DNA of 59,848 bases from Lentilactobacillus diolivorans DSM 14421 (lineage in GTDB: Bacteria; Bacillota; Bacilli; Lactobacillales; Lactobacillaceae), in NCBI RefSeq assembly GCF_001434255.1, contig NZ_AZEY01000108.1, positions 1 to 59,848 on the forward strand. The letters run 5' to 3'. Every line of letters starts with the position of its first letter. Positions within the stretch are counted from its first letter, which is position 1. Position numbers and translations under genes: made by a program. Shown in pieces: positions 1 to 59,848 of this stretch. The notes under the pieces were generated by a model that saw only the letters and a program-made list of their open reading frames with translations, had not been told where the DNA came from and made no database searches.

Positions 1-62
1 CAAATCCTTTCGGATTTGCTATATAAGCTGATATCAACCTCAGTTGACAAAGAGCCGTTAAA

Positions 63-179
63 ACGTGGACGAGCAAGCAGATCCCGGCCATATAAGCCCT
101 CTAACTTGATATTCCAAGAACAGGAATATCAAGTTAGAGGGCTTATATTCTGGGATCTAACCGCTTGCTCGCCCACTCT
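63..179 (-). repeat. Stop-codon-linked covarying hairpin, copy 1
   Basis: First of ten full copies of one hairpin family. Read on the minus strand it starts AGAGTG and ends CACGTTTT. The layout is: outer stem P1 (about 14 bp, here ending CGAGCAAGC/GCTTGCTCG); an unpaired GGTTA; short stem P2 of form AGnnYCC/GGRnnCT (here AGATCCC/GGGATCT); an asymmetric internal loop (AGA opposite GGCC); then long stem P3 starting ATATAAG and closing CTTATAT, capped by a small loop. AGAGTG lies 1 nt after the TGA of the DegV gene. No T-run follows the stem, so it is not a standard intrinsic terminator. Confidence 0.9.
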
Positions 180-180
180 G

Positions 181-1020
181 TCATCCCAGTAAATAGGTAA
201 CCCCGGTTGATTCAGGACCAATAAAGCTTGCCATTTCTGGATTTGTTGCGATCATTGAAATCGGAACAAATGGGAATTCATCGCTCAACATTTTGTATAA
301 AAAAGTTGCGCGTTGTGAGCCACCAGAATGAAGAATGGCAAGTTTAACAATTCGTTCATGGTGCATCGTCCTTAACTGCTGATCCCAAAATTTGTTAACC
401 AGCTCCTCTTTTCGCCCCCGAGTGACGAATGAGAATTCATTGTTAGTGAATTGAAGAATGTATTGGACGTTCATTTGACGCTCTAGCAATCCACGCAGTT
501 TTCCGACAATTTGATGGTTAACTAATTGAAGATTGCACTGGACGGAAAAGTAGATTCGGGTGTTGTTGCGAATGTTTTCAAGATCAGATTGAATTTCATG
601 TAATGGTTTTCCCGTTTGAATGTCTTTTGCGGCGGTGGTGACTTGGTAGGCTAGGCCAGCGGCAGTGACTTGGCTATTAAGCACGGTTACCCGACTATTT
701 GTCTTTTTCGCAGCTTTAACAGCATTAGCGTAAGTATCAGTTAGTTTGTCGCTGAGATGGATTGATAGAATTTGACTACCATCCGCACCAAGTTCATCAT
801 ATGTTTTAACAAGTTTGTCAACGCTAACTTGGCCAATGACGGGTTTCTTAGTAGATTGGTTATAAAGTTGCAGGAACTTCTCACTGCTAATCTTATTAAC
901 ATAACCGTATAATTTGCCATCCACTAAAATTGGTGGGTTCATGACGTGGATATGATAATTGTGGATATCAGCTGGGGATAAATGAATGGCGGAGTCCGTT
1001 ACAATTTTGATATTGCTCAT
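181..1020 (-). CDS. DegV family fatty-acid-binding protein
   Basis: A 279-residue DegV-family protein, the usual length. Family members bind a fatty acid and present it to the FakA-type kinase for incorporation into phospholipid; that role is family knowledge, not shown here. Visible features are the N-terminal IVTDSAIHL motif, the conserved block around IHLSDKLTDTY, and a C-terminal half ending in GPESTGVTYL, where the GPG-like ligand loop is expected. The ATG at 1020 is preferred over an upstream in-frame GTG because AAGAGGTG lies at the right distance before it. It stands alone, and its stop codon abuts a hairpin repeat. Confidence 0.85.
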   Translation of the reverse strand: MSNIKIVTDSAIHLSPADIHNYHIHVMNPPILVDGKLYGYVNKISSEKFLQLYNQSTKKPVIGQVSVDKLVKTYDELGADGSQILSIHLSDKLTDTYANAVKAAKKTNSRVTVLNSQVTAAGLAYQVTTAAKDIQTGKPLHEIQSDLENIRNNTRIYFSVQCNLQLVNHQIVGKLRGLLERQMNVQYILQFTNNEFSFVTRGRKEELVNKFWDQQLRTMHHERIVKLAILHSGGSQRATFLYKMLSDEFPFVPISMIATNPEMASFIGPESTGVTYLLG

Positions 1021-1270
1021 AAAGTTCACCTCTTTGCGAATTTGATGTCATAGTAGTTATTGTACCGCAAAAAATCGATAGTTGATAAGGTTCGCAAAAT
1101 AATACCAGGAAAGTCTAATTTTGGGCATAATTAGATAAAGCACACAAGCGGTTTTGAAATTATTTATATGGGCATAAGGTTCTCTAATATTTAATGAGTC
1201 ATTAGTAAATATGAGTGAATCATTTATAATATAAGTCAGGCACTATTTCAAATGAAAGGACTCGGAAAGA

Positions 1271-1579
1271 TTGAAAGGTAAATATAAGGTTTCTCAGTAT
1301 ATTGGTGTTCCACTTGAAACGGATGATTCTGGAAATTATCAAATTAAACAGGATGAACAAGGAAATTTTAAACTTCACAGTTGGCGAACGGGAAAACATA
1401 CAAAAGGAAAATATCAGAAACTGGGACAGGTATTTATCACAGAGAATAACTTAATGGTCGCAATTGTTAAAACTATCCCGGTCGCATTTAAGGATCGTCA
1501 CGAATACACGCCATTGCAACGGTTTACGAGCGAATTTGTTTCAAATAAGTTGTTGGATAAAGCCCAAGGGAAGCTATAA
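1271..1579 (+). CDS. Conserved small hypothetical protein (102 aa)
   Basis: I do not recognise this 102-residue protein. It is basic and hydrophilic, without a signal peptide or membrane segment, and has a repeated GKY/GKHTKGKYQ flavour in its first half. The likely start is a TTG with AAAGGA about 8 nt upstream. A TATAAT-like -10 box lies at 1225-1230. It is followed by a stretch resembling a second repeat family (about 1636-1695) and by a terminator shared with the convergent next gene. Codon use and a clean ribosome binding site support a real gene; the function is unknown. Confidence 0.6.
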   Translation: MKGKYKVSQYIGVPLETDDSGNYQIKQDEQGNFKLHSWRTGKHTKGKYQKLGQVFITENNLMVAIVKTIPVAFKDRHEYTPLQRFTSEFVSNKLLDKAQGKL

Positions 1580-1635
1580 AAGTCGGTATGATAATTATTG
1601 TGGGAAAAGGTTAGGCAATTGAAGACTTTTTTGTT

Positions 1636-1695
1636 AAGCGACTGGGGCAATAATCATTTTGCTCAGTTCCTTTTGGATAGTCATAATTATTACTA
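1636..1695 (+). repeat. Degenerate intergenic repeat (CTGGGACAAT type)
   Basis: The stretch has a CTGGGGCAATAATC block, a TTGCTCAG block, then CATAATTATTAC. The same order of blocks is seen near 11000-11045, 22313-22372 and 25785-25845. At 11000 and 22313 it leads directly into the hairpin-repeat regions. Copies are too diverged for firm boundaries. Confidence 0.4.
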
Positions 1696-1707
1696 AGTGG
1701 GAATGTA

Positions 1708-1742
1708 AAAAACACCTAACACGAGTTGTGTTAGGTGTTTTT
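1708..1742. terminator. Bidirectional intrinsic terminator
   Basis: AAAAACACCTAACAC, a 5-nt loop, then the exact complement ending in TTTTT. It lies between two convergent genes and would work in both directions. Confidence 0.9.
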
Positions 1743-1754
1743 GGCCGAAAAAAA

Positions 1755-1988
1755 TTACTTTTTAAGTAACTTTTCAGCGTCTGCTTTAAGATCATCGGTT
1801 GACATGTCCATATATTTTTCCATGTCTTGACCAGTTTTCATGGTATCGTGATCGTTCTTTTCCATGTAATAATCCCAAAGAGCATCTCGTACTGGAAGTT
1901 TACTATCGCTCCAGTCGAAAGCCTCATTCATATGCTTATTCAATAATGGGGATTCTGCACCTGGTTCTTCATTAATATCTTCTGCCAT
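1755..1988 (-). CDS. Small acidic conserved hypothetical protein (77 aa)
   Basis: A 77-residue, strongly acidic soluble protein starting MAEDINEEPG and ending in a lysine-rich tail (EKLLKK). I do not recognise the family. The ATG at 1988 is chosen over a longer frame because a perfect AAGGAGG lies about 11 nt before it. It contains several WD/DYYMEK-like aromatic positions but no motif I can name. It is monocistronic, ends at the shared terminator at 1708-1742, and its promoter should lie between it and the GcvH-like gene. Confidence 0.7.
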   Translation of the reverse strand: MAEDINEEPGAESPLLNKHMNEAFDWSDSKLPVRDALWDYYMEKNDHDTMKTGQDMEKYMDMSTDDLKADAEKLLKK

Positions 1989-2077
1989 AAGTAAAACTAC
2001 CTCCTTTTTGTATCTATATCCATTATAGATCAAATTTGAAATATGCAACCATTTTTAACTCAATTCATGAAAGAATT

Positions 2078-2455
2078 TCATTTGGCAGGTCTGATTTTCA
2101 CGATCCAATTGGTTTTAGGATCGGGTTGATTCAACCGATCAATATCTTTACCAATCTCCTTGTTACGGTCAATGACTTTTCCAGCAACGGGTGATTTAAG
2201 CGTCTCTACCGACTTGTCACCTTCAATGTCTAATAGGTCATCATCAACCTGAACATCGGTAAGCTGAGTTGGAAAATCCGCGAAAGTAATCTTGCCAATT
2301 TGCTGATAAACAGATTCGTCAATTCCCAATAAATAATTGGCATCTGGATCGACTGTGTACCAGATGCCATCTTTGACCTTGGCCTCAACTGGTGCAGCTG
2401 CTTTTTTACCAGTGAAAAAAATTTTGACTTTTTGCCAGAAAGAAATTTTTGCCAT
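2078..2455 (-). CDS. gcvH: GcvH-like lipoyl carrier protein (orphan)
   Basis: A 125-residue protein with the glycine-cleavage H-protein fold. The lipoylation site sits in the block IEGDKSVETLKSPVAGKV, with the acceptor lysine expected at the DKS position (about residue 80). A basic N-terminus (KVKIFFTGKK) is unusual for GcvH. No GcvT or GcvP gene is nearby. It is instead divergent from a lipoate-protein ligase, so it may act as a lipoyl relay or storage carrier rather than in glycine cleavage (inference). The start ATG follows GAGGCGGTGTC. Confidence 0.8.
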   Translation of the reverse strand: MAKISFWQKVKIFFTGKKAAAPVEAKVKDGIWYTVDPDANYLLGIDESVYQQIGKITFADFPTQLTDVQVDDDLLDIEGDKSVETLKSPVAGKVIDRNKEIGKDIDRLNQPDPKTNWIVKIRPAK

Positions 2456-2575
2456 AATGACACCGCCTCGATATTATTTACTTCAAGTATAACGTATAAT
2501 GGACAATAGAGTTTGAAAACGGTTTATTTTGCAACATTTGAAATGAAAAATAGTGGTTTATTGGAGGGATTTACC

Positions 2576-3589
2576 ATGTACTTAATTGATATTTCTAGAA
2601 ACGGACAACCAAGCTACGACGCTCGGGTCAATCAATCACTGGATAATTATTTTGTTAACGATTTAAAGTTACCCGGCCATGGATTCATGTTTTATATTAA
2701 TAAACCATCTGTTATCATTGGGCGAAATCAGAATGCGTGGGCAGAAGTTGACATTGACTATTTGCATGAACACAAGATTGAACTAGTTCGGCGAACATCT
2801 GGTGGTGGCGCTGTTTATCATGACATGGGAAACTTTATTTTTGAAAATATTTTAACCGATAATGCTGACGACTTTGGTGATTACGCACACTTTGCAGAAC
2901 CTGTCCTGAAAGCTCTCCGTAAGTTAGGCTTAGATGTCCAAATGAAAGAAAACAGCAGCGACTTGATTTTAAATGGCAAAAAGTGGTCAGGGATGACGAT
3001 GTTTAAGAGTGGTCAGGGTTTGGCAGCCGGTGGCACGATTATGTACGATCTTAACATTGAGAATGCCAAGCGGAGTTTAACCGAGAATCAACTTGAGAAG
3101 CAAAAACGGTTGGGCGTGTTGTCAAAACGGAGTGAAATCGTCAATTTGAAGGACTATTTACCAGATGGGATGACAATGGCCGATCTTCGGGAGTACCTTT
3201 TAAAAGAGATTTTTCAAGTGAAGTCGTTAGATGACATTGAAACCTATCACATGACCGATGAGGACTGGCAGCGTGCGGATAAACGATTAGAAGAGACGTA
3301 TGGCACTGATGCTTGGAACTTTGGTCATAATCCCGGATATTATGACTACGCGGATAAAGAGCTGTCAGCGGGGAAATTAGGGATAAATTGGACCATTGAT
3401 GATGGTAAGGTTGAACATCTAAAGCTTAATCCCTTCTTTAAGCTTGATGGTGACGTGGATACCATTGAGGCTTATTTAACTGGTAAAAAGATAAGCGAAC
3501 GAGTTGTAAAAAAAGCGGTTAAGAAGGGTCACTTTGCTAATATTGATCCTGATGAATTAGCCGATTTCTTGATCGAAAAATTAGATTAA
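2576..3589 (+). CDS. lplA: Lipoate-protein ligase A family
   Basis: A 337-residue lipoate ligase, the usual LplA length. It activates lipoate with ATP and transfers it to the lysine of lipoyl domains in the cytoplasm. Visible features are the RRTSGGGAVYHD motif that forms the lipoate/ATP pocket (about residue 70-80), NGKKWSGMTMF with the conserved lysine, and a C-terminal accessory domain. The ATG at 2576 is preferred to an upstream TTG because GGAGG lies 9 nt before it. It is divergent from the GcvH-like gene, a likely substrate. Hairpin copy 2 starts 8 nt after its stop. Confidence 0.9.
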   Translation: MYLIDISRNGQPSYDARVNQSLDNYFVNDLKLPGHGFMFYINKPSVIIGRNQNAWAEVDIDYLHEHKIELVRRTSGGGAVYHDMGNFIFENILTDNADDFGDYAHFAEPVLKALRKLGLDVQMKENSSDLILNGKKWSGMTMFKSGQGLAAGGTIMYDLNIENAKRSLTENQLEKQKRLGVLSKRSEIVNLKDYLPDGMTMADLREYLLKEIFQVKSLDDIETYHMTDEDWQRADKRLEETYGTDAWNFGHNPGYYDYADKELSAGKLGINWTIDDGKVEHLKLNPFFKLDGDVDTIEAYLTGKKISERVVKKAVKKGHFANIDPDELADFLIEKLD

Positions 3590-3597
3590 TTATTTAA

Positions 3598-3711
3598 AGA
3601 GTGGGGCAAAAAACGCTTTGCTTCCAGAGTAAGGGGCTTATCCAAATATTCCGATCCTGAATATTTGGATAAGCCCCTTACACGGCCGGAAGCTGTTTTT
3701 GAGGCCTGGTT
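3598..3711 (+). repeat. Stop-codon-linked covarying hairpin, copy 2
   Basis: Begins AGAGTG 8 nt after the lplA stop. P2 is GCTTCC/GGAAGC. P3 begins GAGTAAGG and closes CCTTACAC, a paired change from the ATATAAG/CTTATAT of other copies, and its body (CTTATCCAAATATTC) is unrelated in sequence to most copies. The outer stem is the most degenerate of the set. Confidence 0.8.
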
Positions 3712-4103
3712 TAGTGACTAATCATTATTTGTTATCAACTTTTTTGTGGCACTTGATTAGTGAATAAAATTAATAAACATCTTTGTTACTAGTGTTTAAT
3801 TTGTTTGGTTAACAGTCTGACAATTAGGGATGTTAATCTGAATAAAAAGAAATCAAGTGAGAAGGCAAACCGGTCAAACCCTATTCCAGTTAGTAACCGG
3901 GTTCGCATTTTTGAGGATCAAGAAGTCATAATTTATAGTAGTTAATGGGGCGAATACAAACCGAAAAGTGATCGCAAACCAACCAACCTTAAACGAGTGA
4001 AAAGTTAGATCATACCAATTTTGATTTCGCATCAATCCGGTTCGACAGCCAAAGTAATTATCGGAACGCTAAATCTGTATTCACATTATTTTTTAAAAAA
4101 CTG
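3712..4103. other. Gene-free stretch, about 390 bp
   Basis: No open frame with a ribosome binding site is seen on either strand. A weak imperfect inverted repeat (GTGACTAATCA with TGATTAGTG) lies around 3714-3768. The rest shows no structure I can support until the promoter of the T-box leader. Confidence 0.5.
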
Positions 4104-4132
4104 TTGACAAATTCTAATCAAGTACTCATAAT
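4104..4132 (+). promoter_or_regulatory. Promoter of the T-box leader
   Basis: TTGACA at 4104-4109 and CATAAT at 4127-4132 with a 17-bp spacer, placed about 45 bp before the T-box structure begins. Confidence 0.7.
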
Positions 4133-4175
4133 ACGAACTATCAATTTGAATAACACGTTCACGTTAATTCAATTA

Positions 4176-4390
4176 CAGAGAAGTTATCCGTGGCTGAGAG
4201 GTAACGTTGGATTCGGCGAACGTTTTGTTCATGCTTTATTTTTAAGTTGGTGAGCTGAAAGGTTAGCCAGCTTCGGCGTTGGCCGTTAAAGCAATTAACG
4301 AGTGAACACAGAATCTGTGTTTATGAAGGTGGTACCGCGGCCGAATGTCGTCCTTTTGTCAATCTGACAGAAGGGCGTTTTTTATTTGCG
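4176..4390 (+). promoter_or_regulatory. T-box leader with terminator, upstream of 2-oxoacid reductase
   Basis: It contains the Stem I opening AGAGAAG with a GTTATC/GGTAAC helix, a GAGCTGAAAGG block, and the diagnostic T-box AAGGTGGTACCGCGG at 4326-4340. An intrinsic terminator follows at 4348-4385 (CGTCCTTTTGTC, loop, GACAGAAGGGCG, T-run). T-boxes sense uncharged tRNA and allow read-through when an amino acid is scarce. I could not fix the specifier codon by eye; GGATTCGG after the first helix is the region to examine. Confidence 0.85.
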
Positions 4391-4463
4391 ATTTTTTGAA
4401 CTATCCAGTTAATTGTTTTAACGACGATTCTTACATAAGAAAATGAGAAAGGAAGTTAGTATT

Positions 4464-5483
4464 ATGAAATATACAGTGTTAGGTGCAGGTGCAATGGGAT
4501 TGCGTTATGGTGTTTTACTTCAAGAAGCAGGTTACGATGTTGATTTCGTTGATACTTGGGACAAACAAGTTGAAACAATTCGCGCGCAAAAGGGGGTCTA
4601 TGTATCCCGAGACGGTCAAAATAAACATCTTGTCCCGGTAAATATTTATTACCCCGAAGAGTATCAAGGCGATCCAGATGTGTTGATTGTCTTTACTAAG
4701 CAGTATCAACTCACAGATTTTCTGAAACGCTGTGAGCGATTCTTTAATGATAAGCAGTATGTTGTGACTTGTATGAATGGAATGGGCCATGTTGAAAAAC
4801 TTAACCAATATTTCCCTAAAGAACGATTATTAGGTGGAACGGCATTAATTGGAACTGTCCTGAATAAAGCCGGCGATGTTGATTTTATTGGGCCTAAGGG
4901 TGCCGGCTCAATGAATATTGCCAATGAAACTGAAGAGCCCGACCAAATGACGCATCAGATTGTTGATGAATTTACTCAAGCTGGGTTAAATCCTAATTTG
5001 ACGACTAATTTCTTAGGTACCTTAATGGCAAAAGTAATCTTTAATTCAGTTATCAATACCCTTTGCACAATGTTTAAGATCCGAATGGGTGAATATATTC
5101 AATCACCAGTTGCTAAAAAGCTGGGCGTTCAATTAATTGATGAAGCCTTCGACGTGTGCGAACGGGCCGGAATTACTTTATTAAACACCCGACAGGAGGA
5201 ATGGGAGACCGTTTCCTATGTTAGCCGGGTTTCTAATCCACTTCATTTCCCATCTATGTATCAGGATATTTCCAAGAATCGCCAAACCGAGGTTGATTAT
5301 ATCAATGGTTACATCTATGAATTAGGATTGAAGCATCATTATGAAGCTAAAACCCATGATTTTTTGAGAAATCTAGTTCACCTTGCTGAATTTTCCGGGA
5401 CGTTTGACGTTGATGGTTATATTCAATCAGTTCTTGAAAGTGATAAGAAAAATGTTCAGGCGACCCAACAAGCTGAAGCATAG
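4464..5483 (+). CDS. panE: Ketopantoate reductase family (2-oxoacid reductase)
   Basis: A 339-residue NAD(P)H-dependent reductase of the ApbA/PanE family. The N-terminal Rossmann motif VLGAGAMGLRYG and the C-terminal helical domain (KVIFNSVINTLCTMF) are present. It may make pantoate. In lactic acid bacteria PanE paralogues also reduce branched-chain 2-oxoacids to hydroxyacids, and T-box control by an amino acid fits that role better (inference). The internal ATG at 4464 is chosen because GAAAGGAAG precedes it; an upstream ATG at 4443 lacks a site. No pan operon neighbours are present. Confidence 0.8.
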   Translation: MKYTVLGAGAMGLRYGVLLQEAGYDVDFVDTWDKQVETIRAQKGVYVSRDGQNKHLVPVNIYYPEEYQGDPDVLIVFTKQYQLTDFLKRCERFFNDKQYVVTCMNGMGHVEKLNQYFPKERLLGGTALIGTVLNKAGDVDFIGPKGAGSMNIANETEEPDQMTHQIVDEFTQAGLNPNLTTNFLGTLMAKVIFNSVINTLCTMFKIRMGEYIQSPVAKKLGVQLIDEAFDVCERAGITLLNTRQEEWETVSYVSRVSNPLHFPSMYQDISKNRQTEVDYINGYIYELGLKHHYEAKTHDFLRNLVHLAEFSGTFDVDGYIQSVLESDKKNVQATQQAEA

Positions 5484-5682
5484 TTGGGGATGACCCGATC
5501 ACATATTAAGCTTAAATGGTTACTATTCAAGTTAAGCTTAAATTCTCGTTATTTTGACATTTTGATTTCAGAAAATTAGCATGGACTTAGATGGATTTAT
5601 AATAATTAAGTTCTTCCTGCCCAAATTCAAATTGTTGAAAGAAGGGAAATCGTCTACCTCAATTTGAGGTAGCATTCATAAA

Positions 5683-6534
5683 ATGGATAAAGAATTACTT
5701 GAAAAGTTGCCAATTAAACCAGTTATTGACTACCATTCCGTTGGTGGCGGTGATGTCAATCAAGCATATAAGTTAACAAGTGAGGACCACCAAAATTACT
5801 TTCTGCTGATGCATCAAAGTGATACCAAAGATTTCTATAAAGAAGAGATTGCCGGTCTCTACTTACTTGGTCAAACTGCTGAGACACCGAAAGTGTTAGC
5901 CAATGGCATGTGGAAAAATGATGCCTATCTGCTACTGAGCTATATTAATTCTCAATCATTTGGTGATCAGTACGCGCTTGGCCGGGTTGTTGCCAAAATC
6001 CATAAGCGGACCAGTGTGAATGGTAAATTCGGCTTTAACGCTGATGATCCGGAGGGCAAGTCTGATCAAGGAGGTGTTTGGTATCCTGATTGGGCCTCGT
6101 TCTTCATCAATGAGAAGTTGGAATATCGCAAACAGATTATCATCAAGCGTGGATTGTGGACAGGCGAGATGGATGCTATGTATCAGCGCGCATTAACTCG
6201 TTTTAAAGAATTGATGACAACTCATGATTCGAAGCCGTCACTGCTTCACGGTGACTTCTGGTCTGGCAATTTCATGTTTGACTCAAAAGGGAACCCGGTT
6301 ATTATTGATCCCGCAACTTTTTACGGTGACCGTGAATTTGATATTGGTGTCACCCAGGTATTTGCTGGATTTGAACCGGAATTTTATCAAGGATATCAGG
6401 ATGAATATCCATTTGATAAGGGATACGAAGATCGGCTGCCGTTCTATCAGTTATATTACTTGATGCTTCATCTAGGTAAATTTGGTATGACTTATCAAGG
6501 AAGCGTTATGCAGTTATTGAGGATGGTGTCATAG
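5683..6534 (+). CDS. Fructosamine kinase family protein
   Basis: A 283-residue fructosamine/ketosamine-3-kinase-type protein with an aminoglycoside-phosphotransferase fold. The catalytic loop is LLHGDFWSGNFMF (about residues 186-198), followed by the metal-binding IIDPATFYGDREFD. The N-terminal GGGDVNQAYKL matches the family nucleotide loop. Eukaryotic and bacterial relatives phosphorylate glycated amines so that they decompose. The length is close to the usual 285-290. An unusual hairpin (CTACCTCAATTTGAGGTAG, 5654-5672) sits over the likely ribosome binding site. It is monocistronic, with a terminator at 6551-6612. Confidence 0.85.
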   Translation: MDKELLEKLPIKPVIDYHSVGGGDVNQAYKLTSEDHQNYFLLMHQSDTKDFYKEEIAGLYLLGQTAETPKVLANGMWKNDAYLLLSYINSQSFGDQYALGRVVAKIHKRTSVNGKFGFNADDPEGKSDQGGVWYPDWASFFINEKLEYRKQIIIKRGLWTGEMDAMYQRALTRFKELMTTHDSKPSLLHGDFWSGNFMFDSKGNPVIIDPATFYGDREFDIGVTQVFAGFEPEFYQGYQDEYPFDKGYEDRLPFYQLYYLMLHLGKFGMTYQGSVMQLLRMVS

Positions 6535-6550
6535 AACAAACTCATTAATG

Positions 6551-6612
6551 TTATAAGGGTGCAGGATATGGTCGAGCCGTTATTGGCTTCGATCACATCC
6601 TGCACCTTTATA
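6551..6612 (+). terminator. Long hairpin after fructosamine kinase gene
   Basis: TATAAGGGTGCAGGAT pairs with ATCCTGCACCTTTATA around a second inner stem (GGTCGA/TTCGATC). It probably ends the preceding transcript; only a weak T-run follows. Confidence 0.6.
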
Positions 6613-6663
6613 TGTTGAACTCCATTGAAATGTACTGAATGAGGATAATTGAGAATGAACTGG

Positions 6664-6721
6664 TTAACAATCGTCATTTGTCTGCTAAAATAGATATGAA
6701 CAGCATCTGAAAACGCTTTCG
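6664..6721 (+). promoter_or_regulatory. Promoter with cre-like CcpA site
   Basis: TTAACA (6664-6669) and TAAAAT (6686-6691) with a 16-bp spacer form a good promoter. The sequence TGAAAACGCTTTCG at 6708-6721 matches the catabolite-responsive element except at its end. It lies just downstream of the expected start point, the usual position for CcpA repression. Confidence 0.55.
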
Positions 6722-6753
6722 ATATAGGTAAACAAATGAAAGGATGATTCATA

Positions 6754-7284
6754 ATGAATACACTAGATGCGATTGTTAATAGAAAATCAGTTCGCAGTTA
6801 TACTGGGGAGCCGACTTCCAAGGACGAACTTGATACGGTTTTGAAGACAGCTTATGCGTCACCGGTTGCGATGGGAAAATATGGGGATGTTTCGCTAACA
6901 GTCATTTCGAACAAGGAACTTCTTCAAAAGTTGGATCAAAATGCTCAGCAAACATTTCACACTGATCGATCAATGCTCTATGGTGCACCAACGTTTATCA
7001 TTGTTTCGGCTAAACTGGTTGGATCACCAGCCGATAATTCAGCTTATTCAAATGGCGCAACGATTGTTGAAAATATGAATCTTGGCGCAGTTGAATTGGG
7101 GTTAGGTGCCTGCCATATTTGGGGTGTCATTGCCGCTTTAAATCAGAACCAGGCATTGCTTAAAGAACTAAATATTCCAGAAGGCCAAACACCGGTTGCT
7201 GGAATGACCTTGGGTAAGACCACCGAAACTTATGATCCACGTAAGGTTGATACGAGTCGAATTCAGACTAATATGATTGATTAA
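6754..7284 (+). CDS. Nitroreductase family protein
   Basis: A 176-residue FMN-dependent nitroreductase-family protein. The N-terminal block IVNRKSVRSYTGEP carries the conserved Arg-Ser/Arg FMN-phosphate ligands, and GAVELGLGACHIWG is the conserved second FMN segment. Family members reduce nitroaromatics, quinones or flavins with NAD(P)H in the cytoplasm; the substrate cannot be told here. The ATG follows AAAGGATG. A cre-like site overlaps the promoter region, suggesting carbon-catabolite control. It is a single gene with its own terminator. Confidence 0.85.
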   Translation: MNTLDAIVNRKSVRSYTGEPTSKDELDTVLKTAYASPVAMGKYGDVSLTVISNKELLQKLDQNAQQTFHTDRSMLYGAPTFIIVSAKLVGSPADNSAYSNGATIVENMNLGAVELGLGACHIWGVIAALNQNQALLKELNIPEGQTPVAGMTLGKTTETYDPRKVDTSRIQTNMID

Positions 7285-7311
7285 TCCATAAAAATTTGAT
7301 GAGATGGTATT

Positions 7312-7357
7312 AAAAAATGCAAGTTGATTCATATGTTGAGATCAACTTGCATTTTTT
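7312..7357 (+). terminator. Intrinsic terminator of nitroreductase gene
   Basis: AATGCAAGTTGAT, loop, ATCAACTTGCATT, followed by TTTTT. Confidence 0.9.
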
Positions 7358-7486
7358 GAAATTATCATAATTAAAGTTTGTTGCCTGGTAACTTAATTTC
7401 ACGATTAAAACATTCCCCGTTCACAGAAAATTCAAAGTCTACTAATAAAATATAACACAACCGATTAATTTTTAGGGAGTGTTTGA

Positions 7487-8032
7487 ATGAAATGGGTTGG
7501 AGCAAGATTTAAGGTTAAACCTATGTTGGGGTTATTCATTATCATAGTTGCGATTATCATTTCTACATACACCATAAGGCGAAATGAATCGCCTGCCCAA
7601 GCGATGCCGACCAGTGTAAGTGGGCAGCAACTCAATAAGAAAAGCGTGATAGTATTCACTATTGATACTAAAGGAAATCAAGCCGTTTTCGGATTTACAA
7701 AAGTGCCAGTAAAGCAAGCACCTGTTTTTTTAGTTGTTCAATACCGGGACAAAGTTTTTGGCGGGTTCAAAAATGGGCGCAAAATGATTTTTAATTTAAC
7801 GAGTGAGGAACGTAAATTCAGTTCAGTGGATAGCAGCGGTACTCATGGCTTTATGTTTGGAGTAGTAGCGAAGGGGCAACCAACACCGTCATTTGGTCAT
7901 TTAGAAAAACAATCAGCCAAGGCCATGAAGAAAGCTTCAATTATTAACTATGCTAATCATAGAGTGTGGTATACATTTGTACCAGATGAAAAAGACAACT
8001 TGGCTAATTTCACGGGTAAGTTGCAGCAATAG
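7487..8032 (+). CDS. Membrane-anchored hypothetical protein (181 aa)
   Basis: I do not recognise this family. The protein has a short basic cytoplasmic N-terminus, one membrane segment (about residues 13-28, LGLFIIIVAIIISTYTI), and a basic extracytoplasmic domain of about 150 residues rich in lysine and aromatic residues. There is no lipobox or sortase motif, so it is likely an uncleaved N-terminally anchored protein. The start is supported by TAGGGAG 8-9 nt before the ATG. It is monocistronic. Confidence 0.7.
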   Translation: MKWVGARFKVKPMLGLFIIIVAIIISTYTIRRNESPAQAMPTSVSGQQLNKKSVIVFTIDTKGNQAVFGFTKVPVKQAPVFLVVQYRDKVFGGFKNGRKMIFNLTSEERKFSSVDSSGTHGFMFGVVAKGQPTPSFGHLEKQSAKAMKKASIINYANHRVWYTFVPDEKDNLANFTGKLQQ

Positions 8033-8216
8033 TTTTTTGTTGTTCGGAGAATGATGTATTTCAAGGAAGCTGGAGAGTGCTTCTCTGCTTCCTATTATTA
8101 GTCGTTATTTGTCGTAAAGATGATAATTGGAAGGCAACCAATAGTGATTAAGCTGTCTGGACTCTGGAAGTTAAATGATCTTCGTTACCATATTGAGTTT
8201 AATAAAAAATGATATT

Positions 8217-8245
8217 AAAAAAGCCAGCGAAAAATCGCTGGCTTT
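8217..8245 (-). terminator. Intrinsic terminator of cspA-type gene
   Basis: On the minus strand, AAGCCAGCGA, a short T loop, then TCGCTGGCTT and a run of T. Confidence 0.92.
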
Positions 8246-8264
8246 CGAGTTAATAACTATTTAA

Positions 8265-8468
8265 TTAGTCGTCAACAACAGTAACGTTGGCAGCTTGTGG
8301 TCCACGGTCGCTGTCTTCAACGTCAAGGGTTACGTGTTGGCCTTCGTCTAATGACTTGAAGCCGTCTTTGTTGATAGCTGAGAAGTGAACGAATACGTCA
8401 CCATCGTCAGTAGTAATGAAGCCATAACCTTTATCAGCGTTGAACCATTTAACAGTACCTTGTTTCAT
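8265..8468 (-). CDS. cspA: Cold-shock protein, CspA family
   Basis: A 67-residue single cold-shock domain. Both RNA-binding motifs are visible: KGYGFI (RNP1) and VFVHFS (RNP2). The protein binds single-stranded RNA/DNA and melts mRNA structure at low temperature. The ATG at 8468 with AAGGAGG upstream gives the standard size; a longer frame to 8537 is spurious. The transcript has a leader of roughly 130 nt from the promoter at 8605-8633, typical of cold-shock mRNAs whose 5' region controls translation. Confidence 0.95.
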
Positions 8469-8604
8469 AATATATGAAACCTCCTTGCGCTTTTTGCGCA
8501 TCATAAATTTTAATGCATCTAGTTGAACTGATTCCAAGGAAGTTATTTCATAAAACTATAAAACAAGTACCTTTGAAAATCGACTCCTGAAACACATTGA
8601 CTAT

Positions 8605-8633
8605 AATATACCAATATTCGGGTAACCTGTCAA
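8605..8633 (-). promoter_or_regulatory. Promoter of cspA-type gene
   Basis: On the minus strand TTGACA, a 17-bp spacer, and TATATT. This gives a long untranslated leader ahead of the cold-shock gene. Confidence 0.75.
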
Positions 8634-8652
8634 CGTATTTTGCTTGGATCAA

Positions 8653-10695
8653 TTACTTAGCACCTACGGATTCCGTTGATTTGGTAGGAACCACTGCAAT
8701 TTCATCTTTATTTAAGGTAACATTGAAGTCTTTAACGTCTGGGTTTTCAAGATAACTGTTTGTCAGTTTATCAGTGATTTCTTTGGTGATAACCCGATGC
8801 ATTGGTCGCGCACCTAATTCTTTACTATAACCCATGTCGACCAATTTGCTTTTAGCATCAGCAGCAACTGTGAAGCTGATACCACGTGACTTGTCAACCA
8901 GTTTATTCAAATCCGTTAGCATGAGATCAAGAATCTTTAGCAGATCAGGCTTGGTTAATGAATTAAATTGGATGATATCATCAATTCGATTCAGAAATTC
9001 AAGCTTAAAGTAGGGCTTCAATCGATCAATGACGTTTTGTTTGTTATCGGTTTCGCCTTGGCCAGCATTACTTGTCATAATGATAACGGTATTGCTGAAG
9101 TCGACGGTACGACCTTGAGCATCTGACAATCGACCGTCATCCAGGATTTGAAGCAAAAGGTTTAAGACATCTGGATGGGCCTTTTCGATTTCATCAAGCA
9201 GAATCAAACTATATGGGTGGCGACGAACCTGTTCAGTTAATCGACCGCCTTCTTCGTAACCAACGTAGCCGGGTGCTGAACCAATCAGCTTGCTGGCACT
9301 AATCTTATCCATATATTCTGACATGTCATAACGAAACATTGCTTTGGTTGTGCCAAATAGTTCCTTTGCTAAGGCCTTGGCAGTTTGAGTCTTACCAACT
9401 CCGGTTGGGCCAACGAAGAGGAAGCTGCCAATTGGCCGGTTGCCTTCAGTGAAGCCGACCCGGCTACGTTTGATGGCGGCTGAAATGGCATCAATGGCGT
9501 TATCTTGACCAATAACGTTGTGTTTCATGTCCTTTTCGAGATTATTTAATTGACTGACATCATTTTTATCAACATCTGTAACCGGAACGCCAGTCATCCG
9601 TTCAACAACATTTTTAATTGTTTCCGTCGTAACTTTGGGAACTTCAACTTTTGTACCATTATCAATGGCCTTAATTTGACCATTAACTTTATCTAACTTG
9701 TCACGTAACTTGGCTGCTCGTTCAAAATCTTCTTTCTTAGAAGCCGCAATCTTTTGTTTGTTAAGTTCACTCGCTTCTTGCTGCAAGGCTGACTTATCTT
9801 TGGTAATTGATGAGCCCATTGCAACTTTTGCGCCGGCTTGGTCAATCAAATCAATCGCTTTGTCAGGGTTCATTCGATCCTGGATATAACGATTGCTGAA
9901 TGTCACAGCAGCTTTCAATGCGTCGTTGGTATAGTGAACATTGTGGAACTTTTCGTATTTTGGTGCTAATCCTTTAATAATAGTCAGTGTATCGGCTTCA
10001 CTTGGTTCATTAACCATGATTGGCTGGAACCGACGGGCAAGCGCCTGATCCTTTTCAATGTCACGGTATTCATTACTGGTTGTTGCACCAATCAGCTGGA
10101 AGTCACCACGAGCCAACTTGGGCTTGAGGATATTACCGGCATCCATCTTGTCGCCTTCGCCAGTGGAGCCGGCTCCAATGATTTGGTGAATTTCATCAAT
10201 AAACAGGATGACATTCTTATTCTTTGAAACATCATCGATTAATTGCTTCATTCGTTCCTCAAATTGACCACGGATACCGGTTCCCTGAACAAGTGAAACG
10301 ACGTCAATTGAAATGATCTGCTTGTTTAAAAGTTTCTCGGAAACATCACCATTAACGATCTTTTGGGCTAAGCCTTCAACAACCGCGGTTTTACCGACAC
10401 CGGCTTCACCGATCAGTACTGGATTGTTCTTAGTCCGGCGGCTTAAAACTTCTTCCATTTGCTCAATTTCTTTATCACGGCCAATTACAGGATCAAGTTG
10501 GCCTTCTTTAGCCATTTTAGTTAAGTCGGTTCCGTATTGATCTAATAATGTCTGTTTGTTTTGAGGAGTGCGCTCTTGTGTTTGAACTGGAATTCGATGC
10601 ATTTCTTGGTGACCGTTACCTGCTGGAAAATTCTGCTTGAAGAATGGGTCATTAAAAAGATCATCAAAACCAGCGTCAAAAATATCATTAGCCAT
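8653..10695 (-). CDS. clpL: ATP-dependent Clp-type chaperone ClpL
   Basis: A 680-residue Hsp100 ATPase with two AAA+ modules but no N-terminal Clp_N domain, which is the ClpL layout. Module 1 has the Walker [14 protein letters not shown] (about residue 100) and Walker [11 protein letters not shown] short middle region contains a UVR-like coiled segment ([18 protein letters not shown]). Module 2 has Walker [13 protein letters not shown] and [12 protein letters not shown]. ClpL remodels or disaggregates proteins under heat and acid stress in lactic acid bacteria. The N-terminal [14 protein letters not shown] with asparagine/glutamine-rich stretch is typical. The start at 10695 follows GGGGGAATTGTAT. 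Confidence 0.93.
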
Positions 10696-10775
10696 ATACA
10701 ATTCCCCCATATTTGTCATTTTTTTGATTGTGCGTTCCAAGAAGGAGAATGTCTGTTCCCCTAATGGACAACTAT

Positions 10776-10804
10776 ATATTATCATGAATTAGTTATGATG
10801 GCAA
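10776..10804 (-). promoter_or_regulatory. Promoter of clpL
   Basis: On the minus strand TTGCCA, 17 bp, TAATAT. It lies about 80 bp upstream of the clpL start. Confidence 0.65.
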
Positions 10805-10886
10805 GAATTTACTTTAAACTTTTAGTTGGCTAAATGCTGTCAAATGGGGATCTATAAAATTAATTATAAAAAAATAGTGGTAAAAA

Positions 10887-10912
10887 ATAGCACTCTTTTA
10901 TTAGAGTGCTAA
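10887..10912. promoter_or_regulatory. CIRCE-like inverted repeat (HrcA operator)
   Basis: TAGCACTC and GAGTGCTA arms match the CIRCE operator of the heat-shock repressor HrcA, but the spacer here is 8 nt rather than the canonical 9. It lies about 85 bp upstream of the -35 box of clpL. The spacing and distance make repression less certain. Confidence 0.5.
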
Positions 10913-11053
10913 CGGTCATTGTTATCTTATTAATTTAAAGACTGCTTTTAAAGTTGTTTGCCAATCTGACAATCACTTAAAATTGGATGAGGCCGTGAAA
11001 AATGACATTTTACCCAGCATCCTTTGTGACGATCAAAATTATTACCAGGTGAA

Positions 11054-11241
11054 GATGTGGAAAAATAGGCAACTTCCGGCCATGTAATTGAATTATCCAA
11101 GTATTCAATCCCGCAATATCTCGTTGAAGTTTTTTCTTAGTAGAAAAAACGTGGACCAGCAAGCAGACTCCGGCCATATAAGCCCCCTAACTTAATATTC
11201 CAAAATCAGGAACATTCCGTTGAACTTGTTACTTAGTTAAA
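11054..11241 (-). repeat. Tandem half-elements of the hairpin family (2 units)
   Basis: Two units of about 93 bp lie next to full copy 3. Each keeps the ACGTGG to GGCCATATAAG arm and the loop-proximal TATTCC/GGAA, then runs into a linker (CCGTTGAACTTGTTACTTAG-like) instead of the second arm. The first unit (from about 11054) is decayed. The start at 11149 is clear. Confidence 0.75.
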
Positions 11242-11360
11242 ACGTGGACCAGCAAGCAGACTCCGGCCATATAAGCTCCCTAACCTTAATATTCCAAAAT
11301 CAGGAATATTAAGGTTAGGGGGCTTATATTCTGGAGTCTAACCGCTTGCTGGTCCACTCT
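11242..11360 (-). repeat. Stop-codon-linked covarying hairpin, copy 3
   Basis: On the minus strand AGAGTG begins 3 nt after the OsmC-gene stop. P1 ends GGACCAGCAAGC/GCTTGCTGGTCC, P2 is AGACTCC/GGAGTCT, and P3 starts ATATAAGC with body CCTAACCTTAATATTCC. Confidence 0.9.
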
Positions 11361-11363
11361 GGT

Positions 11364-11783
11364 TCATTTAATCTCAAAAGAAAAGTCAACTGCGTCCTTT
11401 AATGTATTATGGACGGTACAGAGGTGAAGCGTTTCTTCGATAAACTTTTGGTTTTCCTCAGGTGGCAGATTGGTTTCACAATCCAGTGTGACGTGAATTT
11501 TACTAACACGGGATGATTTATCAGGGAACCGTTCTGTTTCGCCGTCGACTTCAACATCGAATTTTTTAATCTTGATATTTGAACTGGGGCGATGGACAAT
11601 TGAAGCTGCACTTGCCCCCAAACAAGCACCAACCGATCCAAGCAGATATTGAACCGGGTTTGGACCCGCATCGGTTCCACGAAAGATGGTCGGTTCGTCA
11701 GCGATAAATTGATGAACTCCGGCCGTATTAATTGTTTGTGAGCCAATGTTTCTTAAAGTTGTATGAACGTTGTATTTTGCCAT
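11364..11783 (-). CDS. OsmC/Ohr family redox protein
   Basis: A 139-residue OsmC-family protein. Two conserved cysteines are visible, in SVGACLGASAA (about residue 53) and LHLCTVHN (about residue 122), the pair that reduces organic hydroperoxides in the family. RGTDAGPNPVQYLLGSVGAC is the family signature. It is a cytoplasmic peroxide-defence enzyme by family. The ATG follows AAAGGAGAAAA. Its stop codon is 3 nt from hairpin copy 3. It is divergent from the flavodoxin-like gene. Confidence 0.9.
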   Translation of the reverse strand: MAKYNVHTTLRNIGSQTINTAGVHQFIADEPTIFRGTDAGPNPVQYLLGSVGACLGASAASIVHRPSSNIKIKKFDVEVDGETERFPDKSSRVSKIHVTLDCETNLPPEENQKFIEETLHLCTVHNTLKDAVDFSFEIK

Positions 11784-11899
11784 TGTTTTTCTCCTTTATT
11801 CAAAACGTGTTACGATACAATATTAATGAAGGACTTAATGAGAACCCGTGGCGGCAGAACGCCCGGTTTTTCCAATAAACATTGAAATGAAGTGATTAG

Positions 11900-12595
11900 T
11901 TGAAAACATTAATTATGGTTTCACATCCCAATATTGAACAATCAGCCACCGAAGCCTTTTTTAAAACCAGTGCTGATTTTGTTGATGAGAGTACTTGGTA
12001 TTCTTTGGATCATCTTTATTCTAAAGCAAAAATTGATCCTGATCGAGAACAACGATTTATCCAAAATTTTGACCGTATTATTTTTCAATTTCCACTCTAT
12101 TGGTATTCTTCACCGGCTAGTCTCAAACAGTATATGGATGATGTTTTCACCCGCAAGTTCATCGTTGCAACCCAGTCTCTAAAAAACAAGGAATTGGGAA
12201 TTGTGGTGACGACAGGAGATGCATTAACAGATTTTCAAGCGGGTGGCAGTGAGCGATATACAATGTCAGAGATTTTGCGGCCATTTGAAGCGTTTGCCAA
12301 CAAAGCGGTGATGGTTTATTTAAAACCATTCGTGGTTGATCAATTTAACTATAAAGAGGTTACTGATAAACAACGGTTATTAGTGGCCTATTTACAGTAT
12401 CTAAATGCACCGATGCCGTTAAGTTTGGAAAATCGGGAGAAGTGGCTATTAGCTCAACTAAAACAAAGCAAACTCGATACAGCACCTCAACAGCAGCAAA
12501 TACTTGATTTAGTAATTGGGGCAATTGATGATCAACAGGATCAAATTGATGATTTAAAAATGAATATCAAGTTAATTCGAGATCAGGAGGAGTGA
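11900..12595 (+). CDS. Flavodoxin-2 family NAD(P)H oxidoreductase
   Basis: A 231-residue protein of the flavodoxin-like fold family (MdaB/KefF/NQO type). The first part MKTLIMVSHPN and FQFPLYWYSSPASLKQYMDDVF are the characteristic FMN/FAD-binding segments; TTGDALTDFQAGG follows. The C-terminal 50 residues form a predicted helical extension (IGAIDDQQDQIDDLKMNIKLI) that could be a coiled coil. Such enzymes reduce quinones with NAD(P)H. A TTG start at 11900 is the only reasonable start. It overlaps or abuts the next small gene, so the two are co-transcribed. Confidence 0.8.
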   Translation: MKTLIMVSHPNIEQSATEAFFKTSADFVDESTWYSLDHLYSKAKIDPDREQRFIQNFDRIIFQFPLYWYSSPASLKQYMDDVFTRKFIVATQSLKNKELGIVVTTGDALTDFQAGGSERYTMSEILRPFEAFANKAVMVYLKPFVVDQFNYKEVTDKQRLLVAYLQYLNAPMPLSLENREKWLLAQLKQSKLDTAPQQQQILDLVIGAIDDQQDQIDDLKMNIKLIRDQEE

Positions 12596-12600
12596 TTGAA

Positions 12601-12780
12601 ATGACAGATACCAATGAGTGGTTGATCAAACAATTAGGGCAGTTGGAAAATGAGGAGCAGTCATTTATCAAAAAATCACTTTATTTGGCAGCTCAAGATT
12701 TGGTAAGGGAGCAGGGGAAGCGAATCGAACAGGCACAGCAGGAAATCGATGGGCGAATTTGGAGTCCGGATAAATGGTAA
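12601..12780 (+). CDS. Small hypothetical protein, co-transcribed with oxidoreductase (59 aa)
   Basis: A 59-residue hydrophilic, mostly helical protein (IEQAQQEIDGRIWSPDKW at the end) of no family I know. The ATG at 12601 is preferred to a GTG at 12592 because CAGGAGG sits about 10 nt before it and inside the end of the previous gene. It resembles the helical tail of the upstream protein in composition and could be a partner or a coupling peptide; that is speculation. Confidence 0.6.
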   Translation: MTDTNEWLIKQLGQLENEEQSFIKKSLYLAAQDLVREQGKRIEQAQQEIDGRIWSPDKW

Positions 12781-12814
12781 CTTATCAATGAATGAGGTGA
12801 GAACAAAATGATCC

Positions 12815-12864
12815 TTGACAATTATTAAAATAAGTTTAATAATGAAACTGTTTCATATGGAAAC
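12815..12864 (+). promoter_or_regulatory. Promoter and MarR operator half-sites
   Basis: TTGACA (12815-12820) and TAATAAT (12837-12843) form a promoter. GAAACTGTTTCAT at 12844-12856 follows immediately and continues as GTTTC-ATATG-GAAAC. The same 13-mer forms the perfect palindrome at 13370-13396, so the downstream regulator probably binds both. Confidence 0.65.
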
Positions 12865-12880
12865 ACGAAAGGAGATTGTT

Positions 12881-13354
12881 TTGAAGGACTCTCAATTGAT
12901 TGATCGCCTTGTTAAACCATTTGAACGGGTGGCAAGTTTATACAACGAATTAGAGCAGACAACTGATGATTATGGGACGGGAATTCCATTATTTCCATCT
13001 GAAATCCATGCGATTGCAACAATTGAAATGTATCCCAATGTTGCTTTAACCGAATTAGCTGGATATTTGGGAATAACCAAAGGCACAGCAACAAAACTCA
13101 TTCAAAAATTGGTTAAGAAGAAAATGGTTATTAAGGGATTTGCTGAAGGCTCGGAAAATCGAGTGGCAATTAATTTGACGGAGCAGGGTAAACGAGCTGC
13201 TGATAGTCATCATCAGTATGTGAATGCAATGAATCAACAGTTGATTACGATCTATCAAGGGGTGTCAGAAGAATCCCTTGCAGATTTGATATCGATTAGC
13301 GATCAAACAGAAAAATTTTTACGAAAACTAATTAAAGAACGACAGCGGCAATAG
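12881..13354 (+). CDS. MarR family transcriptional regulator
   Basis: A 157-residue winged-helix regulator. The recognition region is VALTELAGYLGITKGTATKLIQKLVKKKMV, and the wing contains EGSENRVAINLTEQGK; both are classic MarR. A TTG start at 12881 is chosen because AAAGGAGA lies 5 nt before it and because a longer frame would run through the promoter at 12815. It lies just upstream of an MFS exporter, with matching inverted repeats before both genes. It therefore probably autoregulates and represses the exporter until a drug or phenolic ligand is bound. Confidence 0.9.
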   Translation: MKDSQLIDRLVKPFERVASLYNELEQTTDDYGTGIPLFPSEIHAIATIEMYPNVALTELAGYLGITKGTATKLIQKLVKKKMVIKGFAEGSENRVAINLTEQGKRAADSHHQYVNAMNQQLITIYQGVSEESLADLISISDQTEKFLRKLIKERQRQ

Positions 13355-13369
13355 CCGTTTATTTTTTAA

Positions 13370-13396
13370 GAAACTGTTTCATCATGAAACAGTTTC
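13370..13396. promoter_or_regulatory. Perfect palindromic operator between marR and MFS genes
   Basis: GAAACTGTTTCAT, a single C, then ATGAAACAGTTTC: a 13-bp perfect inverted repeat. The same half-site lies at 12844-12856 upstream of the MarR gene. It could also act as an RNA hairpin, but no T-run follows. Confidence 0.75.
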
Positions 13397-13424
13397 CAGA
13401 GAAAACGAATATAAAGGAGTACAA

Positions 13425-15296
13425 ATGAAAAATAATTTAAAACAAAAGCTAGGATTGCTTGCACTTATGTTAATTATGTTTGTTGTGACACTTGATACCA
13501 CGATTACGAATATTGCGTTACCGAACATTACAGACTATTTTGGTACAAAGCTTACAGTTAGCAATTGGGTGAGCACAGTTTATGTGCTAATACTATCTGT
13601 TCTAATGATTCCCGCCGCGAAGCTGGGGGATCAGTTGGGTCGTAAAAAAGTGATATTAAGTGGATTAATTATTTTTGGCTTCGGATCATTTTTATGCAGT
13701 ATATCGCAAGCAATTGAAATGTTAATAATTGCTCGCGGGTTACAAGGTGTTGGAGGTGCAATTACAACGCCAATTCTTATTCCACTGTGTGTATCACTAT
13801 TTGGTCGCAACCAAGCCAACAAAGTTGTTGGTGAGATTGGTGCAGTTGCTGCTTTAGCGGCTGCAATAGGTCCTGCTGCCGGTGGCGTAATCATTCATTA
13901 TTGGACTTGGCATGTTATCTTTTTAGTGAATATACCAATTACGATAGTTACGATGGTTCTTGTTATGATTTGTTTTGAGGAGTCCTATGACCCAACAATT
14001 TCTCAACGAATTGATTACATTGGAATTACCATGTTAAGTGTGGCACTGTTTTTAGTCACGTTTATTTTATTAAAAGGATATGACTATGGTTGGACGTCTC
14101 CACGCATTCTCTCATTATCAATTACTGCAATTATTATAATAATTATTTTTATTATCAGTGATATTAGAAAAAAAGAATCTTTATTGGAGTTTTCACTTTT
14201 TAAAAATTTAACTTTTACGGCATCCACGTTAATCTATTTTACATGTGGATTTTGTATTGTTTGTTCCAGCGTCGTTTTTAATTTCTTTCTTGAAAATATC
14301 CGTGGTTATTCGCCATTGCGTGCTGGATGCATTATTATGTTTAGCTCAATAATGGTAATGATTGCGATGCCGGTAGGGAATAAATTAGGACAGCAATTGA
14401 GTTTTCGTTGGCCACTTATGGCAGGTACCTTAATGATGGCAACCGGTTCGCTTTTGTTAACACAGCTGACTTATTATGTCACTATTTTTAATATGATATT
14501 TGCCATGTGTGTGTTGGGACTAGGATTTGGTCTTGGTAGCTTATCCTTGGTGTCAGCAGTTCAGTATATTCCTGAGGAAAAAGCAGGAATTGCTTCTGGA
14601 ATGGTGAATGCAGCCAGGCAATTGGGAACTTGCCTTGGGATTGCACTTCTTGTCGGTATGTTAAATCACAATGTTGAAGTTGGAGTTCGAACGACCCGGA
14701 ATGATGCCATCAGAATTTTCCAAACAAAAAGTTTTTCAAAGAATTTGAGGAAAACGGGATTGCGTGAAATGAATCATCAGTTCAGATATAGCGGAAATTC
14801 GAACATTGATCGTCGAATAGATGTCAGTAAACTGCGTAAGGCGGCTGGTTCGATTAATGGATTATCTCAGCCTTCAAGAAAGTCCGATCTTTATTTCCTT
14901 TATCAGATTAATGATAAGCTTCATAGAAAAAATGTTGAATTAAGAAATGGTAAAAATGCATTTGTTACGCGGATTTTACGAGTTGCTGATAATGCTGGAC
15001 TGACTAGTGGTAATCCAAATAATGATTTTGACAAGATTGTGATTGAATCAGGGAAACTTCGACAGGGTGATTCGCGGTTGGTATTAGGGCAATCAAAATT
15101 AACGACCATGATTTCCTTGTTCGCACAGAAGCAGGCATTATCCCAAGCCCTTAATCAAATAAAGAAGGATAATGATTATCAATTAACCCATGCGTTTACA
15201 AAAACTTTTATTGTTAGTACAGTCTTTCTTACTATCATGGTTCCAGTATCATGGTGGACAGATCGAGATATTACAAAGAAAAAGGAGCAATATTGA
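13425..15296 (+). CDS. MFS drug exporter, DHA2-type, with large extra loop
   Basis: A 623-residue multidrug exporter; the 14-segment DHA2 family is usually about 450-500. Motif A (KLGDQLGRKKVILSG), motif C (GPAAGG, about residue 149) and DTTITNIALPNI in segment 1 are clear. After LGIALLVGMLNHNV (about residue 425) there is a hydrophilic insertion of about 150 basic, serine/asparagine-rich residues. The last membrane segment (FIVSTVFLTIMVPVSWW) follows. The insertion should be extracytoplasmic and is the unusual part. An AAAGGAG site precedes the ATG. Control by the upstream MarR protein is likely. Confidence 0.88.
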   Translation: MKNNLKQKLGLLALMLIMFVVTLDTTITNIALPNITDYFGTKLTVSNWVSTVYVLILSVLMIPAAKLGDQLGRKKVILSGLIIFGFGSFLCSISQAIEMLIIARGLQGVGGAITTPILIPLCVSLFGRNQANKVVGEIGAVAALAAAIGPAAGGVIIHYWTWHVIFLVNIPITIVTMVLVMICFEESYDPTISQRIDYIGITMLSVALFLVTFILLKGYDYGWTSPRILSLSITAIIIIIIFIISDIRKKESLLEFSLFKNLTFTASTLIYFTCGFCIVCSSVVFNFFLENIRGYSPLRAGCIIMFSSIMVMIAMPVGNKLGQQLSFRWPLMAGTLMMATGSLLLTQLTYYVTIFNMIFAMCVLGLGFGLGSLSLVSAVQYIPEEKAGIASGMVNAARQLGTCLGIALLVGMLNHNVEVGVRTTRNDAIRIFQTKSFSKNLRKTGLREMNHQFRYSGNSNIDRRIDVSKLRKAAGSINGLSQPSRKSDLYFLYQINDKLHRKNVELRNGKNAFVTRILRVADNAGLTSGNPNNDFDKIVIESGKLRQGDSRLVLGQSKLTTMISLFAQKQALSQALNQIKKDNDYQLTHAFTKTFIVSTVFLTIMVPVSWWTDRDITKKKEQY

Positions 15297-15312
15297 CTTA
15301 AAGTAGTATCAG

Positions 15313-15372
15313 CATCATAAAAAGTACCTGTCGCAAACTAAGACGAGTTTGCGACAGGTACTTTTTATGATG
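15313..15372. terminator. Bidirectional terminator, long perfect stem
   Basis: A stem of about 27 bp starting CATCATAAAAAGTACCTGTC around a 6-nt loop, with A/T runs on both sides, between convergent genes. Confidence 0.92.
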
Positions 15373-15391
15373 ACCGATTTGTAAAATGAGA

Positions 15392-16204
15392 TTATAATTC
15401 GTCGGCCGGTGCCCAATGGTTAATTGGACCAAATTTGTGACCCACTTGAATCTCGTTTTTAATCGCAATATCTACAAACTTCTTAGCAATTCGAGCAGCT
15501 TGTTCGATATCGGTTCCTTTGGCTAATTCAGCAGCAATACATGCTGAAAGACTATCCCCGGTTCCGTTTTTTCGATCCGTTGGGAAGAAGTCGCCGGTTA
15601 ACCAAAAACTCTTACCGGATTCCAAAAGTACGTAATCGGAAACCTTTGTTTGACCAGGGTTGTGGTGACTGCCCTTTAAATAAATATTCTTAGCGCCAAG
15701 ATCCTTTAATTTCTCGGCGGCTGTTTTCATGTCTTCATCAGTTTTGATTTCCATTTCAGCCAATTTTTGGGCTTCAAAAAAGTTGGGCGTAATCACGTAA
15801 GCCAATGGGATTAACTCGTCCCGCAACGTTTTATAAGCGCTTTGTTCAAGTAACATGTTACCGTGTTTAGTTGTGATCACGGGGTCAACAACAAGGGGAC
15901 CAAAGTCGTATTTTTGATAATTTTTAATGACAGTTCGAATTAAATCCGAGTCTGATAACATCCCGGTTTTACTTGCTCGAATATGATAGTCATCGGCCAA
16001 ATCTTTAAATTCTTGGTTAATAAATGATTCTGGTAAATTAACGGCATCGTGAATCCCGTAGCTGTTTCCAGCAACGCACGCCGTCATGACCGATGCACCA
16101 TAAACATGTCGTCTGAAGAAAGTATGCAAATCTGCTTGCATCCCTGCGCTACCGTCACTATCTGAACCTGCAATTGTAAGAGCTTGTGGAAATTCGTTTG
16201 CCAA
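15392..16204 (-). CDS. Hydroxymethylpyrimidine/pyridoxine kinase (ThiD/PdxK family)
   Basis: A 270-residue ribokinase-fold kinase. ALTIAGSDSDGSAGMQADLHTF is the ThiD/PdxK N-terminal substrate motif, with the insertion SDSDG in place of the common SDSGG. KNGTGDSLSACIAAELAKG near residue 210 is the C-terminal ATP motif with the catalytic Asp. It phosphorylates HMP or pyridoxal; sequence alone does not decide. A TTG start at 16204 with GAGGTGATTATT fits better than the longer frame. No thiamine genes are nearby, which mildly favours vitamin B6 salvage. Confidence 0.85.
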   Translation of the reverse strand: MANEFPQALTIAGSDSDGSAGMQADLHTFFRRHVYGASVMTACVAGNSYGIHDAVNLPESFINQEFKDLADDYHIRASKTGMLSDSDLIRTVIKNYQKYDFGPLVVDPVITTKHGNMLLEQSAYKTLRDELIPLAYVITPNFFEAQKLAEMEIKTDEDMKTAAEKLKDLGAKNIYLKGSHHNPGQTKVSDYVLLESGKSFWLTGDFFPTDRKNGTGDSLSACIAAELAKGTDIEQAARIAKKFVDIAIKNEIQVGHKFGPINHWAPADEL

Positions 16205-16388
16205 AATAATCACCTCAAAATGTATTTTTATACTATTAACTACTAAGAATAACACAAAATAAGGAAATTGTTAGAGAAAATCTAATTTTAAAAAAGGAGA
16301 TTGATTTGCGTTTGAGTGGTAATCTGTATTATAATAGTTTAGTCTATTGGAATTTAGAAATGTAATAATAAATAAGGAGAGTCTTATT

Positions 16389-16511
16389 ATGCGTATTTGT
16401 CATCCACACGGCGTACAAGGACGTCGTCCAGTTAACCGTAAGAACGATCTTAAGCGAAACAAAGAATTAGCAGATTTGCAACACTTCTTGAAGCAAAAGC
16501 CTGCTAAGTAA
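16389..16511 (+). CDS. Small basic protein (40 aa)
   Basis: A 40-codon frame, MRICHPHGVQGRRPVNRK..., with a strong AAGGAGA site, a plausible promoter (TATAATAG near 16330) and its own terminator right after the stop. The composition is very basic, with Cys-4, His-5 and His-7 near the N-terminus. I do not recognise the family. Independent signals on both sides make it a convincing gene. Confidence 0.75.
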   Translation: MRICHPHGVQGRRPVNRKNDLKRNKELADLQHFLKQKPAK

Positions 16512-16515
16512 TGCA

Positions 16516-16551
16516 AAATCCAACCGGAGCTAATCTGGTTGGATTTTTTTT
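16516..16551 (+). terminator. Intrinsic terminator of the 40-aa gene
   Basis: AAATCCAACC, loop, GGTTGGATT then eight T. Confidence 0.92.
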
Positions 16552-16599
16552 ATACCTAAGTATTAGGAAATTTTGACTGAATGAGCGTGGGTGGCGGCT

Positions 16600-16873
16600 T
16601 GGAGTGAGGCAAAAGGCAACTGCCATGCAGCCAAATTATCCCAATATTTAAACCTGGAATACCTCGTTTAACTTCTTACTTAGTTGAAATGCGGTCCAAC
16701 AAATAAAACCCAGCTGTATAGCTCCTTAATTTAATATTCCAAGATCGGGAATAGCTCGTTGAACTTTTTATTTAGCTGAAACGTGGCCCAACAAGCAGGC
16801 CCCGGCCATATAAGCCCCCTAACTTAATATTCCAAAATCGGGAATATCCCGTTGAGCTTTTTATTTAGTGGAA
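16600..16873 (-). repeat. Tandem half-elements of the hairpin family (3 units)
   Basis: Units start at about 16600 (decayed), 16689 and 16781, with a period of 92-93 bp. Each has the ACGTGG arm, CCGGCCATATAAGC, TATTCC/GGAATA and the linker CCGTTGAGCTTTTTATTTAG, but lacks the second arm. A full element (copy 4) ends the row. The intergenic region around them holds no gene. Confidence 0.8.
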
Positions 16874-16990
16874 ACGTGGGCCAGCAAGCAGACTCCGGCC
16901 ATATAAGCCTCCTAACTTAATATTCCAAGATCGGGAATATTAAGTTAGGAGGCTTATATTCTGGAGTCTAACCACTTGCTGGCCCACTCT
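16874..16990 (-). repeat. Stop-codon-linked covarying hairpin, copy 4
   Basis: AGAGTG on the minus strand starts 2 nt after the ktrA stop. P1 uses GGGCCAGCAAG/CTTGCTGGCCC, P2 AGACTCC/GGAGTCT, and P3 body CTCCTAACTTAATATTCC. Confidence 0.9.
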
Positions 16991-16992
16991 GG

Positions 16993-17658
16993 TTACTTAG
17001 TTGCAACCTCCTCAAACCTTTCGACATCTTTTAATGTTCCGATGATCGTGATGACATCTCCCTGTTCGATCAAGGTTGCCTGATTGGGGATCGCCGCGCC
17101 CTCCGTATCTGCGTGTGAGATGGCAATAACCGAAATTCCGTATCGGTTGGTGAAGTTAAGATCTTTCAGTGTCCGGTTGAAGAATTTAGAATTGGTTAAT
17201 TCAAATTCAACGATTGATAGTTGGCCATTTAATTTTAAATCGTTAAGGATTTTTGGCTCCATTACGTGTAATGCGATTCGCTGGCCCATATCGCGTTCTG
17301 GCTGAATAATCTCATCGGCACCCAACTTTTCTAGTACTTGGGCGTGACGGGCATTTTCGGCCTTACAAACGAGATGTTTGACGCCCAGGTCCTTGCAAAT
17401 TAGGGTTGTCATAATGCTGGCTTCCAAATCGGTTCCAATTGTGACGAAGACATTGTCAAAATTACCAATTCCCAACTGTTGTAAGGCCAGTTCGTTTTGG
17501 GTGTCAGCGACGATTGCCTCGGTTGCAATATCACGAAAGGAATTTACCCGGGCTTCATTTTTATCTATGACCAAGACTTCCTGATCGTGTTCCAGTAGCG
17601 TGTTGACAACACTGCTACCGAAAAGGCCAAGGCCGATGACTGCATAGTTGCTTTTCAT
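16993..17658 (-). CDS. ktrA: Potassium uptake regulatory subunit KtrA (RCK protein)
   Basis: A 221-residue cytoplasmic RCK protein. RCK_N has the Rossmann motif VIGLGLFGSSVV and the acidic adenine-ribose position VIDKNEARV; RCK_C starts near residue 135. KtrA rings bind ATP/ADP, and often c-di-AMP at RCK_C, and gate the KtrB pore. The ATG at 17658 after AGGAGGATTTTT gives the standard length. It lies 50 bp downstream of ktrB on the same strand, so the two form an operon. The stop is followed by hairpin copy 4. Confidence 0.93.
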   Translation of the reverse strand: MKSNYAVIGLGLFGSSVVNTLLEHDQEVLVIDKNEARVNSFRDIATEAIVADTQNELALQQLGIGNFDNVFVTIGTDLEASIMTTLICKDLGVKHLVCKAENARHAQVLEKLGADEIIQPERDMGQRIALHVMEPKILNDLKLNGQLSIVEFELTNSKFFNRTLKDLNFTNRYGISVIAISHADTEGAAIPNQATLIEQGDVITIIGTLKDVERFEEVATK

Positions 17659-17708
17659 AAAAATCCTCCTTGTCATTTGTAATTGTTATATTGATGTGTT
17701 CAGCCGAT

Positions 17709-19058
17709 TTAGCCGATCATAATATTTTCTTCTGGATACCTGAATGCGTCTTCGGGGCGTTTGGATGTCAGTAATGAGTACATGACTGTGAAGACACCAA
17801 CCCGGCCCATAAACATCAACACGGCAAAGATCAATTTACCGATAATGGTGAGGTGTGGTGTTAGCCCCAATGTTAATCCGGTCGTTCCAAATGCCGAAAC
17901 GACGTCGAACAGAATATATTCAATCCCGAAATGTTTTGGAATCGTTTCGGTAATCGTTAAAATCAGCGTCGCAATTGATAGCACTACAGCAACTAAGAAA
18001 ACCAAGGTTAATGACCGCTGAACATTGTCATCTGAAAAGCGGCGGCCCCAAAAAGTTGCATCCCGTTTACCACGCAACGTTGCCCAAACTCGAATTAACA
18101 GGATGCCAACGGTTGTTGTCTTTAAACCACCTGCAGTAGATCCTGGTGTCCCACCGATTAACATGAGAATCATGGTGAAAAACATCCCACCCATTGATAC
18201 CTTGGTCATGGGATAGCTGTAAAAACCAGCGGTTCTGGGCGTTACTGACATAAAATAGGTGTTCATTAGTCGCTGAAAAACAGTTAGGTGTGATTCATTA
18301 CTGAAGTTACCCTCAGTGATTAAGAAGACAATAAAGCTGATGATAATCAGGCCCAAGTAAGTTGTGAGTGCTAATTTGGTATGTAGACTCAGATAATGAT
18401 CCTTGCGATATAATAACAGGTCCTTCCACACTAAAAAGCCCAAGGATCCGGAAATAATCAAGCAGGTCAAGACGAATAAGAGGTAGGGGTCGTTTTGAAA
18501 GCGGACGAGACTATTATTAAACAAGTCAAACCCCGCATTACAGAACGCGCTGATCGAATGAAAAATGCTATACCCCAGTCCTTTGACAAAACCATAGCGT
18601 GGGTAAAAATCAATAAAGATGAGTCCGGTGCCAAGCAATTGAATCGACAGTGATAATTCAATTACCAGCATGACAATACTTCTGGTGTTGGCGAAGGATT
18701 GTAAATTCAATGATTGCTGTGTAAGCAGCTGGGTTGTTAAATCCATTTTGCGGCGCATGAAAACAAACAGTAGGACCGCAAAGGACATAAATCCCAAGCC
18801 ACCAATTTCAACTAAAATTAAAATGACAATTTTGCCAAATAGGCTCCAGTGTAACGCCGTATTAACAACCGTCATTCCCGTGACACAAGTTGCCGAAGTT
18901 GCCGTAAAGAATGCGTTAATGTAACTAGTGGCGTGTCCGGCGGCGCTTGAGAACGGTAGTGAAAGCAAAATAGTTCCGATCAAAATAATGCTTAAAAAGC
19001 CCAATGTTAAAATTTGTGGTAGGGCAAGTCTTCCCCTTGAACGCATGAGATCTGCCAC
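17709..19058 (-). CDS. ktrB: Potassium uptake pore subunit KtrB (TrkH family)
   Basis: A 449-residue membrane protein with four MPM repeats, as in KtrB. The four selectivity-filter segments are visible: SATCVTGMTVV, SAFCNAGFDLF, TPRTAGFYS and SAFGTTGLTLG. The third-repeat gate loop GGTPGSTAGGLKTTT is also present. It transports potassium with sodium when coupled to KtrA. It is the first gene of a two-gene operon with ktrA. The start MADLMRSRGR follows a GAAAGGTGGCAG site. Confidence 0.93.
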   Translation of the reverse strand: MADLMRSRGRLALPQILTLGFLSIILIGTILLSLPFSSAAGHATSYINAFFTATSATCVTGMTVVNTALHWSLFGKIVILILVEIGGLGFMSFAVLLFVFMRRKMDLTTQLLTQQSLNLQSFANTRSIVMLVIELSLSIQLLGTGLIFIDFYPRYGFVKGLGYSIFHSISAFCNAGFDLFNNSLVRFQNDPYLLFVLTCLIISGSLGFLVWKDLLLYRKDHYLSLHTKLALTTYLGLIIISFIVFLITEGNFSNESHLTVFQRLMNTYFMSVTPRTAGFYSYPMTKVSMGGMFFTMILMLIGGTPGSTAGGLKTTTVGILLIRVWATLRGKRDATFWGRRFSDDNVQRSLTLVFLVAVVLSIATLILTITETIPKHFGIEYILFDVVSAFGTTGLTLGLTPHLTIIGKLIFAVLMFMGRVGVFTVMYSLLTSKRPEDAFRYPEENIMIG

Positions 19059-19200
19059 CTTTCGATAATATTCTATGTGTATTATCTCACATTTGCGGGT
19101 GATGTGTTGGATCGAGTGAATGCCTTTTTCTTAATCAGCCAGGGGAATCAGTGTAAGTGCGGTATAATATTGATGACTAATTTTGCAATGGAGGATTAAA

Positions 19201-20442
19201 ATGTTAATAAAAAATGTCCATATTCAGAATGCCCAACCACAGACAGACGTTCGAATTGAAGACGGCAAGTTTGTTGAAATTGCGGCGGATCTTGAACCTA
19301 AAGATAATGAACGGGTGATTGACGCGACTGATAAATTGATGTTGCCGCCGTTCGTTGATCCACACGTTCATCTGGACGCAACCCAAACTGCCGGTGATCC
19401 GGAATGGAACCAGACCGGGACGTTGTTTGACGGTATTCGGATTTGGAGTGAACGCAAGAAAAAGCTCACAATCGATGATGTGAAATCACGGGCAAAAAAA
19501 GCGATTAAAATTCAAGTCTCAAATGGTATTCAATTTGTCCGGAGCCATGTTGATGTCACTGATCCCAACTTAACTGCCTTAAAAGCATTGATTGAAGTGC
19601 GTGATGAGATTAAGGATCAGGTTGAATTACAACTGGTTGCGTTCCCTCAAGAAGGTATTCTATCATTTCCGCACGGCAAAGAATTAATGACTGAAGCGGC
19701 TAAGCTTGGTGCAGATGTTATCGGTGGCATCCCTCACTTTGAATTTACTCGTGAGTATGCGGTTCAGTCGTTGCAATTCTTGATGAAATTAGCTGAGCAA
19801 CAGAATAAATTGGTGGATGTTCACTGTGATGAAATTGATGACCCACAGTCTCGAAGCTTGGAAACATTAGCGACCCTGGCTTTAGAAAGTGGCATGGGAG
19901 ATAAAGTCACTGCCAGTCACACGACAGCGATGGGATCGTACAATGATGCTTACACGTACAAGTTGTTTAGACTGTTAAAAATGTCGCGAATTAACTTTAT
20001 TGCCAATCCACTGGTCAATACCAATCTGGGTGGCCGATTTGACACCTATCCCAAGCGACGCGGAATGACCCGGGTTAAGGAATTGGCCGCTGATGGGATT
20101 AACGTTGCCTTTGGTGAAGACGATATTAAGGATCCATGGTATCCAATGGGGAATGGTAACATGTTGGATCCGGTTGAAATGGGGATTCACGTTGGCCATT
20201 TGATGGGCTATGATGATATTCTAAATTCTTATCAATTTATTACCACAAATGGTGCCAAGGCGATGCACATTACTGATCACTATGGCATTAAGGTTGGCAT
20301 GCCGGCTAATTGTATTATTATGAATAATGATAATTTCTATAACGCATTAAATGAACGTTCTGAAATCCTGTATTCAATCCATCAGGGTAAGATTTTGGTT
20401 GAAACTAAGCCTAAAGAAGTTACTAATCACTTTACATTCTAA
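19201..20442 (+). CDS. codA: Cytosine deaminase
   Basis: A 413-residue amidohydrolase of the CodA type, converting cytosine to uracil and ammonia. Metal and catalytic residues appear in HVHLDAT (about residue 61), HCDEIDD (about 213), SHTTAMGSYND, and the final Asp in GEDDIKDPWYPMGNGNMLD. The ATG at 19201 has GGAGG 6 nt upstream; the frame start 18 nt earlier lacks a site. No codB permease is adjacent. It is monocistronic with its own terminator. Confidence 0.93.
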   Translation: MLIKNVHIQNAQPQTDVRIEDGKFVEIAADLEPKDNERVIDATDKLMLPPFVDPHVHLDATQTAGDPEWNQTGTLFDGIRIWSERKKKLTIDDVKSRAKKAIKIQVSNGIQFVRSHVDVTDPNLTALKALIEVRDEIKDQVELQLVAFPQEGILSFPHGKELMTEAAKLGADVIGGIPHFEFTREYAVQSLQFLMKLAEQQNKLVDVHCDEIDDPQSRSLETLATLALESGMGDKVTASHTTAMGSYNDAYTYKLFRLLKMSRINFIANPLVNTNLGGRFDTYPKRRGMTRVKELAADGINVAFGEDDIKDPWYPMGNGNMLDPVEMGIHVGHLMGYDDILNSYQFITTNGAKAMHITDHYGIKVGMPANCIIMNNDNFYNALNERSEILYSIHQGKILVETKPKEVTNHFTF

Positions 20443-20450
20443 AAAGATCA

Positions 20451-20518
20451 AAAAAGCACACTAAGATAAGTTTTGAATTTTAAATCAAAAATCAAAACAA
20501 ATATTAGTGTGCTTTTTT
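20451..20518 (+). terminator. Intrinsic terminator of codA
   Basis: AAAAAGCACACTAA pairs with TTAGTGTGCTTTTTT across an A/T-rich loop. Confidence 0.85.
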
Positions 20519-20644
20519 GAACCGGGCATCCCGGGAATAAATGTTTTTTAAGTGGCGTTGTCCTGATCGTTAATGATACAAGCGATGTCTCATCACGTAC
20601 CGAATCTGATATTAAAAGTTGAAGGCTACAGGACCAATTATCAA

Positions 20645-21103
20645 CTAAGCGCCCTTGTGTGCCGGGTTTTTCTTAGGTTGCTTCTTTTTAGCCAGTGCGG
20701 CTTTGCGCTCTCGTGAACGTTCCTTTAAAATGTTCTTGAGCGTATTAATGTCTTCTTCGTGTTTAACTTTCCACTGCTTATAAGATGTATTAGTATCAGT
20801 ATCAGTTGGTTTGAGCCCTGTATCCAACCAGAATAGCGATTCCGTTAAGCTCGGAAAATTATGCATCCAAAGTGTCTGCCCATTTTCTGAATCAAACGCA
20901 ACGTACGAACGGGCATGGCGTTGCAAAAATGTATGTTTACGAATCTTGAATGCTTCCCGTTTTCGAGTTAGACGGTAATCGGGTAAAATATACTTACCTT
21001 GTCTTTTTAATCGTGGGAAACGTTCGTTTATTTGATCTGAACGGTCTTTGAGTAACGCCTTGGCTTCATCGACCGTGATCAATGTGGCATTAGTTTGGGT
21101 CAT
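20645..21103 (-). CDS. Conserved basic hypothetical protein (152 aa)
   Basis: I do not recognise this 152-residue soluble protein. The middle is rich in Arg/Lys/His with aromatic residues (KHTFLQRHARSYVAFD, WMHNFPSLTESLFWL), and the end is a lysine-rich tail of about 30 residues (RKAALAKKKQPKKN), suggesting nucleic-acid contact. GGGGGC precedes the ATG. It is divergent from the RNase HI gene, and the two could share a regulatory region. Confidence 0.65.
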   Translation of the reverse strand: MTQTNATLITVDEAKALLKDRSDQINERFPRLKRQGKYILPDYRLTRKREAFKIRKHTFLQRHARSYVAFDSENGQTLWMHNFPSLTESLFWLDTGLKPTDTDTNTSYKQWKVKHEEDINTLKNILKERSRERKAALAKKKQPKKNPAHKGA

Positions 21104-21223
21104 ATGAATTTGCCCCCTTTATTATTCATTTTCGCATAGATTTATCTAATTGAAAAGTAGATAGAAAGATTATAATCAATTATTAACATTTTTTCTGAAA
21201 AATTATTCATTAGGAGCGAAGTT

Positions 21224-22207
21224 ATGAAATACTACGCAGTTAAAAAAGGCCGAAAAACCGGAGTATTTACATCTTGGAACGAAACTGAAAAGTTAGTGAA
21301 AGGATATCCCGGAGCCAAATATAAAAGTTTTAAAAATCGAGAGGAAGCTGAAGACTTTATTGGTAAAGCTTCAGCCACGCAATTAGATTTAGGACCAATT
21401 AATTCTAAATCCAAGCCAAAAACTGCTTCTCGTAAGCATGAATCAGCTGAAAATTTTGACTTTTCTGATGTGATTACTGAAGAAGGGACAATCATTGTAT
21501 ACACAGATGGCGGTTCTCGTAATCATGGTAACCATTTAGGCGGTCATGTTAAGGCCAGTGACAAGGCGGCGTGGGCTTATTTGATACTAACTGAGACACA
21601 ACAGGTTTCTAATTCCGGTGGTGAATTTGGCGCGACTAATAATCGAATGGAGATTATGGGATTGCTTCAGGCACTGAACTATTTGATAACGAATGATCTG
21701 GAAAAAGAAAAGGTTACGGTCATTACTGATTCAAAGTACGTGTTGGATGCCATTACGAAAGGGTGGCTAGCTGGTTGGAAACGCAAAGGTTGGAAACGTG
21801 GCAGTTCGTCTCAGCCGACTGAAAAGCAAACGCTCAAGAATCGAGAACTTTGGCAGCAAATTGACGCTAATTTAGGTAAATTTAGGCAGCTTAATTTTAA
21901 GTGGACAAAAGGCCATGCCAGTAATGAGGGTAATAACTTTGTCGATGAATTGCTAAATGAAACGATGGATCGAATGGGGAAAGCCGATTATCAAGCATCG
22001 CTGACACCTAAAATAGAGAAACGAACGATGATGCAACAGGCTAAATCAGCCAAAGCGCAGGATCCATCAGATTCCAAACCTTCAAGTAAGAGGATCGGGC
22101 AGACTCAGGGTAGTCCAGTTCATGAAAAAATGAGTGATAAAACTAAAAAATCCGTCCAAGATGTTAAGGCAGCCCTTCGGCAAATGGGATTATTTGACGA
22201 CAAATAA
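21224..22207 (+). CDS. rnhA: Ribonuclease HI with N-terminal viroplasmin-like domain
   Basis: A 327-residue RNase H type 1. Residues 1-45 (YYAVKKGRKTGVFTSWNE) are the hybrid-binding/viroplasmin domain. The catalytic core at about 90-250 has the D-E-D-D set in VYTDGGSR, NRMEIMG, ITDSKYV and NNFVDELL. A C-terminal Lys/Ser-rich linker ends in a short conserved-looking tail (VQDVKAALRQMGLFDD). It degrades RNA in RNA/DNA hybrids. The ATG follows AGGAGCGAAGTT. It is a single gene. Confidence 0.93.
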   Translation: MKYYAVKKGRKTGVFTSWNETEKLVKGYPGAKYKSFKNREEAEDFIGKASATQLDLGPINSKSKPKTASRKHESAENFDFSDVITEEGTIIVYTDGGSRNHGNHLGGHVKASDKAAWAYLILTETQQVSNSGGEFGATNNRMEIMGLLQALNYLITNDLEKEKVTVITDSKYVLDAITKGWLAGWKRKGWKRGSSSQPTEKQTLKNRELWQQIDANLGKFRQLNFKWTKGHASNEGNNFVDELLNETMDRMGKADYQASLTPKIEKRTMMQQAKSAKAQDPSDSKPSSKRIGQTQGSPVHEKMSDKTKKSVQDVKAALRQMGLFDDK

Positions 22208-22312
22208 TCCGGATTGGGTGTGAAATGATTTCTGGGGAATGTGAATTAGGAGAAACGGTGAAAATGGTTATCCTGCTTAATTGAAGCATGTAACGGCTAT
22301 AAAAAAATAAAA

Positions 22313-22372
22313 GAGTCTGGAACAATAGTCATTTATCCAGGTCCTTGTTTATAATAATCACGATTATTACCA
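22313..22372 (+). repeat. Degenerate intergenic repeat (CTGGGACAAT type)
   Basis: It has CTGGAACAATAGTCATTTAT, then CCAGGTCC and CGATTATTACC, the same block order as at about 1636, 11000 and 25785. A decayed hairpin arm (GGCAACTTCTGGC, about 22390-22406) separates it from hairpin copy 5. Confidence 0.4.
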
Positions 22373-22463
22373 AACGGAAACGTAGAAAGAAGGGCAACTT
22401 CTGGCAAATGCAGTTAGTTTGGAATTGACTTAACTGTGAATAATAGAATGAATGTTTACCAAA

Positions 22464-22581
22464 ACGTGCAAAGGAGCCACAGCTTCCGGCCATATAAGCC
22501 CCTTAACACCATATTCCAAATTCAGGAATATGGTGTTAAGGGGCTTATATTCTGGAAGCTAACCGTGGCTCTTTGCACTCT
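22464..22581 (-). repeat. Stop-codon-linked covarying hairpin, copy 5
   Basis: On the minus strand AGAGTG shares its first base with the TGA of the DUF2179 gene. P1 is GTGCAAAGAGCCAC with GTGGCTCCTTTGCAC, entirely different from copies 1, 3 and 4 but still paired. P2 is AGCTTCC/GGAAGCT, and P3 body CCTTAACACCATATTCC. Confidence 0.92.
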
Positions 22582-23138
22582 CACTTATTTACATGATGAT
22601 ACCGCGTATCAACTTCCTTGCTCCAGAATCCGCCCGATAATTGGACAGGTTCCTGGACCATGATAAACGCATCCGGTGACAGCTCCGTAATTTGCTCCAT
22701 TAAGCGCCGGTCGGCCTTTCTTGGGGCCAAAATACTGAGGACCAGCCGATCGCCATCCCGACCATAGGCCTTACTAACTGTGACACCATAACCCAGATTT
22801 CGTAAATTTTCGGCCAATTCCTCATTGTGAGCATGGATCGGATTCTTAGGATCCACTTGAACGGTAACTTGGAAATTGACATATCCTAACGCAATTTTAT
22901 TCTCAATCACAATGCCAATATAAATCCCGACCCCAAAACCAATTGCATAAGCAGCAATGTTTAATGGACTATCAATATGCTGCAAAGCAATCGCCAGAGC
23001 CATAACATAAACAAATTCTTCAAAAACTGCAACGATTGGTGCCAAAAATTGGTGCCCTTTGACGACTAGCATCGTTCGAAAGGTATTGATGGAAATATAA
23101 AGCGCATTTAAAACAAAAATTGTAATGGCAAGTTGCAT
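22581..23138 (-). CDS. UPF0316 / DUF2179 membrane protein
   Basis: A 185-residue protein with three N-terminal membrane segments (ITIFVLNALYISINTFRTML, VAVFEEFVYVMALAIAL, AAYAIGFGVGIYIGI). A cytoplasmic DUF2179 domain (VTVQVDPKN... GDGRDGDRLVLSILAPRK-type) of about 75 residues follows. This matches the UPF0316 layout. The function is unknown; DUF2179 resembles ACT-like ligand domains. The ATG at 23138 follows GGGAGGAAATTCGAC. The stop codon overlaps hairpin copy 5. Confidence 0.85.
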   Translation of the reverse strand: MQLAITIFVLNALYISINTFRTMLVVKGHQFLAPIVAVFEEFVYVMALAIALQHIDSPLNIAAYAIGFGVGIYIGIVIENKIALGYVNFQVTVQVDPKNPIHAHNEELAENLRNLGYGVTVSKAYGRDGDRLVLSILAPRKADRRLMEQITELSPDAFIMVQEPVQLSGGFWSKEVDTRYHHVNK

Positions 23139-23352
23139 GTCGAATTTCCTCCCAAGTTTAATTTGTAAATAGTGTAGCACTTTTATGATCTAAAACTGTG
23201 AAAACATGTTCGAAACGGTTCATTTTGATTAATAGCTACTACTAACGTATCGCGGTATAACAGTCGTTTAAGCACTGTTAACATTGACAACAATCGCAAT
23301 TAACGGTATTCTGAAATTTGAACCAAATATCATAGTAAGGGTTGCTGACCAC

Positions 23353-23793
23353 ATGACAAATATAAAATTAATTCCATATCTAACCTTTGAAAACACGAAA
23401 AGTGCCCTTGAATATTACAAGCGGGTATTTGGAGTTACGGATGTGAAGCGCCAAGCACCAACACAAAAACAAGCTGAAGAAATGTCACTTAATCCAGATG
23501 TTAATCTTGATAATTTAACGATGAATGCTAGTTTTAGAATCCTTGGGAAAGATGTTTATTGTGCTGACAGTTTCTTAGGAAAACCAGTTGTTTCGTCATT
23601 GATTTCATTGATGTTTGAGGTTGATTTACATGATTCTGACGCAGCGTCGGAACTGGAAAGCTTGTACAAACGAGTTGCTGATTCTGAAGAAGTGAAGGTT
23701 ATTATCACGTTTGAAAAGAAATCAAATGGCAATAAATATGGTCAAGTTGTTGATAAATACGGCGTTACATGGATCTTTAATGCAGTGAAATAA
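23353..23793 (+). CDS. VOC family (glyoxalase/PhnB-like) protein
   Basis: A 146-residue vicinal-oxygen-chelate protein of the PhnB-like group. IPYLTFENTKSALEYYKRVFGV opens the first beta-alpha-beta module, and GKDVYCADSF, DKYGVTWIFNAV mark conserved positions. The substrate is unknown. The ATG at 23353 is preferred, since the extra 23 residues upstream are unlike the family. The ribosome binding site is weak (GTAAGGG, about 12 nt). It is a single gene with its own terminator. Confidence 0.8.
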   Translation: MTNIKLIPYLTFENTKSALEYYKRVFGVTDVKRQAPTQKQAEEMSLNPDVNLDNLTMNASFRILGKDVYCADSFLGKPVVSSLISLMFEVDLHDSDAASELESLYKRVADSEEVKVIITFEKKSNGNKYGQVVDKYGVTWIFNAVK

Positions 23794-23869
23794 GTGATAA
23801 TACTGATTTCACTGTATCGTGAGCTTAAAAATCTACATAGTTTGACTAATTAGGCCATTGGAATTAATT

Positions 23870-23913
23870 AAAAGCGGAGTTGAAAGCAAATCAGTTGTTT
23901 TCAACTCCGTTTT
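23870..23913 (+). terminator. Intrinsic terminator
   Basis: AAAGCGGAGTTGAAA, loop, TTTCAACTCCGTTTTG. Confidence 0.85.
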
Positions 23914-24023
23914 GAATACATAATAATAACAAGAATATGGTTGGCTAAGCAGTTGAATGATTAAAGTTGGCAATCATATCAATATCTTATCGAAATTCAA
24001 GGACAGAAAGGGATGTGATTACC

Positions 24024-24698
24024 ATGCCTGAATTTGATCACATTAAAGGATTCTTGTTTGACCTTAACGGAATTATTACCGACTCATGGCGCTATCACAG
24101 TAAATCATGGCGTGAGATTGCAACCAAATTGGGGATCTCGTGGTCAACTCATTTAGAGGAAGCCATTAAGGGACGGGATCGGATTGACTCTTTAAATGCG
24201 ATTTTAAAAGCTGGTGGGTTGGAAAATCAATTTTCTGATCAGGAGAAAGAAGCATTGGCTGACGAAAAGAATGCGATTTACCAAACAATGTTAGATAAAA
24301 TGAATCCAAATGATATTTTACCCGGCATTCTCGATTTTCTTGATGAATTAACCCGTAACCATTATCAAATGATCATTGCATCGGCCTCTGCAAATGCGCC
24401 CAAGGAAATTCAAAAGTTGGAACTGCAAACCTATTTTCCATTAATTGTTGATATTAACCAAATTAAGCATAATAAACCGGCACCGGATGTTTTTGCCAAA
24501 GCAGCTGAAATTCTGGGCTTGCAGCCAGATGAGTGTGTCGGAATTGATGATGGTATTGTTGGGGTTGAATCAATTAATGCAGCGAAAATCGTTTCAATTG
24601 GGGTTGGTGATCCACGGGTCTTACATGAAGCCGACATTCATTTCACGACAACGAAAGAATTGACGTTGCAAAATATTCGTCAGGCTTGGCCTAAGTGA
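24024..24698 (+). CDS. pgmB: Beta-phosphoglucomutase-like HAD enzyme (Asp-to-Asn in motif 1)
   Basis: A 224-residue HAD-family protein close to beta-phosphoglucomutase, which interconverts beta-glucose 1- and 6-phosphate in maltose/trehalose use. Motif 1 reads FDLNGIITDSW: the nucleophile Asp is kept, but the second Asp (general acid/base, D10 of the lactococcal enzyme) is Asn. IIASASANAPKE is motif 2, HNKPAPDVF has the Lys, and GIDDGIVGVESI is motif 4. The ATG at 24024 after GGGATGTGATT gives the standard length. No maltose phosphorylase gene is adjacent. Its 3' end overlaps the convergent DUF488 gene by 19 bp. Confidence 0.85.
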   Translation: MPEFDHIKGFLFDLNGIITDSWRYHSKSWREIATKLGISWSTHLEEAIKGRDRIDSLNAILKAGGLENQFSDQEKEALADEKNAIYQTMLDKMNPNDILPGILDFLDELTRNHYQMIIASASANAPKEIQKLELQTYFPLIVDINQIKHNKPAPDVFAKAAEILGLQPDECVGIDDGIVGVESINAAKIVSIGVGDPRVLHEADIHFTTTKELTLQNIRQAWPK

Positions 24699-25048
24699 TT
24701 TTCAAGATATTGTTTTAAGACAACGGCTTGATTATTTTCTCGATCTTTAGCGCCAAACAATAAAATGACGTTGTCACTTTTTAATTTATCCGCTACCATT
24801 GAAATAAAGTCGCTGGTTTTGGGATTATCATTAAGCTCGGCTATGTATTTGGCCTTGAAATCGGGAAACTTTTCCGGATCATGAGAAAACCAGGAACGCA
24901 ACTCTTTGCTTGGGGCAATTTCCTTTTCCCATTCATCCAATTTGGCGTTGACCTTGGAAATTCCGCGCGGCCATAGGCGATCTACCAATACCCGGTATCC
25001 TGACAAGTCTTGTGGTTTATCGTAAATGCGTTCTAGTTTTAATTCCAT
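24680..25048 (-). CDS. DUF488 family protein
   Basis: A 122-residue DUF488 protein. The signature YRVLVDRLWPRGISK, DEWEKEIAPSKELRSWFSHDPEKF and VILLFGAKDRENNQAVVLK is complete. The biochemical role is unknown; it is cytosolic and widespread in bacteria. The ATG follows AGGAGGAATTTTC. Convergent with pgmB, the two stop regions overlap by 19 bp, and no terminator lies between them. Confidence 0.9.
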   Translation of the reverse strand: MELKLERIYDKPQDLSGYRVLVDRLWPRGISKVNAKLDEWEKEIAPSKELRSWFSHDPEKFPDFKAKYIAELNDNPKTSDFISMVADKLKSDNVILLFGAKDRENNQAVVLKQYLENHLGQA

Positions 25049-25101
25049 GAAAATTCCTCCTAATAATTAATTTAAGTATCTCTGAAAGGGGTTGAGAACA
25101 A

Positions 25102-25749
25102 TTGAGACACTATGATCCATTTTATGCCAGTGCGCCAACTAATCAAATTGCAAAAGAAATGTTGGGGATGCTGCTTACATACGATTCACCCAAAGGGCTG
25201 GTTGGTGGCTGGATTGTCGAAACCGAAGCTTATATGGGGCAAAAAGATTCGGCTGCCCACGCGTTTGGTGGTCGACGAACTGCATCCAACGAACCACTAT
25301 ACGGCCCCCCAGGTACAGTTTACATCTATTCGATTCATGGGCGTTATCTTCTTGATGTCGCCGCTCAAGAAAAAGATGTGCCGCAGGGGGTTCTAATTCG
25401 TGCTGTTGAGCCAACCATTGGTCAAAAAATTATGCTGGCTAATCGTAAAAAGCATGGATTTGACTTAACAAATGGTCCGGGAAAATTAATGGAAGCTTTT
25501 GGGATTGCCGATAAAGAGATGAACTTTGAGATTTTTGGCGATCATTCAAAACTGGCGATTGATCAGCAACGCAAAAAAGCCCCTGCACAAATCGAAACAT
25601 CTAATCGAATTGGGGTTGCAAACCAAGGAGATTGGGCAACACGCCCGCTCCGTTATTTTGTTAAAGGTAATCCTTATGTTTCGGGAATTAAAAAACGGGA
25701 TGTTGATCAGGAAAACTTTGGCTGGACAGTTCCTGTCAAGAAAGATTAA
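25102..25749 (+). CDS. DNA-3-methyladenine glycosylase (AAG/Mpg family)
   Basis: A 215-residue AAG-family glycosylase. GGWIVETEAYMGQKDSAAHA contains the catalytic Glu and conserved Tyr, and YGPPGTVYIYSIHG and TNGPGKLMEAFGI are family blocks. It removes alkylated purines from DNA in base-excision repair. The start is a TTG with AAAGGGG upstream; no nearby ATG gives a complete N-terminus. It is monocistronic, followed by a hairpin that also resembles the CTGGGACAAT repeat. Confidence 0.9.
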   Translation: MRHYDPFYASAPTNQIAKEMLGMLLTYDSPKGLVGGWIVETEAYMGQKDSAAHAFGGRRTASNEPLYGPPGTVYIYSIHGRYLLDVAAQEKDVPQGVLIRAVEPTIGQKIMLANRKKHGFDLTNGPGKLMEAFGIADKEMNFEIFGDHSKLAIDQQRKKAPAQIETSNRIGVANQGDWATRPLRYFVKGNPYVSGIKKRDVDQENFGWTVPVKKD

Positions 25750-25784
25750 GTGAAGTGGCATATCAAGACAAATGAGGTTAAGAA

Positions 25785-25845
25785 GCTGGGACAATCATCG
25801 CTTTTATCCAGCTTCTTTTTTGATTTTCGATGATAATAAACTTTA
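25785..25845 (+). repeat. Terminator-like copy of the CTGGGACAAT repeat
   Basis: GAAGCTGGGACAAT... pairs with ...ATCCAGCTTCTTTTTT, so it probably ends the glycosylase transcript. The same block order without a perfect stem occurs at about 1636, 11000 and 22313. Confidence 0.6.
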
Positions 25846-25887
25846 AATGGAAATTTCATATTTGTTTATCTGGCTGAAACGAAACGG

Positions 25888-26388
25888 CTAGTTATTCTGG
25901 TGAGCAATTTTTGCTGAAACCGCACTGGCAATCGCACCCACAATATCGTCAATAAACGTGTTTGAGGTGCCGTCTTTAGCTTCGTCCAACTGTTTCACAA
26001 TTCCGGACTTGTCGCGATCGATATAGCCGTAATTAGTGACACCAATTGTGCCATAGATGTTGGCAATGTTTAACGCAATTCCTTCGTCGACGCCGAAAAC
26101 GCCAGAGTCATTCATGATAATACTTTCAAGGGGTTCTTTTAATAATCCCTGAGTAGCCAGTCGGTCTAATTCAAGACCAACCATTGCGTTATTCAGAACT
26201 TCTCGCTTATGCAGGACATCTGTGGTGGCCTTGCGGGCTTCGTCCATTGTGATGTCGGGAATAAATTGTTGCTGCATCTTGAATGCTAATTTAGAAATAT
26301 CTTCGGGTGTAACACCACGTTCTTCTAATGCACTAATGACAAAGTTATAGGCAGCAGTATCTGGAAACTTAAAGTTTTTATTGTTCAT
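25888..26388 (-). CDS. pgpA: Phosphatidylglycerophosphatase A-like protein (YutG/PgpA)
   Basis: A 166-residue soluble PgpA-type protein as in Firmicutes YutG. The C-terminal DGTSNTFIDDIVGAIASAV and GIALNIANIYGTIGVTNYGYIDRDKSGIV match the PgpA domain, but there are no clear membrane segments. It is inferred to act on phosphatidylglycerol phosphate or a related phosphomonoester. The ATG follows GAAAGGAAAATCAG. It is a single gene flanked by terminators. Confidence 0.82.
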   Translation of the reverse strand: MNNKNFKFPDTAAYNFVISALEERGVTPEDISKLAFKMQQQFIPDITMDEARKATTDVLHKREVLNNAMVGLELDRLATQGLLKEPLESIIMNDSGVFGVDEGIALNIANIYGTIGVTNYGYIDRDKSGIVKQLDEAKDGTSNTFIDDIVGAIASAVSAKIAHQNN

Positions 26389-26554
26389 GACTGATTTTCC
26401 TTTCTTAATTGATAATGATTAATTAATTGGTTCTCCTACTTCAAGTGTAGCGATTTGGAAGTAGAATGGCCAAGTTTAAGGCTTCTTTAATCTAAGATTT
26501 TCTTGAGAGTGATGTGCAATTAACTTCCATTTTAGATTGTTACTTAGTAATAGG

Positions 26555-26622
26555 TGTCATGATAATAAAAGAGACCGAGGCAAATTCATTTATTTGTCTC
26601 GGCCTCTTTTATTATCATGACA
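26555..26622. terminator. Bidirectional-looking long terminator stem
   Basis: TGTCATGATAATAAAAGAG continues to a GCC-rich top, with a nearly perfect complement after a short loop. T/A runs lie inside the stem. It lies between two leftward genes and ends the map transcript. Confidence 0.85.
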
Positions 26623-26673
26623 TTGCGATAACGTCCTAAGTGATTTAGACACCTGATTTTTAATGTTTAAGAA

Positions 26674-27468
26674 TTATAGTAGATATTTTTTGTCGATATC
26701 GGGGTCTTGGGATGTTAGGATCTTTGGACCATCTTTAGTGATTGCCAAAGTATGCTCGTATTGAGCGGATGGGGTTCCATCTGCTGAAACATAGTAGGTC
26801 CAATCGTCAGCTTTATCATAGCGATCTTTAATTTCCCAAGTACCAGTGTTAACCATTGGCTCAATGGTGATAGTCATGCCTTCTTTAAGCCGGAGACCGT
26901 GACCAGGAACACCATATGCCGGAACGTTTGGCTCTTCATGAATTGATGGTTGAATACCATGACCAATGAGTTCACGGACATCGCCCATGTGATTTTCGTC
27001 TTCCACATAAGTTTGAATGGCGGCACCAATATCACCAAGACGATTACCGATGACAGCTTGGTCAATGCCTAAATAGAGGCCCTTGCGAGTGACATCCATT
27101 AACTTCTTGATTTCGGGTTTGACTTCGCCAACCGCGTAGGTCCAGCAAGAATCACTTTCGAAGCCATCCTTGTTAACACACATATCAACTTTAAGCACAT
27201 CACCGTTTTGTAAGGCTAGTCCCTTACGAGGAATACCATGAGCGACTTCATCGTTGATGGAAATACAAGTCGCAAACTTGTAGCCGTCAAAGCCCATTTC
27301 TGAAGGATAAGCGTCATGATCCTTAATAAATTTACGAGCAAACATTTCGATGTCCCAAGTATCTAGACCAGGTTTGATGATTTTGCGGAGTGCCTTATGA
27401 ACACCAGCCAAAACTGCACCAGACTCAGCCATTTTTTCAATTTCACGTGGTGATTTAATTGTAATCAA
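26674..27468 (-). CDS. map: Methionine aminopeptidase type I
   Basis: A 264-residue M24 aminopeptidase removing initiator methionine. Metal ligands are in VDMCVNKDGFESD, GHGIQPSIHEEP, TIEPMV and YEHTLAIT; the catalytic His is in DEVAHGIP. It has no N-terminal zinc-finger extension. The TTG start at 27468 with AAGGGAGCAAAA is the only start that keeps the N-terminal ITIKSPREIEKM. It is an essential housekeeping enzyme, monocistronic here. Confidence 0.95.
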   Translation of the reverse strand: MITIKSPREIEKMAESGAVLAGVHKALRKIIKPGLDTWDIEMFARKFIKDHDAYPSEMGFDGYKFATCISINDEVAHGIPRKGLALQNGDVLKVDMCVNKDGFESDSCWTYAVGEVKPEIKKLMDVTRKGLYLGIDQAVIGNRLGDIGAAIQTYVEDENHMGDVRELIGHGIQPSIHEEPNVPAYGVPGHGLRLKEGMTITIEPMVNTGTWEIKDRYDKADDWTYYVSADGTPSAQYEHTLAITKDGPKILTSQDPDIDKKYLL

Positions 27469-27683
27469 TTATTTTTGCTCCCTTAAAAATATTTTTATTA
27501 ATTCTAACACTTATTTATCATACTACTAATTTTTAGCATAAACGAAAAAGGCCTCGAGCAAAACGGCAGTTCTGTCTCAACCTTGATAACCAACATTAGC
27601 CCCAATTAGGGGGGGCAGCGAGCTGGATTCAGCACAAAAGGCTATTAGACCCAGCAATTTGACACAACAAATTCATGGATCAC

Positions 27684-27851
27684 TTACGCTTCATCAATAA
27701 TTCCCTTCTGGAGTGCCTCCAGAATTAACTTGACCTCGGTAATTTTTGAATCGACCAAGTATTCCATTGTTTCATTTTTATCCTTTTTAGCTGAACTCAT
27801 TTGATCATTAAGAAACTTAAGCTGATCGTGCAAGTATTCGGTTAATTTCAT
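27684..27851 (-). CDS. Small helical protein (55 aa)
   Basis: A 55-codon frame, MKLTEYLHDQLKFLNDQM..., ending GIIDEA, with GAGGTGATTGAT before the ATG. It is amphipathic and probably all helical, with alternating charged and aliphatic residues suggesting a coiled coil or protein partner. I do not recognise the family. Confidence 0.65.
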   Translation of the reverse strand: MKLTEYLHDQLKFLNDQMSSAKKDKNETMEYLVDSKITEVKLILEALQKGIIDEA

Positions 27852-28011
27852 ATCAATCACCTCACAGGTCCTCTATAACTATATTATATATCATTACTGG
27901 CAAGTTGCCATTAATATCTACCCTGGCGACTAGTTTACATGCTTTATAGCCAAAATAGCAATTGATTTGTTTACACATTAGAATTATTCTAAAGTATGGA
28001 GGCGATTTGAT

Positions 28012-28173
28012 ATGGTAAATAATATTTGGTTACGTTGGTTCTTTGTTCTATTTTATATTGTCATGTTTGTGTTACTTTACCTTGGCAGCAGCATGATTGT
28101 CATGTACATGATGGTGATTGGGATGTTGGGGGAAGCGCTGGTCAGTTTACTGCAGTATTACGAAAAGAAATGA
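28012..28173 (+). CDS. Small membrane protein (53 aa)
   Basis: A 53-codon frame starting MVNNIWLRWFF with two predicted membrane segments (about 8-24 and 27-45, rich in Met/Val/Leu) and a short basic C-terminus YYEKK. GGAGGCGATTTGAT precedes the ATG. It is divergent from the 55-aa gene. I do not recognise the family. Confidence 0.65.
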   Translation: MVNNIWLRWFFVLFYIVMFVLLYLGSSMIVMYMMVIGMLGEALVSLLQYYEKK

Positions 28174-28331
28174 CAAACCTGGCTGACGAATGAACTAAAG
28201 CGTTACATAATGAGTTTCGGTTGTTGCTTAAGCTTGTCGCTCGGAAATAAATTAGGCTAAAAGTTTAAGCAAACATCGAAAGTGACATACAATTAAGCTG
28301 TAAGTAATTCTTGGGGAAGAAGGGATGTTAC

Positions 28332-30029
28332 ATGGTAAAGGATAAAATAGATACTCCGGCACTTTACGTAAATCCAGACCGTAGTGTTGCCGTGATCGAT
28401 TACAGCAAAAAATTTGTTAAAAATGCTTTTCAACTTGCTAATAGTGATGAGTTTCGCCAATTAGCAGCGTTATATTTGGACAATGACAGTTATCACAATA
28501 CGCCTTCTGAATTTAGCCAAGTGTCAGTTGACGACTTTATGAATACGATGAAGGATATTTTAATAGACCGGATGGCTGATTTAAAGTATCCTGTTCGGGA
28601 TATTTTAGATACGGTAAAAGATTTCTATGCCTTTTATCGATCATTGTTACGGGTTTCAACGATTAATATGCATCAAAATGATATTGTTGCCAATAACTTT
28701 ATGAATATTGACAATCATTTTAATGAATTGGTTCTTGAGCTCTATCGTAACGTTGAGGAAAAATTGCAGGGACATGCCAATCATCTTTATCGACAGGTCA
28801 ACGCGGGGACCAACGCTTGTATTTTGACGCAAACAATTAAATGGCCTGTTCCGGATATTTATGAAAAGTTGGCTGGCATTCAGTTTATTGATACATTAAT
28901 GGTTCGGCCACCAATGATGGTGCATACTAAGAGCAATAAGCGTGAGGGAACCTTTAGTGAGACCCGGCAAAATCCAATTGATAATTTTACTGGTCATCGT
29001 GACAGCTGGTACTGTTACCCTGCCTGGGTCGGCGAAAGCTTAGCTTATATTTACTTTGACCGTGATTACTTTGCCAATGGGATCGCACTTGGCAATCTGT
29101 TTCATTTAGCAGATCGGCAAACGGTTCAGGGACGCAAACCGGACATTATTTTATTGTTTGGTTCCAAGGGAGCGGAATCTGATAACGACGATGGCTGTCA
29201 CTATTATTATGATGACCAGAATCATATTTATGTTGGTCAAGTGCCTTATAATGACAAGACAACTTATTTTGGCTACATGAAGAAGATGGTATTAACGTTG
29301 CATAATCTTCACATGATTAACGTGCATAAGCTGCCAATTCATGGTTCTATGGTTAATATTACGTTCTCAAACGGTAAAACAAAATCGGTTGTCTTCTTTG
29401 GCGATAGTGGTGCCGGTAAATCTGAAGCAATTGAAGCACTTCAGGAGGTTGCCAACGACAAAATTATCAGTATTGAAACGATCTTTGATGACATGGGTAG
29501 TTTTACATTAACCAAAGATGGTAATGATATTTATGCGCAAGGAACGGAAACAGGTGCCTTTGTCCGTTTGGATGATCTGAGTTCGGAAGTTGCTTTCAGT
29601 AATATGGATTTGGGAATTTATATGAATCCGGAGTTATCTAATGCCCGATGCATTATTCCGGCTAACAGTTATGAGGAAATCATCAAGCATCATCCAGTTG
29701 ACATGTGGCTTTATGCCAATAATTACGATTCAGATATTGGGGTTCACCGGTTTGAAGACGAAGATGCGGCCAAGGATGTCTTTGTTTCAGGTAAGCGAAA
29801 AGCACTGGGAACAACGGACGAAGTTGGCATGAGTACGACGTTCTTCGCTAACCCGTTTGGTCCGGTTCAACGGCAAAAGGATACGCAGCCAATCATTGAT
29901 AAAGTCTTCCACACAATGTTTAAGAAGGGAACATTTGTCGGTGAAATCTATACCCACCTGGGTAATGACAAGAAGAAGTCGAGTTTAAACGAATCGGCGG
30001 AGAAGTTGTTGGAACTGATGATGAAGTAA
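28332..30029 (+). CDS. PEP carboxykinase/HPr-kinase-like P-loop protein
   Basis: A 565-residue soluble protein. A phosphate-binding loop FFGDSGAGKSEAIEAL lies near residues 356-371, of the type shared by HPr kinase and ATP-dependent PEP carboxykinases, followed by ETIFDDMGSF. The N-terminal 200 residues are unfamiliar and may be helical. The middle has RPPMMVHTKSNKREGTFSETRQNP. The overall length fits PEPCK, but the canonical PEPCK active-site blocks are not obvious, so substrate and reaction are unknown. The ATG at 28332 is preferred to an upstream TTG. Its stop codon abuts hairpin copy 6 directly. Confidence 0.65.
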   Translation: MVKDKIDTPALYVNPDRSVAVIDYSKKFVKNAFQLANSDEFRQLAALYLDNDSYHNTPSEFSQVSVDDFMNTMKDILIDRMADLKYPVRDILDTVKDFYAFYRSLLRVSTINMHQNDIVANNFMNIDNHFNELVLELYRNVEEKLQGHANHLYRQVNAGTNACILTQTIKWPVPDIYEKLAGIQFIDTLMVRPPMMVHTKSNKREGTFSETRQNPIDNFTGHRDSWYCYPAWVGESLAYIYFDRDYFANGIALGNLFHLADRQTVQGRKPDIILLFGSKGAESDNDDGCHYYYDDQNHIYVGQVPYNDKTTYFGYMKKMVLTLHNLHMINVHKLPIHGSMVNITFSNGKTKSVVFFGDSGAGKSEAIEALQEVANDKIISIETIFDDMGSFTLTKDGNDIYAQGTETGAFVRLDDLSSEVAFSNMDLGIYMNPELSNARCIIPANSYEEIIKHHPVDMWLYANNYDSDIGVHRFEDEDAAKDVFVSGKRKALGTTDEVGMSTTFFANPFGPVQRQKDTQPIIDKVFHTMFKKGTFVGEIYTHLGNDKKKSSLNESAEKLLELMMK

Positions 30030-30148
30030 AGAGTGCTCAAGCAAACGGTTAGCTCCCAGAATATAAGCCCCCAATTCCAATATCCCTGATTTTGGGATGT
30101 TGGAATTGGGGGCTTATATGGCCGGGAGCTGTTTGCTTGAGCACGTTT
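30030..30148 (+). repeat. Stop-codon-linked covarying hairpin, copy 6
   Basis: AGAGTG follows the stop codon with no gap. P1 is GTGCTCAAGCAAAC/GTTTGCTTGAGCAC, P2 AGCTCCC/GGGAGCT, and P3 body CCCCCAATTCCAATATCCC. All three differ from the other copies yet pair. Confidence 0.92.
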
Positions 30149-30222
30149 CGGCAAAATAACCAGTCCATTTAGCTTGGAAGCATCAAAGACCATTGGCTTA
30201 TATGGCCGGAGACTGCTTGGCT
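30149..30222 (+). repeat. Right-arm half-element after copy 6
   Basis: The linker CGGCAAAATAACCAGTC is followed by GGCTTATATGGCCGGAGACT and GCACGTTTCGGC, but no first arm. A further decayed piece follows to about 30300. Confidence 0.7.
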
Positions 30223-30388
30223 CAGCACGTTTCGGCATGGCAGCCAGATTGGTTTTGGGGCATGGCCGTTAAGCCGCTTGTGCCAGTCCATTTGGTTTGG
30301 AAATATTACTATTTTAGGCTCAAGTGCTACTGACATCGAAACATTGAACTTGGGCAAAGTTTCAAGCTTATAATTGCAAAGGCTAGAG

Positions 30389-30465
30389 CAGCTTCCTGGC
30401 CATATAAAACAGGATCCAGTCAGAAACTGACAAAATCAGCTTCTGACTGGATCCTTGTTTTGTTA
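30389..30465. repeat. Chimeric hairpin carrying GGCCATATAA
   Basis: After GCTTCCTGGCCATATAA the sequence forms a 17-19 bp stem, AGGATCCAGTCAGAA with TTCTGACTGGATCCTT, flanked by AAAACA and TGTTTT. It looks like a bidirectional terminator joined to the left motif of the hairpin family. It lies downstream of the leftward NiCoT gene. Confidence 0.6.
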
Positions 30466-30554
30466 CATTGATAGTTAACCGCTTTTTATCCCGCGCTGCT
30501 TGTATTCTGTAAGCTAATCGTTTGGTGAATCACGCGCATACTTTAGTAAAGCTA

Positions 30555-31628
30555 CTAATGTCGTGCGTTTTCTGCTTGATCGATCTTTTGATATTCTTCG
30601 TCTTTTTTCTTCAATTGCTCATCTTTGGCCTTTAAGTCAAATACTCGCCAACAAACCAACGCAATTGTCCAAGTTAATGCAAATAAGCAAACCAATAAAA
30701 TACCTAAAATATTGAAATTCAAAGCTTGGGCCCATTTGATGATGGTTGAATGCCAGTGTAATTCAGTCCCAAGTGCCTGTAAAACATCAACAATGCCAAC
30801 AAAGAAGGCGGCAGTTACTGATAATCCGGTTAAAGCTAAATTATAGTAGACTTTTCGGAACGGGGATGAGAAGACCCAACTATAAGCAGTACTCATGAAC
30901 AAACCATCGCTGGTATCCATTAAGCACATTCCAGCAGTAAATAAAATTGGAAATGAGAAAACAGCAAACCAAGGAACCCCTTTACTGGTTGCGACGGCCG
31001 AAGTGGCCAGAACCGCAATTTGAGTTGCGGTATCAAATCCCAGCCCAAACAGGAAACCAACACAAATGACCTGCCAGCTGTGATTGATTAAGTTTAGACT
31101 CTTTTTGAATATTCGAAAAATTCGGGTGTTCGTCGAAGCATTTGCCTGCTTAAAATCGCCGGAATTGATCTCCTTAAACGATTTCCAAATGCCAACTAGA
31201 ATCAGTAGGTTGATTGATCCCAACAAGAGCAACATGAATCCGGCAAACAATGTACCAAAAACACCGCCGAGGTCCTGTAGTTTAGGTAATTGATTTTTTG
31301 ACCATTCAACGAAGAAAATGGTAATCAACGCCATGATGACCACGACTAAAGAATGCCCCAGTGAGAAATAAAAACCAACGCCATGGGTGTTTTTGCCGTC
31401 ATTAACAAGTTTCCTGGTCATGTTGTCAATTGCCGTAATATGGTCAACGTCAAAGGCGTGCTGCAGACCAAAAGTGAACGATAAGAAGGCCATCGCCAAT
31501 AGTGATGGGTAACGGGTCAAGTACGATAAAACCAGCGCCCAGCCGGCGATAAATAATACTAAAATATAAGTTCCAAACTTAAGAATATCCGGCCGAAGCG
31601 CATAGTGATGTTGAAGATTAGCTTCCAA
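30555..31628 (-). CDS. Nickel/cobalt transporter, NiCoT family
   Basis: A 357-residue permease with eight or so membrane segments. The second-segment signature FGLQHAFDVDHITAIDN (His-x4-Asp-His) is the metal-binding hallmark, and LGFDTATQIAVLA is the second family motif. It is likely to import cobalt for corrin synthesis, because a cobalamin riboswitch lies upstream and the B12 cluster follows. A TTG start at 31628 with GGAGGTAATTATT is preferred over the longer frame. The C-terminus is a charged cytoplasmic tail (KKKDEEYQKIDQ). An import system of this type would duplicate CbiMNQO. Confidence 0.92.
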   Translation of the reverse strand: MEANLQHHYALRPDILKFGTYILVLFIAGWALVLSYLTRYPSLLAMAFLSFTFGLQHAFDVDHITAIDNMTRKLVNDGKNTHGVGFYFSLGHSLVVVIMALITIFFVEWSKNQLPKLQDLGGVFGTLFAGFMLLLLGSINLLILVGIWKSFKEINSGDFKQANASTNTRIFRIFKKSLNLINHSWQVICVGFLFGLGFDTATQIAVLATSAVATSKGVPWFAVFSFPILFTAGMCLMDTSDGLFMSTAYSWVFSSPFRKVYYNLALTGLSVTAAFFVGIVDVLQALGTELHWHSTIIKWAQALNFNILGILLVCLFALTWTIALVCWRVFDLKAKDEQLKKKDEEYQKIDQAENARH

Positions 31629-31649
31629 AATAATTACCTCCACAAATTT

Positions 31650-31735
31650 TTTAGTAACTTGTGGTTAACAATAACTAAGAGAAAAACCGACTGATTGATC
31701 TTATTCAGCATTGCGTTGTTGTATCACTCTTAGTT
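31650..31735 (-). promoter_or_regulatory. Hairpin between riboswitch and NiCoT start
   Basis: On the minus strand ACTAAGAG near 31725-31735 can pair with CTCTTAGT near 31673-31682, preceded by GGTTTTT. It may be the expression platform of the riboswitch (terminator or ribosome-site control). Confidence 0.45.
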
Positions 31736-31829
31736 TTGATAATTAATATTCCCTTTAGCACAGACGTTACGATCACGTTTGGTTGAAAAGTTTATTAATT
31801 AACAAAGTCAGCCCTAAGAAACTTTGTTA

Positions 31830-31985
31830 TTAAGCTATTGTTCATATCCTGACTTGATTTCGACTGACAGCCTACATCTTCCCAGTTACCCAGTGATTGT
31901 CGTAGCGTCATCCATCATGCAGTACAAGAGACTGTAAAGGATTTGAACCCTTTTCCGAACCAATAACCTTTTTACTTAACGGGGT
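31830..31985 (-). promoter_or_regulatory. Cobalamin riboswitch
   Basis: On the minus strand, in order: GGGTTCAAATCC, ACAGTCTCTTGTACTGCATGA, then CACTGGGTAACTGGGAAGATG, and CGAAATCAAGTCAGGATATG, a B12-box variant. This is the order of the conserved cobalamin riboswitch core. It sits about 200 nt before the cobalt transporter, which it should repress when B12 is plentiful. Confidence 0.85.
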
Positions 31986-32104
31986 GAGACTAACACAGGA
32001 ATTTGTGACTATTTTATTGTGATAAAAGGCGCAATGAATACTATCCTAATGGTCTTTAAATCATCCTGTTACTGTGAGTAAGACTATTTTGTCTGTTTGA
32101 TTGT

Positions 32105-32132
32105 GAAAATACGCTAAATTTAGCGTATTTTC
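32105..32132. promoter_or_regulatory. Perfect 28-bp palindrome upstream of DMT transporter
   Basis: GAAAATACGCTAAA followed directly by its exact complement. With no loop it is better as a protein-binding operator than as a terminator, though the TTTTC end leaves termination possible. The DMT gene starts about 75 bp downstream. Confidence 0.5.
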
Positions 32133-32205
32133 GTAAAAGTTGGGTATAAAAATAGCACAAAACGAGAATAAAGTGGGCTCCGACAATTCAAATTAACTTT
32201 AAAAG

Positions 32206-33102
32206 ATGGTGACAAAGTTGGAAAAATCAATTGAAACAAAAAAACGGGCAGTTGGCATTGTAGTTTTATCGGCATTATTGTATGCGTTTTATCCACCGGT
32301 TGCAAAAATACTATTACATCATTGTCCACCAATTATTTTAGTGGCGCTCCTTTATTTAGGAACCGGGATTGGCATGCTCATTATATTCCCTATTATTTCT
32401 TGGCTTTCTCCAAAGAAGCATCATGAGCAATCGATTCAGAAAAGCGATGGATTAACATTGGTGGGGGTCATTGTTGCAAACATTATTGCAGGAATTTTAA
32501 TGAACTTGGGAATTGAATATTCGAGTGCTGCCAGTGCTTCATTACTTGGAAATTTTGAAGTTGTTGCCACAACCCTTTTAGCAGCAGCTTTATTTCATGA
32601 ACCGGTTAGCAGGAAGCTATGGCTTGCAGTCGGCGTTGTTTTTGTGGCCAGCTGTTTATTGAGTATTCGCAATTTTGAAAAATTCACAATTTCATGGGGC
32701 GCAATTCTGGTTATTTTGGCAACTTTTTGCTGGGGGATGGAGAATAATTTTACGAAAGTATTGTCAAAACGTGATCCCCTCCAGGTTGTCATAGTTAAGG
32801 GGTTGGGAGTTGGTGTCGGAAGCCTGTTGATTTCGGTATTGAGCCATGAAAACTGGCCATCATTAAAAACAATACTCATTGCAGGGTTATTGGGGTTTGT
32901 TTCGTTTGGCCTCAGCATATTCTTCTATATTCTTGCACAACGCTATATTGGGGCTGCCAAGACTAGTGCTTACTATGCAATTGCACCATTTCTTTCAGTG
33001 ATTTTAGCAATTGTCTTTTTAGGAGAAACAATTACTTTTCAATTTATCATTGCGTTAAGTCTCATGATTATTGGCAGTTATTTGGTCACTGTGGCCAATT
33101 GA
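32206..33102 (+). CDS. EamA/DMT superfamily transporter
   Basis: A 298-residue permease with ten predicted membrane segments in two EamA repeats (about 15-145 and 155-295). Repeat-like blocks are YSSAASASLLGNFEVVATTLLAAALFHEP and YIGAAKTSAYYAIAPFLSVILAIVFLGE. Family members export or import small metabolites; the substrate cannot be inferred. It is a single gene, oriented away from the NiCoT gene, with a 28-bp palindrome upstream. The ribosome binding site is weak (TTTAAAAG), so the exact start (MVTKLEKS) is uncertain. Confidence 0.85.
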   Translation: MVTKLEKSIETKKRAVGIVVLSALLYAFYPPVAKILLHHCPPIILVALLYLGTGIGMLIIFPIISWLSPKKHHEQSIQKSDGLTLVGVIVANIIAGILMNLGIEYSSAASASLLGNFEVVATTLLAAALFHEPVSRKLWLAVGVVFVASCLLSIRNFEKFTISWGAILVILATFCWGMENNFTKVLSKRDPLQVVIVKGLGVGVGSLLISVLSHENWPSLKTILIAGLLGFVSFGLSIFFYILAQRYIGAAKTSAYYAIAPFLSVILAIVFLGETITFQFIIALSLMIIGSYLVTVAN

Positions 33103-33398
33103 CCAAGCGAAAATTAAGTAGAACAACTCTGAATTGATTCAAAAATGGATTAAGTTGTCGCGGATAGACGACAACGAGGCAGGTATTTTTAATTCATCTG
33201 TAAAGAAGTAAACATAGTGAAATCTTGATAATTCAGCAATGTAATCGGTACCATTTTGACATTTGTTAATTTTTTGCTTTCACACTCAACATTCATGTCA
33301 TTTTTAATGGTAATACTATGAAAATAGTCCTAAGCGACCATGCTAAAATAAAAGCGTTAATTGTGATTTAACAAACTAATCAAAGGTGGGTGACATGT

Positions 33399-34106
33399 AT
33401 GCATGGTTTTATTGGTGAATTTTTTGGCACAATGATTCTCATTTTATTCGGTGCCGGTACAGGTGCTGGATTAAATTTGAAAAAAACATATGCCAAAGGG
33501 TCAGATTGGACGTTTGTGTGCCTCTCATGGGGTATCGCTGTTACTATGGGAGTTTACGTGGCAGGTTCTCTAGGGTCTGATGGTCATTTGAACCCAGCCG
33601 TTACAATTCCATTTGCAATTTTTGGATTCTTCCCATGGTCTGATGTGCTGCCATACTTGGCAGGTCAATTTTTAGGAGCGTTTGTTGGGGCCACAATTGT
33701 TGCGATTCAATTTGCTCCACATTTCAAACAAACGCCAGATGCGCAATCGGGTAATGTTGTTGGAATCTTTGCAACAATGCCGGCAATTAAAAATCCATTA
33801 TTTAATTTCCTGTCAGAAATATTCGCAACGTTTGCTTTTATTTTTGTTCTTCTGAATCTCGGCAATTTTACTGTTGGTTTAAAACCATTTATTGTTGGAA
33901 CTTTGATCTTCGTTGTCGGAACTGGTCTTGGAACGACCACCGGGTTTGCGATCAATCCAGCCCGGGACTGGGGACCACGGCTTGCTTATACGCTGCTGCC
34001 GATTCCAAATAAAACCAGTGCCCATTGGGAATATTCATGGGTCCCAATGTTTGGTCCACTAATTGGTGGTTCAATTGCTGCATGTTTGCAGTTCTTTATC
34101 AAATAA
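33399..34106 (+). CDS. glpF: Glycerol facilitator / aquaporin (MIP family)
   Basis: A 235-residue channel of the major intrinsic protein family. Both NPA loops are present (HLNPAVTIPFA and AINPARDWGPR). The Asp after the second NPAR (NPARD) is typical of glycerol-conducting members. It has six membrane segments. It may admit glycerol or 1,2-propanediol, substrates of B12-dependent diol/glycerol dehydratases, which fits the neighbouring B12 cluster (inference). The ATG at 33399 after AAAGGTGGG is preferred to the GTG nine bases earlier. Confidence 0.9.
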   Translation: MHGFIGEFFGTMILILFGAGTGAGLNLKKTYAKGSDWTFVCLSWGIAVTMGVYVAGSLGSDGHLNPAVTIPFAIFGFFPWSDVLPYLAGQFLGAFVGATIVAIQFAPHFKQTPDAQSGNVVGIFATMPAIKNPLFNFLSEIFATFAFIFVLLNLGNFTVGLKPFIVGTLIFVVGTGLGTTTGFAINPARDWGPRLAYTLLPIPNKTSAHWEYSWVPMFGPLIGGSIAACLQFFIK

Positions 34107-34231
34107 ATTTTGTTTGATAATGATGAAGTCCTTACTTGAGGTTAATTATCCAAGAATAATCGCAAGGCTTTTTAACTAGATCCTTGGGGTAAAGAATTTA
34201 GTTTGACCATCGAGTTTAAACAAATCAAATG

Positions 34232-34284
34232 AAAAAGCACGTTGCATTGCGCCCGTTCTCAGACGTTGTGCGACGTGCTTTTTT
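34232..34284 (+). terminator. Intrinsic terminator of glpF
   Basis: AAAAAGCACGT with ACGTGCTTTTTT around an inner GTTGC/GCGAC-like stem. Confidence 0.85.
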
Positions 34285-34333
34285 GGTGGGGTAATTGTTA
34301 CCGGATTTACCCGTTTTTGAGAAGATTTTCACC

Positions 34334-34452
34334 AGAGTGGGCCAGTGAGCGATTAGATCCCAGAATATAAGCCCCCTAACTTGATATTCCCGATTTTGGA
34401 ATGTTAAGTTAGGGGGCTTATATGGCCGGGGTCTGCTTGCTGGCGCACGTTT
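34334..34452 (+). repeat. Covarying hairpin, copy 7 (not adjacent to a stop)
   Basis: Same architecture, plus polarity, but it starts 227 nt after the glpF stop and after that gene's terminator. P2 is AGATCCC/GGGGTCT and P3 body CCCCTAACTTGATATTCC. It faces copy 8 across a 36-bp gap. Confidence 0.88.
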
Positions 34453-34488
34453 TCACTCGGTAAATCAACAAATTATTACTGAGATAAA

Positions 34489-34605
34489 ACGTGAAACAGA
34501 GAGGCAGCTCCCGGCCGTATAAGTGACTGATTCAAATATTCCAGAATCAGAATATTCGAATCAGTCACTTATACTCTGGGAGCTAAACGCCCTCTGTCTC
34601 ACTCT
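34489..34605 (-). repeat. Stop-codon-linked covarying hairpin, copy 8
   Basis: On the minus strand AGAGTG overlaps the TAG of the adenosyltransferase gene by 2 nt. P1 is GTGAGACAGAGGGC/GCCTCTCTGTTTCAC. P3 opens GTATAAG and closes CTTATAC, a compensated change of the normally invariant ATATAAG/CTTATAT pair. Confidence 0.92.
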
Positions 34606-35173
34606 ACCTGAATATTCGCCGACTATTTCGATACTGCACATCCGGTTTTCCCTCCAAGAAGTTAGCGTATCTTGCCGCAGCGAAGAAATAATCCGATAGT
34701 CGGTTAATAAAGACTAGAACCTTTGAATTGATTTCAGCCTTTCCCTGCAATGTCACGATCCGACGCTCTGTTCGTCTTGTCACTGTTCGATCAACGTGCA
34801 ATGCGGCTGCTGTTGCTGTTCCTCCTGGAAGGATAAATTTATCGACTTGGGGCACAACCTTGGTGTATTCGTCTATCCGGCTTTCCAGCCATTTTAAAGG
34901 ATCTAAGTCTCTGCCAAAAATAAAGGGTCGTTTGGCATTGTCGCCAGGATTGGCAAGATCGTTTCCGGCATCAAAAAGTAGTTGTTGGATTTCTTCTAAT
35001 TCTGGCTGCAATTTGGCCGTCTTTTCAGTAAGGGTTGTAATGGTGAAGCCGACCTGAGAGTTGAGTTCATCAACCGATCCATATGCCTCAACCCGATCAT
35101 CATCTTTGCTCACGATGTGCTTGTTGATGATCCGTGTTTGGCCTTTATCACCAGTTTTAGTATATATTTTCAC
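34604..35173 (-). CDS. pduO: Cob(I)alamin adenosyltransferase, PduO type
   Basis: A 189-residue PduO-type ATP:corrinoid adenosyltransferase that attaches the 5'-deoxyadenosyl ligand to cobalt. The N-terminal ATP motif IYTKTGDKGQTRI, the Arg-rich RRTERRIV helix and the conserved FILPGG segment are present. The GTG start at 35173 follows GGCGGAGGCATAC; the longer ATG lacks a site. It is divergent from the main B12 operon, so the two promoters share the 35174-35688 region. Its stop codon overlaps hairpin copy 8. Confidence 0.93.
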   Translation of the reverse strand: MKIYTKTGDKGQTRIINKHIVSKDDDRVEAYGSVDELNSQVGFTITTLTEKTAKLQPELEEIQQLLFDAGNDLANPGDNAKRPFIFGRDLDPLKWLESRIDEYTKVVPQVDKFILPGGTATAAALHVDRTVTRRTERRIVTLQGKAEINSKVLVFINRLSDYFFAAARYANFLEGKPDVQYRNSRRIFR

Positions 35174-35688
35174 GAGTATGCCTCCGCCTTTCATTTTGAA
35201 ATCATTTTAAATTCATTGTACAGAGATTGATTAGAACAAAACTATTAAAAAATGACGTGCGATTTCTTAGATGAAAAATCAATTGATTATTGACAAAAAT
35301 TTGACGGTTAAAGCGTCTCAAAGTCAAAATTGTAGTATTAGAGGCGCATTATCTTGTGATTACGCATTGATATTGTCGAATCAGCACTAATTCCGGACGA
35401 TCGTAGCCTGTATGCTAAGAACACCCAAGAGAACGAATCCCCGAGGTATCATAATTCCGCTTGTATTCTTACCAAGCGAGTTAAAAGTCGGTCGCCACAA
35501 TTTTGCACGAATTAAGTAATGTATAAACAAAATTGTTGAATCCTTCACTAAGTATTGAAACCGGTGTCAATAATACGTTAATCTTTTTACTGGAGCTTGG
35601 CAGTGCTGTTTTAGCTGACGAGTAGCACAGGACATGTTCTGAATACATCCTTTTAGGCTTCTTAAATTTTTGAAATGAAGGTGTCACA
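35174..35688. other. Divergent regulatory region between pduO and the B12 operon
   Basis: 515 bp without a supported gene. TTGACA-like boxes occur near 35292 and 35303. From about 35560 to 35660 the plus strand has ACTGGAGCTTGGCAG and GACGAGTAGCACAGGACATG, which align loosely with the core of the cobalamin riboswitch at 31830-31985; see findings. This may be a degenerate cobalamin riboswitch for the operon. Confidence 0.4.
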
Positions 35689-36204
35689 ATGACTCAATCA
35701 CTTAGATTAAAGCGACTGACACTGGTCGCAGTTTTACTGGCGTTGTGTGTGGTGGGGGCTAATGTCAAGATCATGGGCTCGATTGCCTTTGATTCCGCGC
35801 CGGCTTTCCTGGGGGCAATTTTACTTGGTCCGATTGATGGTGCGTTTTTAGGCTTTTTTGGGCATATGGTTTCAGCTGCATTATCGGGATTTCCATTGAC
35901 ACTGCCGATTCATTTAGTGATTGCTGTAATGATGGCCATCTGCATGTTTGCCTTTGGTTGGATTCGGAAACGATTTGGCCGCAGTCGCTTGGCAACAATC
36001 GTTATTTCAGACATCGTCGGCTATTTGATTAATGTCCCCCTTGAGATTGCACCGTTGTACTTGATGATGAATGCTGCCATTTTTGCCTTTTTTATTCCGC
36101 TGACAATTGCGACTGTGCTTAATTTAGTTGTTTGTGAATTGGTTTATGCATTCTTGCCACAGTCGATTAAGACTAAGCCGTATTTAAGGAGTGAAATAAA
36201 ATGA
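35689..36204 (+). CDS. cblT: ECF transporter S component, CblT-like
   Basis: A 171-residue membrane protein with about five membrane segments and the ECF S-component layout (DSAPAFLGAILLGPIDGAFLGFFGHMVSA, then GFPLTLPIHL). It should pair with the shared EcfAAT module encoded elsewhere. The position at the head of the B12 operon, with a PurM-type kinase near the end, points to CblT, the alpha-ribazole transporter described in some Firmicutes; that identity is inference. The start ATG follows GAAGGTGTCACA. The next gene begins 4 bp before its stop. Confidence 0.75.
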   Translation: MTQSLRLKRLTLVAVLLALCVVGANVKIMGSIAFDSAPAFLGAILLGPIDGAFLGFFGHMVSAALSGFPLTLPIHLVIAVMMAICMFAFGWIRKRFGRSRLATIVISDIVGYLINVPLEIAPLYLMMNAAIFAFFIPLTIATVLNLVVCELVYAFLPQSIKTKPYLRSEIK

Positions 36205-37283
36205 AAGTCATTCATGGTGGAAATCGTGAGGAAATTAGTCGAAAAACAGGCGTCGATGCTGATGAATTAATTGATTTTAGTGCCAACATTAATCCGCTTG
36301 GCCTATCTTCAAAGTTGGCACGAGTTATCCAACAAGCCATTCCGGACGTGATTTATTATCCTAATCCCAAGTATCCCGAATTGAAGCACGCCATCGCGAG
36401 CCATTATGAGGTGAATGATGATGACGTCTTTGTCGGCAACGGGGCAGTTCAAATGATTTTTGACACTGCAGTTGCCCTTAAATCTAAAACGGCTTTGGTT
36501 TTAGCTCCGACATTTGGCGAATATGAACGGTCATTGTCCCGGGCTGGTGCTAAAGTTGAGCATTACATCCTAAGCCCAATTAATAACTTTCAAGTCAATG
36601 TTGATCACTTACTGGACTACTTGATGGATCATCCCCAAATCGACTTGATTTGTCTGTGTAATCCTAATAATCCAACTGGGCAAGTTATCGCACCCGAAAA
36701 AGTGCAGCGGTTAGCAAAATATTGTCGAACTCATCAAATTTGGTTGATTTTGGATGAAGCATTTATGGATTTTGTTGCTGAAGATTCATTGAGTTATTTA
36801 CATTTATTAGATCCAAGTGATCCGGTTATCATTATTCGTTCGGCAACTAAATTCTTTGCGATTCCGGGCTTACGGCTTGGATTTGCAATGACAAAAAATG
36901 AATCGTTAAAGCAGCAATTGAGTATGCAGTCCGAACCGTGGTCGGTCAATACACTTGCCCAAAAATTTGGTGAACATATGTATGAAGATCAGGCTTACAT
37001 TGACCGAACTTATGACTGGTTGCAACAGGAAAAGGACTATCTATATCAACAACTACAGACGATTCCGTATTTAAGTGTTTATCCATCAAAAGTTAACTAC
37101 TATTTATTAAAGAGTAAGGTGCCAAATTTGCGTGAGAAACTATGGCCGCTAAAAATTATGATTCGTGATTGTTCCGACTATTACGAATTAGGATCCAAAT
37201 ATTATCGCGTGGCTGTTCGATCACATCAGGAAAACGAACAGTTAATTGCGGCGCTGAAAAAGCTGACTGCCAATGTGTTGTAG
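36201..37283 (+). CDS. cobD: Threonine-phosphate decarboxylase CobD
   Basis: A 360-residue PLP enzyme related to histidinol-phosphate aminotransferase. It decarboxylates L-threonine phosphate to aminopropanol phosphate, the linker added by CbiB. FSANINPLG near residue 28 is the CobD/HisC-type N-terminus, and the PLP lysine is in SATKFFAIPGLRLGF (about residue 216). CNPNNPTG is the conserved cofactor loop. Its ATG overlaps the cblT stop. HisC itself is unlikely in this context. Confidence 0.92.
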   Translation: MKVIHGGNREEISRKTGVDADELIDFSANINPLGLSSKLARVIQQAIPDVIYYPNPKYPELKHAIASHYEVNDDDVFVGNGAVQMIFDTAVALKSKTALVLAPTFGEYERSLSRAGAKVEHYILSPINNFQVNVDHLLDYLMDHPQIDLICLCNPNNPTGQVIAPEKVQRLAKYCRTHQIWLILDEAFMDFVAEDSLSYLHLLDPSDPVIIIRSATKFFAIPGLRLGFAMTKNESLKQQLSMQSEPWSVNTLAQKFGEHMYEDQAYIDRTYDWLQQEKDYLYQQLQTIPYLSVYPSKVNYYLLKSKVPNLREKLWPLKIMIRDCSDYYELGSKYYRVAVRSHQENEQLIAALKKLTANVL

Positions 37284-37300
37284 GTTAAAGAGGTGTTTCG

Positions 37301-38674
37301 ATGAAGAAAATTTTAATTGCAGGAGTTACCAGTGGCTCTGGCAAAACTAGTGTCACGCTGGGAATTCTTAAAGCGTTAAGTGATCGTTATCAAATTCAGG
37401 CTTACAAAGTGGGTCCCGATTACGTTGATACCAAATTTCATACAAGAATCACCGGTCGACAATCCCGAAACATTGACAGTTTTCTTGTCCCCGATACGAA
37501 AGCATTGGATTACCTATTCAGCCGCGGCACCGAAACCTTTGATTTAGGGATTGTTGAAGGTGTGATGGGGCTATACGACGGGCTCGGGACTGATAAGGAC
37601 GCTCATTCAACAGCCAGTATTGCCAAAAAGCTGCATATTCCAGTCATTTTGGTCGTAAACGGTCGGGCAGCATCAACATCGGTCGCCGCCATTATCAAAG
37701 GGTTTACGGAATTTGATCCCAAAGTGCCGATTGTCGGTACGATTATCAATAACGTGATGAGTCGCAATCATTATCAACTCATTAAGGGAGCCATCGATCG
37801 TTACGTTGGCTTACCGGTGCTTGGGTATTTACCTTACCGTAAGGAAGTGGCTTTGCCATCGCGCCAATTAGGATTAGTTCCCGATAACGAACTGCCGGCT
37901 GTTGATCATAAAATTGAGTTGCTGGGCGAAATGGCAAAACAGGATATTGATCTCGCGAAGATCGTTAAAATGGCTGCTGACAACACCATTCCCGATCAAC
38001 CGCCATTTAGTCCACAGCCGGTTCATTTAAAATTAGGGGTGGCGATGGATGACGCGTTTAGCTTTTATTATGAGGATAATTTGCACTTATTAAAGGCCGC
38101 TGGGGTTCAGCTCAGTTATTTTAGCCCAATTAAGGATCATGAATTGCCTGATGTTGACGCGCTTTATCTTGGCGGTGGTTATCCGGAAGAATTTGCCGAT
38201 CAATTGGCTGCCAATACCGAAATGAAAGCCGCAATTCGGCGGTTTTCAGAGACCGGCAAGCCCATTTATGCCGAATGTGGTGGCTTGATGTATCTTGGTC
38301 GAACATTGACAACTCATGATAACCGTTATGAAATGGTTGGCATCTTTAACGGTGACAGTCAAATGACCCCTCGTTTAAAGAAGTTTGGTTATTGCCTGGC
38401 AATTCCTAATCAAGACGTTATTCTTGGCAGGCGGGGAGCAGAAATTGCCGGCCATGAATTTCATCATTCAATTTTTGTCCCACGGGACAACCAATTGAAG
38501 CCGGTTCTAACTTTGAAAAAAGTTCGGGATGGTAAAGTGGCTGATCAGTGGCAGGGAGGATATCAAGTGAAGCGAACCTTCGCAAGTTATCTCCATGTTC
38601 ATTTTTATCAAAATCCAGCCTTATTTGATCAGTTGATGAAGAATTTAGGGGCGAATGCGTATGCAGTGGATTAG
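37301..38674 (+). CDS. cbiA: Cobyrinate a,c-diamide synthase CbiA
   Basis: A 457-residue amidotransferase that uses glutamine and ATP to amidate the a and c side chains of cobyrinate. The ATP loop is GVTSGSGKTSVT (residues 8-19), VEGVMGLYDG follows, and the class I glutaminase nucleophile is the Cys in YAECGGLMYLG (about residue 326). The C-terminal HVHFYQNP carries the glutaminase His. GAGGTGTTTCG precedes the ATG. The start of cbiB lies inside its end. Confidence 0.95.
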   Translation: MKKILIAGVTSGSGKTSVTLGILKALSDRYQIQAYKVGPDYVDTKFHTRITGRQSRNIDSFLVPDTKALDYLFSRGTETFDLGIVEGVMGLYDGLGTDKDAHSTASIAKKLHIPVILVVNGRAASTSVAAIIKGFTEFDPKVPIVGTIINNVMSRNHYQLIKGAIDRYVGLPVLGYLPYRKEVALPSRQLGLVPDNELPAVDHKIELLGEMAKQDIDLAKIVKMAADNTIPDQPPFSPQPVHLKLGVAMDDAFSFYYEDNLHLLKAAGVQLSYFSPIKDHELPDVDALYLGGGYPEEFADQLAANTEMKAAIRRFSETGKPIYAECGGLMYLGRTLTTHDNRYEMVGIFNGDSQMTPRLKKFGYCLAIPNQDVILGRRGAEIAGHEFHHSIFVPRDNQLKPVLTLKKVRDGKVADQWQGGYQVKRTFASYLHVHFYQNPALFDQLMKNLGANAYAVD

Positions 38675-39632
38675 TATGATTGTCTGTGGCTTTGTTTTAG
38701 ATCTACTACTTGGTGATCCTCCCCGCTGGCCTCATCCAGTCAAAGCCATCGGTCATCTGATTGCCTGGCTGACAAAGTGGTTTAACCATCCAGCTTATTC
38801 TGCTGTGCAACGGCGAGTTTTAGGTGCTGTCATGTGGCTGATAACGGTTGGCATCGCTTGGGGCATCGTTGCCGGTTTGATGTGGTTGACCAGTGGGATT
38901 GTTTGGCTGAATTTTGTCATTGGAACTTACTTTTGTTACACCTGTTTATCAATTAAGGGATTGGCAATTGCAAGCAATGGTATCATCAAGAGTTTACGCC
39001 ACCAAGATCTGTCTGAAGCCCGGAAACAAGTTGGGATGATTGTTGGTCGGGATACTGAACAATTATCTGGTGAGTCGGTTTGTAAAGCCACGATTGAAAC
39101 AGTTGCAGAGAACACCAGTGATGGTGTGATCGCACCGCTGATGTATCTGATGATTGGTGGGCCGGCATTGGGAATGGCCTATAAGGCAGTCAATACTCTG
39201 GATTCAATGGTGGGATATAAAAATGAGCAATATGGCGACATTGGATTGGTTCCTGCAAAACTGGACGATCTTTTTAATTATATTCCAGCTCGGTTAACAT
39301 GGGCCTTTCTCATGCTGGCAACTGTTCTACTGGGGTATGACGTTCGTGACGCATTTGAAATTGGGACCCGTGATCGTGAAAATCATCGAAGTCCCAACAG
39401 TGGTTTTTCGGAATCGGTCGTTGCCGGCGCCCTTAACTTACGACTGGGTGGCCCTCATTACTACTTTGGTGAGCTGGTAACCAAACCCTTTATTGGTAAT
39501 CAAAATGCGAATGCAGCCACCACCGTTGATATTCAAAAGACAATCAAAATGCTTTATTTGACATCTGTAATTGGACTCATTATTTTTGCAGCGTGCCGAG
39601 GAACAATCATGATTATAGGAGGCTTTGGCTAA
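38661..39632 (+). CDS. cbiB: Adenosylcobinamide-phosphate synthase CbiB
   Basis: A 323-residue integral membrane protein that joins aminopropanol phosphate to adenosylcobyric acid. GDPPRWPHPVKAIG, TIETVAENTSDGVIAPL and NTLDSMVGYKNEQYGDIGLVPAKLDD are the family blocks. The start could be 38655 or 38661; the second is better spaced from GGGGCG. It overlaps cbiA by 14 bp and shares one base with cbiC (TAATG). Confidence 0.94.
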   Translation: MQWISMIVCGFVLDLLLGDPPRWPHPVKAIGHLIAWLTKWFNHPAYSAVQRRVLGAVMWLITVGIAWGIVAGLMWLTSGIVWLNFVIGTYFCYTCLSIKGLAIASNGIIKSLRHQDLSEARKQVGMIVGRDTEQLSGESVCKATIETVAENTSDGVIAPLMYLMIGGPALGMAYKAVNTLDSMVGYKNEQYGDIGLVPAKLDDLFNYIPARLTWAFLMLATVLLGYDVRDAFEIGTRDRENHRSPNSGFSESVVAGALNLRLGGPHYYFGELVTKPFIGNQNANAATTVDIQKTIKMLYLTSVIGLIIFAACRGTIMIIGGFG

Positions 39633-40285
39633 TGGCCGATGAACATTACATTACAATTCCAAATAAGATTACAGATAAAAGCTTTGAAATGATTCAGGAT
39701 GAAATCGATCAAATTGATCCAAATTTTCAATTTAATTCTCCAATTGAAGAAGCCATTATTAAACGGGCAATTCATACAACGGCGGACTTTGATTACTTAA
39801 AGAATTTAAAATTTCATGGGGATGCCATTGAAAAAATTGCCCATGTCATGATGAACCACGGCACGATTATTACGGATACAACAATGGCGCTGGCAGGTAT
39901 TAATAAGCGTAAATTGGATGCGATTGGCTGTCACTATCACTGTTATATTCGGGATCCGGAAACCTTTGCCTTGGCCAAGGAGCAACAAATAACCCGTTCA
40001 ATGGCTGCCATCGAGATTGCTGCCAAAGTACCAACCGAAAAGGTCTTTGTAATCGGCAATGCCCCAACGGCGTTATACAAAATTCTGGAAATGGTTAAAG
40101 AAAATCGATTGGATCCGGAAGCAGTGATTGGAGTGCCAGTGGGCTTTGTTGAAGCGGCCGAAAGTAAACAGGCATTGTATGAGAGTGACATTCCGGCCAT
40201 TGTGGCTTTGGGCCGCAAGGGCGGCAGCAATTTGGCCGCGGCACTGACCAATGCCATTTTATATAACTTGAACATAGCAGAGTAA
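39632..40285 (+). CDS. cbiC: Cobalt-precorrin-8 methylmutase CbiC
   Basis: A 217-residue methylmutase that moves the methyl group from C11 to C12 to give cobyrinate. The catalytic His is expected in KRAIHTTADFDYLKNL (about residue 47), and GNAPTALYKILEM and GVPVGFVEAAESK are conserved. It starts at the ATG inside TAATG, with GGAGG just upstream; a frame start 39 bp earlier is spurious. Confidence 0.94.
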   Translation: MADEHYITIPNKITDKSFEMIQDEIDQIDPNFQFNSPIEEAIIKRAIHTTADFDYLKNLKFHGDAIEKIAHVMMNHGTIITDTTMALAGINKRKLDAIGCHYHCYIRDPETFALAKEQQITRSMAAIEIAAKVPTEKVFVIGNAPTALYKILEMVKENRLDPEAVIGVPVGFVEAAESKQALYESDIPAIVALGRKGGSNLAAALTNAILYNLNIAE

Positions 40286-40299
40286 GGCGGTGCAGAAAC

Positions 40300-41427
40300 G
40301 TGTCAGAAGATGATTATGTTTATTATAACGGTCGAAAGTTGCGCAAAGGTTATACAACCGGGACAACGGCAACGGCCGCATCAGTTGCGGCAACTAAGGC
40401 AATTTTAAATCAGGAGCTTCAAACTGATGTTTCGGTTCATGCGGCCAATGGTCAAAAGGTTCAGTTTGAAATTCATAACTGTTCGTTTGATGACCAGAAA
40501 GCCAGCGTCGCGATTACAAAAGATGGTGGCGATGATCAGGATGCAACTGATGGGATGCTGATTTATTCAACCGTCCAATTAAGAAATGATAATCAAATCA
40601 CTTTGGATGGCGGTAAGGGAATCGGTCGGGTAACTGAGGAAGGGTTAGCCAATCAACCAGGGATGGCCGCGATTAATCCAACGCCACGGAAGATGATTAA
40701 GCAAAGCGTTCGCCGGGTTTTAGGGCCGGATAAGGGTGCTGATATTGTGATTTCGGCACCTGAGGGTGAAAAAGTCGCTAAATTAACTTATAACCCCAAG
40801 CTAGGCATTGTTGGCGGTATTTCAATTTTAGGAACTAGTGGCATCGTGACGCCGATGTCCGAAGAGAGTTGGAAGCATTCCATTTCAATTGAGATGAATA
40901 TTCACCGGAAACGTGGTGACGAGTCGATCGTGTTAACCCCCGGTGATATGGGTGAAGATTTTGCTAAAAATGAACTTCAGATTCCAGTTGCCAAACAGGT
41001 TCAAATGAGTAATTTTGTCGGTTATGTGTTAAAAGAAGTTCAACGATTAGGATTTCATAAAGTGTTGATTGTTGGCGACATGGGCAAACTGATTAAAGTA
41101 TCTGGTGGTATTTTCTCAACTCATAGTAAGGATGCCGATGCGAGAGCTGAGATTATGGTTGCCAATCTGGCGTTAATGGGTGCGCCAACCGATCTGTTGA
41201 AGAAGGTTTATAACTGCTTGACCACCATTTCAATGATTAAGTTGATTAATGAAGCCGGCTACCAAAAGGTTTATCAAATAATTGCCGACAAGATCAAGTT
41301 GCGATCGGAGAAGTTGCTTGCTCATCGAAAGCCCACGGTTGAGATCGATGCGGTTGTCTTTTCCAGTAAGGTTGGTTTATTAGCGGCCACCCAGCCGATT
41401 AAAGAAATTGAGGCGCAATGGCAATGA
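40300..41427 (+). CDS. cbiD: Cobalt-precorrin-5B C1-methyltransferase CbiD
   Basis: A 375-residue CbiD with the N-terminal LRKGYTTGTTATAASVAA block and GLANQPGMAAINPTPRKMI. It methylates C1 during ring contraction, with SAM, in the anaerobic pathway. The GTG start follows AAGGCGGTGCAGAAAC. It overlaps cbiE by 10 bp. Confidence 0.94.
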   Translation: MSEDDYVYYNGRKLRKGYTTGTTATAASVAATKAILNQELQTDVSVHAANGQKVQFEIHNCSFDDQKASVAITKDGGDDQDATDGMLIYSTVQLRNDNQITLDGGKGIGRVTEEGLANQPGMAAINPTPRKMIKQSVRRVLGPDKGADIVISAPEGEKVAKLTYNPKLGIVGGISILGTSGIVTPMSEESWKHSISIEMNIHRKRGDESIVLTPGDMGEDFAKNELQIPVAKQVQMSNFVGYVLKEVQRLGFHKVLIVGDMGKLIKVSGGIFSTHSKDADARAEIMVANLALMGAPTDLLKKVYNCLTTISMIKLINEAGYQKVYQIIADKIKLRSEKLLAHRKPTVEIDAVVFSSKVGLLAATQPIKEIEAQWQ

Positions 41428-42023
41428 TAACTGTTTTGGGAATTGGACCGGGAAGTGATGATTTAATGCTGAGCGGTTATCAACGATATCTCGATCAAGC
41501 TGATTTGGTCATTGGCTCAAAGCGACAACTTGGGTTATTTGAAATTGACGATTCAAAGCAAAAACTGTTACCTAAATTGAGTCGACTTCGGGAATTTCTG
41601 CAGGCCAACCTGAATCGCCGGATTGTGCTTTTGGCATCCGGAGATCCGCTGCTCTATGGCATTGGTAACTGGGCAATCACCAACTTTGGCAGCGAACATG
41701 TCAAAGTGGTCCCTGGTATCAGCTCGATTCAATATTTGTTTAATCAATTGGGCCTGTCAATGAACGATACCTACTTAACCAGTAGTCATGGCCGGCAACC
41801 CGATTTTGATTTTTTGCTGGCTCACCAAACAGTTGGGATGGTGACTGATCAAGTGATTGGGCCTTATCAGATTGCTCAAGAAATCAAGAAGCGTGGTCAG
41901 CACCGCCGAATCTATGTCGGAGAATTGTTGAGCTATCCAGAAGAAAAGATTAGTACCTACACAGAAGCAACGGTGGAAAACCGAGACTATCAAATGAATG
42001 CGGTGATTATTACAAATGCGTGA
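41418..42023 (+). CDS. cbiE: Cobalt-precorrin-7 C5-methyltransferase CbiE
   Basis: A 201-residue tetrapyrrole methylase with LGIGPGSDDLML at the N-terminus and LLASGDPLLYGIG as the SAM loop. It methylates C5. It is a separate protein from CbiT, unlike the CobL fusion of aerobic pathways. The start could be the ATG at 41418 or 41424, and it overlaps cbiD. Its end overlaps cbiT by 8 bp. Confidence 0.92.
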   Translation: MAMITVLGIGPGSDDLMLSGYQRYLDQADLVIGSKRQLGLFEIDDSKQKLLPKLSRLREFLQANLNRRIVLLASGDPLLYGIGNWAITNFGSEHVKVVPGISSIQYLFNQLGLSMNDTYLTSSHGRQPDFDFLLAHQTVGMVTDQVIGPYQIAQEIKKRGQHRRIYVGELLSYPEEKISTYTEATVENRDYQMNAVIITNA

Positions 42024-42573
42024 TGAAGACTTTTTACGAACAAAAGTGCCAATGACTAAGTCAGAAGTTCGGGCGATTAGTTTAGATAAATTAAATTTGC
42101 AGGGGAAAAATTCCTTGCTGGACGTCGGGGCAGGAACCGGCAGCGTGAGTTTACAAGCTGCCCTTGAGTTCCCTGACTTACAGGTCATATCGATTGAACA
42201 AAAGGATGCTGCCATTGACATCATGACTCAGAACATGGTGCATTTTCACACCGGCAATATTAATTTATTGAAAGGGACGGCTCCAGAAGACATTCCAGAC
42301 CACTTATATGACGCAATTTTTGTTGGTGGTAGTGGTGCCAATCTGGATGCCATTATTGATTTTTCACTGGCTCATTTAAACGCAAGCGGTTCGCTGGTTT
42401 TAAATTTTATCTTGAATGAGAATGCCATGACGGCTTATCAATATTTGGCAGCTAAGTCGATCACAAATTTAGAAATGATTCAAGTGGCTGTTTCCAAATG
42501 GCACGGACTGGGTAAGGGACATTATTTTAAGCCTCAAAACCCAACGATGATTATTAGCTGTCAAAAAAACTAA
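42016..42573 (+). CDS. cbiT: Cobalt-precorrin-6B C15-methyltransferase CbiT
   Basis: A 185-residue class I methyltransferase with the SAM motif LLDVGAGTGSVSLQAA (about residues 35-50) and MTKSEVRAISL near the N-terminus. It methylates C15 and decarboxylates the acetate at C12. It is translationally coupled to cbiE by overlap. Confidence 0.93.
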   Translation: MRDEDFLRTKVPMTKSEVRAISLDKLNLQGKNSLLDVGAGTGSVSLQAALEFPDLQVISIEQKDAAIDIMTQNMVHFHTGNINLLKGTAPEDIPDHLYDAIFVGGSGANLDAIIDFSLAHLNASGSLVLNFILNENAMTAYQYLAAKSITNLEMIQVAVSKWHGLGKGHYFKPQNPTMIISCQKN

Positions 42574-42585
42574 AGGAGAAATAAT

Positions 42586-43356
42586 ATGACAATTGTAAGT
42601 TTTGTAGGTGCTGGACCTGGCGATAAAGACCTCATTACATTAAAAGGGTACCGCCGGTTAGCTGATGCTGATGTGGTAATTTATGCGGGTTCACTGGTTA
42701 ATCCGGAATTATTGGACTATTGCAAAGCTGGCGCCAAGTTATCCGATAGTAAGGGAATGACTCTTGGCCAGATCATTGACGAGATGGCTGAATCGACTAA
42801 AGCCAATAAAAAGGTCGTTCGGCTTCAAACCGGTGATTTTTCAATTTATGGATCGATCCGTGAACAGATTGAAGAGTTAAAGAAACGGTCAATTGACTAC
42901 GAATGCATCCCAGGTGTGAGTTCGTTTTTGGGTGCTGCTTCGCAAATGGGCGTGGAGTATACCGTTCCTGAAGTTGCGCAGAGTGTCATTATTACCCGAA
43001 TGGCTGGCCGGACCCCGGTTCCTGACAGTGAATCCTTAAGATCACTAGCTGCTCACAAAACGTCAATGGTGATTTTTCTTTCGGTTCAAGGAATTCGCAA
43101 AGTGGTCCGTGAATTAATCGCCGGTGGGTACACCGATGAAACACCTGCTGCCGTTATTTACAAAGCAACCTGGCCTGATGAAAAGATGGTTAAAGGAACC
43201 TTGGGCGACATTGCCGATAAAGTGAAGAAGGCTGGTATTTCTCGGACAGCGCTCATCATGGTGGGTGAATTCTTGGGTGATGAATATACCTATTCCAAGT
43301 TGTATGATGCCAGCTTTACCCACACGTATCGCAAAGGCGTTAAAAATGCCAAATAG
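42586..43356 (+). CDS. cbiF: Cobalt-precorrin-4 C11-methyltransferase CbiF
   Basis: A 256-residue tetrapyrrole methylase ([36 protein letters not shown]). It methylates C11. AAGGAGAAATAAT precedes the ATG. It overlaps cbiG by 11 bp. Confidence 0.94.
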
Positions 43357-44416
43357 TTCAGCCAATCAGGTTTCAGTAATTGCGCTCACACAAATTGGCG
43401 CAGCGTTAGCTCGGAAAATCCAGGGTCAATTACCGATTAGTCAACTGGTCCTGCCTGAAAAATATGCCGTTGATGGTGAGCAAAGTTTCGGTCGTTGCCA
43501 ATTTAAAGCAACTTGTCAAATGTTATTCAAAACGTCAGATGTTGTGATTTGTATTATGGCAACTGGGATTGTTGTTCGGACGATTGCACCGATTATCAAA
43601 GATAAAACTGTCGATCCGGCCGTTTTGGTCATTGATGAACGGGCAAATCATGTGATCAGTTTATTATCTGGTCACGTTGGTGGCGCTAATGCTTGGACCA
43701 ACCGAATTGCGAAATTGGTTAAAGCCGATCCGGTAATTACGACTGCCACCGATACCGAACATGTTCAAGCGTTAGATACACTCGCCCAACGGTTTGATGG
43801 CTGGTATCCGGATTTTAAATATGCGACCAAATTAATTAATGGCCGGTTAGCTGCTGGTGATCGGGTTAATATTTATATCGATTCGGATTTTCGCGGTATT
43901 GTGACTGACTTAACGGGATTCACCGAAATTAATGAGGTTGCGGATGACCGATTCGACGTACCACTGGTGATTATTTCAGATAAAACCGGATATCCCAAAC
44001 GTCAAAACAGCATTCAGGTTATCCCCAGAGTTAACGTACTTGGCGTTGGCTGTCGTAAAGGAATTCCTTATGACGCCATGCAGGCGGCGTTTGTGGCATT
44101 TTGCCAACAACACGGGCTCACTTGGCGGTCATTTTATCAAGTGGGTTCGATTACTAAAAAGCAACATGAAAATGCCATCCATTATTTGGCTGCCACTTTG
44201 AATATTCCGGTTAAATTTTATTCAGCTGATAACTTACAAACGGTAGCTGACCATTATTCGCAATCCGCTTTTGTAAAGAAAACGGTTGGTGTCGGTAACG
44301 TTGCCAACACGGCTGCTGAGCTTGCTTCCGGCAGCCGGACGTTCACTGATCGATTTGCAACCGATGAAGTGACGTTGGCGGCTAGTCGAAAAAAATTGAA
44401 AGTAGATGATTCTTAA
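43346..44416 (+). CDS. cbiG: Cobalt-precorrin-5A hydrolase CbiG
   Basis: A 356-residue CbiG that opens the delta-lactone and releases acetaldehyde. The N-terminal domain has [15 protein letters not shown] and [15 protein letters not shown]. The C-terminal domain has [14 protein letters not shown]. The ATG at 43346 inside cbiF is the right start; a frame to 43265 runs back into cbiF. The stop is directly followed by the cbiH ATG. Confidence 0.93.
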
Positions 44417-45142
44417 ATGTTATACATTGTTGGATTAGGTCCCGGTTCAAAAGATATGATGACCCAGGAAGCTCTGGATGTGATCAAGAAGGTACCAACC
44501 ATTGTTGGCTACATTACCTATATTCATTTAATTCCGGATTTATTAGAAGGAAAAGAAATTGTCACTACCGGGATGCGTGGTGAGGTTGAACGGTCACAGA
44601 AGGCCATTGAAATTGCGGCCAGTGGCAAGGATGTCGCAATCATTTCCAGTGGTGATGCCGGTATCTATGGTATGGCTGGATTAGTTCTTGAAATGGCTTC
44701 TAAGATGGAACAACACATTGACGTGCGGGTGGTTCCCGGCGTTACCGCCAGCATTGGGGCTGCCGCTGCTTTGGGGGCACCATTAATGAATGATTTCTGC
44801 CACATTAGTTTGAGTGATTTGATGACGCCGTGGGACGTGATCAAGCAACGGGTTGATGCCGCAGCCAAAGCAGATTTTGTAATTTGTCTGTATAACCCAC
44901 GTAGTAAGGGGCGGCCGCATAATTTGCGCGAAGCTTTAGATATTATTTTGAAATATAAATCCGATCAAACAGTAGTTGGGATTGGCAAAAATGTGGGTCG
45001 TTCCCATGAAATCGAAAAAATTACGACCATCAAAGATTTGGATGAAACAGAAATTAACATGACGACTATCGTGATTGTTGGTAATAAAAATACTTACGTT
45101 GCGGACGGCCGAATGATTACGCCAAGAGGGTATACATTATGA
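44417..45142 (+). CDS. cbiH: Cobalt-precorrin-3 C17-methyltransferase CbiH
   Basis: A 241-residue tetrapyrrole methylase (YIVGLGPGSKDMMTQEAL; AIISSGDAGIYGMAGLVLE) that methylates C17 and triggers ring contraction. YNPRSKGRP is the CbiH-specific block. It overlaps cbiJ by 4 bp (ATGA). Confidence 0.94.
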   Translation: MLYIVGLGPGSKDMMTQEALDVIKKVPTIVGYITYIHLIPDLLEGKEIVTTGMRGEVERSQKAIEIAASGKDVAIISSGDAGIYGMAGLVLEMASKMEQHIDVRVVPGVTASIGAAAALGAPLMNDFCHISLSDLMTPWDVIKQRVDAAAKADFVICLYNPRSKGRPHNLREALDIILKYKSDQTVVGIGKNVGRSHEIEKITTIKDLDETEINMTTIVIVGNKNTYVADGRMITPRGYTL

Positions 45143-45894
45143 TCTTGTTATTGGGAGGAACCAGTGAAAGTTTAGAAATTGCCGATTATCTGAACAGTTA
45201 CGACCTTCCATTTATCCTTTCGGTCACAACAGATTACGGTGCCGATTTGGCGCATCAACACGCGAAATATGTATCGGAAGGGCCTCTCTTACCAGATCAA
45301 TTTCATGATTTCTTTAAGAAATATCAAATCGATTTAATTATTGATGCCACCCATCCCTTTGCCCGGATGATTTCAACTCATATTATCCAAGCCGCTCAGG
45401 AACAAATGATCCGCTATATTCGGTTTGAGCGACCGGATAGTTTACCGAAAAGTCCATATCTTGAGTTAATGCCTGACTTGGATCATGTGGTTGATTATCT
45501 TAAGAAAAGAACGGGGATCGTTTATTTATCGACTGGGAGCAAGACGGCACCGGAATATGCGGCTAGGTTGGGTGTTGAACGGCTCCATGTTCGAGTATTA
45601 CCCACAACGCGGGTCATGACGTTATTGACCAAGGCTGGTTTTGAAGCTAATCAGATTGATGCCATTCAAGGGCCATTTTCAACCGCCCTAAATGTTGAAT
45701 TGATTAAGCGAACGAACGCTGTGGCAGTTGTGACCAAGGAAAGTGGGCGCGCTGGTGGTGTTCAGGAAAAGATTGCCGCCAGTCAACAATTAAAGATTCC
45801 CTGCCTTGTGATTAAACGACCGGCAATTGCCTATCCTGAGGTAGTTTCAACGATTAAGGAATTGGATCATCAGCTTGAAATAAATTGGAGGTAG
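45139..45894 (+). CDS. cbiJ: Cobalt-precorrin-6A reductase CbiJ
   Basis: A 251-residue NADH-dependent reductase of the CbiJ/CobK family. LLLGGTSESLEIADYL is the N-terminal nucleotide motif, IDATHPFARMIS and YLSTGSKTAPEYA are conserved, and GPFSTALNVELIK lies in the second domain. It reduces the macrocycle before the last methylations. Translationally coupled to cbiH. Confidence 0.92.
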   Translation: MILLLGGTSESLEIADYLNSYDLPFILSVTTDYGADLAHQHAKYVSEGPLLPDQFHDFFKKYQIDLIIDATHPFARMISTHIIQAAQEQMIRYIRFERPDSLPKSPYLELMPDLDHVVDYLKKRTGIVYLSTGSKTAPEYAARLGVERLHVRVLPTTRVMTLLTKAGFEANQIDAIQGPFSTALNVELIKRTNAVAVVTKESGRAGGVQEKIAASQQLKIPCLVIKRPAIAYPEVVSTIKELDHQLEINWR

Positions 45895-45898
45895 CAAA

Positions 45899-47362
45899 AT
45901 GAGTGGATTTGTATCGTTAGTCGGTGCCGGACCCGGCAATCCAGAATTATTAACGTTGCTTGGAAAGCGTCGTCTGCAGGAAGCCGATGTTGTGGTTTAT
46001 GATCGGTTGGTTAATCCAGCATTGTTATCGCCTTTGATGGCTGAAAAAATTGATGTTGGTAAATTACCACATCATCATAAATTTAGCCAATATCAAATTA
46101 ATGATTTATTGGTTAAGCTTGCCCGGGAAGGTAAACGGGTCGTCCGTCTAAAGGCCGGTGATCCTTATGTTTTCGGCCGGGGTGGCGAGGAAAGCCAATA
46201 TCTTCGAGAACGAAACGTTGCGTTTGAAGTGGTTCCCGGCATTACCAGTGCAATTGCCGGATTAGGGGCAGCGGGAATTCCGATTACCCATCGGGATTTT
46301 GCTTCAAGCTTCCACATTATTACGGGTCATCATAAAGCGGCTGGCAAGGAATTAGATTGGCGAAACATTGCTCACCAGGAAGGAACAATTGTCTTTTTGA
46401 TGGGGATGGAAGAGTTGGGACGAATTACCCAGCATCTGATTGAAAACGGGAAGTCGCCCCAAACGCCAGTGGCTGTTATTCAATGGGCTACGCATTGGAA
46501 ACAACGGGCAGTTAAATCTGATCTGGCCAACATTAGCCAAGTGGTGACTGAAAACAAAATGAGTTCGCCGGCACTGATTGTGGTTGGCGATGTGGTTGGC
46601 CTGATGGATGAACTTTATCCGCATCTACCCCTTCAAGGCCTGCATTTACTGGTTCCGTTTAAGGAGCCGTCACAACTATTTGCCAAATTACAAGATCAAG
46701 GGGCTGCCGTAAATTTCTTTGATCGTCGTTTAAAGATGCCATTGAAGTTTGATTTACCAGATATTTCTCATGGTGGCACACTTGTCGTAACGGATTTTGC
46801 TGCCTTTCATTTCTTCCAACAAACATTATTAGCAAGTGGTTTTGATCATCGGGCATTGTTGTACTGGCAGATTCTGACAACTAATCATATGGTGGATCGA
46901 AAACTGCGGGATGCCGGTATTATTTCTGACGGTAATTTTGATATGGAAAATTCACAATATCGAGATCCTGTCATTGTTTTGGGGGAACAACAAACGTTAT
47001 CCCATTTACCGGGGCATTATTCCGAGAAAATTGCAACATACCAAGCTAAGCCAGTTGCTCAACAGATTGACCTGACGAATTTTCATGCTGTCATTTTTCC
47101 CAGTTCCGCTTCTGCAAGCGATTTAGTTGAAGGGTGTGATGCTGATCAGCGACAACGGTTGGTATTGATGCCATGTTTTGCGATGGGGACAATGGTTGCC
47201 GAGGAATGTCATCGATTAGGATTAGAAAATGTGATTGCTGTTGAACCAACGTTTGATGCCGTTGTTAATGCAGTTGAAAGGAAGTTTCAAAATGAATCGA
47301 GTCGCAGTACTAGTCGTCAGTTTCGGGACAACATATCCCCAAACCCGGCAAAAGACAATTGA
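45899..47362 (+). CDS. cobA-hemD: Uroporphyrinogen-III methyltransferase/synthase fusion (CobA-HemD)
   Basis: A 487-residue fusion. Residues 1-240 are SUMT (VSLVGAGPGNPELLTLLGKR; LKAGDPYVFGRGGEES), which doubly methylates uroporphyrinogen III to precorrin-2. Residues of about 245-465 are a diverged uroporphyrinogen III synthase (FPSSASASDLVEG; VEPTFDAVVNAVE). The fusion occurs in other Firmicute B12 clusters. The last 22 residues (NESSRSTSRQFRDN...) lie in a 71-bp overlap with cbiK and look like an extension past the natural HemD end. GGAGGTAGCAAA precedes the ATG. Confidence 0.93.
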   Translation: MSGFVSLVGAGPGNPELLTLLGKRRLQEADVVVYDRLVNPALLSPLMAEKIDVGKLPHHHKFSQYQINDLLVKLAREGKRVVRLKAGDPYVFGRGGEESQYLRERNVAFEVVPGITSAIAGLGAAGIPITHRDFASSFHIITGHHKAAGKELDWRNIAHQEGTIVFLMGMEELGRITQHLIENGKSPQTPVAVIQWATHWKQRAVKSDLANISQVVTENKMSSPALIVVGDVVGLMDELYPHLPLQGLHLLVPFKEPSQLFAKLQDQGAAVNFFDRRLKMPLKFDLPDISHGGTLVVTDFAAFHFFQQTLLASGFDHRALLYWQILTTNHMVDRKLRDAGIISDGNFDMENSQYRDPVIVLGEQQTLSHLPGHYSEKIATYQAKPVAQQIDLTNFHAVIFPSSASASDLVEGCDADQRQRLVLMPCFAMGTMVAEECHRLGLENVIAVEPTFDAVVNAVERKFQNESSRSTSRQFRDNISPNPAKDN

Positions 47363-48071
47363 AGCAACTGAAAATGCTTTTAGAACGGCATTTCCAAACA
47401 CTAAAGTATTCCGGGCCTTCACGTCTAACGTTGTCATTTCACGGATTAAGGCTCACGAAGGCCTTCAAATTGATACGCCGGAAGAAGCCTTGGATCGAAT
47501 TAAAGATGAAGGCTTTGAAACGGTTTATGTTCAGTCGCTCCATATGATTCCGGGAATCGAATATCATCGTCTGCTGCAGCAAGTTACGAAAGTTAGGGAT
47601 CGATTTAGCAAAGTAGTTGTTGGTAAGCCAATGTTGGTTTCATATATCGATTACGTAAAAGTTATTAATTTTCTAAGAGGGGTTGGCGGTACGTTGGCCG
47701 ATAACGAAGCTGTTCTATTTATGGGACATGGTACTTCCGATCGGGCGTTTACCGCGTACGCTTGTTTGGATCACATGCTAATGGGGAGTCAACACTATTT
47801 AGGAGCAGTTGAGAGTTATCCGGATATTCAATTCGAAATTAACCGTTTAAAAAAAGATGGGATTACTCGAGTTCGCCTGCAACCGTTTATGCTGGTTGCC
47901 GGCAATCACGCACATCAAGATATGGCATCTGACAAGCCGACTTCTTGGAAACGTTTATTGGAAGCCAGTGGCATTCAAGTTGATGCCCAGCTTAAGGGGA
48001 TGGGTGAGTACCCATTTATCCAGCAACAATTTATTGAACATCTTAAGAAGCAATTGAAGGAAGTGAAGTAA
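47292..48071 (+). CDS. cbiK: Sirohydrochlorin cobaltochelatase CbiK
   Basis: A 259-residue chelatase that inserts cobalt into sirohydrochlorin, the early step defining the anaerobic pathway. The two metal-site histidines are in LFMGHGTSDRAF (about residue 145) and VAGNHAHQDMASD (about 207), the same spacing as in the enteric enzyme. SFGTTYPQTR is the N-terminal signature. The ATG at 47292 with GAAAGGAAG is chosen, giving a 71-bp overlap with the preceding gene. Confidence 0.94.
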   Translation: MNRVAVLVVSFGTTYPQTRQKTIEATENAFRTAFPNTKVFRAFTSNVVISRIKAHEGLQIDTPEEALDRIKDEGFETVYVQSLHMIPGIEYHRLLQQVTKVRDRFSKVVVGKPMLVSYIDYVKVINFLRGVGGTLADNEAVLFMGHGTSDRAFTAYACLDHMLMGSQHYLGAVESYPDIQFEINRLKKDGITRVRLQPFMLVAGNHAHQDMASDKPTSWKRLLEASGIQVDAQLKGMGEYPFIQQQFIEHLKKQLKEVK

Positions 48072-48075
48072 CCTT

Positions 48076-48783
48076 ATGGCAACATTTTTTGGGATTGGTG
48101 TTGGTCCCGGTGATAGTGAGCTGATGACCGTCAAGGCAGTCCACACGATTGAACATCTGGATATTCTTTATACACCTAAGGCACACAAATCTGGAACCAG
48201 CGTTGCCGAGCAGATTGCGGCACCTTATTTTCCGGAGAGCTTGATGATTAAACGGCGTCATTTCCCAATGACCAATGATTGGGAAGAAAAGCGGAAAAGT
48301 TGGCAAGTGATTACAGACGAAATTGTAGCAGATGTTAAAGCGGGCAAGAATGTTGGCTTTGTGACACTGGGTGATCCATCGGTTTACAGCACATATAGTT
48401 ATTTACTTGATTTGATTGATGATCAAGTTGCGGTTGAAACTATTGCCGGAATTTCATCGTTCTCACAAATTGCCGCTGAAGTTTCCATTCCACTAACGTT
48501 GGATGATGAATTATTAGAAATTATTCCTGCAACAGCAGATGAGCAGCAGATTGCCAAGGCAATTGACGTTAACGATAATATTGTGATTATGAAGATTTCG
48601 ACCAATTTGCCCAAGATCTACCAGCTACTAAAGAAACGAAACTTGTTGACCAAAGCGTTGGTCATTTCAAATGCGTCGATGGAAAAGCAAAAAACGTTCC
48701 GGCTGTCGGAAATTAACCCGGAGGATAAGCTGCCTTATTTTTCGACAGTGTTGGTGAAAAAGAGTGCGGACGGAAGCGTTTAG
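48076..48783 (+). CDS. cbiL: Cobalt-precorrin-2 C20-methyltransferase CbiL
   Basis: A 235-residue tetrapyrrole methylase (FFGIGVGPGDSELMTVKAV; FVTLGDPSVYSTYSYL) that methylates C20. The last eight codons (KKSADGSV with stop) fall in the first arm of hairpin copy 9, so the family element supplies the C-terminus. The body is otherwise normal length, and KLPYFSTVLVKK is the usual end of the fold. Confidence 0.93.
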   Translation: MATFFGIGVGPGDSELMTVKAVHTIEHLDILYTPKAHKSGTSVAEQIAAPYFPESLMIKRRHFPMTNDWEEKRKSWQVITDEIVADVKAGKNVGFVTLGDPSVYSTYSYLLDLIDDQVAVETIAGISSFSQIAAEVSIPLTLDDELLEIIPATADEQQIAKAIDVNDNIVIMKISTNLPKIYQLLKKRNLLTKALVISNASMEKQKTFRLSEINPEDKLPYFSTVLVKKSADGSV

Positions 48784-48879
48784 ATCCCAGAATATAAGCA
48801 AATCATTTAAATATTCCTGGTTCTGGAATGTTTAAATGATTTGCTTATATGGCCGGGATCTGCTTCCGGGAGCACGTTT
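48761..48879 (+). repeat. Covarying hairpin, copy 9, forming the 3' end of cbiL
   Basis: AGAGTG starts 17 nt before the cbiL stop-codon position is reached, and the TAG lies in the unpaired TTTAG block. P3 has the unrelated body CAAATCATTTAAATATTCC, fully paired. It is the only copy that enters a coding region and the only one inside the B12 operon. Confidence 0.92.
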
Positions 48880-49130
48880 CGGCAAAGTAGCCAGTCATAT
48901 TCCGGTTCTGAATATTAGGTTTAGGTAGCTTATATGGCCGGGATCTGCTCGCTGGCGCACGTTTTGGCAAAGTAGCCGGTAAAATATTCCTGATCTTGGA
49001 ATGTTTGAATTAATCACTTATATGGCCGGGATCTGCTTCCGGGAGCACGTTTCGGCAAAGTAACCAGTCATATTCCGGTTCTGAATATTAGGCTTAGGTA
49101 GCTTAGTTCGGAGATCTATTTTCGAAAACA
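48880..49130 (+). repeat. Tandem right-arm half-elements inside the B12 operon
   Basis: Three units of about 85-88 bp follow copy 9, each with TATTCC...GAATATTAGG, CTTATATGGCCGGGATCTGC and GCACGTTT, but no first arm. Units 1 and 3 are nearly identical, and unit 2 differs. The last is decayed (GTTCGGAGATCTA). Together with copy 9 they separate cbiL from cbiM by 432 bp. A short hairpin (ACATCAGT/ACTGATGT) near 49168-49190 precedes cbiM. Confidence 0.8.
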
Positions 49131-49215
49131 CGCGTTTCAATAGGGAAAGCATTAGGGTTACAAAAGAACATCAGTCAAAAAAACTGATGTCTCAAATTAA
49201 AGGAGGAACTTCTTT

Positions 49216-49968
49216 ATGAAGGATTACATCAAAAGACATATTCCCATGACTAGCCTGGTTTTAGGGACAATTGGGTTATTATATGGGGCACTATACCCAA
49301 CGACCGCCCATGCGATGCATATCATGGAAGGGATGTTGCCGCCAGTTTGGTGTATTTTCTGGTTTGCTGTCAGCGCACCATTCTTCATTTACGGTTTGTA
49401 CCGGATGCGGAAAATCGTTGATTCAACTCAGCAAAATGCCAAAATTATGTTGGCACTTTGTGGTGCGTTTGTGTTTGTTCTTTCATCACTTAAAATGCCA
49501 TCCGTTACCGGGTCTTGTTCACATCCAACCGGAGTTGGTCTTGGAACGGTGATGTTTGGTCCCGGTGTGATGTCGGTTCTGGGCGTGATTGTGTTATTAT
49601 TTCAAGCTTTGTTACTTGCTCATGGTGGTTTAACGACCCTTGGGGCAAATTGTTTTTCAATGACCATTGTTGGGCCATTTGTTGGATTTGGTGTTTGGAA
49701 ATTGTGTCGGGCATTTAAGGTTAACCGGTCCGTCTCATTGTTCTTATGTGCCATGTTGGCTGACTGGTCAACCTATGTCACGACGTCATTCCAATTAGCG
49801 ATTGTTTTCCCAGATCCAAGTTCAGGAGTTGTTGGGGCTGCAATTAAGTTCTTGGGGATTTATGCCATTACGCAAATTCCATTGGCGATTGCTGAAGGGT
49901 TCCTAACCGTAATTGTTTATAACTTAGTCATTAGCAACAACTTGTGGAAGGAGACCGCTTTACAATGA
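49216..49968 (+). CDS. cbiM: Cobalt ECF transporter S component CbiM, with signal peptide
   Basis: A 250-residue substrate-binding membrane subunit of the cobalt ECF transporter. A signal peptide of about 33 residues ends AHA, followed by [10 protein letters not shown], whose Met-His pair binds cobalt at the mature N-terminus. [25 protein letters not shown] is the conserved second metal block. AAAGGAGGAACTT precedes the ATG. It is coupled to cbiN by a 4-bp overlap. Confidence 0.95.
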
Positions 49969-50303
49969 AAAAGTCGAAAACCAAGCAAAACATCATTTTA
50001 TTAGTATTAGTTATTATTTTGGTCATTTCACCATTTTTCATTGTTAAAAATGGGACTTTTTCTGGGAGTGATGATGAAGGAACCGAACAAATCAAAAAGA
50101 ATGATCCTTCCTATAAAGTCTGGGCCCATCCGCTTTGGACGCCGCCCTCGGGTGAGGTTGAGAGTCTATTATTTACAGTTCAAGGAAGTCTTGGGACTGG
50201 CATTATTGCCTACGTAATTGGCAATGCTCGTGGTAAGAAGAAGGAACGCGAACGACAGCTTCGTGAACACGCTGAAGATGTTTCAACAACTCAGGGTCAC
50301 TGA
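49965..50303 (+). CDS. cbiN: Cobalt ECF transporter accessory subunit CbiN
   Basis: A 112-residue small subunit with two membrane segments (about 10-28 and 66-85) and an extracytoplasmic loop containing [20 protein letters not shown] and [11 protein letters not shown]. CbiN is needed to load cobalt into CbiM. The charged C-terminus ([17 protein letters not shown]) is longer than usual. The internal ATG at 49965 is the start. Confidence 0.92.
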
Positions 50304-50317
50304 AATCAGGTGGAAAG

Positions 50318-50995
50318 ATGTTATCAATTGATAAGTATGCCTATTCAAATCGAATTTTAACATGGCGGCCGCAAATTAAAGGGCTGATTTGGTTACTGGG
50401 AATTATTTTGGCGTTTCAACCCATTCTTTGGATTAAAGGGGTTTTGATTATTGTTGCCGTTGGTCATACCTTGTATGCTGCGCACCTTTCCGTCCACCAG
50501 TATTTAAAGTGGTTTTATGCAATTCTACCTTTTATCCTATTAAGTATTATTGGGATTGTTTTTACAATGTCGGCTAATAAGCAGATTATTTATTATCCCA
50601 TCCGATTATTTGGTTATTACTTCGGTGTTTCAAAAACGATGTTGCCGGTGGGCTTACATTTAGGTGTTCAGGTTTTTGCGGCGGTTGTTTGTACGTATTG
50701 GTTTGCCTTGACGACACCGTTTCAACAGATCATTATTACGTTGAAATCGTGTCACCTGCCAAACCTGATGATTGAAGAAATTATGCTGATGTACCGGTTC
50801 ATATTTATCTTTATTGAAGCATTTGAACAAATCTATCGTGCACAAAAATTACGGTTTGGGTACAAAAATTTCAGATTATCACTGCACTCATCCGCAATTT
50901 TAGCGAAAATGCTTTTTGAACAGGTGATGGTTAACTATGAGCATATGGTTCATGCGTTAGACGCTAAATTATATGACGGCGAGTTTAAGGTATAA
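50318..50995 (+). CDS. cbiQ: Cobalt ECF transporter T component CbiQ
   Basis: A 225-residue transmembrane coupling protein of the ECF T family. Several membrane segments and the cytoplasmic helix MIEEIMLMYRFIFIFIEAFEQIYRAQKLRFGY with its Ala-Arg-like motif connect to the ATPase. It overlaps the frame before cbiO, whose true start is 17 bp downstream of the cbiQ stop. Confidence 0.93.
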   Translation: MLSIDKYAYSNRILTWRPQIKGLIWLLGIILAFQPILWIKGVLIIVAVGHTLYAAHLSVHQYLKWFYAILPFILLSIIGIVFTMSANKQIIYYPIRLFGYYFGVSKTMLPVGLHLGVQVFAAVVCTYWFALTTPFQQIIITLKSCHLPNLMIEEIMLMYRFIFIFIEAFEQIYRAQKLRFGYKNFRLSLHSSAILAKMLFEQVMVNYEHMVHALDAKLYDGEFKV

Positions 50996-51011
50996 GGAAA
51001 CGGGTGTGCCG

Positions 51012-51851
51012 ATGATTGAATTAAAGCATTTAAATTTTTCATACGAGAAAAACAAACCAATTTTAAAGGATGTTTCGTTAAATCTGGGTGAACCAGGGGA
51101 AGACGTTGTTGGGATTATTGGCCCAAATGGTTCGGGTAAATCAACGCTCTTTTTAAACCTCGTTGGCATGTTAAAGCCGACTTCCGGTAAAATTGTCGTG
51201 GATGGTCAGCCCTTGAAATATCATAAAAAGGCTTTGAATCAATTACGGCAAAAAATCGGGATTGTTTTCCAAAATTCCGACCAACAAATCTTCTATTCAA
51301 TCGTTAAAGATGATATTGCGTTTGCATTGCATAATTTGGGACTACCCGAAGATGAAATTAAAAATCGGGTTGATCGTGTGCTCGAAGAATTAGATATCGT
51401 TAGTCTCAAGAATAAACCCATTCAATATTTGAGTGGTGGTCAAAAAAAACGGATTGCCATTGCCGGTATTTTGGTTTTGCGCTCGGAATGGCTGTTGCTT
51501 GATGAACCAACCGCCGGCTTGGATCCTGATGGGACTAAGCGAATGATTTCATTAATTAAGCAGCTGATTGGTCGCGGACAAAAGATTATTATTTCCAGTC
51601 ATGATATGGATTTTATGTATGAGGTTTGTGACCATTTTTATATCTTGCGGGATGGTCAAATTGTAAAATCCGGCCGTAAACAGGATGTCTTTTTGGATGA
51701 TCAATTGTTAGAATCAAGTAAACTAACGCAACCCTGGTTAGTCCGGCTGCATGATAAGTTACATTTACCGTTGTACAATACGGCGGCTGAACTATTTGCC
51801 GATCAACACTTAGCGGCCGAAATTGCCAATCTGAAAAAGGATAAGGAGTAG
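51012..51851 (+). CDS. cbiO: Cobalt ECF transporter ATPase CbiO
   Basis: A 279-residue ABC ATPase. Walker A is GPNGSGKST (about 37-45), Q-loop FQNSDQQIFYS, signature LSGGQKKR and Walker B WLLLDEPTAGLD. The C-terminal extension (about 225-279) is typical of ECF ATPases. The ATG at 51012 follows AAGGAAACGGGTG. It is likely to act as a homodimer with CbiMNQ. Confidence 0.95.
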   Translation: MIELKHLNFSYEKNKPILKDVSLNLGEPGEDVVGIIGPNGSGKSTLFLNLVGMLKPTSGKIVVDGQPLKYHKKALNQLRQKIGIVFQNSDQQIFYSIVKDDIAFALHNLGLPEDEIKNRVDRVLEELDIVSLKNKPIQYLSGGQKKRIAIAGILVLRSEWLLLDEPTAGLDPDGTKRMISLIKQLIGRGQKIIISSHDMDFMYEVCDHFYILRDGQIVKSGRKQDVFLDDQLLESSKLTQPWLVRLHDKLHLPLYNTAAELFADQHLAAEIANLKKDKE

Positions 51852-51855
51852 CGTT

Positions 51856-53367
51856 ATGAAAACGAAGTCGATCATGTTTCAAGGAACTGCATCCGATGCG
51901 GGAAAAAGTTGGGTGGCAGCCGGGCTCTGCCGAATTTTGAAAAATCGTGGGCTTCGAGTTGCTCCTTTCAAGTCGCAAAACATGGCCCTGAACTCATTCA
52001 TTACTAAAAAGGGTGACGAGATGGGGCGAGCACAGGTCTTTCAAGCTGAAGCCGCGGGGGTTGATCCGGATGTTCGGATGAACCCATTACTACTCAAACC
52101 GTCTACAGATCAAGATTCACAGGTCGTCTTTATGGGTAAGGTATTAGCGAATATGAGTGCAGCTGAATATTATGATTACAAACCGCAATTGAGAAGCAAG
52201 GTTCTTCAAGCCTATCGTTCCCTGGCAGCTGAAAATGATGTCATGGTCTTGGAAGGGGCGGGTTCCCCAGCTGAAATTAATTTGAATGACCGCGATATCG
52301 TCAATATGGGAATGGCTGAAATGGCGGATGCACCGGTTATTCTGGTGGCTGATATCGATAAAGGTGGGGTCTTTGCGTCAATTTACGGCACAATCAAGCT
52401 TATGCCGCCAGCTGATCAAAAACGAATCAAGGGCATTATTATTAATAAGTTTCGTGGAGATCAGTCACTGTTGGCGTCTGGTAATCAAATGATTGAAAAA
52501 TTGACCGGTGTTCCGGTTATTGGGGTCTTGCCAATGACCAGCATTGATTTGGATGATGAAGATAGCGTCGTGCTTTCAAGTAAGTCGCAAGTTAAGAATC
52601 AAACCAAAGCACTTGATATTGCGGTTATCGCGTTACCCAAGATTTCTAATTTTACTGATTTTCACAGTTTGGAGATTCAATCAGATGTTTCCGTCCGTTA
52701 TGTTGTTAAACCAGAAGAAATTGGACGGCCAGATGTGCTGATTCTTCCGGGAAGTAAAAATACCAATGAAGATATGGCTTATTTAAAGAATCGGGGATTT
52801 GTCAAACCCATTCGGGCACTTCATGAACAGGGAACTCAGGTGGTTGGTATCTGCGGCGGCTACCAGCTGCTTGGAAATCACATGGTAGACCCTTATCACG
52901 TGGAGTCTGATTTGAAATCACAGACCGGGCTTGGATTATTAGATGCTCAAACTGTATTTAGTAAAGAAAAAGTAACTACCCAAGCGACCGCCAGGCATGG
53001 TAATTATGAGCTTCATGGATATGAGATCCATATGGGAGAAACAACGTTGGGACCCAATGTTGAGCCGTTTTCGACGATTACGTCTAATAACGGTCAGGCC
53101 ACTGTCAGGTCTGATGGTGCAGTTAGTGCTGACGGGAGTGTTTGGGGGACTTATTTGCATGGACTTTTTGATAATGAGAATTGGACCCGAAATTTCTTAA
53201 ATCAGCTTCGTGAACGAAAGGGACTCAAAGCATTGGCAGATTCAGATAACACCATTGCCAAGTATAAGGAACGTCAATATGAAAAATTGGCAAATGTATT
53301 TGAGGATAATGTGGATATGAAGAAAATTGATGCCATTCTTAAAGGAAGCGTGACGATTCATGGATAA
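51856..53367 (+). CDS. cbiP: Cobyric acid synthase CbiP
   Basis: A 503-residue glutamine amidotransferase that amidates the b, d, e and g side chains of adenosyl-cobyrinate a,c-diamide. The N-terminal ATP loop is FQGTASDAGKSWVAAGL (about 9-25), and VADIDKGGVFASIYGT follows. The glutaminase Cys is in VGICGGYQLLG (about 333) and the His in YLHGLFDN (about 434). AAGGAGTAGCGTT precedes the ATG. It overlaps the next gene by 8 bp. Confidence 0.95.
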   Translation: MKTKSIMFQGTASDAGKSWVAAGLCRILKNRGLRVAPFKSQNMALNSFITKKGDEMGRAQVFQAEAAGVDPDVRMNPLLLKPSTDQDSQVVFMGKVLANMSAAEYYDYKPQLRSKVLQAYRSLAAENDVMVLEGAGSPAEINLNDRDIVNMGMAEMADAPVILVADIDKGGVFASIYGTIKLMPPADQKRIKGIIINKFRGDQSLLASGNQMIEKLTGVPVIGVLPMTSIDLDDEDSVVLSSKSQVKNQTKALDIAVIALPKISNFTDFHSLEIQSDVSVRYVVKPEEIGRPDVLILPGSKNTNEDMAYLKNRGFVKPIRALHEQGTQVVGICGGYQLLGNHMVDPYHVESDLKSQTGLGLLDAQTVFSKEKVTTQATARHGNYELHGYEIHMGETTLGPNVEPFSTITSNNGQATVRSDGAVSADGSVWGTYLHGLFDNENWTRNFLNQLRERKGLKALADSDNTIAKYKERQYEKLANVFEDNVDMKKIDAILKGSVTIHG

Positions 53368-53821
53368 TCCATATCCGGTTAATTTGGACCTAACTAAAAA
53401 AACAGTTGCGGTTATTGGTGGCGGCAAAGTGGCGGCCAGAAAGATTAAGACTCTGGTTAATGCCAAGGCCCATGTCACCGTAATTAGTCCCGCACTTGAC
53501 CCGAAAATTGATCAGACAACGATTACTTGGATAAGAAAAGCGTACGCTGCTGGAGATATTCGGGATATGGATGTCATTATTGCCTGCACAAATAATCCGG
53601 CGGTTAATCAACAGGTTACCGACGATGCCAGTCATTTTCAGTGGGTCAATAATACCAGTGATAAAACGCAATCAGATTTTTATAATGTGGCTCAAATTGA
53701 AACCGATCAACTATTATTAACTGTTTCAACCAAGGGGCATTCACCAGCGACCGCTAAACATATTAAGAAGGAATTATTAACTTGGTTGAAAAGCCAAAAA
53801 TGGTTTGGGGAGGGCCGATAA
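53360..53821 (+). CDS. sirC: Precorrin-2 dehydrogenase (short Met8/SirC type)
   Basis: A 153-residue NAD-dependent dehydrogenase, oxidising precorrin-2 to sirohydrochlorin for cobalt insertion by CbiK. The Rossmann motif VAVIGGGKVAARK and ACTNNPAVNQQV are conserved. It lacks the ferrochelatase C-terminal part of CysG/Met8 enzymes, so it is a dedicated dehydrogenase. The SirC name follows the Bacillus usage. Confidence 0.92.
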   Translation: MDNPYPVNLDLTKKTVAVIGGGKVAARKIKTLVNAKAHVTVISPALDPKIDQTTITWIRKAYAAGDIRDMDVIIACTNNPAVNQQVTDDASHFQWVNNTSDKTQSDFYNVAQIETDQLLLTVSTKGHSPATAKHIKKELLTWLKSQKWFGEGR

Positions 53822-53823
53822 TT

Positions 53824-55170
53824 ATGTTTATCATATATGTAAGTTTGAATTATCAGAAACTACCAATTGATATTCGGGAAAAGTTCGTCTTGTCAAAAGA
53901 TGAACTGGTTCAGGCAAATCGCTTGTTGAACGAAGAAAAGAGTATCTTGGAAAACGTGATTTTATCAACCTGTAACCGGACTGATGTTTATGCCGTCGTT
54001 GATCAAATTCATACCGGCCGGTATTATATCAAACGATTTTTAGCAAACTGGTTTCATATGGACTTAGACCAAATTAACCGTTGGGTCGAAATTGGCACTA
54101 AAGAAGCTGCTGTTACCCATTTGATGCGTGTTTCGACAGGCCTCGAATCATTAATTGTCGGTGAGCCTCAAATCTTAGGCCAGGTTAAAGATGCGTTCTT
54201 TCTTGCCCGTGACAACCAAACAACGGGGGCCATTTTAGACCATTTGTTTAAACAGGCGATTACATTTTCTAAGAAGATGCATACCGATTATCGAGTTAGT
54301 GAACTTGCCCAAACTTCCGGTCAAGTTGGATTACATCAGATTAAACAGACCTTGGGAAGTGTTGACGGGAAGCGATTGGCCATCGTTGGACTCGGAGAAG
54401 TCGGTGATCATGTCTTAAAAAATGCCAGTACGATGGGATTTGGTCAAATTTTGATTCTTAATCATCATGATTCGAAGGCTATCGAACAAGCCGGCCAGTA
54501 TCCTGAAATGATTGATGCCCGACCTTGGCGGCAGTTATTGGCGACCCTCAAGCAATCTGACGCAGTGGTCATGGCAACTTCTTCAAAGCAGGCGTTGTTA
54601 AGTGGTGACGCAATTGCCAACACATCTGCTTTAAAGATTATCATTGATCTAGGTGTTCCTAGAAATGTTACCAAGGCTGGATTGCCTGATCATGTCAGTT
54701 ATTACGATATTGATCATATTACCGGGATTATTACAGAAAACAAGATTGAGAAGCAACAGATGCTTAATAAGATTGCGGATCAGGTTCCAGCTGCCGTCCA
54801 AGACTTTTTCGTTTGGCAAAAGCAGCTTCATGTTGTCCCGGTTATTCGTCAATTGCGAGAATCTTCACTAAATGTTGAAAAAGTGGTTTATGATAGTTTA
54901 TTGAGGAAACTTCCTGATTTGGATGCCCATCAGCGAAAAGTGATTAGCAAGCATATGAAGAGCATTATTAATCAGATGATCAAGGGTCCCATCAAGGAGA
55001 TTAAGGAGTTATCAGTTCAAGATGGGGCCAATGCTGATCTCAGATTTTTCTGTGATATTTTTGGACTATCGTTCGATGAGATTATCAGCCAACAAAGATC
55101 ATCAAAAAAAGAGAAATCTAAGCAATCGCAAGATGCCACTAGAGAGGTGCAAAAAGTTTATGAAAAGTGA
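53824..55170 (+). CDS. hemA: Glutamyl-tRNA reductase HemA
   Basis: A 448-residue reductase that converts glutamyl-tRNA to glutamate-1-semialdehyde, the first step of the C5 pathway. The catalytic Cys-50 is in LSTCNRTDVYAVV, GEPQILGQVKDAF and IVGLGEVGDHVLK are the family and NADPH motifs. The C-terminal dimerisation helices end in a Lys/Ser-rich tail. The ATG at 53824 is preferred over an upstream frame that overlaps sirC. It overlaps hemC by 11 bp. Confidence 0.95.
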   Translation: MFIIYVSLNYQKLPIDIREKFVLSKDELVQANRLLNEEKSILENVILSTCNRTDVYAVVDQIHTGRYYIKRFLANWFHMDLDQINRWVEIGTKEAAVTHLMRVSTGLESLIVGEPQILGQVKDAFFLARDNQTTGAILDHLFKQAITFSKKMHTDYRVSELAQTSGQVGLHQIKQTLGSVDGKRLAIVGLGEVGDHVLKNASTMGFGQILILNHHDSKAIEQAGQYPEMIDARPWRQLLATLKQSDAVVMATSSKQALLSGDAIANTSALKIIIDLGVPRNVTKAGLPDHVSYYDIDHITGIITENKIEKQQMLNKIADQVPAAVQDFFVWQKQLHVVPVIRQLRESSLNVEKVVYDSLLRKLPDLDAHQRKVISKHMKSIINQMIKGPIKEIKELSVQDGANADLRFFCDIFGLSFDEIISQQRSSKKEKSKQSQDATREVQKVYEK

Positions 55171-56071
55171 ATTTACGGTTGGAACCCGAAAGAGTCAACT
55201 GGCAATGGTGCAGACCAAATTAGTTGTCGAGGCTTTACAGCAACATTTTCCAGATGTTAAATTTGTGATCAAGAAGATTACGACCCAAGGTGATCGAAAC
55301 CTGAAGGATAGTTTGCAAAAGATCGGTGGCAAGGGTGTTTTTGTGAAAGAAATTGAGCATCAACTGGAAGATCAATCAATTGATTTCGCGGTTCATAGTC
55401 TCAAAGATGTGATGCCTAATTTGCCGGATGATTTAACAATTGGCTGTATTCCAAAACGTAATTCACCTTTTGATTGCCTAATCACGCCGAAGCCGATTAA
55501 AGCAATTACGGATTTGCCTCAAGGTGCCAGAATCGGCACAAATAGTCTTCGTCGCCAGGGACAATTATTACATCAACGACCAGATCTGGAAATCATTCCA
55601 ATTCGGGGTAACGTTGAAACCAGGATTAAGAAGATTGCCAGCGAACATTTAGATGGTGTCGTACTTGCCGAGGCTGGATTGAATCGGCTGGGAGTTGACC
55701 TCGCCGGACTTTATCGATTAACCCTTGAAGGGGTCATCTTACCGGCGACCGGGCAAGGGGCAATTGCCATTGAATGTCGTAAAAATGATCCAGATACTCT
55801 GCAGCTATTAAGCATGATTGCAGATGAGCCAACGCGGCAAAGTGTGTTGGTTGAACGATCGTTTTTACGACGATTAGGTGGTAGTTGTAATTATCCAATT
55901 GGTGCTTATGCCTACCATGATGGTAACCAGATTCAGTTTAAAGGCTTGGTTGCGTCAGCTGATGGTAAACACTTATTTGCCAAGCACCAAGCGGGTCAGC
56001 CGGATGAAACTTTGGGCACCAAAGTGGCTGATTTGCTTATCAGCGAAGGTGCGTTGGACTTGATTCAATAA
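55160..56071 (+). CDS. hemC: Porphobilinogen deaminase HemC
   Basis: A 303-residue hydroxymethylbilane synthase. VGTRKSQLAMVQT, VHSLKDVMPNLPDD and RGNVETRIKK are the active-site blocks. The dipyrromethane cofactor Cys is in LGGSCNYPIGAYA (about residue 243). The frame to 55022 is spurious; the ATG at 55160 follows GAGAGGTGCAAAAAG. Confidence 0.95.
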   Translation: MKSEFTVGTRKSQLAMVQTKLVVEALQQHFPDVKFVIKKITTQGDRNLKDSLQKIGGKGVFVKEIEHQLEDQSIDFAVHSLKDVMPNLPDDLTIGCIPKRNSPFDCLITPKPIKAITDLPQGARIGTNSLRRQGQLLHQRPDLEIIPIRGNVETRIKKIASEHLDGVVLAEAGLNRLGVDLAGLYRLTLEGVILPATGQGAIAIECRKNDPDTLQLLSMIADEPTRQSVLVERSFLRRLGGSCNYPIGAYAYHDGNQIQFKGLVASADGKHLFAKHQAGQPDETLGTKVADLLISEGALDLIQ

Positions 56072-56109
56072 TTTTAGATACTAAAAATTAGGAAAGAAGA
56101 TATTTTATA

Positions 56110-57090
56110 ATGGTAACTTTTGATCGTCATCGTCGTTTACGTTCCAGTGTTGCAATGAGAGATTTGGTTAGAGAAAATCATCTGGATAAAGATGATTTGA
56201 TTATGCCGGTTTTTGTTGACGCAACTATCAAAGATCGTGAAGAAATTAAATCAATGCCGGGTGTCTTTCGGTACTCGTTAGACTCAATTCTTGACGAAAT
56301 TAAAACAATTGTGGATCTTGGGGTGAAATCAATTATTATTTTTGGCATCCCGGATCATAAAGATGATGTTGGTTCCGGTGCTTGGGAGGATGATGGAATT
56401 GTCCAACAGGCAATTCGCAAGATTAAAAAGGCTTATCCCGACTTAATCGTGATTGCAGATACCTGCATGTGTGAATATACGTCAACTGGCCACTGCGGGA
56501 TTGTTAAGGATCATAAAGTCTTAAATGACGAATCTTTAGTTTATCTTACGGATACGGCGGTCAGCCAGGTAAAGGCCGGCGCCGACATTATTGCACCATC
56601 CAATGCAATGGACGGATTTGTTGCTGCAATTCGTGAAGGCTTGGACAAGAATGGATTTAAAGAAACACCGATCATGTCATATTCCGTCAAATATGCCTCA
56701 AGTTTCTACGGTCCATTTCGGGATGCAGCTGACGGTGCGCCTAAATTTGGTGATCGGAAGGGTTACCAAATGGATCCGGCTAATCGTCTTGAAGCCCTTC
56801 GTGAAGTTGCCAGTGATGAAAAGGAAGGTGCCGATTTTGTAATGGTTAAACCTGCAATGGCCTTCCTGGATGTGATGCGTGATGTCCGCGACCGGACTAA
56901 TTTACCATTAGTGGCCTACAATGTTTCCGGTGAATATGCAATGATTAAAGCAGCTGCCCAAAACGGTTGGATTAATGAAGACCAGATCGTTAAAGAAACT
57001 TTGGTTGGTATGAAGCGCGCTGGTGCTGATCTCATCATTACTTATTTTGCCAAGGATGCAGCTAAACGAATGAACGAACAAAGGTGGTAA
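56110..57090 (+). CDS. hemB: Delta-aminolevulinic acid dehydratase HemB
   Basis: A 326-residue porphobilinogen synthase. The zinc-binding cysteines are in [15 protein letters not shown] (about 118-132), so it is the zinc type. Schiff-base lysines are in [13 protein letters not shown] (about 194) and [12 protein letters not shown] (about 247). AGGAAAGAAGAT precedes the ATG. A 38-bp gap after hemC is short enough for one transcript. Confidence 0.96.
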
Positions 57091-57097
57091 TCAAATC

Positions 57098-58390
57098 GTG
57101 TTAAATTTCGAAAAGTCTAAGCAAGCGTTTAAAGAATCAAGCCAATATATGCCGGGTGGTGTTAATAGTCCCGTTCGAGCATTTAAGAATGTTGGTGGCG
57201 ACCCACTTTTTATTGAAAAAGGGGCTGGCTCACATATTTTTGACATTGACGGTAATGAGTATATTGACTACGTGTTATCATGGGGTCCGTTAATTTTAGG
57301 CCACGCCGATCCGAAAGTTGTTAAAGATTTACAGGATGCTACCACCCGTGGAACCAGTTATGGTGCACCAACTTTATTGGAGACAGAACTTGCTAAGAAA
57401 ATCCATGAAATCGTGCCATCAGTTGAAATGATGCGAATGGTTTCATCTGGTACCGAAGCAACTATGAGTGCTATTCGTCTTGCTCGTGGTTATACACACC
57501 GAGATAAAATTGTTAAGTTTGTTGGTAACTATCATGGCCATAGTGATTCTCTGCTTGTTGATGCCGGTTCAGGTGTTGCAACGTTTAATGTTCATGATGC
57601 TCCGGGTGTTCCAAAGGACTTGGCTTACGATACATTAACGGTTGCCTACAATGATGTTGCCGGCATTAAGAACGTCTTCAAAGCTCATGGAGATGAAATT
57701 GCTTGTGTCATTGTTGAACCAATTGCCGGTAACATGGGAGTTATTCCGGGAACAAAGGAATTTCTGCAAACGCTGCGTGACTTAACCACTGAATCGCATT
57801 CACTATTGATTTTTGATGAAGTCATGTCGGGCTTTCGGGCTGCTTATCATGGCGCGCAGGATCTTTATCAGATTAAGCCGGATTTAACCACGCTCGGTAA
57901 AGTTGTTGGTGGCGGTTTACCGGTTGGTGTCTTTGGTGGTCGTCGCGATATTATGGAATACATTACGCCGGACGGCCCGGTTTACCATGCCGGAACTTTA
58001 TCTGGAAATCCATTAGCGATGACTGGTGGGTTGAGTACCCTTGAACAATTGAATGATGATTTGTACAAGCAAATGTTTGCTCGGACTGATGAATTGACCC
58101 GGGGGATTAAGCAGGCAGCTGATGATCACCACGTTCCTGTTACGGTTCACCATGTCGGAACAATGTGGAGTTACTTCTTTAACAAAGGCCCTGTCAATAA
58201 TTTTGCTGATGTTCAAAAGAGTGATGTTGATTACTTCGCAAAATTCTTTAAAGCGCTATTGCAACACGGCGTTTATACGGCACCGTCTCAATTTGAAACC
58301 AACTTTATGTCCAGTAAGCATACAAAAGAAGATATTCAAAAGACAATTGCGGCTTTTAACGCAGCTTTTGATGATGTTTCTGAGGGATAA
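57098..58390 (+). CDS. hemL: Glutamate-1-semialdehyde aminomutase HemL
   Basis: A 430-residue PLP enzyme making 5-aminolevulinate. [17 protein letters not shown] opens the protein, [16 protein letters not shown] and [10 protein letters not shown] are cofactor blocks, and the PLP lysine is in [15 protein letters not shown] (about 267). The GTG start follows AAAGGTGGTAATCA. It overlaps no neighbour and leads directly to the cblS-like gene. Confidence 0.96.
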
Positions 58391-58393
58391 TAG

Positions 58394-59146
58394 ATGAAAA
58401 ATACACAATTTCGCGATCTTTCGCTCATCCCGTTAAGTAATGATGACTTATTGGTGATTGCCTGCGACTGCAGCGCCGGAATTGGGGAGAAACAAGCGGA
58501 CATGGTGGCGGTTGATACGGCTATTATGGCCGCTTATTCTTTGCGGGTCCCATTGATGGAGTTGATTAGTTTTGGTGCTCAACCAATTGCTGTGGTTGAT
58601 ACGATTGGAAATGAAATGGTCCCAACTGGACAACGAGCAATCAAAGGTATTAAAAGTGAACTGGCTAAAGCCTCACTTTCTGGGCTTCCCCTTAACGGTA
58701 GTACTGAGGATAACATGGTCACAAAAACAACTTCTGTTGGGGTAACGGTGATTGGCCGGATTGCTAAAAAGAATTTGCCCAGCATCAATAGTGACGATTT
58801 GACCATCTTTCAGTTAGGAATCCCATATGTTGGTGAAACAGTTAAGCAACATTTAAACGATATTTTTTCGTATGACATTGTTCGGCAGATTAAACGTGAT
58901 CCAGCTGTTATTGATATGCTGCCGGTGGGGTCAAAGGGCATTCAATACGAGGCAGATCAGATGGCGGCTACTCACGGGTTGGCCCTTAAGAAACCGACTC
59001 AATGGGATGATGTCAAAATGAAACAGTCGGCTGGTCCAGCGACGGTTTTATTAGCCGGCGTCGAAACATCACAGGCTGATAACTTCCAGAAGCGATTTCA
59101 AGGACTTAAGCCAATTGCACTTTTAGTAAAGGAGGATGAAAAATGA
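58394..59146 (+). CDS. cblS: PurM/AIR-synthase superfamily kinase, CblS-like (alpha-ribazole kinase)
   Basis: A 250-residue protein of the PurM/ThiL/HypE-like ATP-binding fold: ACDCSAGIGEKQADMVAVD resembles the Asp-rich metal and ATP loop, and SVGVTVIGRIAKK the second strand-loop. CblS of Listeria and Geobacillus, an alpha-ribazole kinase, belongs to this superfamily and lies with CblT in B12 clusters. That is the best call, but sequence alone does not exclude another small-molecule kinase. It overlaps cobU by 4 bp (ATGA), so the two are coupled. Confidence 0.7.
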   Translation: MKNTQFRDLSLIPLSNDDLLVIACDCSAGIGEKQADMVAVDTAIMAAYSLRVPLMELISFGAQPIAVVDTIGNEMVPTGQRAIKGIKSELAKASLSGLPLNGSTEDNMVTKTTSVGVTVIGRIAKKNLPSINSDDLTIFQLGIPYVGETVKQHLNDIFSYDIVRQIKRDPAVIDMLPVGSKGIQYEADQMAATHGLALKKPTQWDDVKMKQSAGPATVLLAGVETSQADNFQKRFQGLKPIALLVKEDEK

Positions 59147-59736
59147 CTGCCAAAATCATGTTAGTTACTGGTGGGGCAAAGAGTGGTAAATCAGTCTTTG
59201 CGGAACAGCAGTTAGCGAATGATCAACGAATTTGCTACATTGCCACGGGAGTCATGACTGCTCCGGATCAGGAAATGCAATTGCGGATTAAACATCATCA
59301 GGCACGACGACCGGCCACATGGACAACCGAAGAACGGTATGAAAATTTGGCACAATTCGTGGTCGACCACCGATTCGATGGCTACCTGTTGGATGATGCC
59401 ACAATGGTTGTGACAAATTTATTTTATGAAATGATGAGAACGTTGGCAGTAAACGATGCGGGATCAATTGATGAAGCCGTGGAAAAGTTGGATAAGAATG
59501 CAATTGACCAGGTTCAAAATGAAATTTTTAGTGAGTGGCAGGCGTTATTAACAGCTGTTAAAGAAACGGATCAGCGAATGGTTATCGTCACGAACGAAAC
59601 GGGTCTGGGAATTGTCCCGGCAAATAAGCAAACCCGAATTCTAAGAGATATCTATGGGCAGGTAAACCAGTTAATAGCCAAGGCGGCTAATAAGGTCTAT
59701 CTGGTGGTGAGTGGTATTCCGGTGAAAATTAAATAG
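59143..59736 (+). CDS. cobU: Adenosylcobinamide kinase/guanylyltransferase CobU
   Basis: A 197-residue bifunctional enzyme that phosphorylates adenosylcobinamide and attaches GMP, activating it for the CobS step. The P-loop is TGGAKSGKSVFAEQ (residues 9-22), and the guanylylated His is expected in RIKHHQARRPATW (about 47). ATNETGLGIVP-type block VTNETGLGIVPANKQTR is conserved. GGAGGATGAAAA is the ribosome binding site. The TAG overlaps hairpin copy 10 by 2 nt. Confidence 0.94.
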   Translation: MTAKIMLVTGGAKSGKSVFAEQQLANDQRICYIATGVMTAPDQEMQLRIKHHQARRPATWTTEERYENLAQFVVDHRFDGYLLDDATMVVTNLFYEMMRTLAVNDAGSIDEAVEKLDKNAIDQVQNEIFSEWQALLTAVKETDQRMVIVTNETGLGIVPANKQTRILRDIYGQVNQLIAKAANKVYLVVSGIPVKIK

Positions 59737-59848
59737 AGTGTTCAAAGAAGCGGTTAGATTCCAGAATGTAAGGCCCCTAGACCTAATATTCTGGTTCTGA
59801 ATATTAGGTCTAGGGGCCTTACATGGCCGGAATCTGCTTCTTTGAACA
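59735..59848 (+). repeat. Stop-codon-linked covarying hairpin, copy 10 (cut by window end)
   Basis: AGAGTG overlaps the cobU stop by 2 nt. P1 is TGTTCAAAGAAGC/GCTTCTTTGAACA, P2 AGATTCC/GGAATCT, and P3 opens GTAAGG and closes CCTTAC, with body CCCCTAGACCTAATATTC. The window ends inside the closing arm, before the expected CGTTT. Confidence 0.92.

Follow-up and report, generated by a model that had tools for sequence, protein, structure and literature searches.

The window, a 59,848-nt stretch of contig NZ_AZEY01000108.1 from Lentilactobacillus diolivorans DSM 14421, carries ten copies of what is, by eye, one 119-nt hairpin. All ten copies of the original prediction were recovered, each within a few bases of its predicted position, and half of them (63, 11242, 16874, 22464, and 34489) lie on the minus strand. 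The copy at 3598 is degenerate, with an R1 score well below the 112 to 136 bits of the remaining nine. Trailing 3′ half-units, overlooked in the earlier reading, stand behind the copies at 11240, 16872, 30030, and 48761. The features are as follows.

61..179, minus strand: full hairpin (R1, 136 bits), starting 1 nt past the stop of a DegV-family gene (Pfam)
3598..3712, plus strand: degenerate full hairpin (R1, 69.7 bits), 8 nt past the stop of a lipoate ligase gene (Pfam)
11240..11360, minus strand: full hairpin, 3 nt past the stop of an OsmC gene (Pfam)
11142..11188, minus strand: 3′ arm, first trailing half-unit of the 11240 copy (nhmmer, 46.1 bits)
11040..11087, minus strand: 3′ arm, second trailing half-unit of the 11240 copy (nhmmer, 30.4 bits)
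16872..16990, minus strand: full hairpin, 2 nt past the stop of a TrkA/KtrA-type gene (Pfam)
16779..16871, minus strand: half-unit 1 behind the 16872 copy, 93 nt
16687..16778, minus strand: half-unit 2 behind the 16872 copy, decayed, 92 nt
22462..22581, minus strand: full hairpin, overlapping the final base of a DUF5698/DUF2179 gene (Pfam)
30030..30148, plus strand: full hairpin (R1, 135.8 bits), abutting the stop of ORF 28311-30029
30149..30232, plus strand: half-unit behind the 30030 copy, 84 nt, with its 3′ arm at 30193-30245
34334..34452, plus strand: full hairpin, 227 nt past a MIP gene and beyond a terminator-like hairpin (by eye)
34487..34605, minus strand: full hairpin, first two bases within the stop codon of a cobalamin adenosyltransferase gene (Pfam)
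48761..48879, plus strand: full hairpin, with the TAG stop of ORF 48076-48783 inside its GTTTAG stretch
48880..48964, plus strand: half-unit 1 behind the 48761 copy, 85 nt
48965..49052, plus strand: half-unit 2 behind the 48761 copy, 88 nt
49053..49137, plus strand: half-unit 3 behind the 48761 copy, decayed, 85 nt
59735..59848, plus strand: full hairpin cut at the window end, reaching 59853 in the contig (last bases N); first two bases within the stop of a CobU gene (Pfam), with half-units following in the contig

Eight of the ten copies start between −2 and +8 nt from the stop of a same-strand gene, and only the one at 34334 lies far from a stop codon. To call the copies intergenic says too little, and at 48761 an ORF's stop codon falls inside the hairpin (−23). 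The host genes in the window vary in function. Genome wide, 51 of 114 copies start −2 to +5 nt from the upstream gene's stop, against a random mean of 6.6 and maximum of 13 in 2,000 trials, and the upstream gene is on the opposite strand for 21 of the 114. In a second species, 25 of 70 copies start within this range (random mean, 3.4; maximum, 10). By the deposited annotation of plasmid stretches, the gap between stop and element was 0 to 6 nt in five of eight cases, and 52, 74, and 324 nt in the other three.

The hairpins are dispersed, multicopy, palindromic, and mainly intergenic in this genome, with some 140 or more full copies: of 1,402 candidates, 150 were scored, and 142 of these matched. 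The exact string CTTATATGGCC occurs 206 times, compared to 4 times for a reversed control. With a model built from five genera, the family was detected in 170 of 301 Lactobacillaceae and 120 of 395 sampled Lactobacillales genomes. Species differ widely in element content, and the two-contig genome G006 of the genus contains 70 distinct matches in 0.8 Mb. No Rfam family reached its gathering cutoff on the hairpins, and a scan of 16 loci at E values up to 1 matched them only to subthreshold microRNA-precursor models. Nothing in phage records matched the window query, and matches of an Enterococcus query in phage-labeled records look like host DNA. No description of the hairpin in lactobacilli was found in the open-access papers searched.

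Each window copy far outdoes its own 200 dinucleotide-shuffled versions in folding (z of −7.7 to −14.3; 0/200 in every case). When the nine nondegenerate copies were aligned to stems P1, P2, and P3, leaving out the copy at 3598, 97.6% of cells were paired, and sliding the partner by one column reduced pairing to 40 to 44%. Both sides had changed in 31 of the 47 pairs, compared to 14.2 in shuffles, none of which reached 31 in 500 trials; the same was true of 41 of 47 pairs among 33 chosen sequences from five genera and 44 of 47 among 27 chosen sequences from six families of the order. These data bear out the original prediction that the stems change on both arms while remaining paired and that structure rather than sequence is selected, within the genome and across genera and families. 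The AGA leader, GNTT bulge, and GTTT trailer are conserved far more than the stems, as expected from the claim that loops and bulges stay constant, which fails for the terminal loop, where conservation across genera is no better than that of the stems.

Defects in the stems are also biased to one strand. On the sense strand of the upstream gene, G.U far outnumbers A.C, with 62:14 distinct contexts in this genome and 58:6 in the second species. Against a null model with a 2:1 mutation bias, the excess has a P value of 0.005 in this genome, the weaker case, and 1e-5 in the second species. This bias argues that the fold of the upstream gene's sense strand is selected, and the selected molecule is probably RNA.

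Such a fold could belong to a class of regulatory or stabilizing 3′ untranslated region RNA that is kept because each host gene needs one, dispersal being secondary. The G.U bias, the conserved leader, bulge, and trailer, and the position right behind stop codons all accord with this explanation, which we nonetheless regard as unlikely, as orthologous genes do without the element. It is absent behind KtrA in eight of eight named relatives, although one of these offers just 65 nt of flanking sequence. Behind lipoate ligase it is missing from all 20 relatives read among the 23 in the genus, and 13 of those 20 have at least 77% protein identity; the varied gene functions and the wide differences between species likewise speak against it. 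Copies are thus lineage specific and dispersed, and the functional RNA initially proposed stands insofar as structure is selected, but not as simply a functional RNA without named relatives.

Stems could alternatively be perfect without selection if template switching during replication copied one arm onto the other, a mechanism that has been published (PMC8794818, in the part available). Perfect pairing through the internal loop in 5 of 114 copies, and through the bulge as well in one of these, fits this idea, and part of the stem perfection may come from arm-to-arm copying. However, the other 109 copies do not display the pattern although their arms differ, and arm copying by itself predicts no bias of G.U over A.C, whereas the observed bias is strong. 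Stem perfection without selection, by template switching, has quite a small chance of being right.

Empty sites were found in E. faecalis at two of the six loci queried. At both, a stem-loop of about 25 bp stands where the element sits in the filled allele; one is an intrinsic terminator, and the other is weakly predicted. At this second site the copy does not follow a same-strand stop codon, and the adjoining gene end is on the other strand. No target-site duplication was detected at these two sites, and 24 to 25 bp of target was lost instead; the copies there are not classical MITEs with target-site duplication. The GGTAAC tail repeat was considered separately as such a duplication and was discarded, because the tail hardly varies from one flank to another. 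The array behind KtrA is still followed by a terminator resembling that of the relatives (by eye), indicating that no terminator was replaced there.

Plain intrinsic terminators would also stand at gene 3′ ends, and the second hairpin of the E. faecalis unit does abut a T tract. The long hairpin is, however, followed by GTTT (mostly then YRGC) rather than a T tract, and a separate terminator remains at KtrA, which makes this account very improbable.

A search for an autonomous parent, in which as much as 6 kb could separate the 5′ and 3′ arms, covered 1.17 Mb of this genome plus 0.8 Mb of G006 and gave six long pairs. The one pair examined further, at C72:28274, has an assembly gap inside the hairpin; no mobilizing gene was found. 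Reverse transcriptase (RVT_1) has no match in G000 or G006 and is present in 8 of 24 genus genomes, and derivation from a retroelement or group II intron was rejected because the enzyme is absent from carriers. Movement of a REP-like element by a Y1 (RAYT/TnpA) transposase would suit a palindromic, dispersed, extragenic sequence and the three Y1 matches in this genome, but we give it next to no weight, and it is largely refuted as a general mechanism in the genus, since 17 of 24 genus genomes, including G006 with its 70 element matches, have no Y1 match.

The half-units are one sided. A full hairpin is followed by 3′ half-units in 67 of 114 copies and is preceded by them in none. Among lone halves, 144 are 3′ and 12 are 5′; 115 of the 3′ halves lie behind a same-strand full unit and none in front of one within 300 nt, while 29 have no listed full unit nearby. 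Mean scores for ranks 1 to 4 were 41.8, 37.2, 40.1, and 29.8 bits (n = 67, 33, 13, and 2), compared to 45.0 bits for full units, so steady decay with rank is only weakly borne out. Half-units of rank 1 are less like their own full unit than are those of ranks 2 and 3. Most arrays therefore look like local tandem repeats, and the half-units appear to be mostly amplified from one another rather than independent fossils. A symporter (435 amino acids, 100% identical) is common to an L. plantarum plasmid and this genome; all that remains here of the plasmid symporter's hairpin is a 3′ half-unit, which trails a full hairpin of another sequence.

We consider it probable that the ten copies are nonautonomous mobile hairpins of the EFAR type, related to Efa-1, a double-hairpin repeat of E. 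faecalis, and that their family occurs in several Lactobacillales families. The plasmid copies not adjacent to a stop and the four loci that gave no empty site tell slightly against this reading. A unit would insert by replacing an existing stem-loop, for instance a terminator or, downstream of a stop codon, an earlier hairpin. It would thereby often become part of the upstream mRNA's 3′ untranslated end, with AGAG next to the stop. Older units would lose the 5′ arm and persist as trailing 3′ half-units, and after insertion the stems would drift while the sense-strand fold is kept, most likely as RNA. Lentilactobacillus copies presumably insert as in E. faecalis, of which the symporter locus gives an indirect sign, and the hairpin may shield or shape mRNA 3′ ends. 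More speculatively, one structurally fixed hairpin, without a transposase of its own, could have spread through the Lactobacillales by swapping for existing hairpins, among them terminators behind stop codons and older copies of itself, moved by host hairpin-processing and replication enzymes. Each locus would then keep a record in which the unit next to the stop codon is the latest and those that trail it are older and truncated.

Unexplained hairpins in a large share of the lactic acid bacteria sampled (120 of 395 genomes of the order) would thereby become one structural family, tied to an Enterococcus repeat that has almost been forgotten. Sites that are naturally empty or filled offer material for testing stem-loop replacement, an unusual kind of insertion. 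With hairpins directly behind the stops of dozens or more genes in a genome, mRNA 3′ ends could be reshaped, and annotation and assembly could be confused as well.

Several known repeats invite comparison. BOX of S. pneumoniae is a modular structured repeat with a repeatable block; compared by description, the window element differs in that its repeated block comes after a complete hairpin. The supermotifs of L. plantarum (LPSM), reportedly described by Wels in 2009, offer another parallel. According to the available part of one source, LPSM are likewise intergenic cruciform-like repeats in a lactobacillus, but are 800 to 1,000 nt long and reported only in L. plantarum (PMC5643018). The bcr1-bcr18 repeats of B. 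cereus are also dispersed in a Gram-positive genome; about half are transcribed, often within untranslated regions, and bcr1-bcr3 are MITE-like, while stop-codon adjacency and trailing half-units are absent from the portion of their description available (PMC3446304). REP/BIME elements with RAYT share dispersed extragenic palindromes and a conserved tag beside variable stems; as far as the available text goes, REPs measure 20 to 40 bp (PMC3733652), whereas the window hairpin is 119 nt with AGAG/GTTT ends, and many carriers have no Y1 gene.

Elements of E. faecalis and E. faecium are about 170 bp long, consist of two adjacent hairpins, and share AGAG, GTTTA, TAAG, CTTA, and CGTTT with the family; the window-derived model R2 matches their first hairpin at 53.9 and 51.3 bits, respectively. 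EFAR, which we take to be the same repeat as Efa-1, was reportedly described by Venditti et al. in 2007 and is said to integrate into stem-loops of 24 to 37 bp, which are mostly deleted, much as target was lost at the two E. faecalis sites. EFAR has been named a MITE of enterococci (PMC3733652, available portion), and the accessible text on Efa-1 describes a 163-bp repeat in the intergenic regions of E. faecalis, with 65 copies (18 complete) and two adjacent stem-loops (PMC2267715). The original prediction knew of no named family with this consensus, a statement qualified by the resemblance of the Enterococcus kin to Efa-1 as published there. Because of that resemblance, the copies in part match a known MITE, while no Rfam family matched. 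The likeness, with Efa-1 compared by description rather than by sequence, lies in the dispersal and in the two-hairpin form of about 163 to 170 bp in Enterococcus, and the first hairpin is probably homologous. Unlike Efa-1, the window copies have tandem 3′ half-units in place of a second hairpin and quite different stems, and the hairpin family extends to several other families of the order; the two-hairpin form does occur in this genome, in 12 copies selected because a GGGACAAA-type hairpin trails them. The window hairpins are thus likely a variant of the Efa-1/EFAR kind, with a single hairpin and 3′ half-units.

All ten copies of the hairpin listed in the original prediction were confirmed in the window, each about 119 nt long and each folding far below its own shuffles. 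The element comprises, in order, AGA, P1 (14 pairs), a GNTT bulge on the 5' side, P2 (7 pairs), an AGA/GGCC internal loop, P3 (approximately 26 pairs closing a 7-nt loop), and a GTTT trailer. Nine window copies were aligned, the degenerate copy at 3598 being excluded; both sides had changed at 31 of 47 pairs, and all measures exceeded those of 500 of 500 shuffles. Covariation was seen at 41 of 47 pairs in 33 chosen sequences from five genera and at 44 of 47 in 27 chosen sequences from six families. Across two cross-genus alignments, identity was 0.98 for AGA, 0.83-0.85 for GNTT, and 0.94-0.95 for GTTT, with values of 0.60-0.62 for the stems and 0.63-0.68 for the terminal loop.

The window also carries the following structured features.

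4170-4400: T-box-like leader recognized by eye upstream of the ORF at 4443; it has GGTGGTACCGCG and ends in a terminator-like structure
8216-8627, minus strand: match to the cspA thermoregulator family (Rfam, 97 bits)
30395-30520: additional hairpin whose left foot carries TGGCCATATAAAA; it may be a degenerate copy of the element in reverse orientation
31822-31980, minus strand: cobalamin riboswitch (Rfam search), pointing away from the cobalamin genes on its right

A covariance model built from the nine window copies (R1) gave 142 matches at E <= 0.001 in the 3.26-Mb genome when 150 of 1402 first-look candidates were scored, including at least one pair representing the two strands of a single palindrome. 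In 1.17 Mb of this genome, the best 150 matches resolved into 114 distinct copies. With up to 45 candidates scored per genome, R1 matched 22 of 80 genomes, the window's own included: 15 of 23 other members of the genus, each with 14 to 45 scored matches, and six genomes from other genera of the family. A single-gene search for relatives returned named Lentilactobacillus in 8 of 11 cases. A second model (R2), built from the 33 sequences of five genera, matched 170 of 301 Lactobacillaceae genomes in 23 of 40 genera (12 candidates scored per genome) and 120 of 395 genomes in an order-wide sample, spanning 37 of 80 genera and seven family codes (9 scored per genome). Because long palindromes can yield weak scores by themselves, 22 of 30 fetched loci, covering eight genomes and five other families, were read. 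Most of the conserved positions (leader, TTAG, TAAG, CTTA, and trailer) were kept in these 22 non-Lactobacillaceae loci, with exceptions such as the trailer in one genome (G411), and in 15 of them an ORF of at least 180 nt ended -24 to +14 nt from the AGAG end, a raw count taken without a control.

Position was evaluated with gene ends from our own ORF calls. A same-strand gene lay upstream of 93 of the 114 copies, and 51 of 114 began at -2 to +5 of its stop codon, where re-placing the same elements at random within their own gaps gave a mean of 6.6 and a maximum of 13 (2000 trials). In a second genome of the genus (G006), 25 of 70 copies did so versus 3.4 at random (maximum 10). The first two element bases belonged to the stop codon in twelve copies of the window's genome (stop at -2), and in eight others the stop, ending at -23, was the TAG beside the bulge. 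By deposited annotation, the stop-to-element gap was 0-6 nt in five of eight plasmid stretches (L. plantarum, L. backii twice, E. faecalis, and a record labelled E. coli) versus 52, 74, and 324 nt in three Enterococcus stretches. The E. coli record (OL539428) carries an Enterococcus-like stretch, probably contamination or misassembly, whose hairpin lies 2 nt past a predicted efrB efflux gene. The hairpin that follows fabI on the L. backii plasmid NZ_CP014625 appears to have been interrupted by an IS, as an ISL3 transposase gene starts just beyond its first half.

Behind 67 of the 114 full hairpins lay one to four 3' half-units, of approximately 80-98 nt where read. Of 144 lone 3' halves (versus 12 lone 5' halves), 115 followed a same-strand full hairpin, 29 were near no listed full unit, and none stood within 300 nt in front of one. 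Since half-units of one array are often near-identical, local tandem repetition as well as repeated insertion builds the arrays. Runs of N occur inside or beside some hairpins (C60 just past window base 59848, C72:28274, C72:77284, and C22:50255), as if assembly breaks there.

The element is probably mobile rather than ancestral. It was absent behind the KtrA gene in all eight named relatives (one with only 65 nt of flank). Of the 23 relatives within the genus, 20 were read behind the lipoate ligase gene, 13 of these at >=77% protein identity, and none carried the element there. A symporter of identical protein is shared with an L. plantarum plasmid, where one hairpin, lacking only the last three P1 pairs and the trailer, sits at the stop; the window's genome has a different hairpin there, behind which the plasmid's hairpin is represented by its 3' arm as a half-unit. 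Empty sites were obtained at two of six loci queried, both from E. faecalis. At the first, an intrinsic-terminator stem-loop of approximately 25 bp occupies the element's place between an A tract and a T tract that are unchanged in the filled state, with joints resolved to within the few bases these tracts leave open. The second is 24 bp with a weak predicted stem-loop, versus 169 bp when filled. Neither site displayed target duplication, and which state is older was inferred from the element's dispersal. The empty-site sequences come from records labelled as phage, yet they match the chromosome of E. faecalis. Several GenBank entries assigned to phages (Enterococcus phage Efs 1-1-1, IME_EF3, and Listeria phage LM 4-11-1/4-14-1) lack annotation and are apparently clones of host DNA. 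The 747-kb E. faecalis 'plasmid' NZ_CP143580 is probably a piece of chromosome, since the core genes on it include the ribosomal protein operon.

Stem defects give a clue to the molecule under selection. Isolated non-Watson-Crick positions within helices were classed in copies free of N, using a score blind to G.U versus A.C. On the strand of the element's own orientation, mostly the upstream gene's sense strand, G.U outnumbered A.C by 62 to 14 distinct contexts in the window's genome and by 58 to 6 in G006. Clustered defects were kept out of these counts but show the same tendency (66 versus 11 and 98 versus 6). A DNA cruciform should not favor G.U over A.C, and RNA is therefore the likelier selected molecule; transposition through a single DNA strand could also produce this bias. 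The likely consequence for the upstream mRNA is a strong predicted fold at its 3' end. Arm-to-arm copying of hairpin stems is a published mechanism (PMC8794818), and it seems to act here too, as 5 of 114 copies are perfectly paired through the internal loop.

As for candidate movers, G006, a many-copy carrier, yielded no Y1 transposase or reverse transcriptase matches. In Enterococcus, the elements have a first hairpin recognized by R2 and a terminator-like second hairpin. Twelve copies in the window's genome (e.g., C22:92360 and C45:13951) form a subfamily chosen for a trailing, Enterococcus-like GGCTGGGACAAAA-type terminator hairpin; none of the 12 has a same-strand stop codon within 20 nt. 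A 2007 study reportedly presented EFAR, which we take to be the same as Efa-1, as miniature insertion sequences with stem-loops as their integration targets. EFAR is listed by name as a MITE of enterococci (PMC3733652), and Efa-1 of E. faecalis is described as an intergenic double hairpin of 163 bp in 65 copies (PMC2267715). The Enterococcus elements read here, with two hairpins of which R2 matches the first, fit Efa-1. Because the window copies have no second hairpin, they are not counted as Efa-1 members; we regard them as a variant of the Efa-1 kind.
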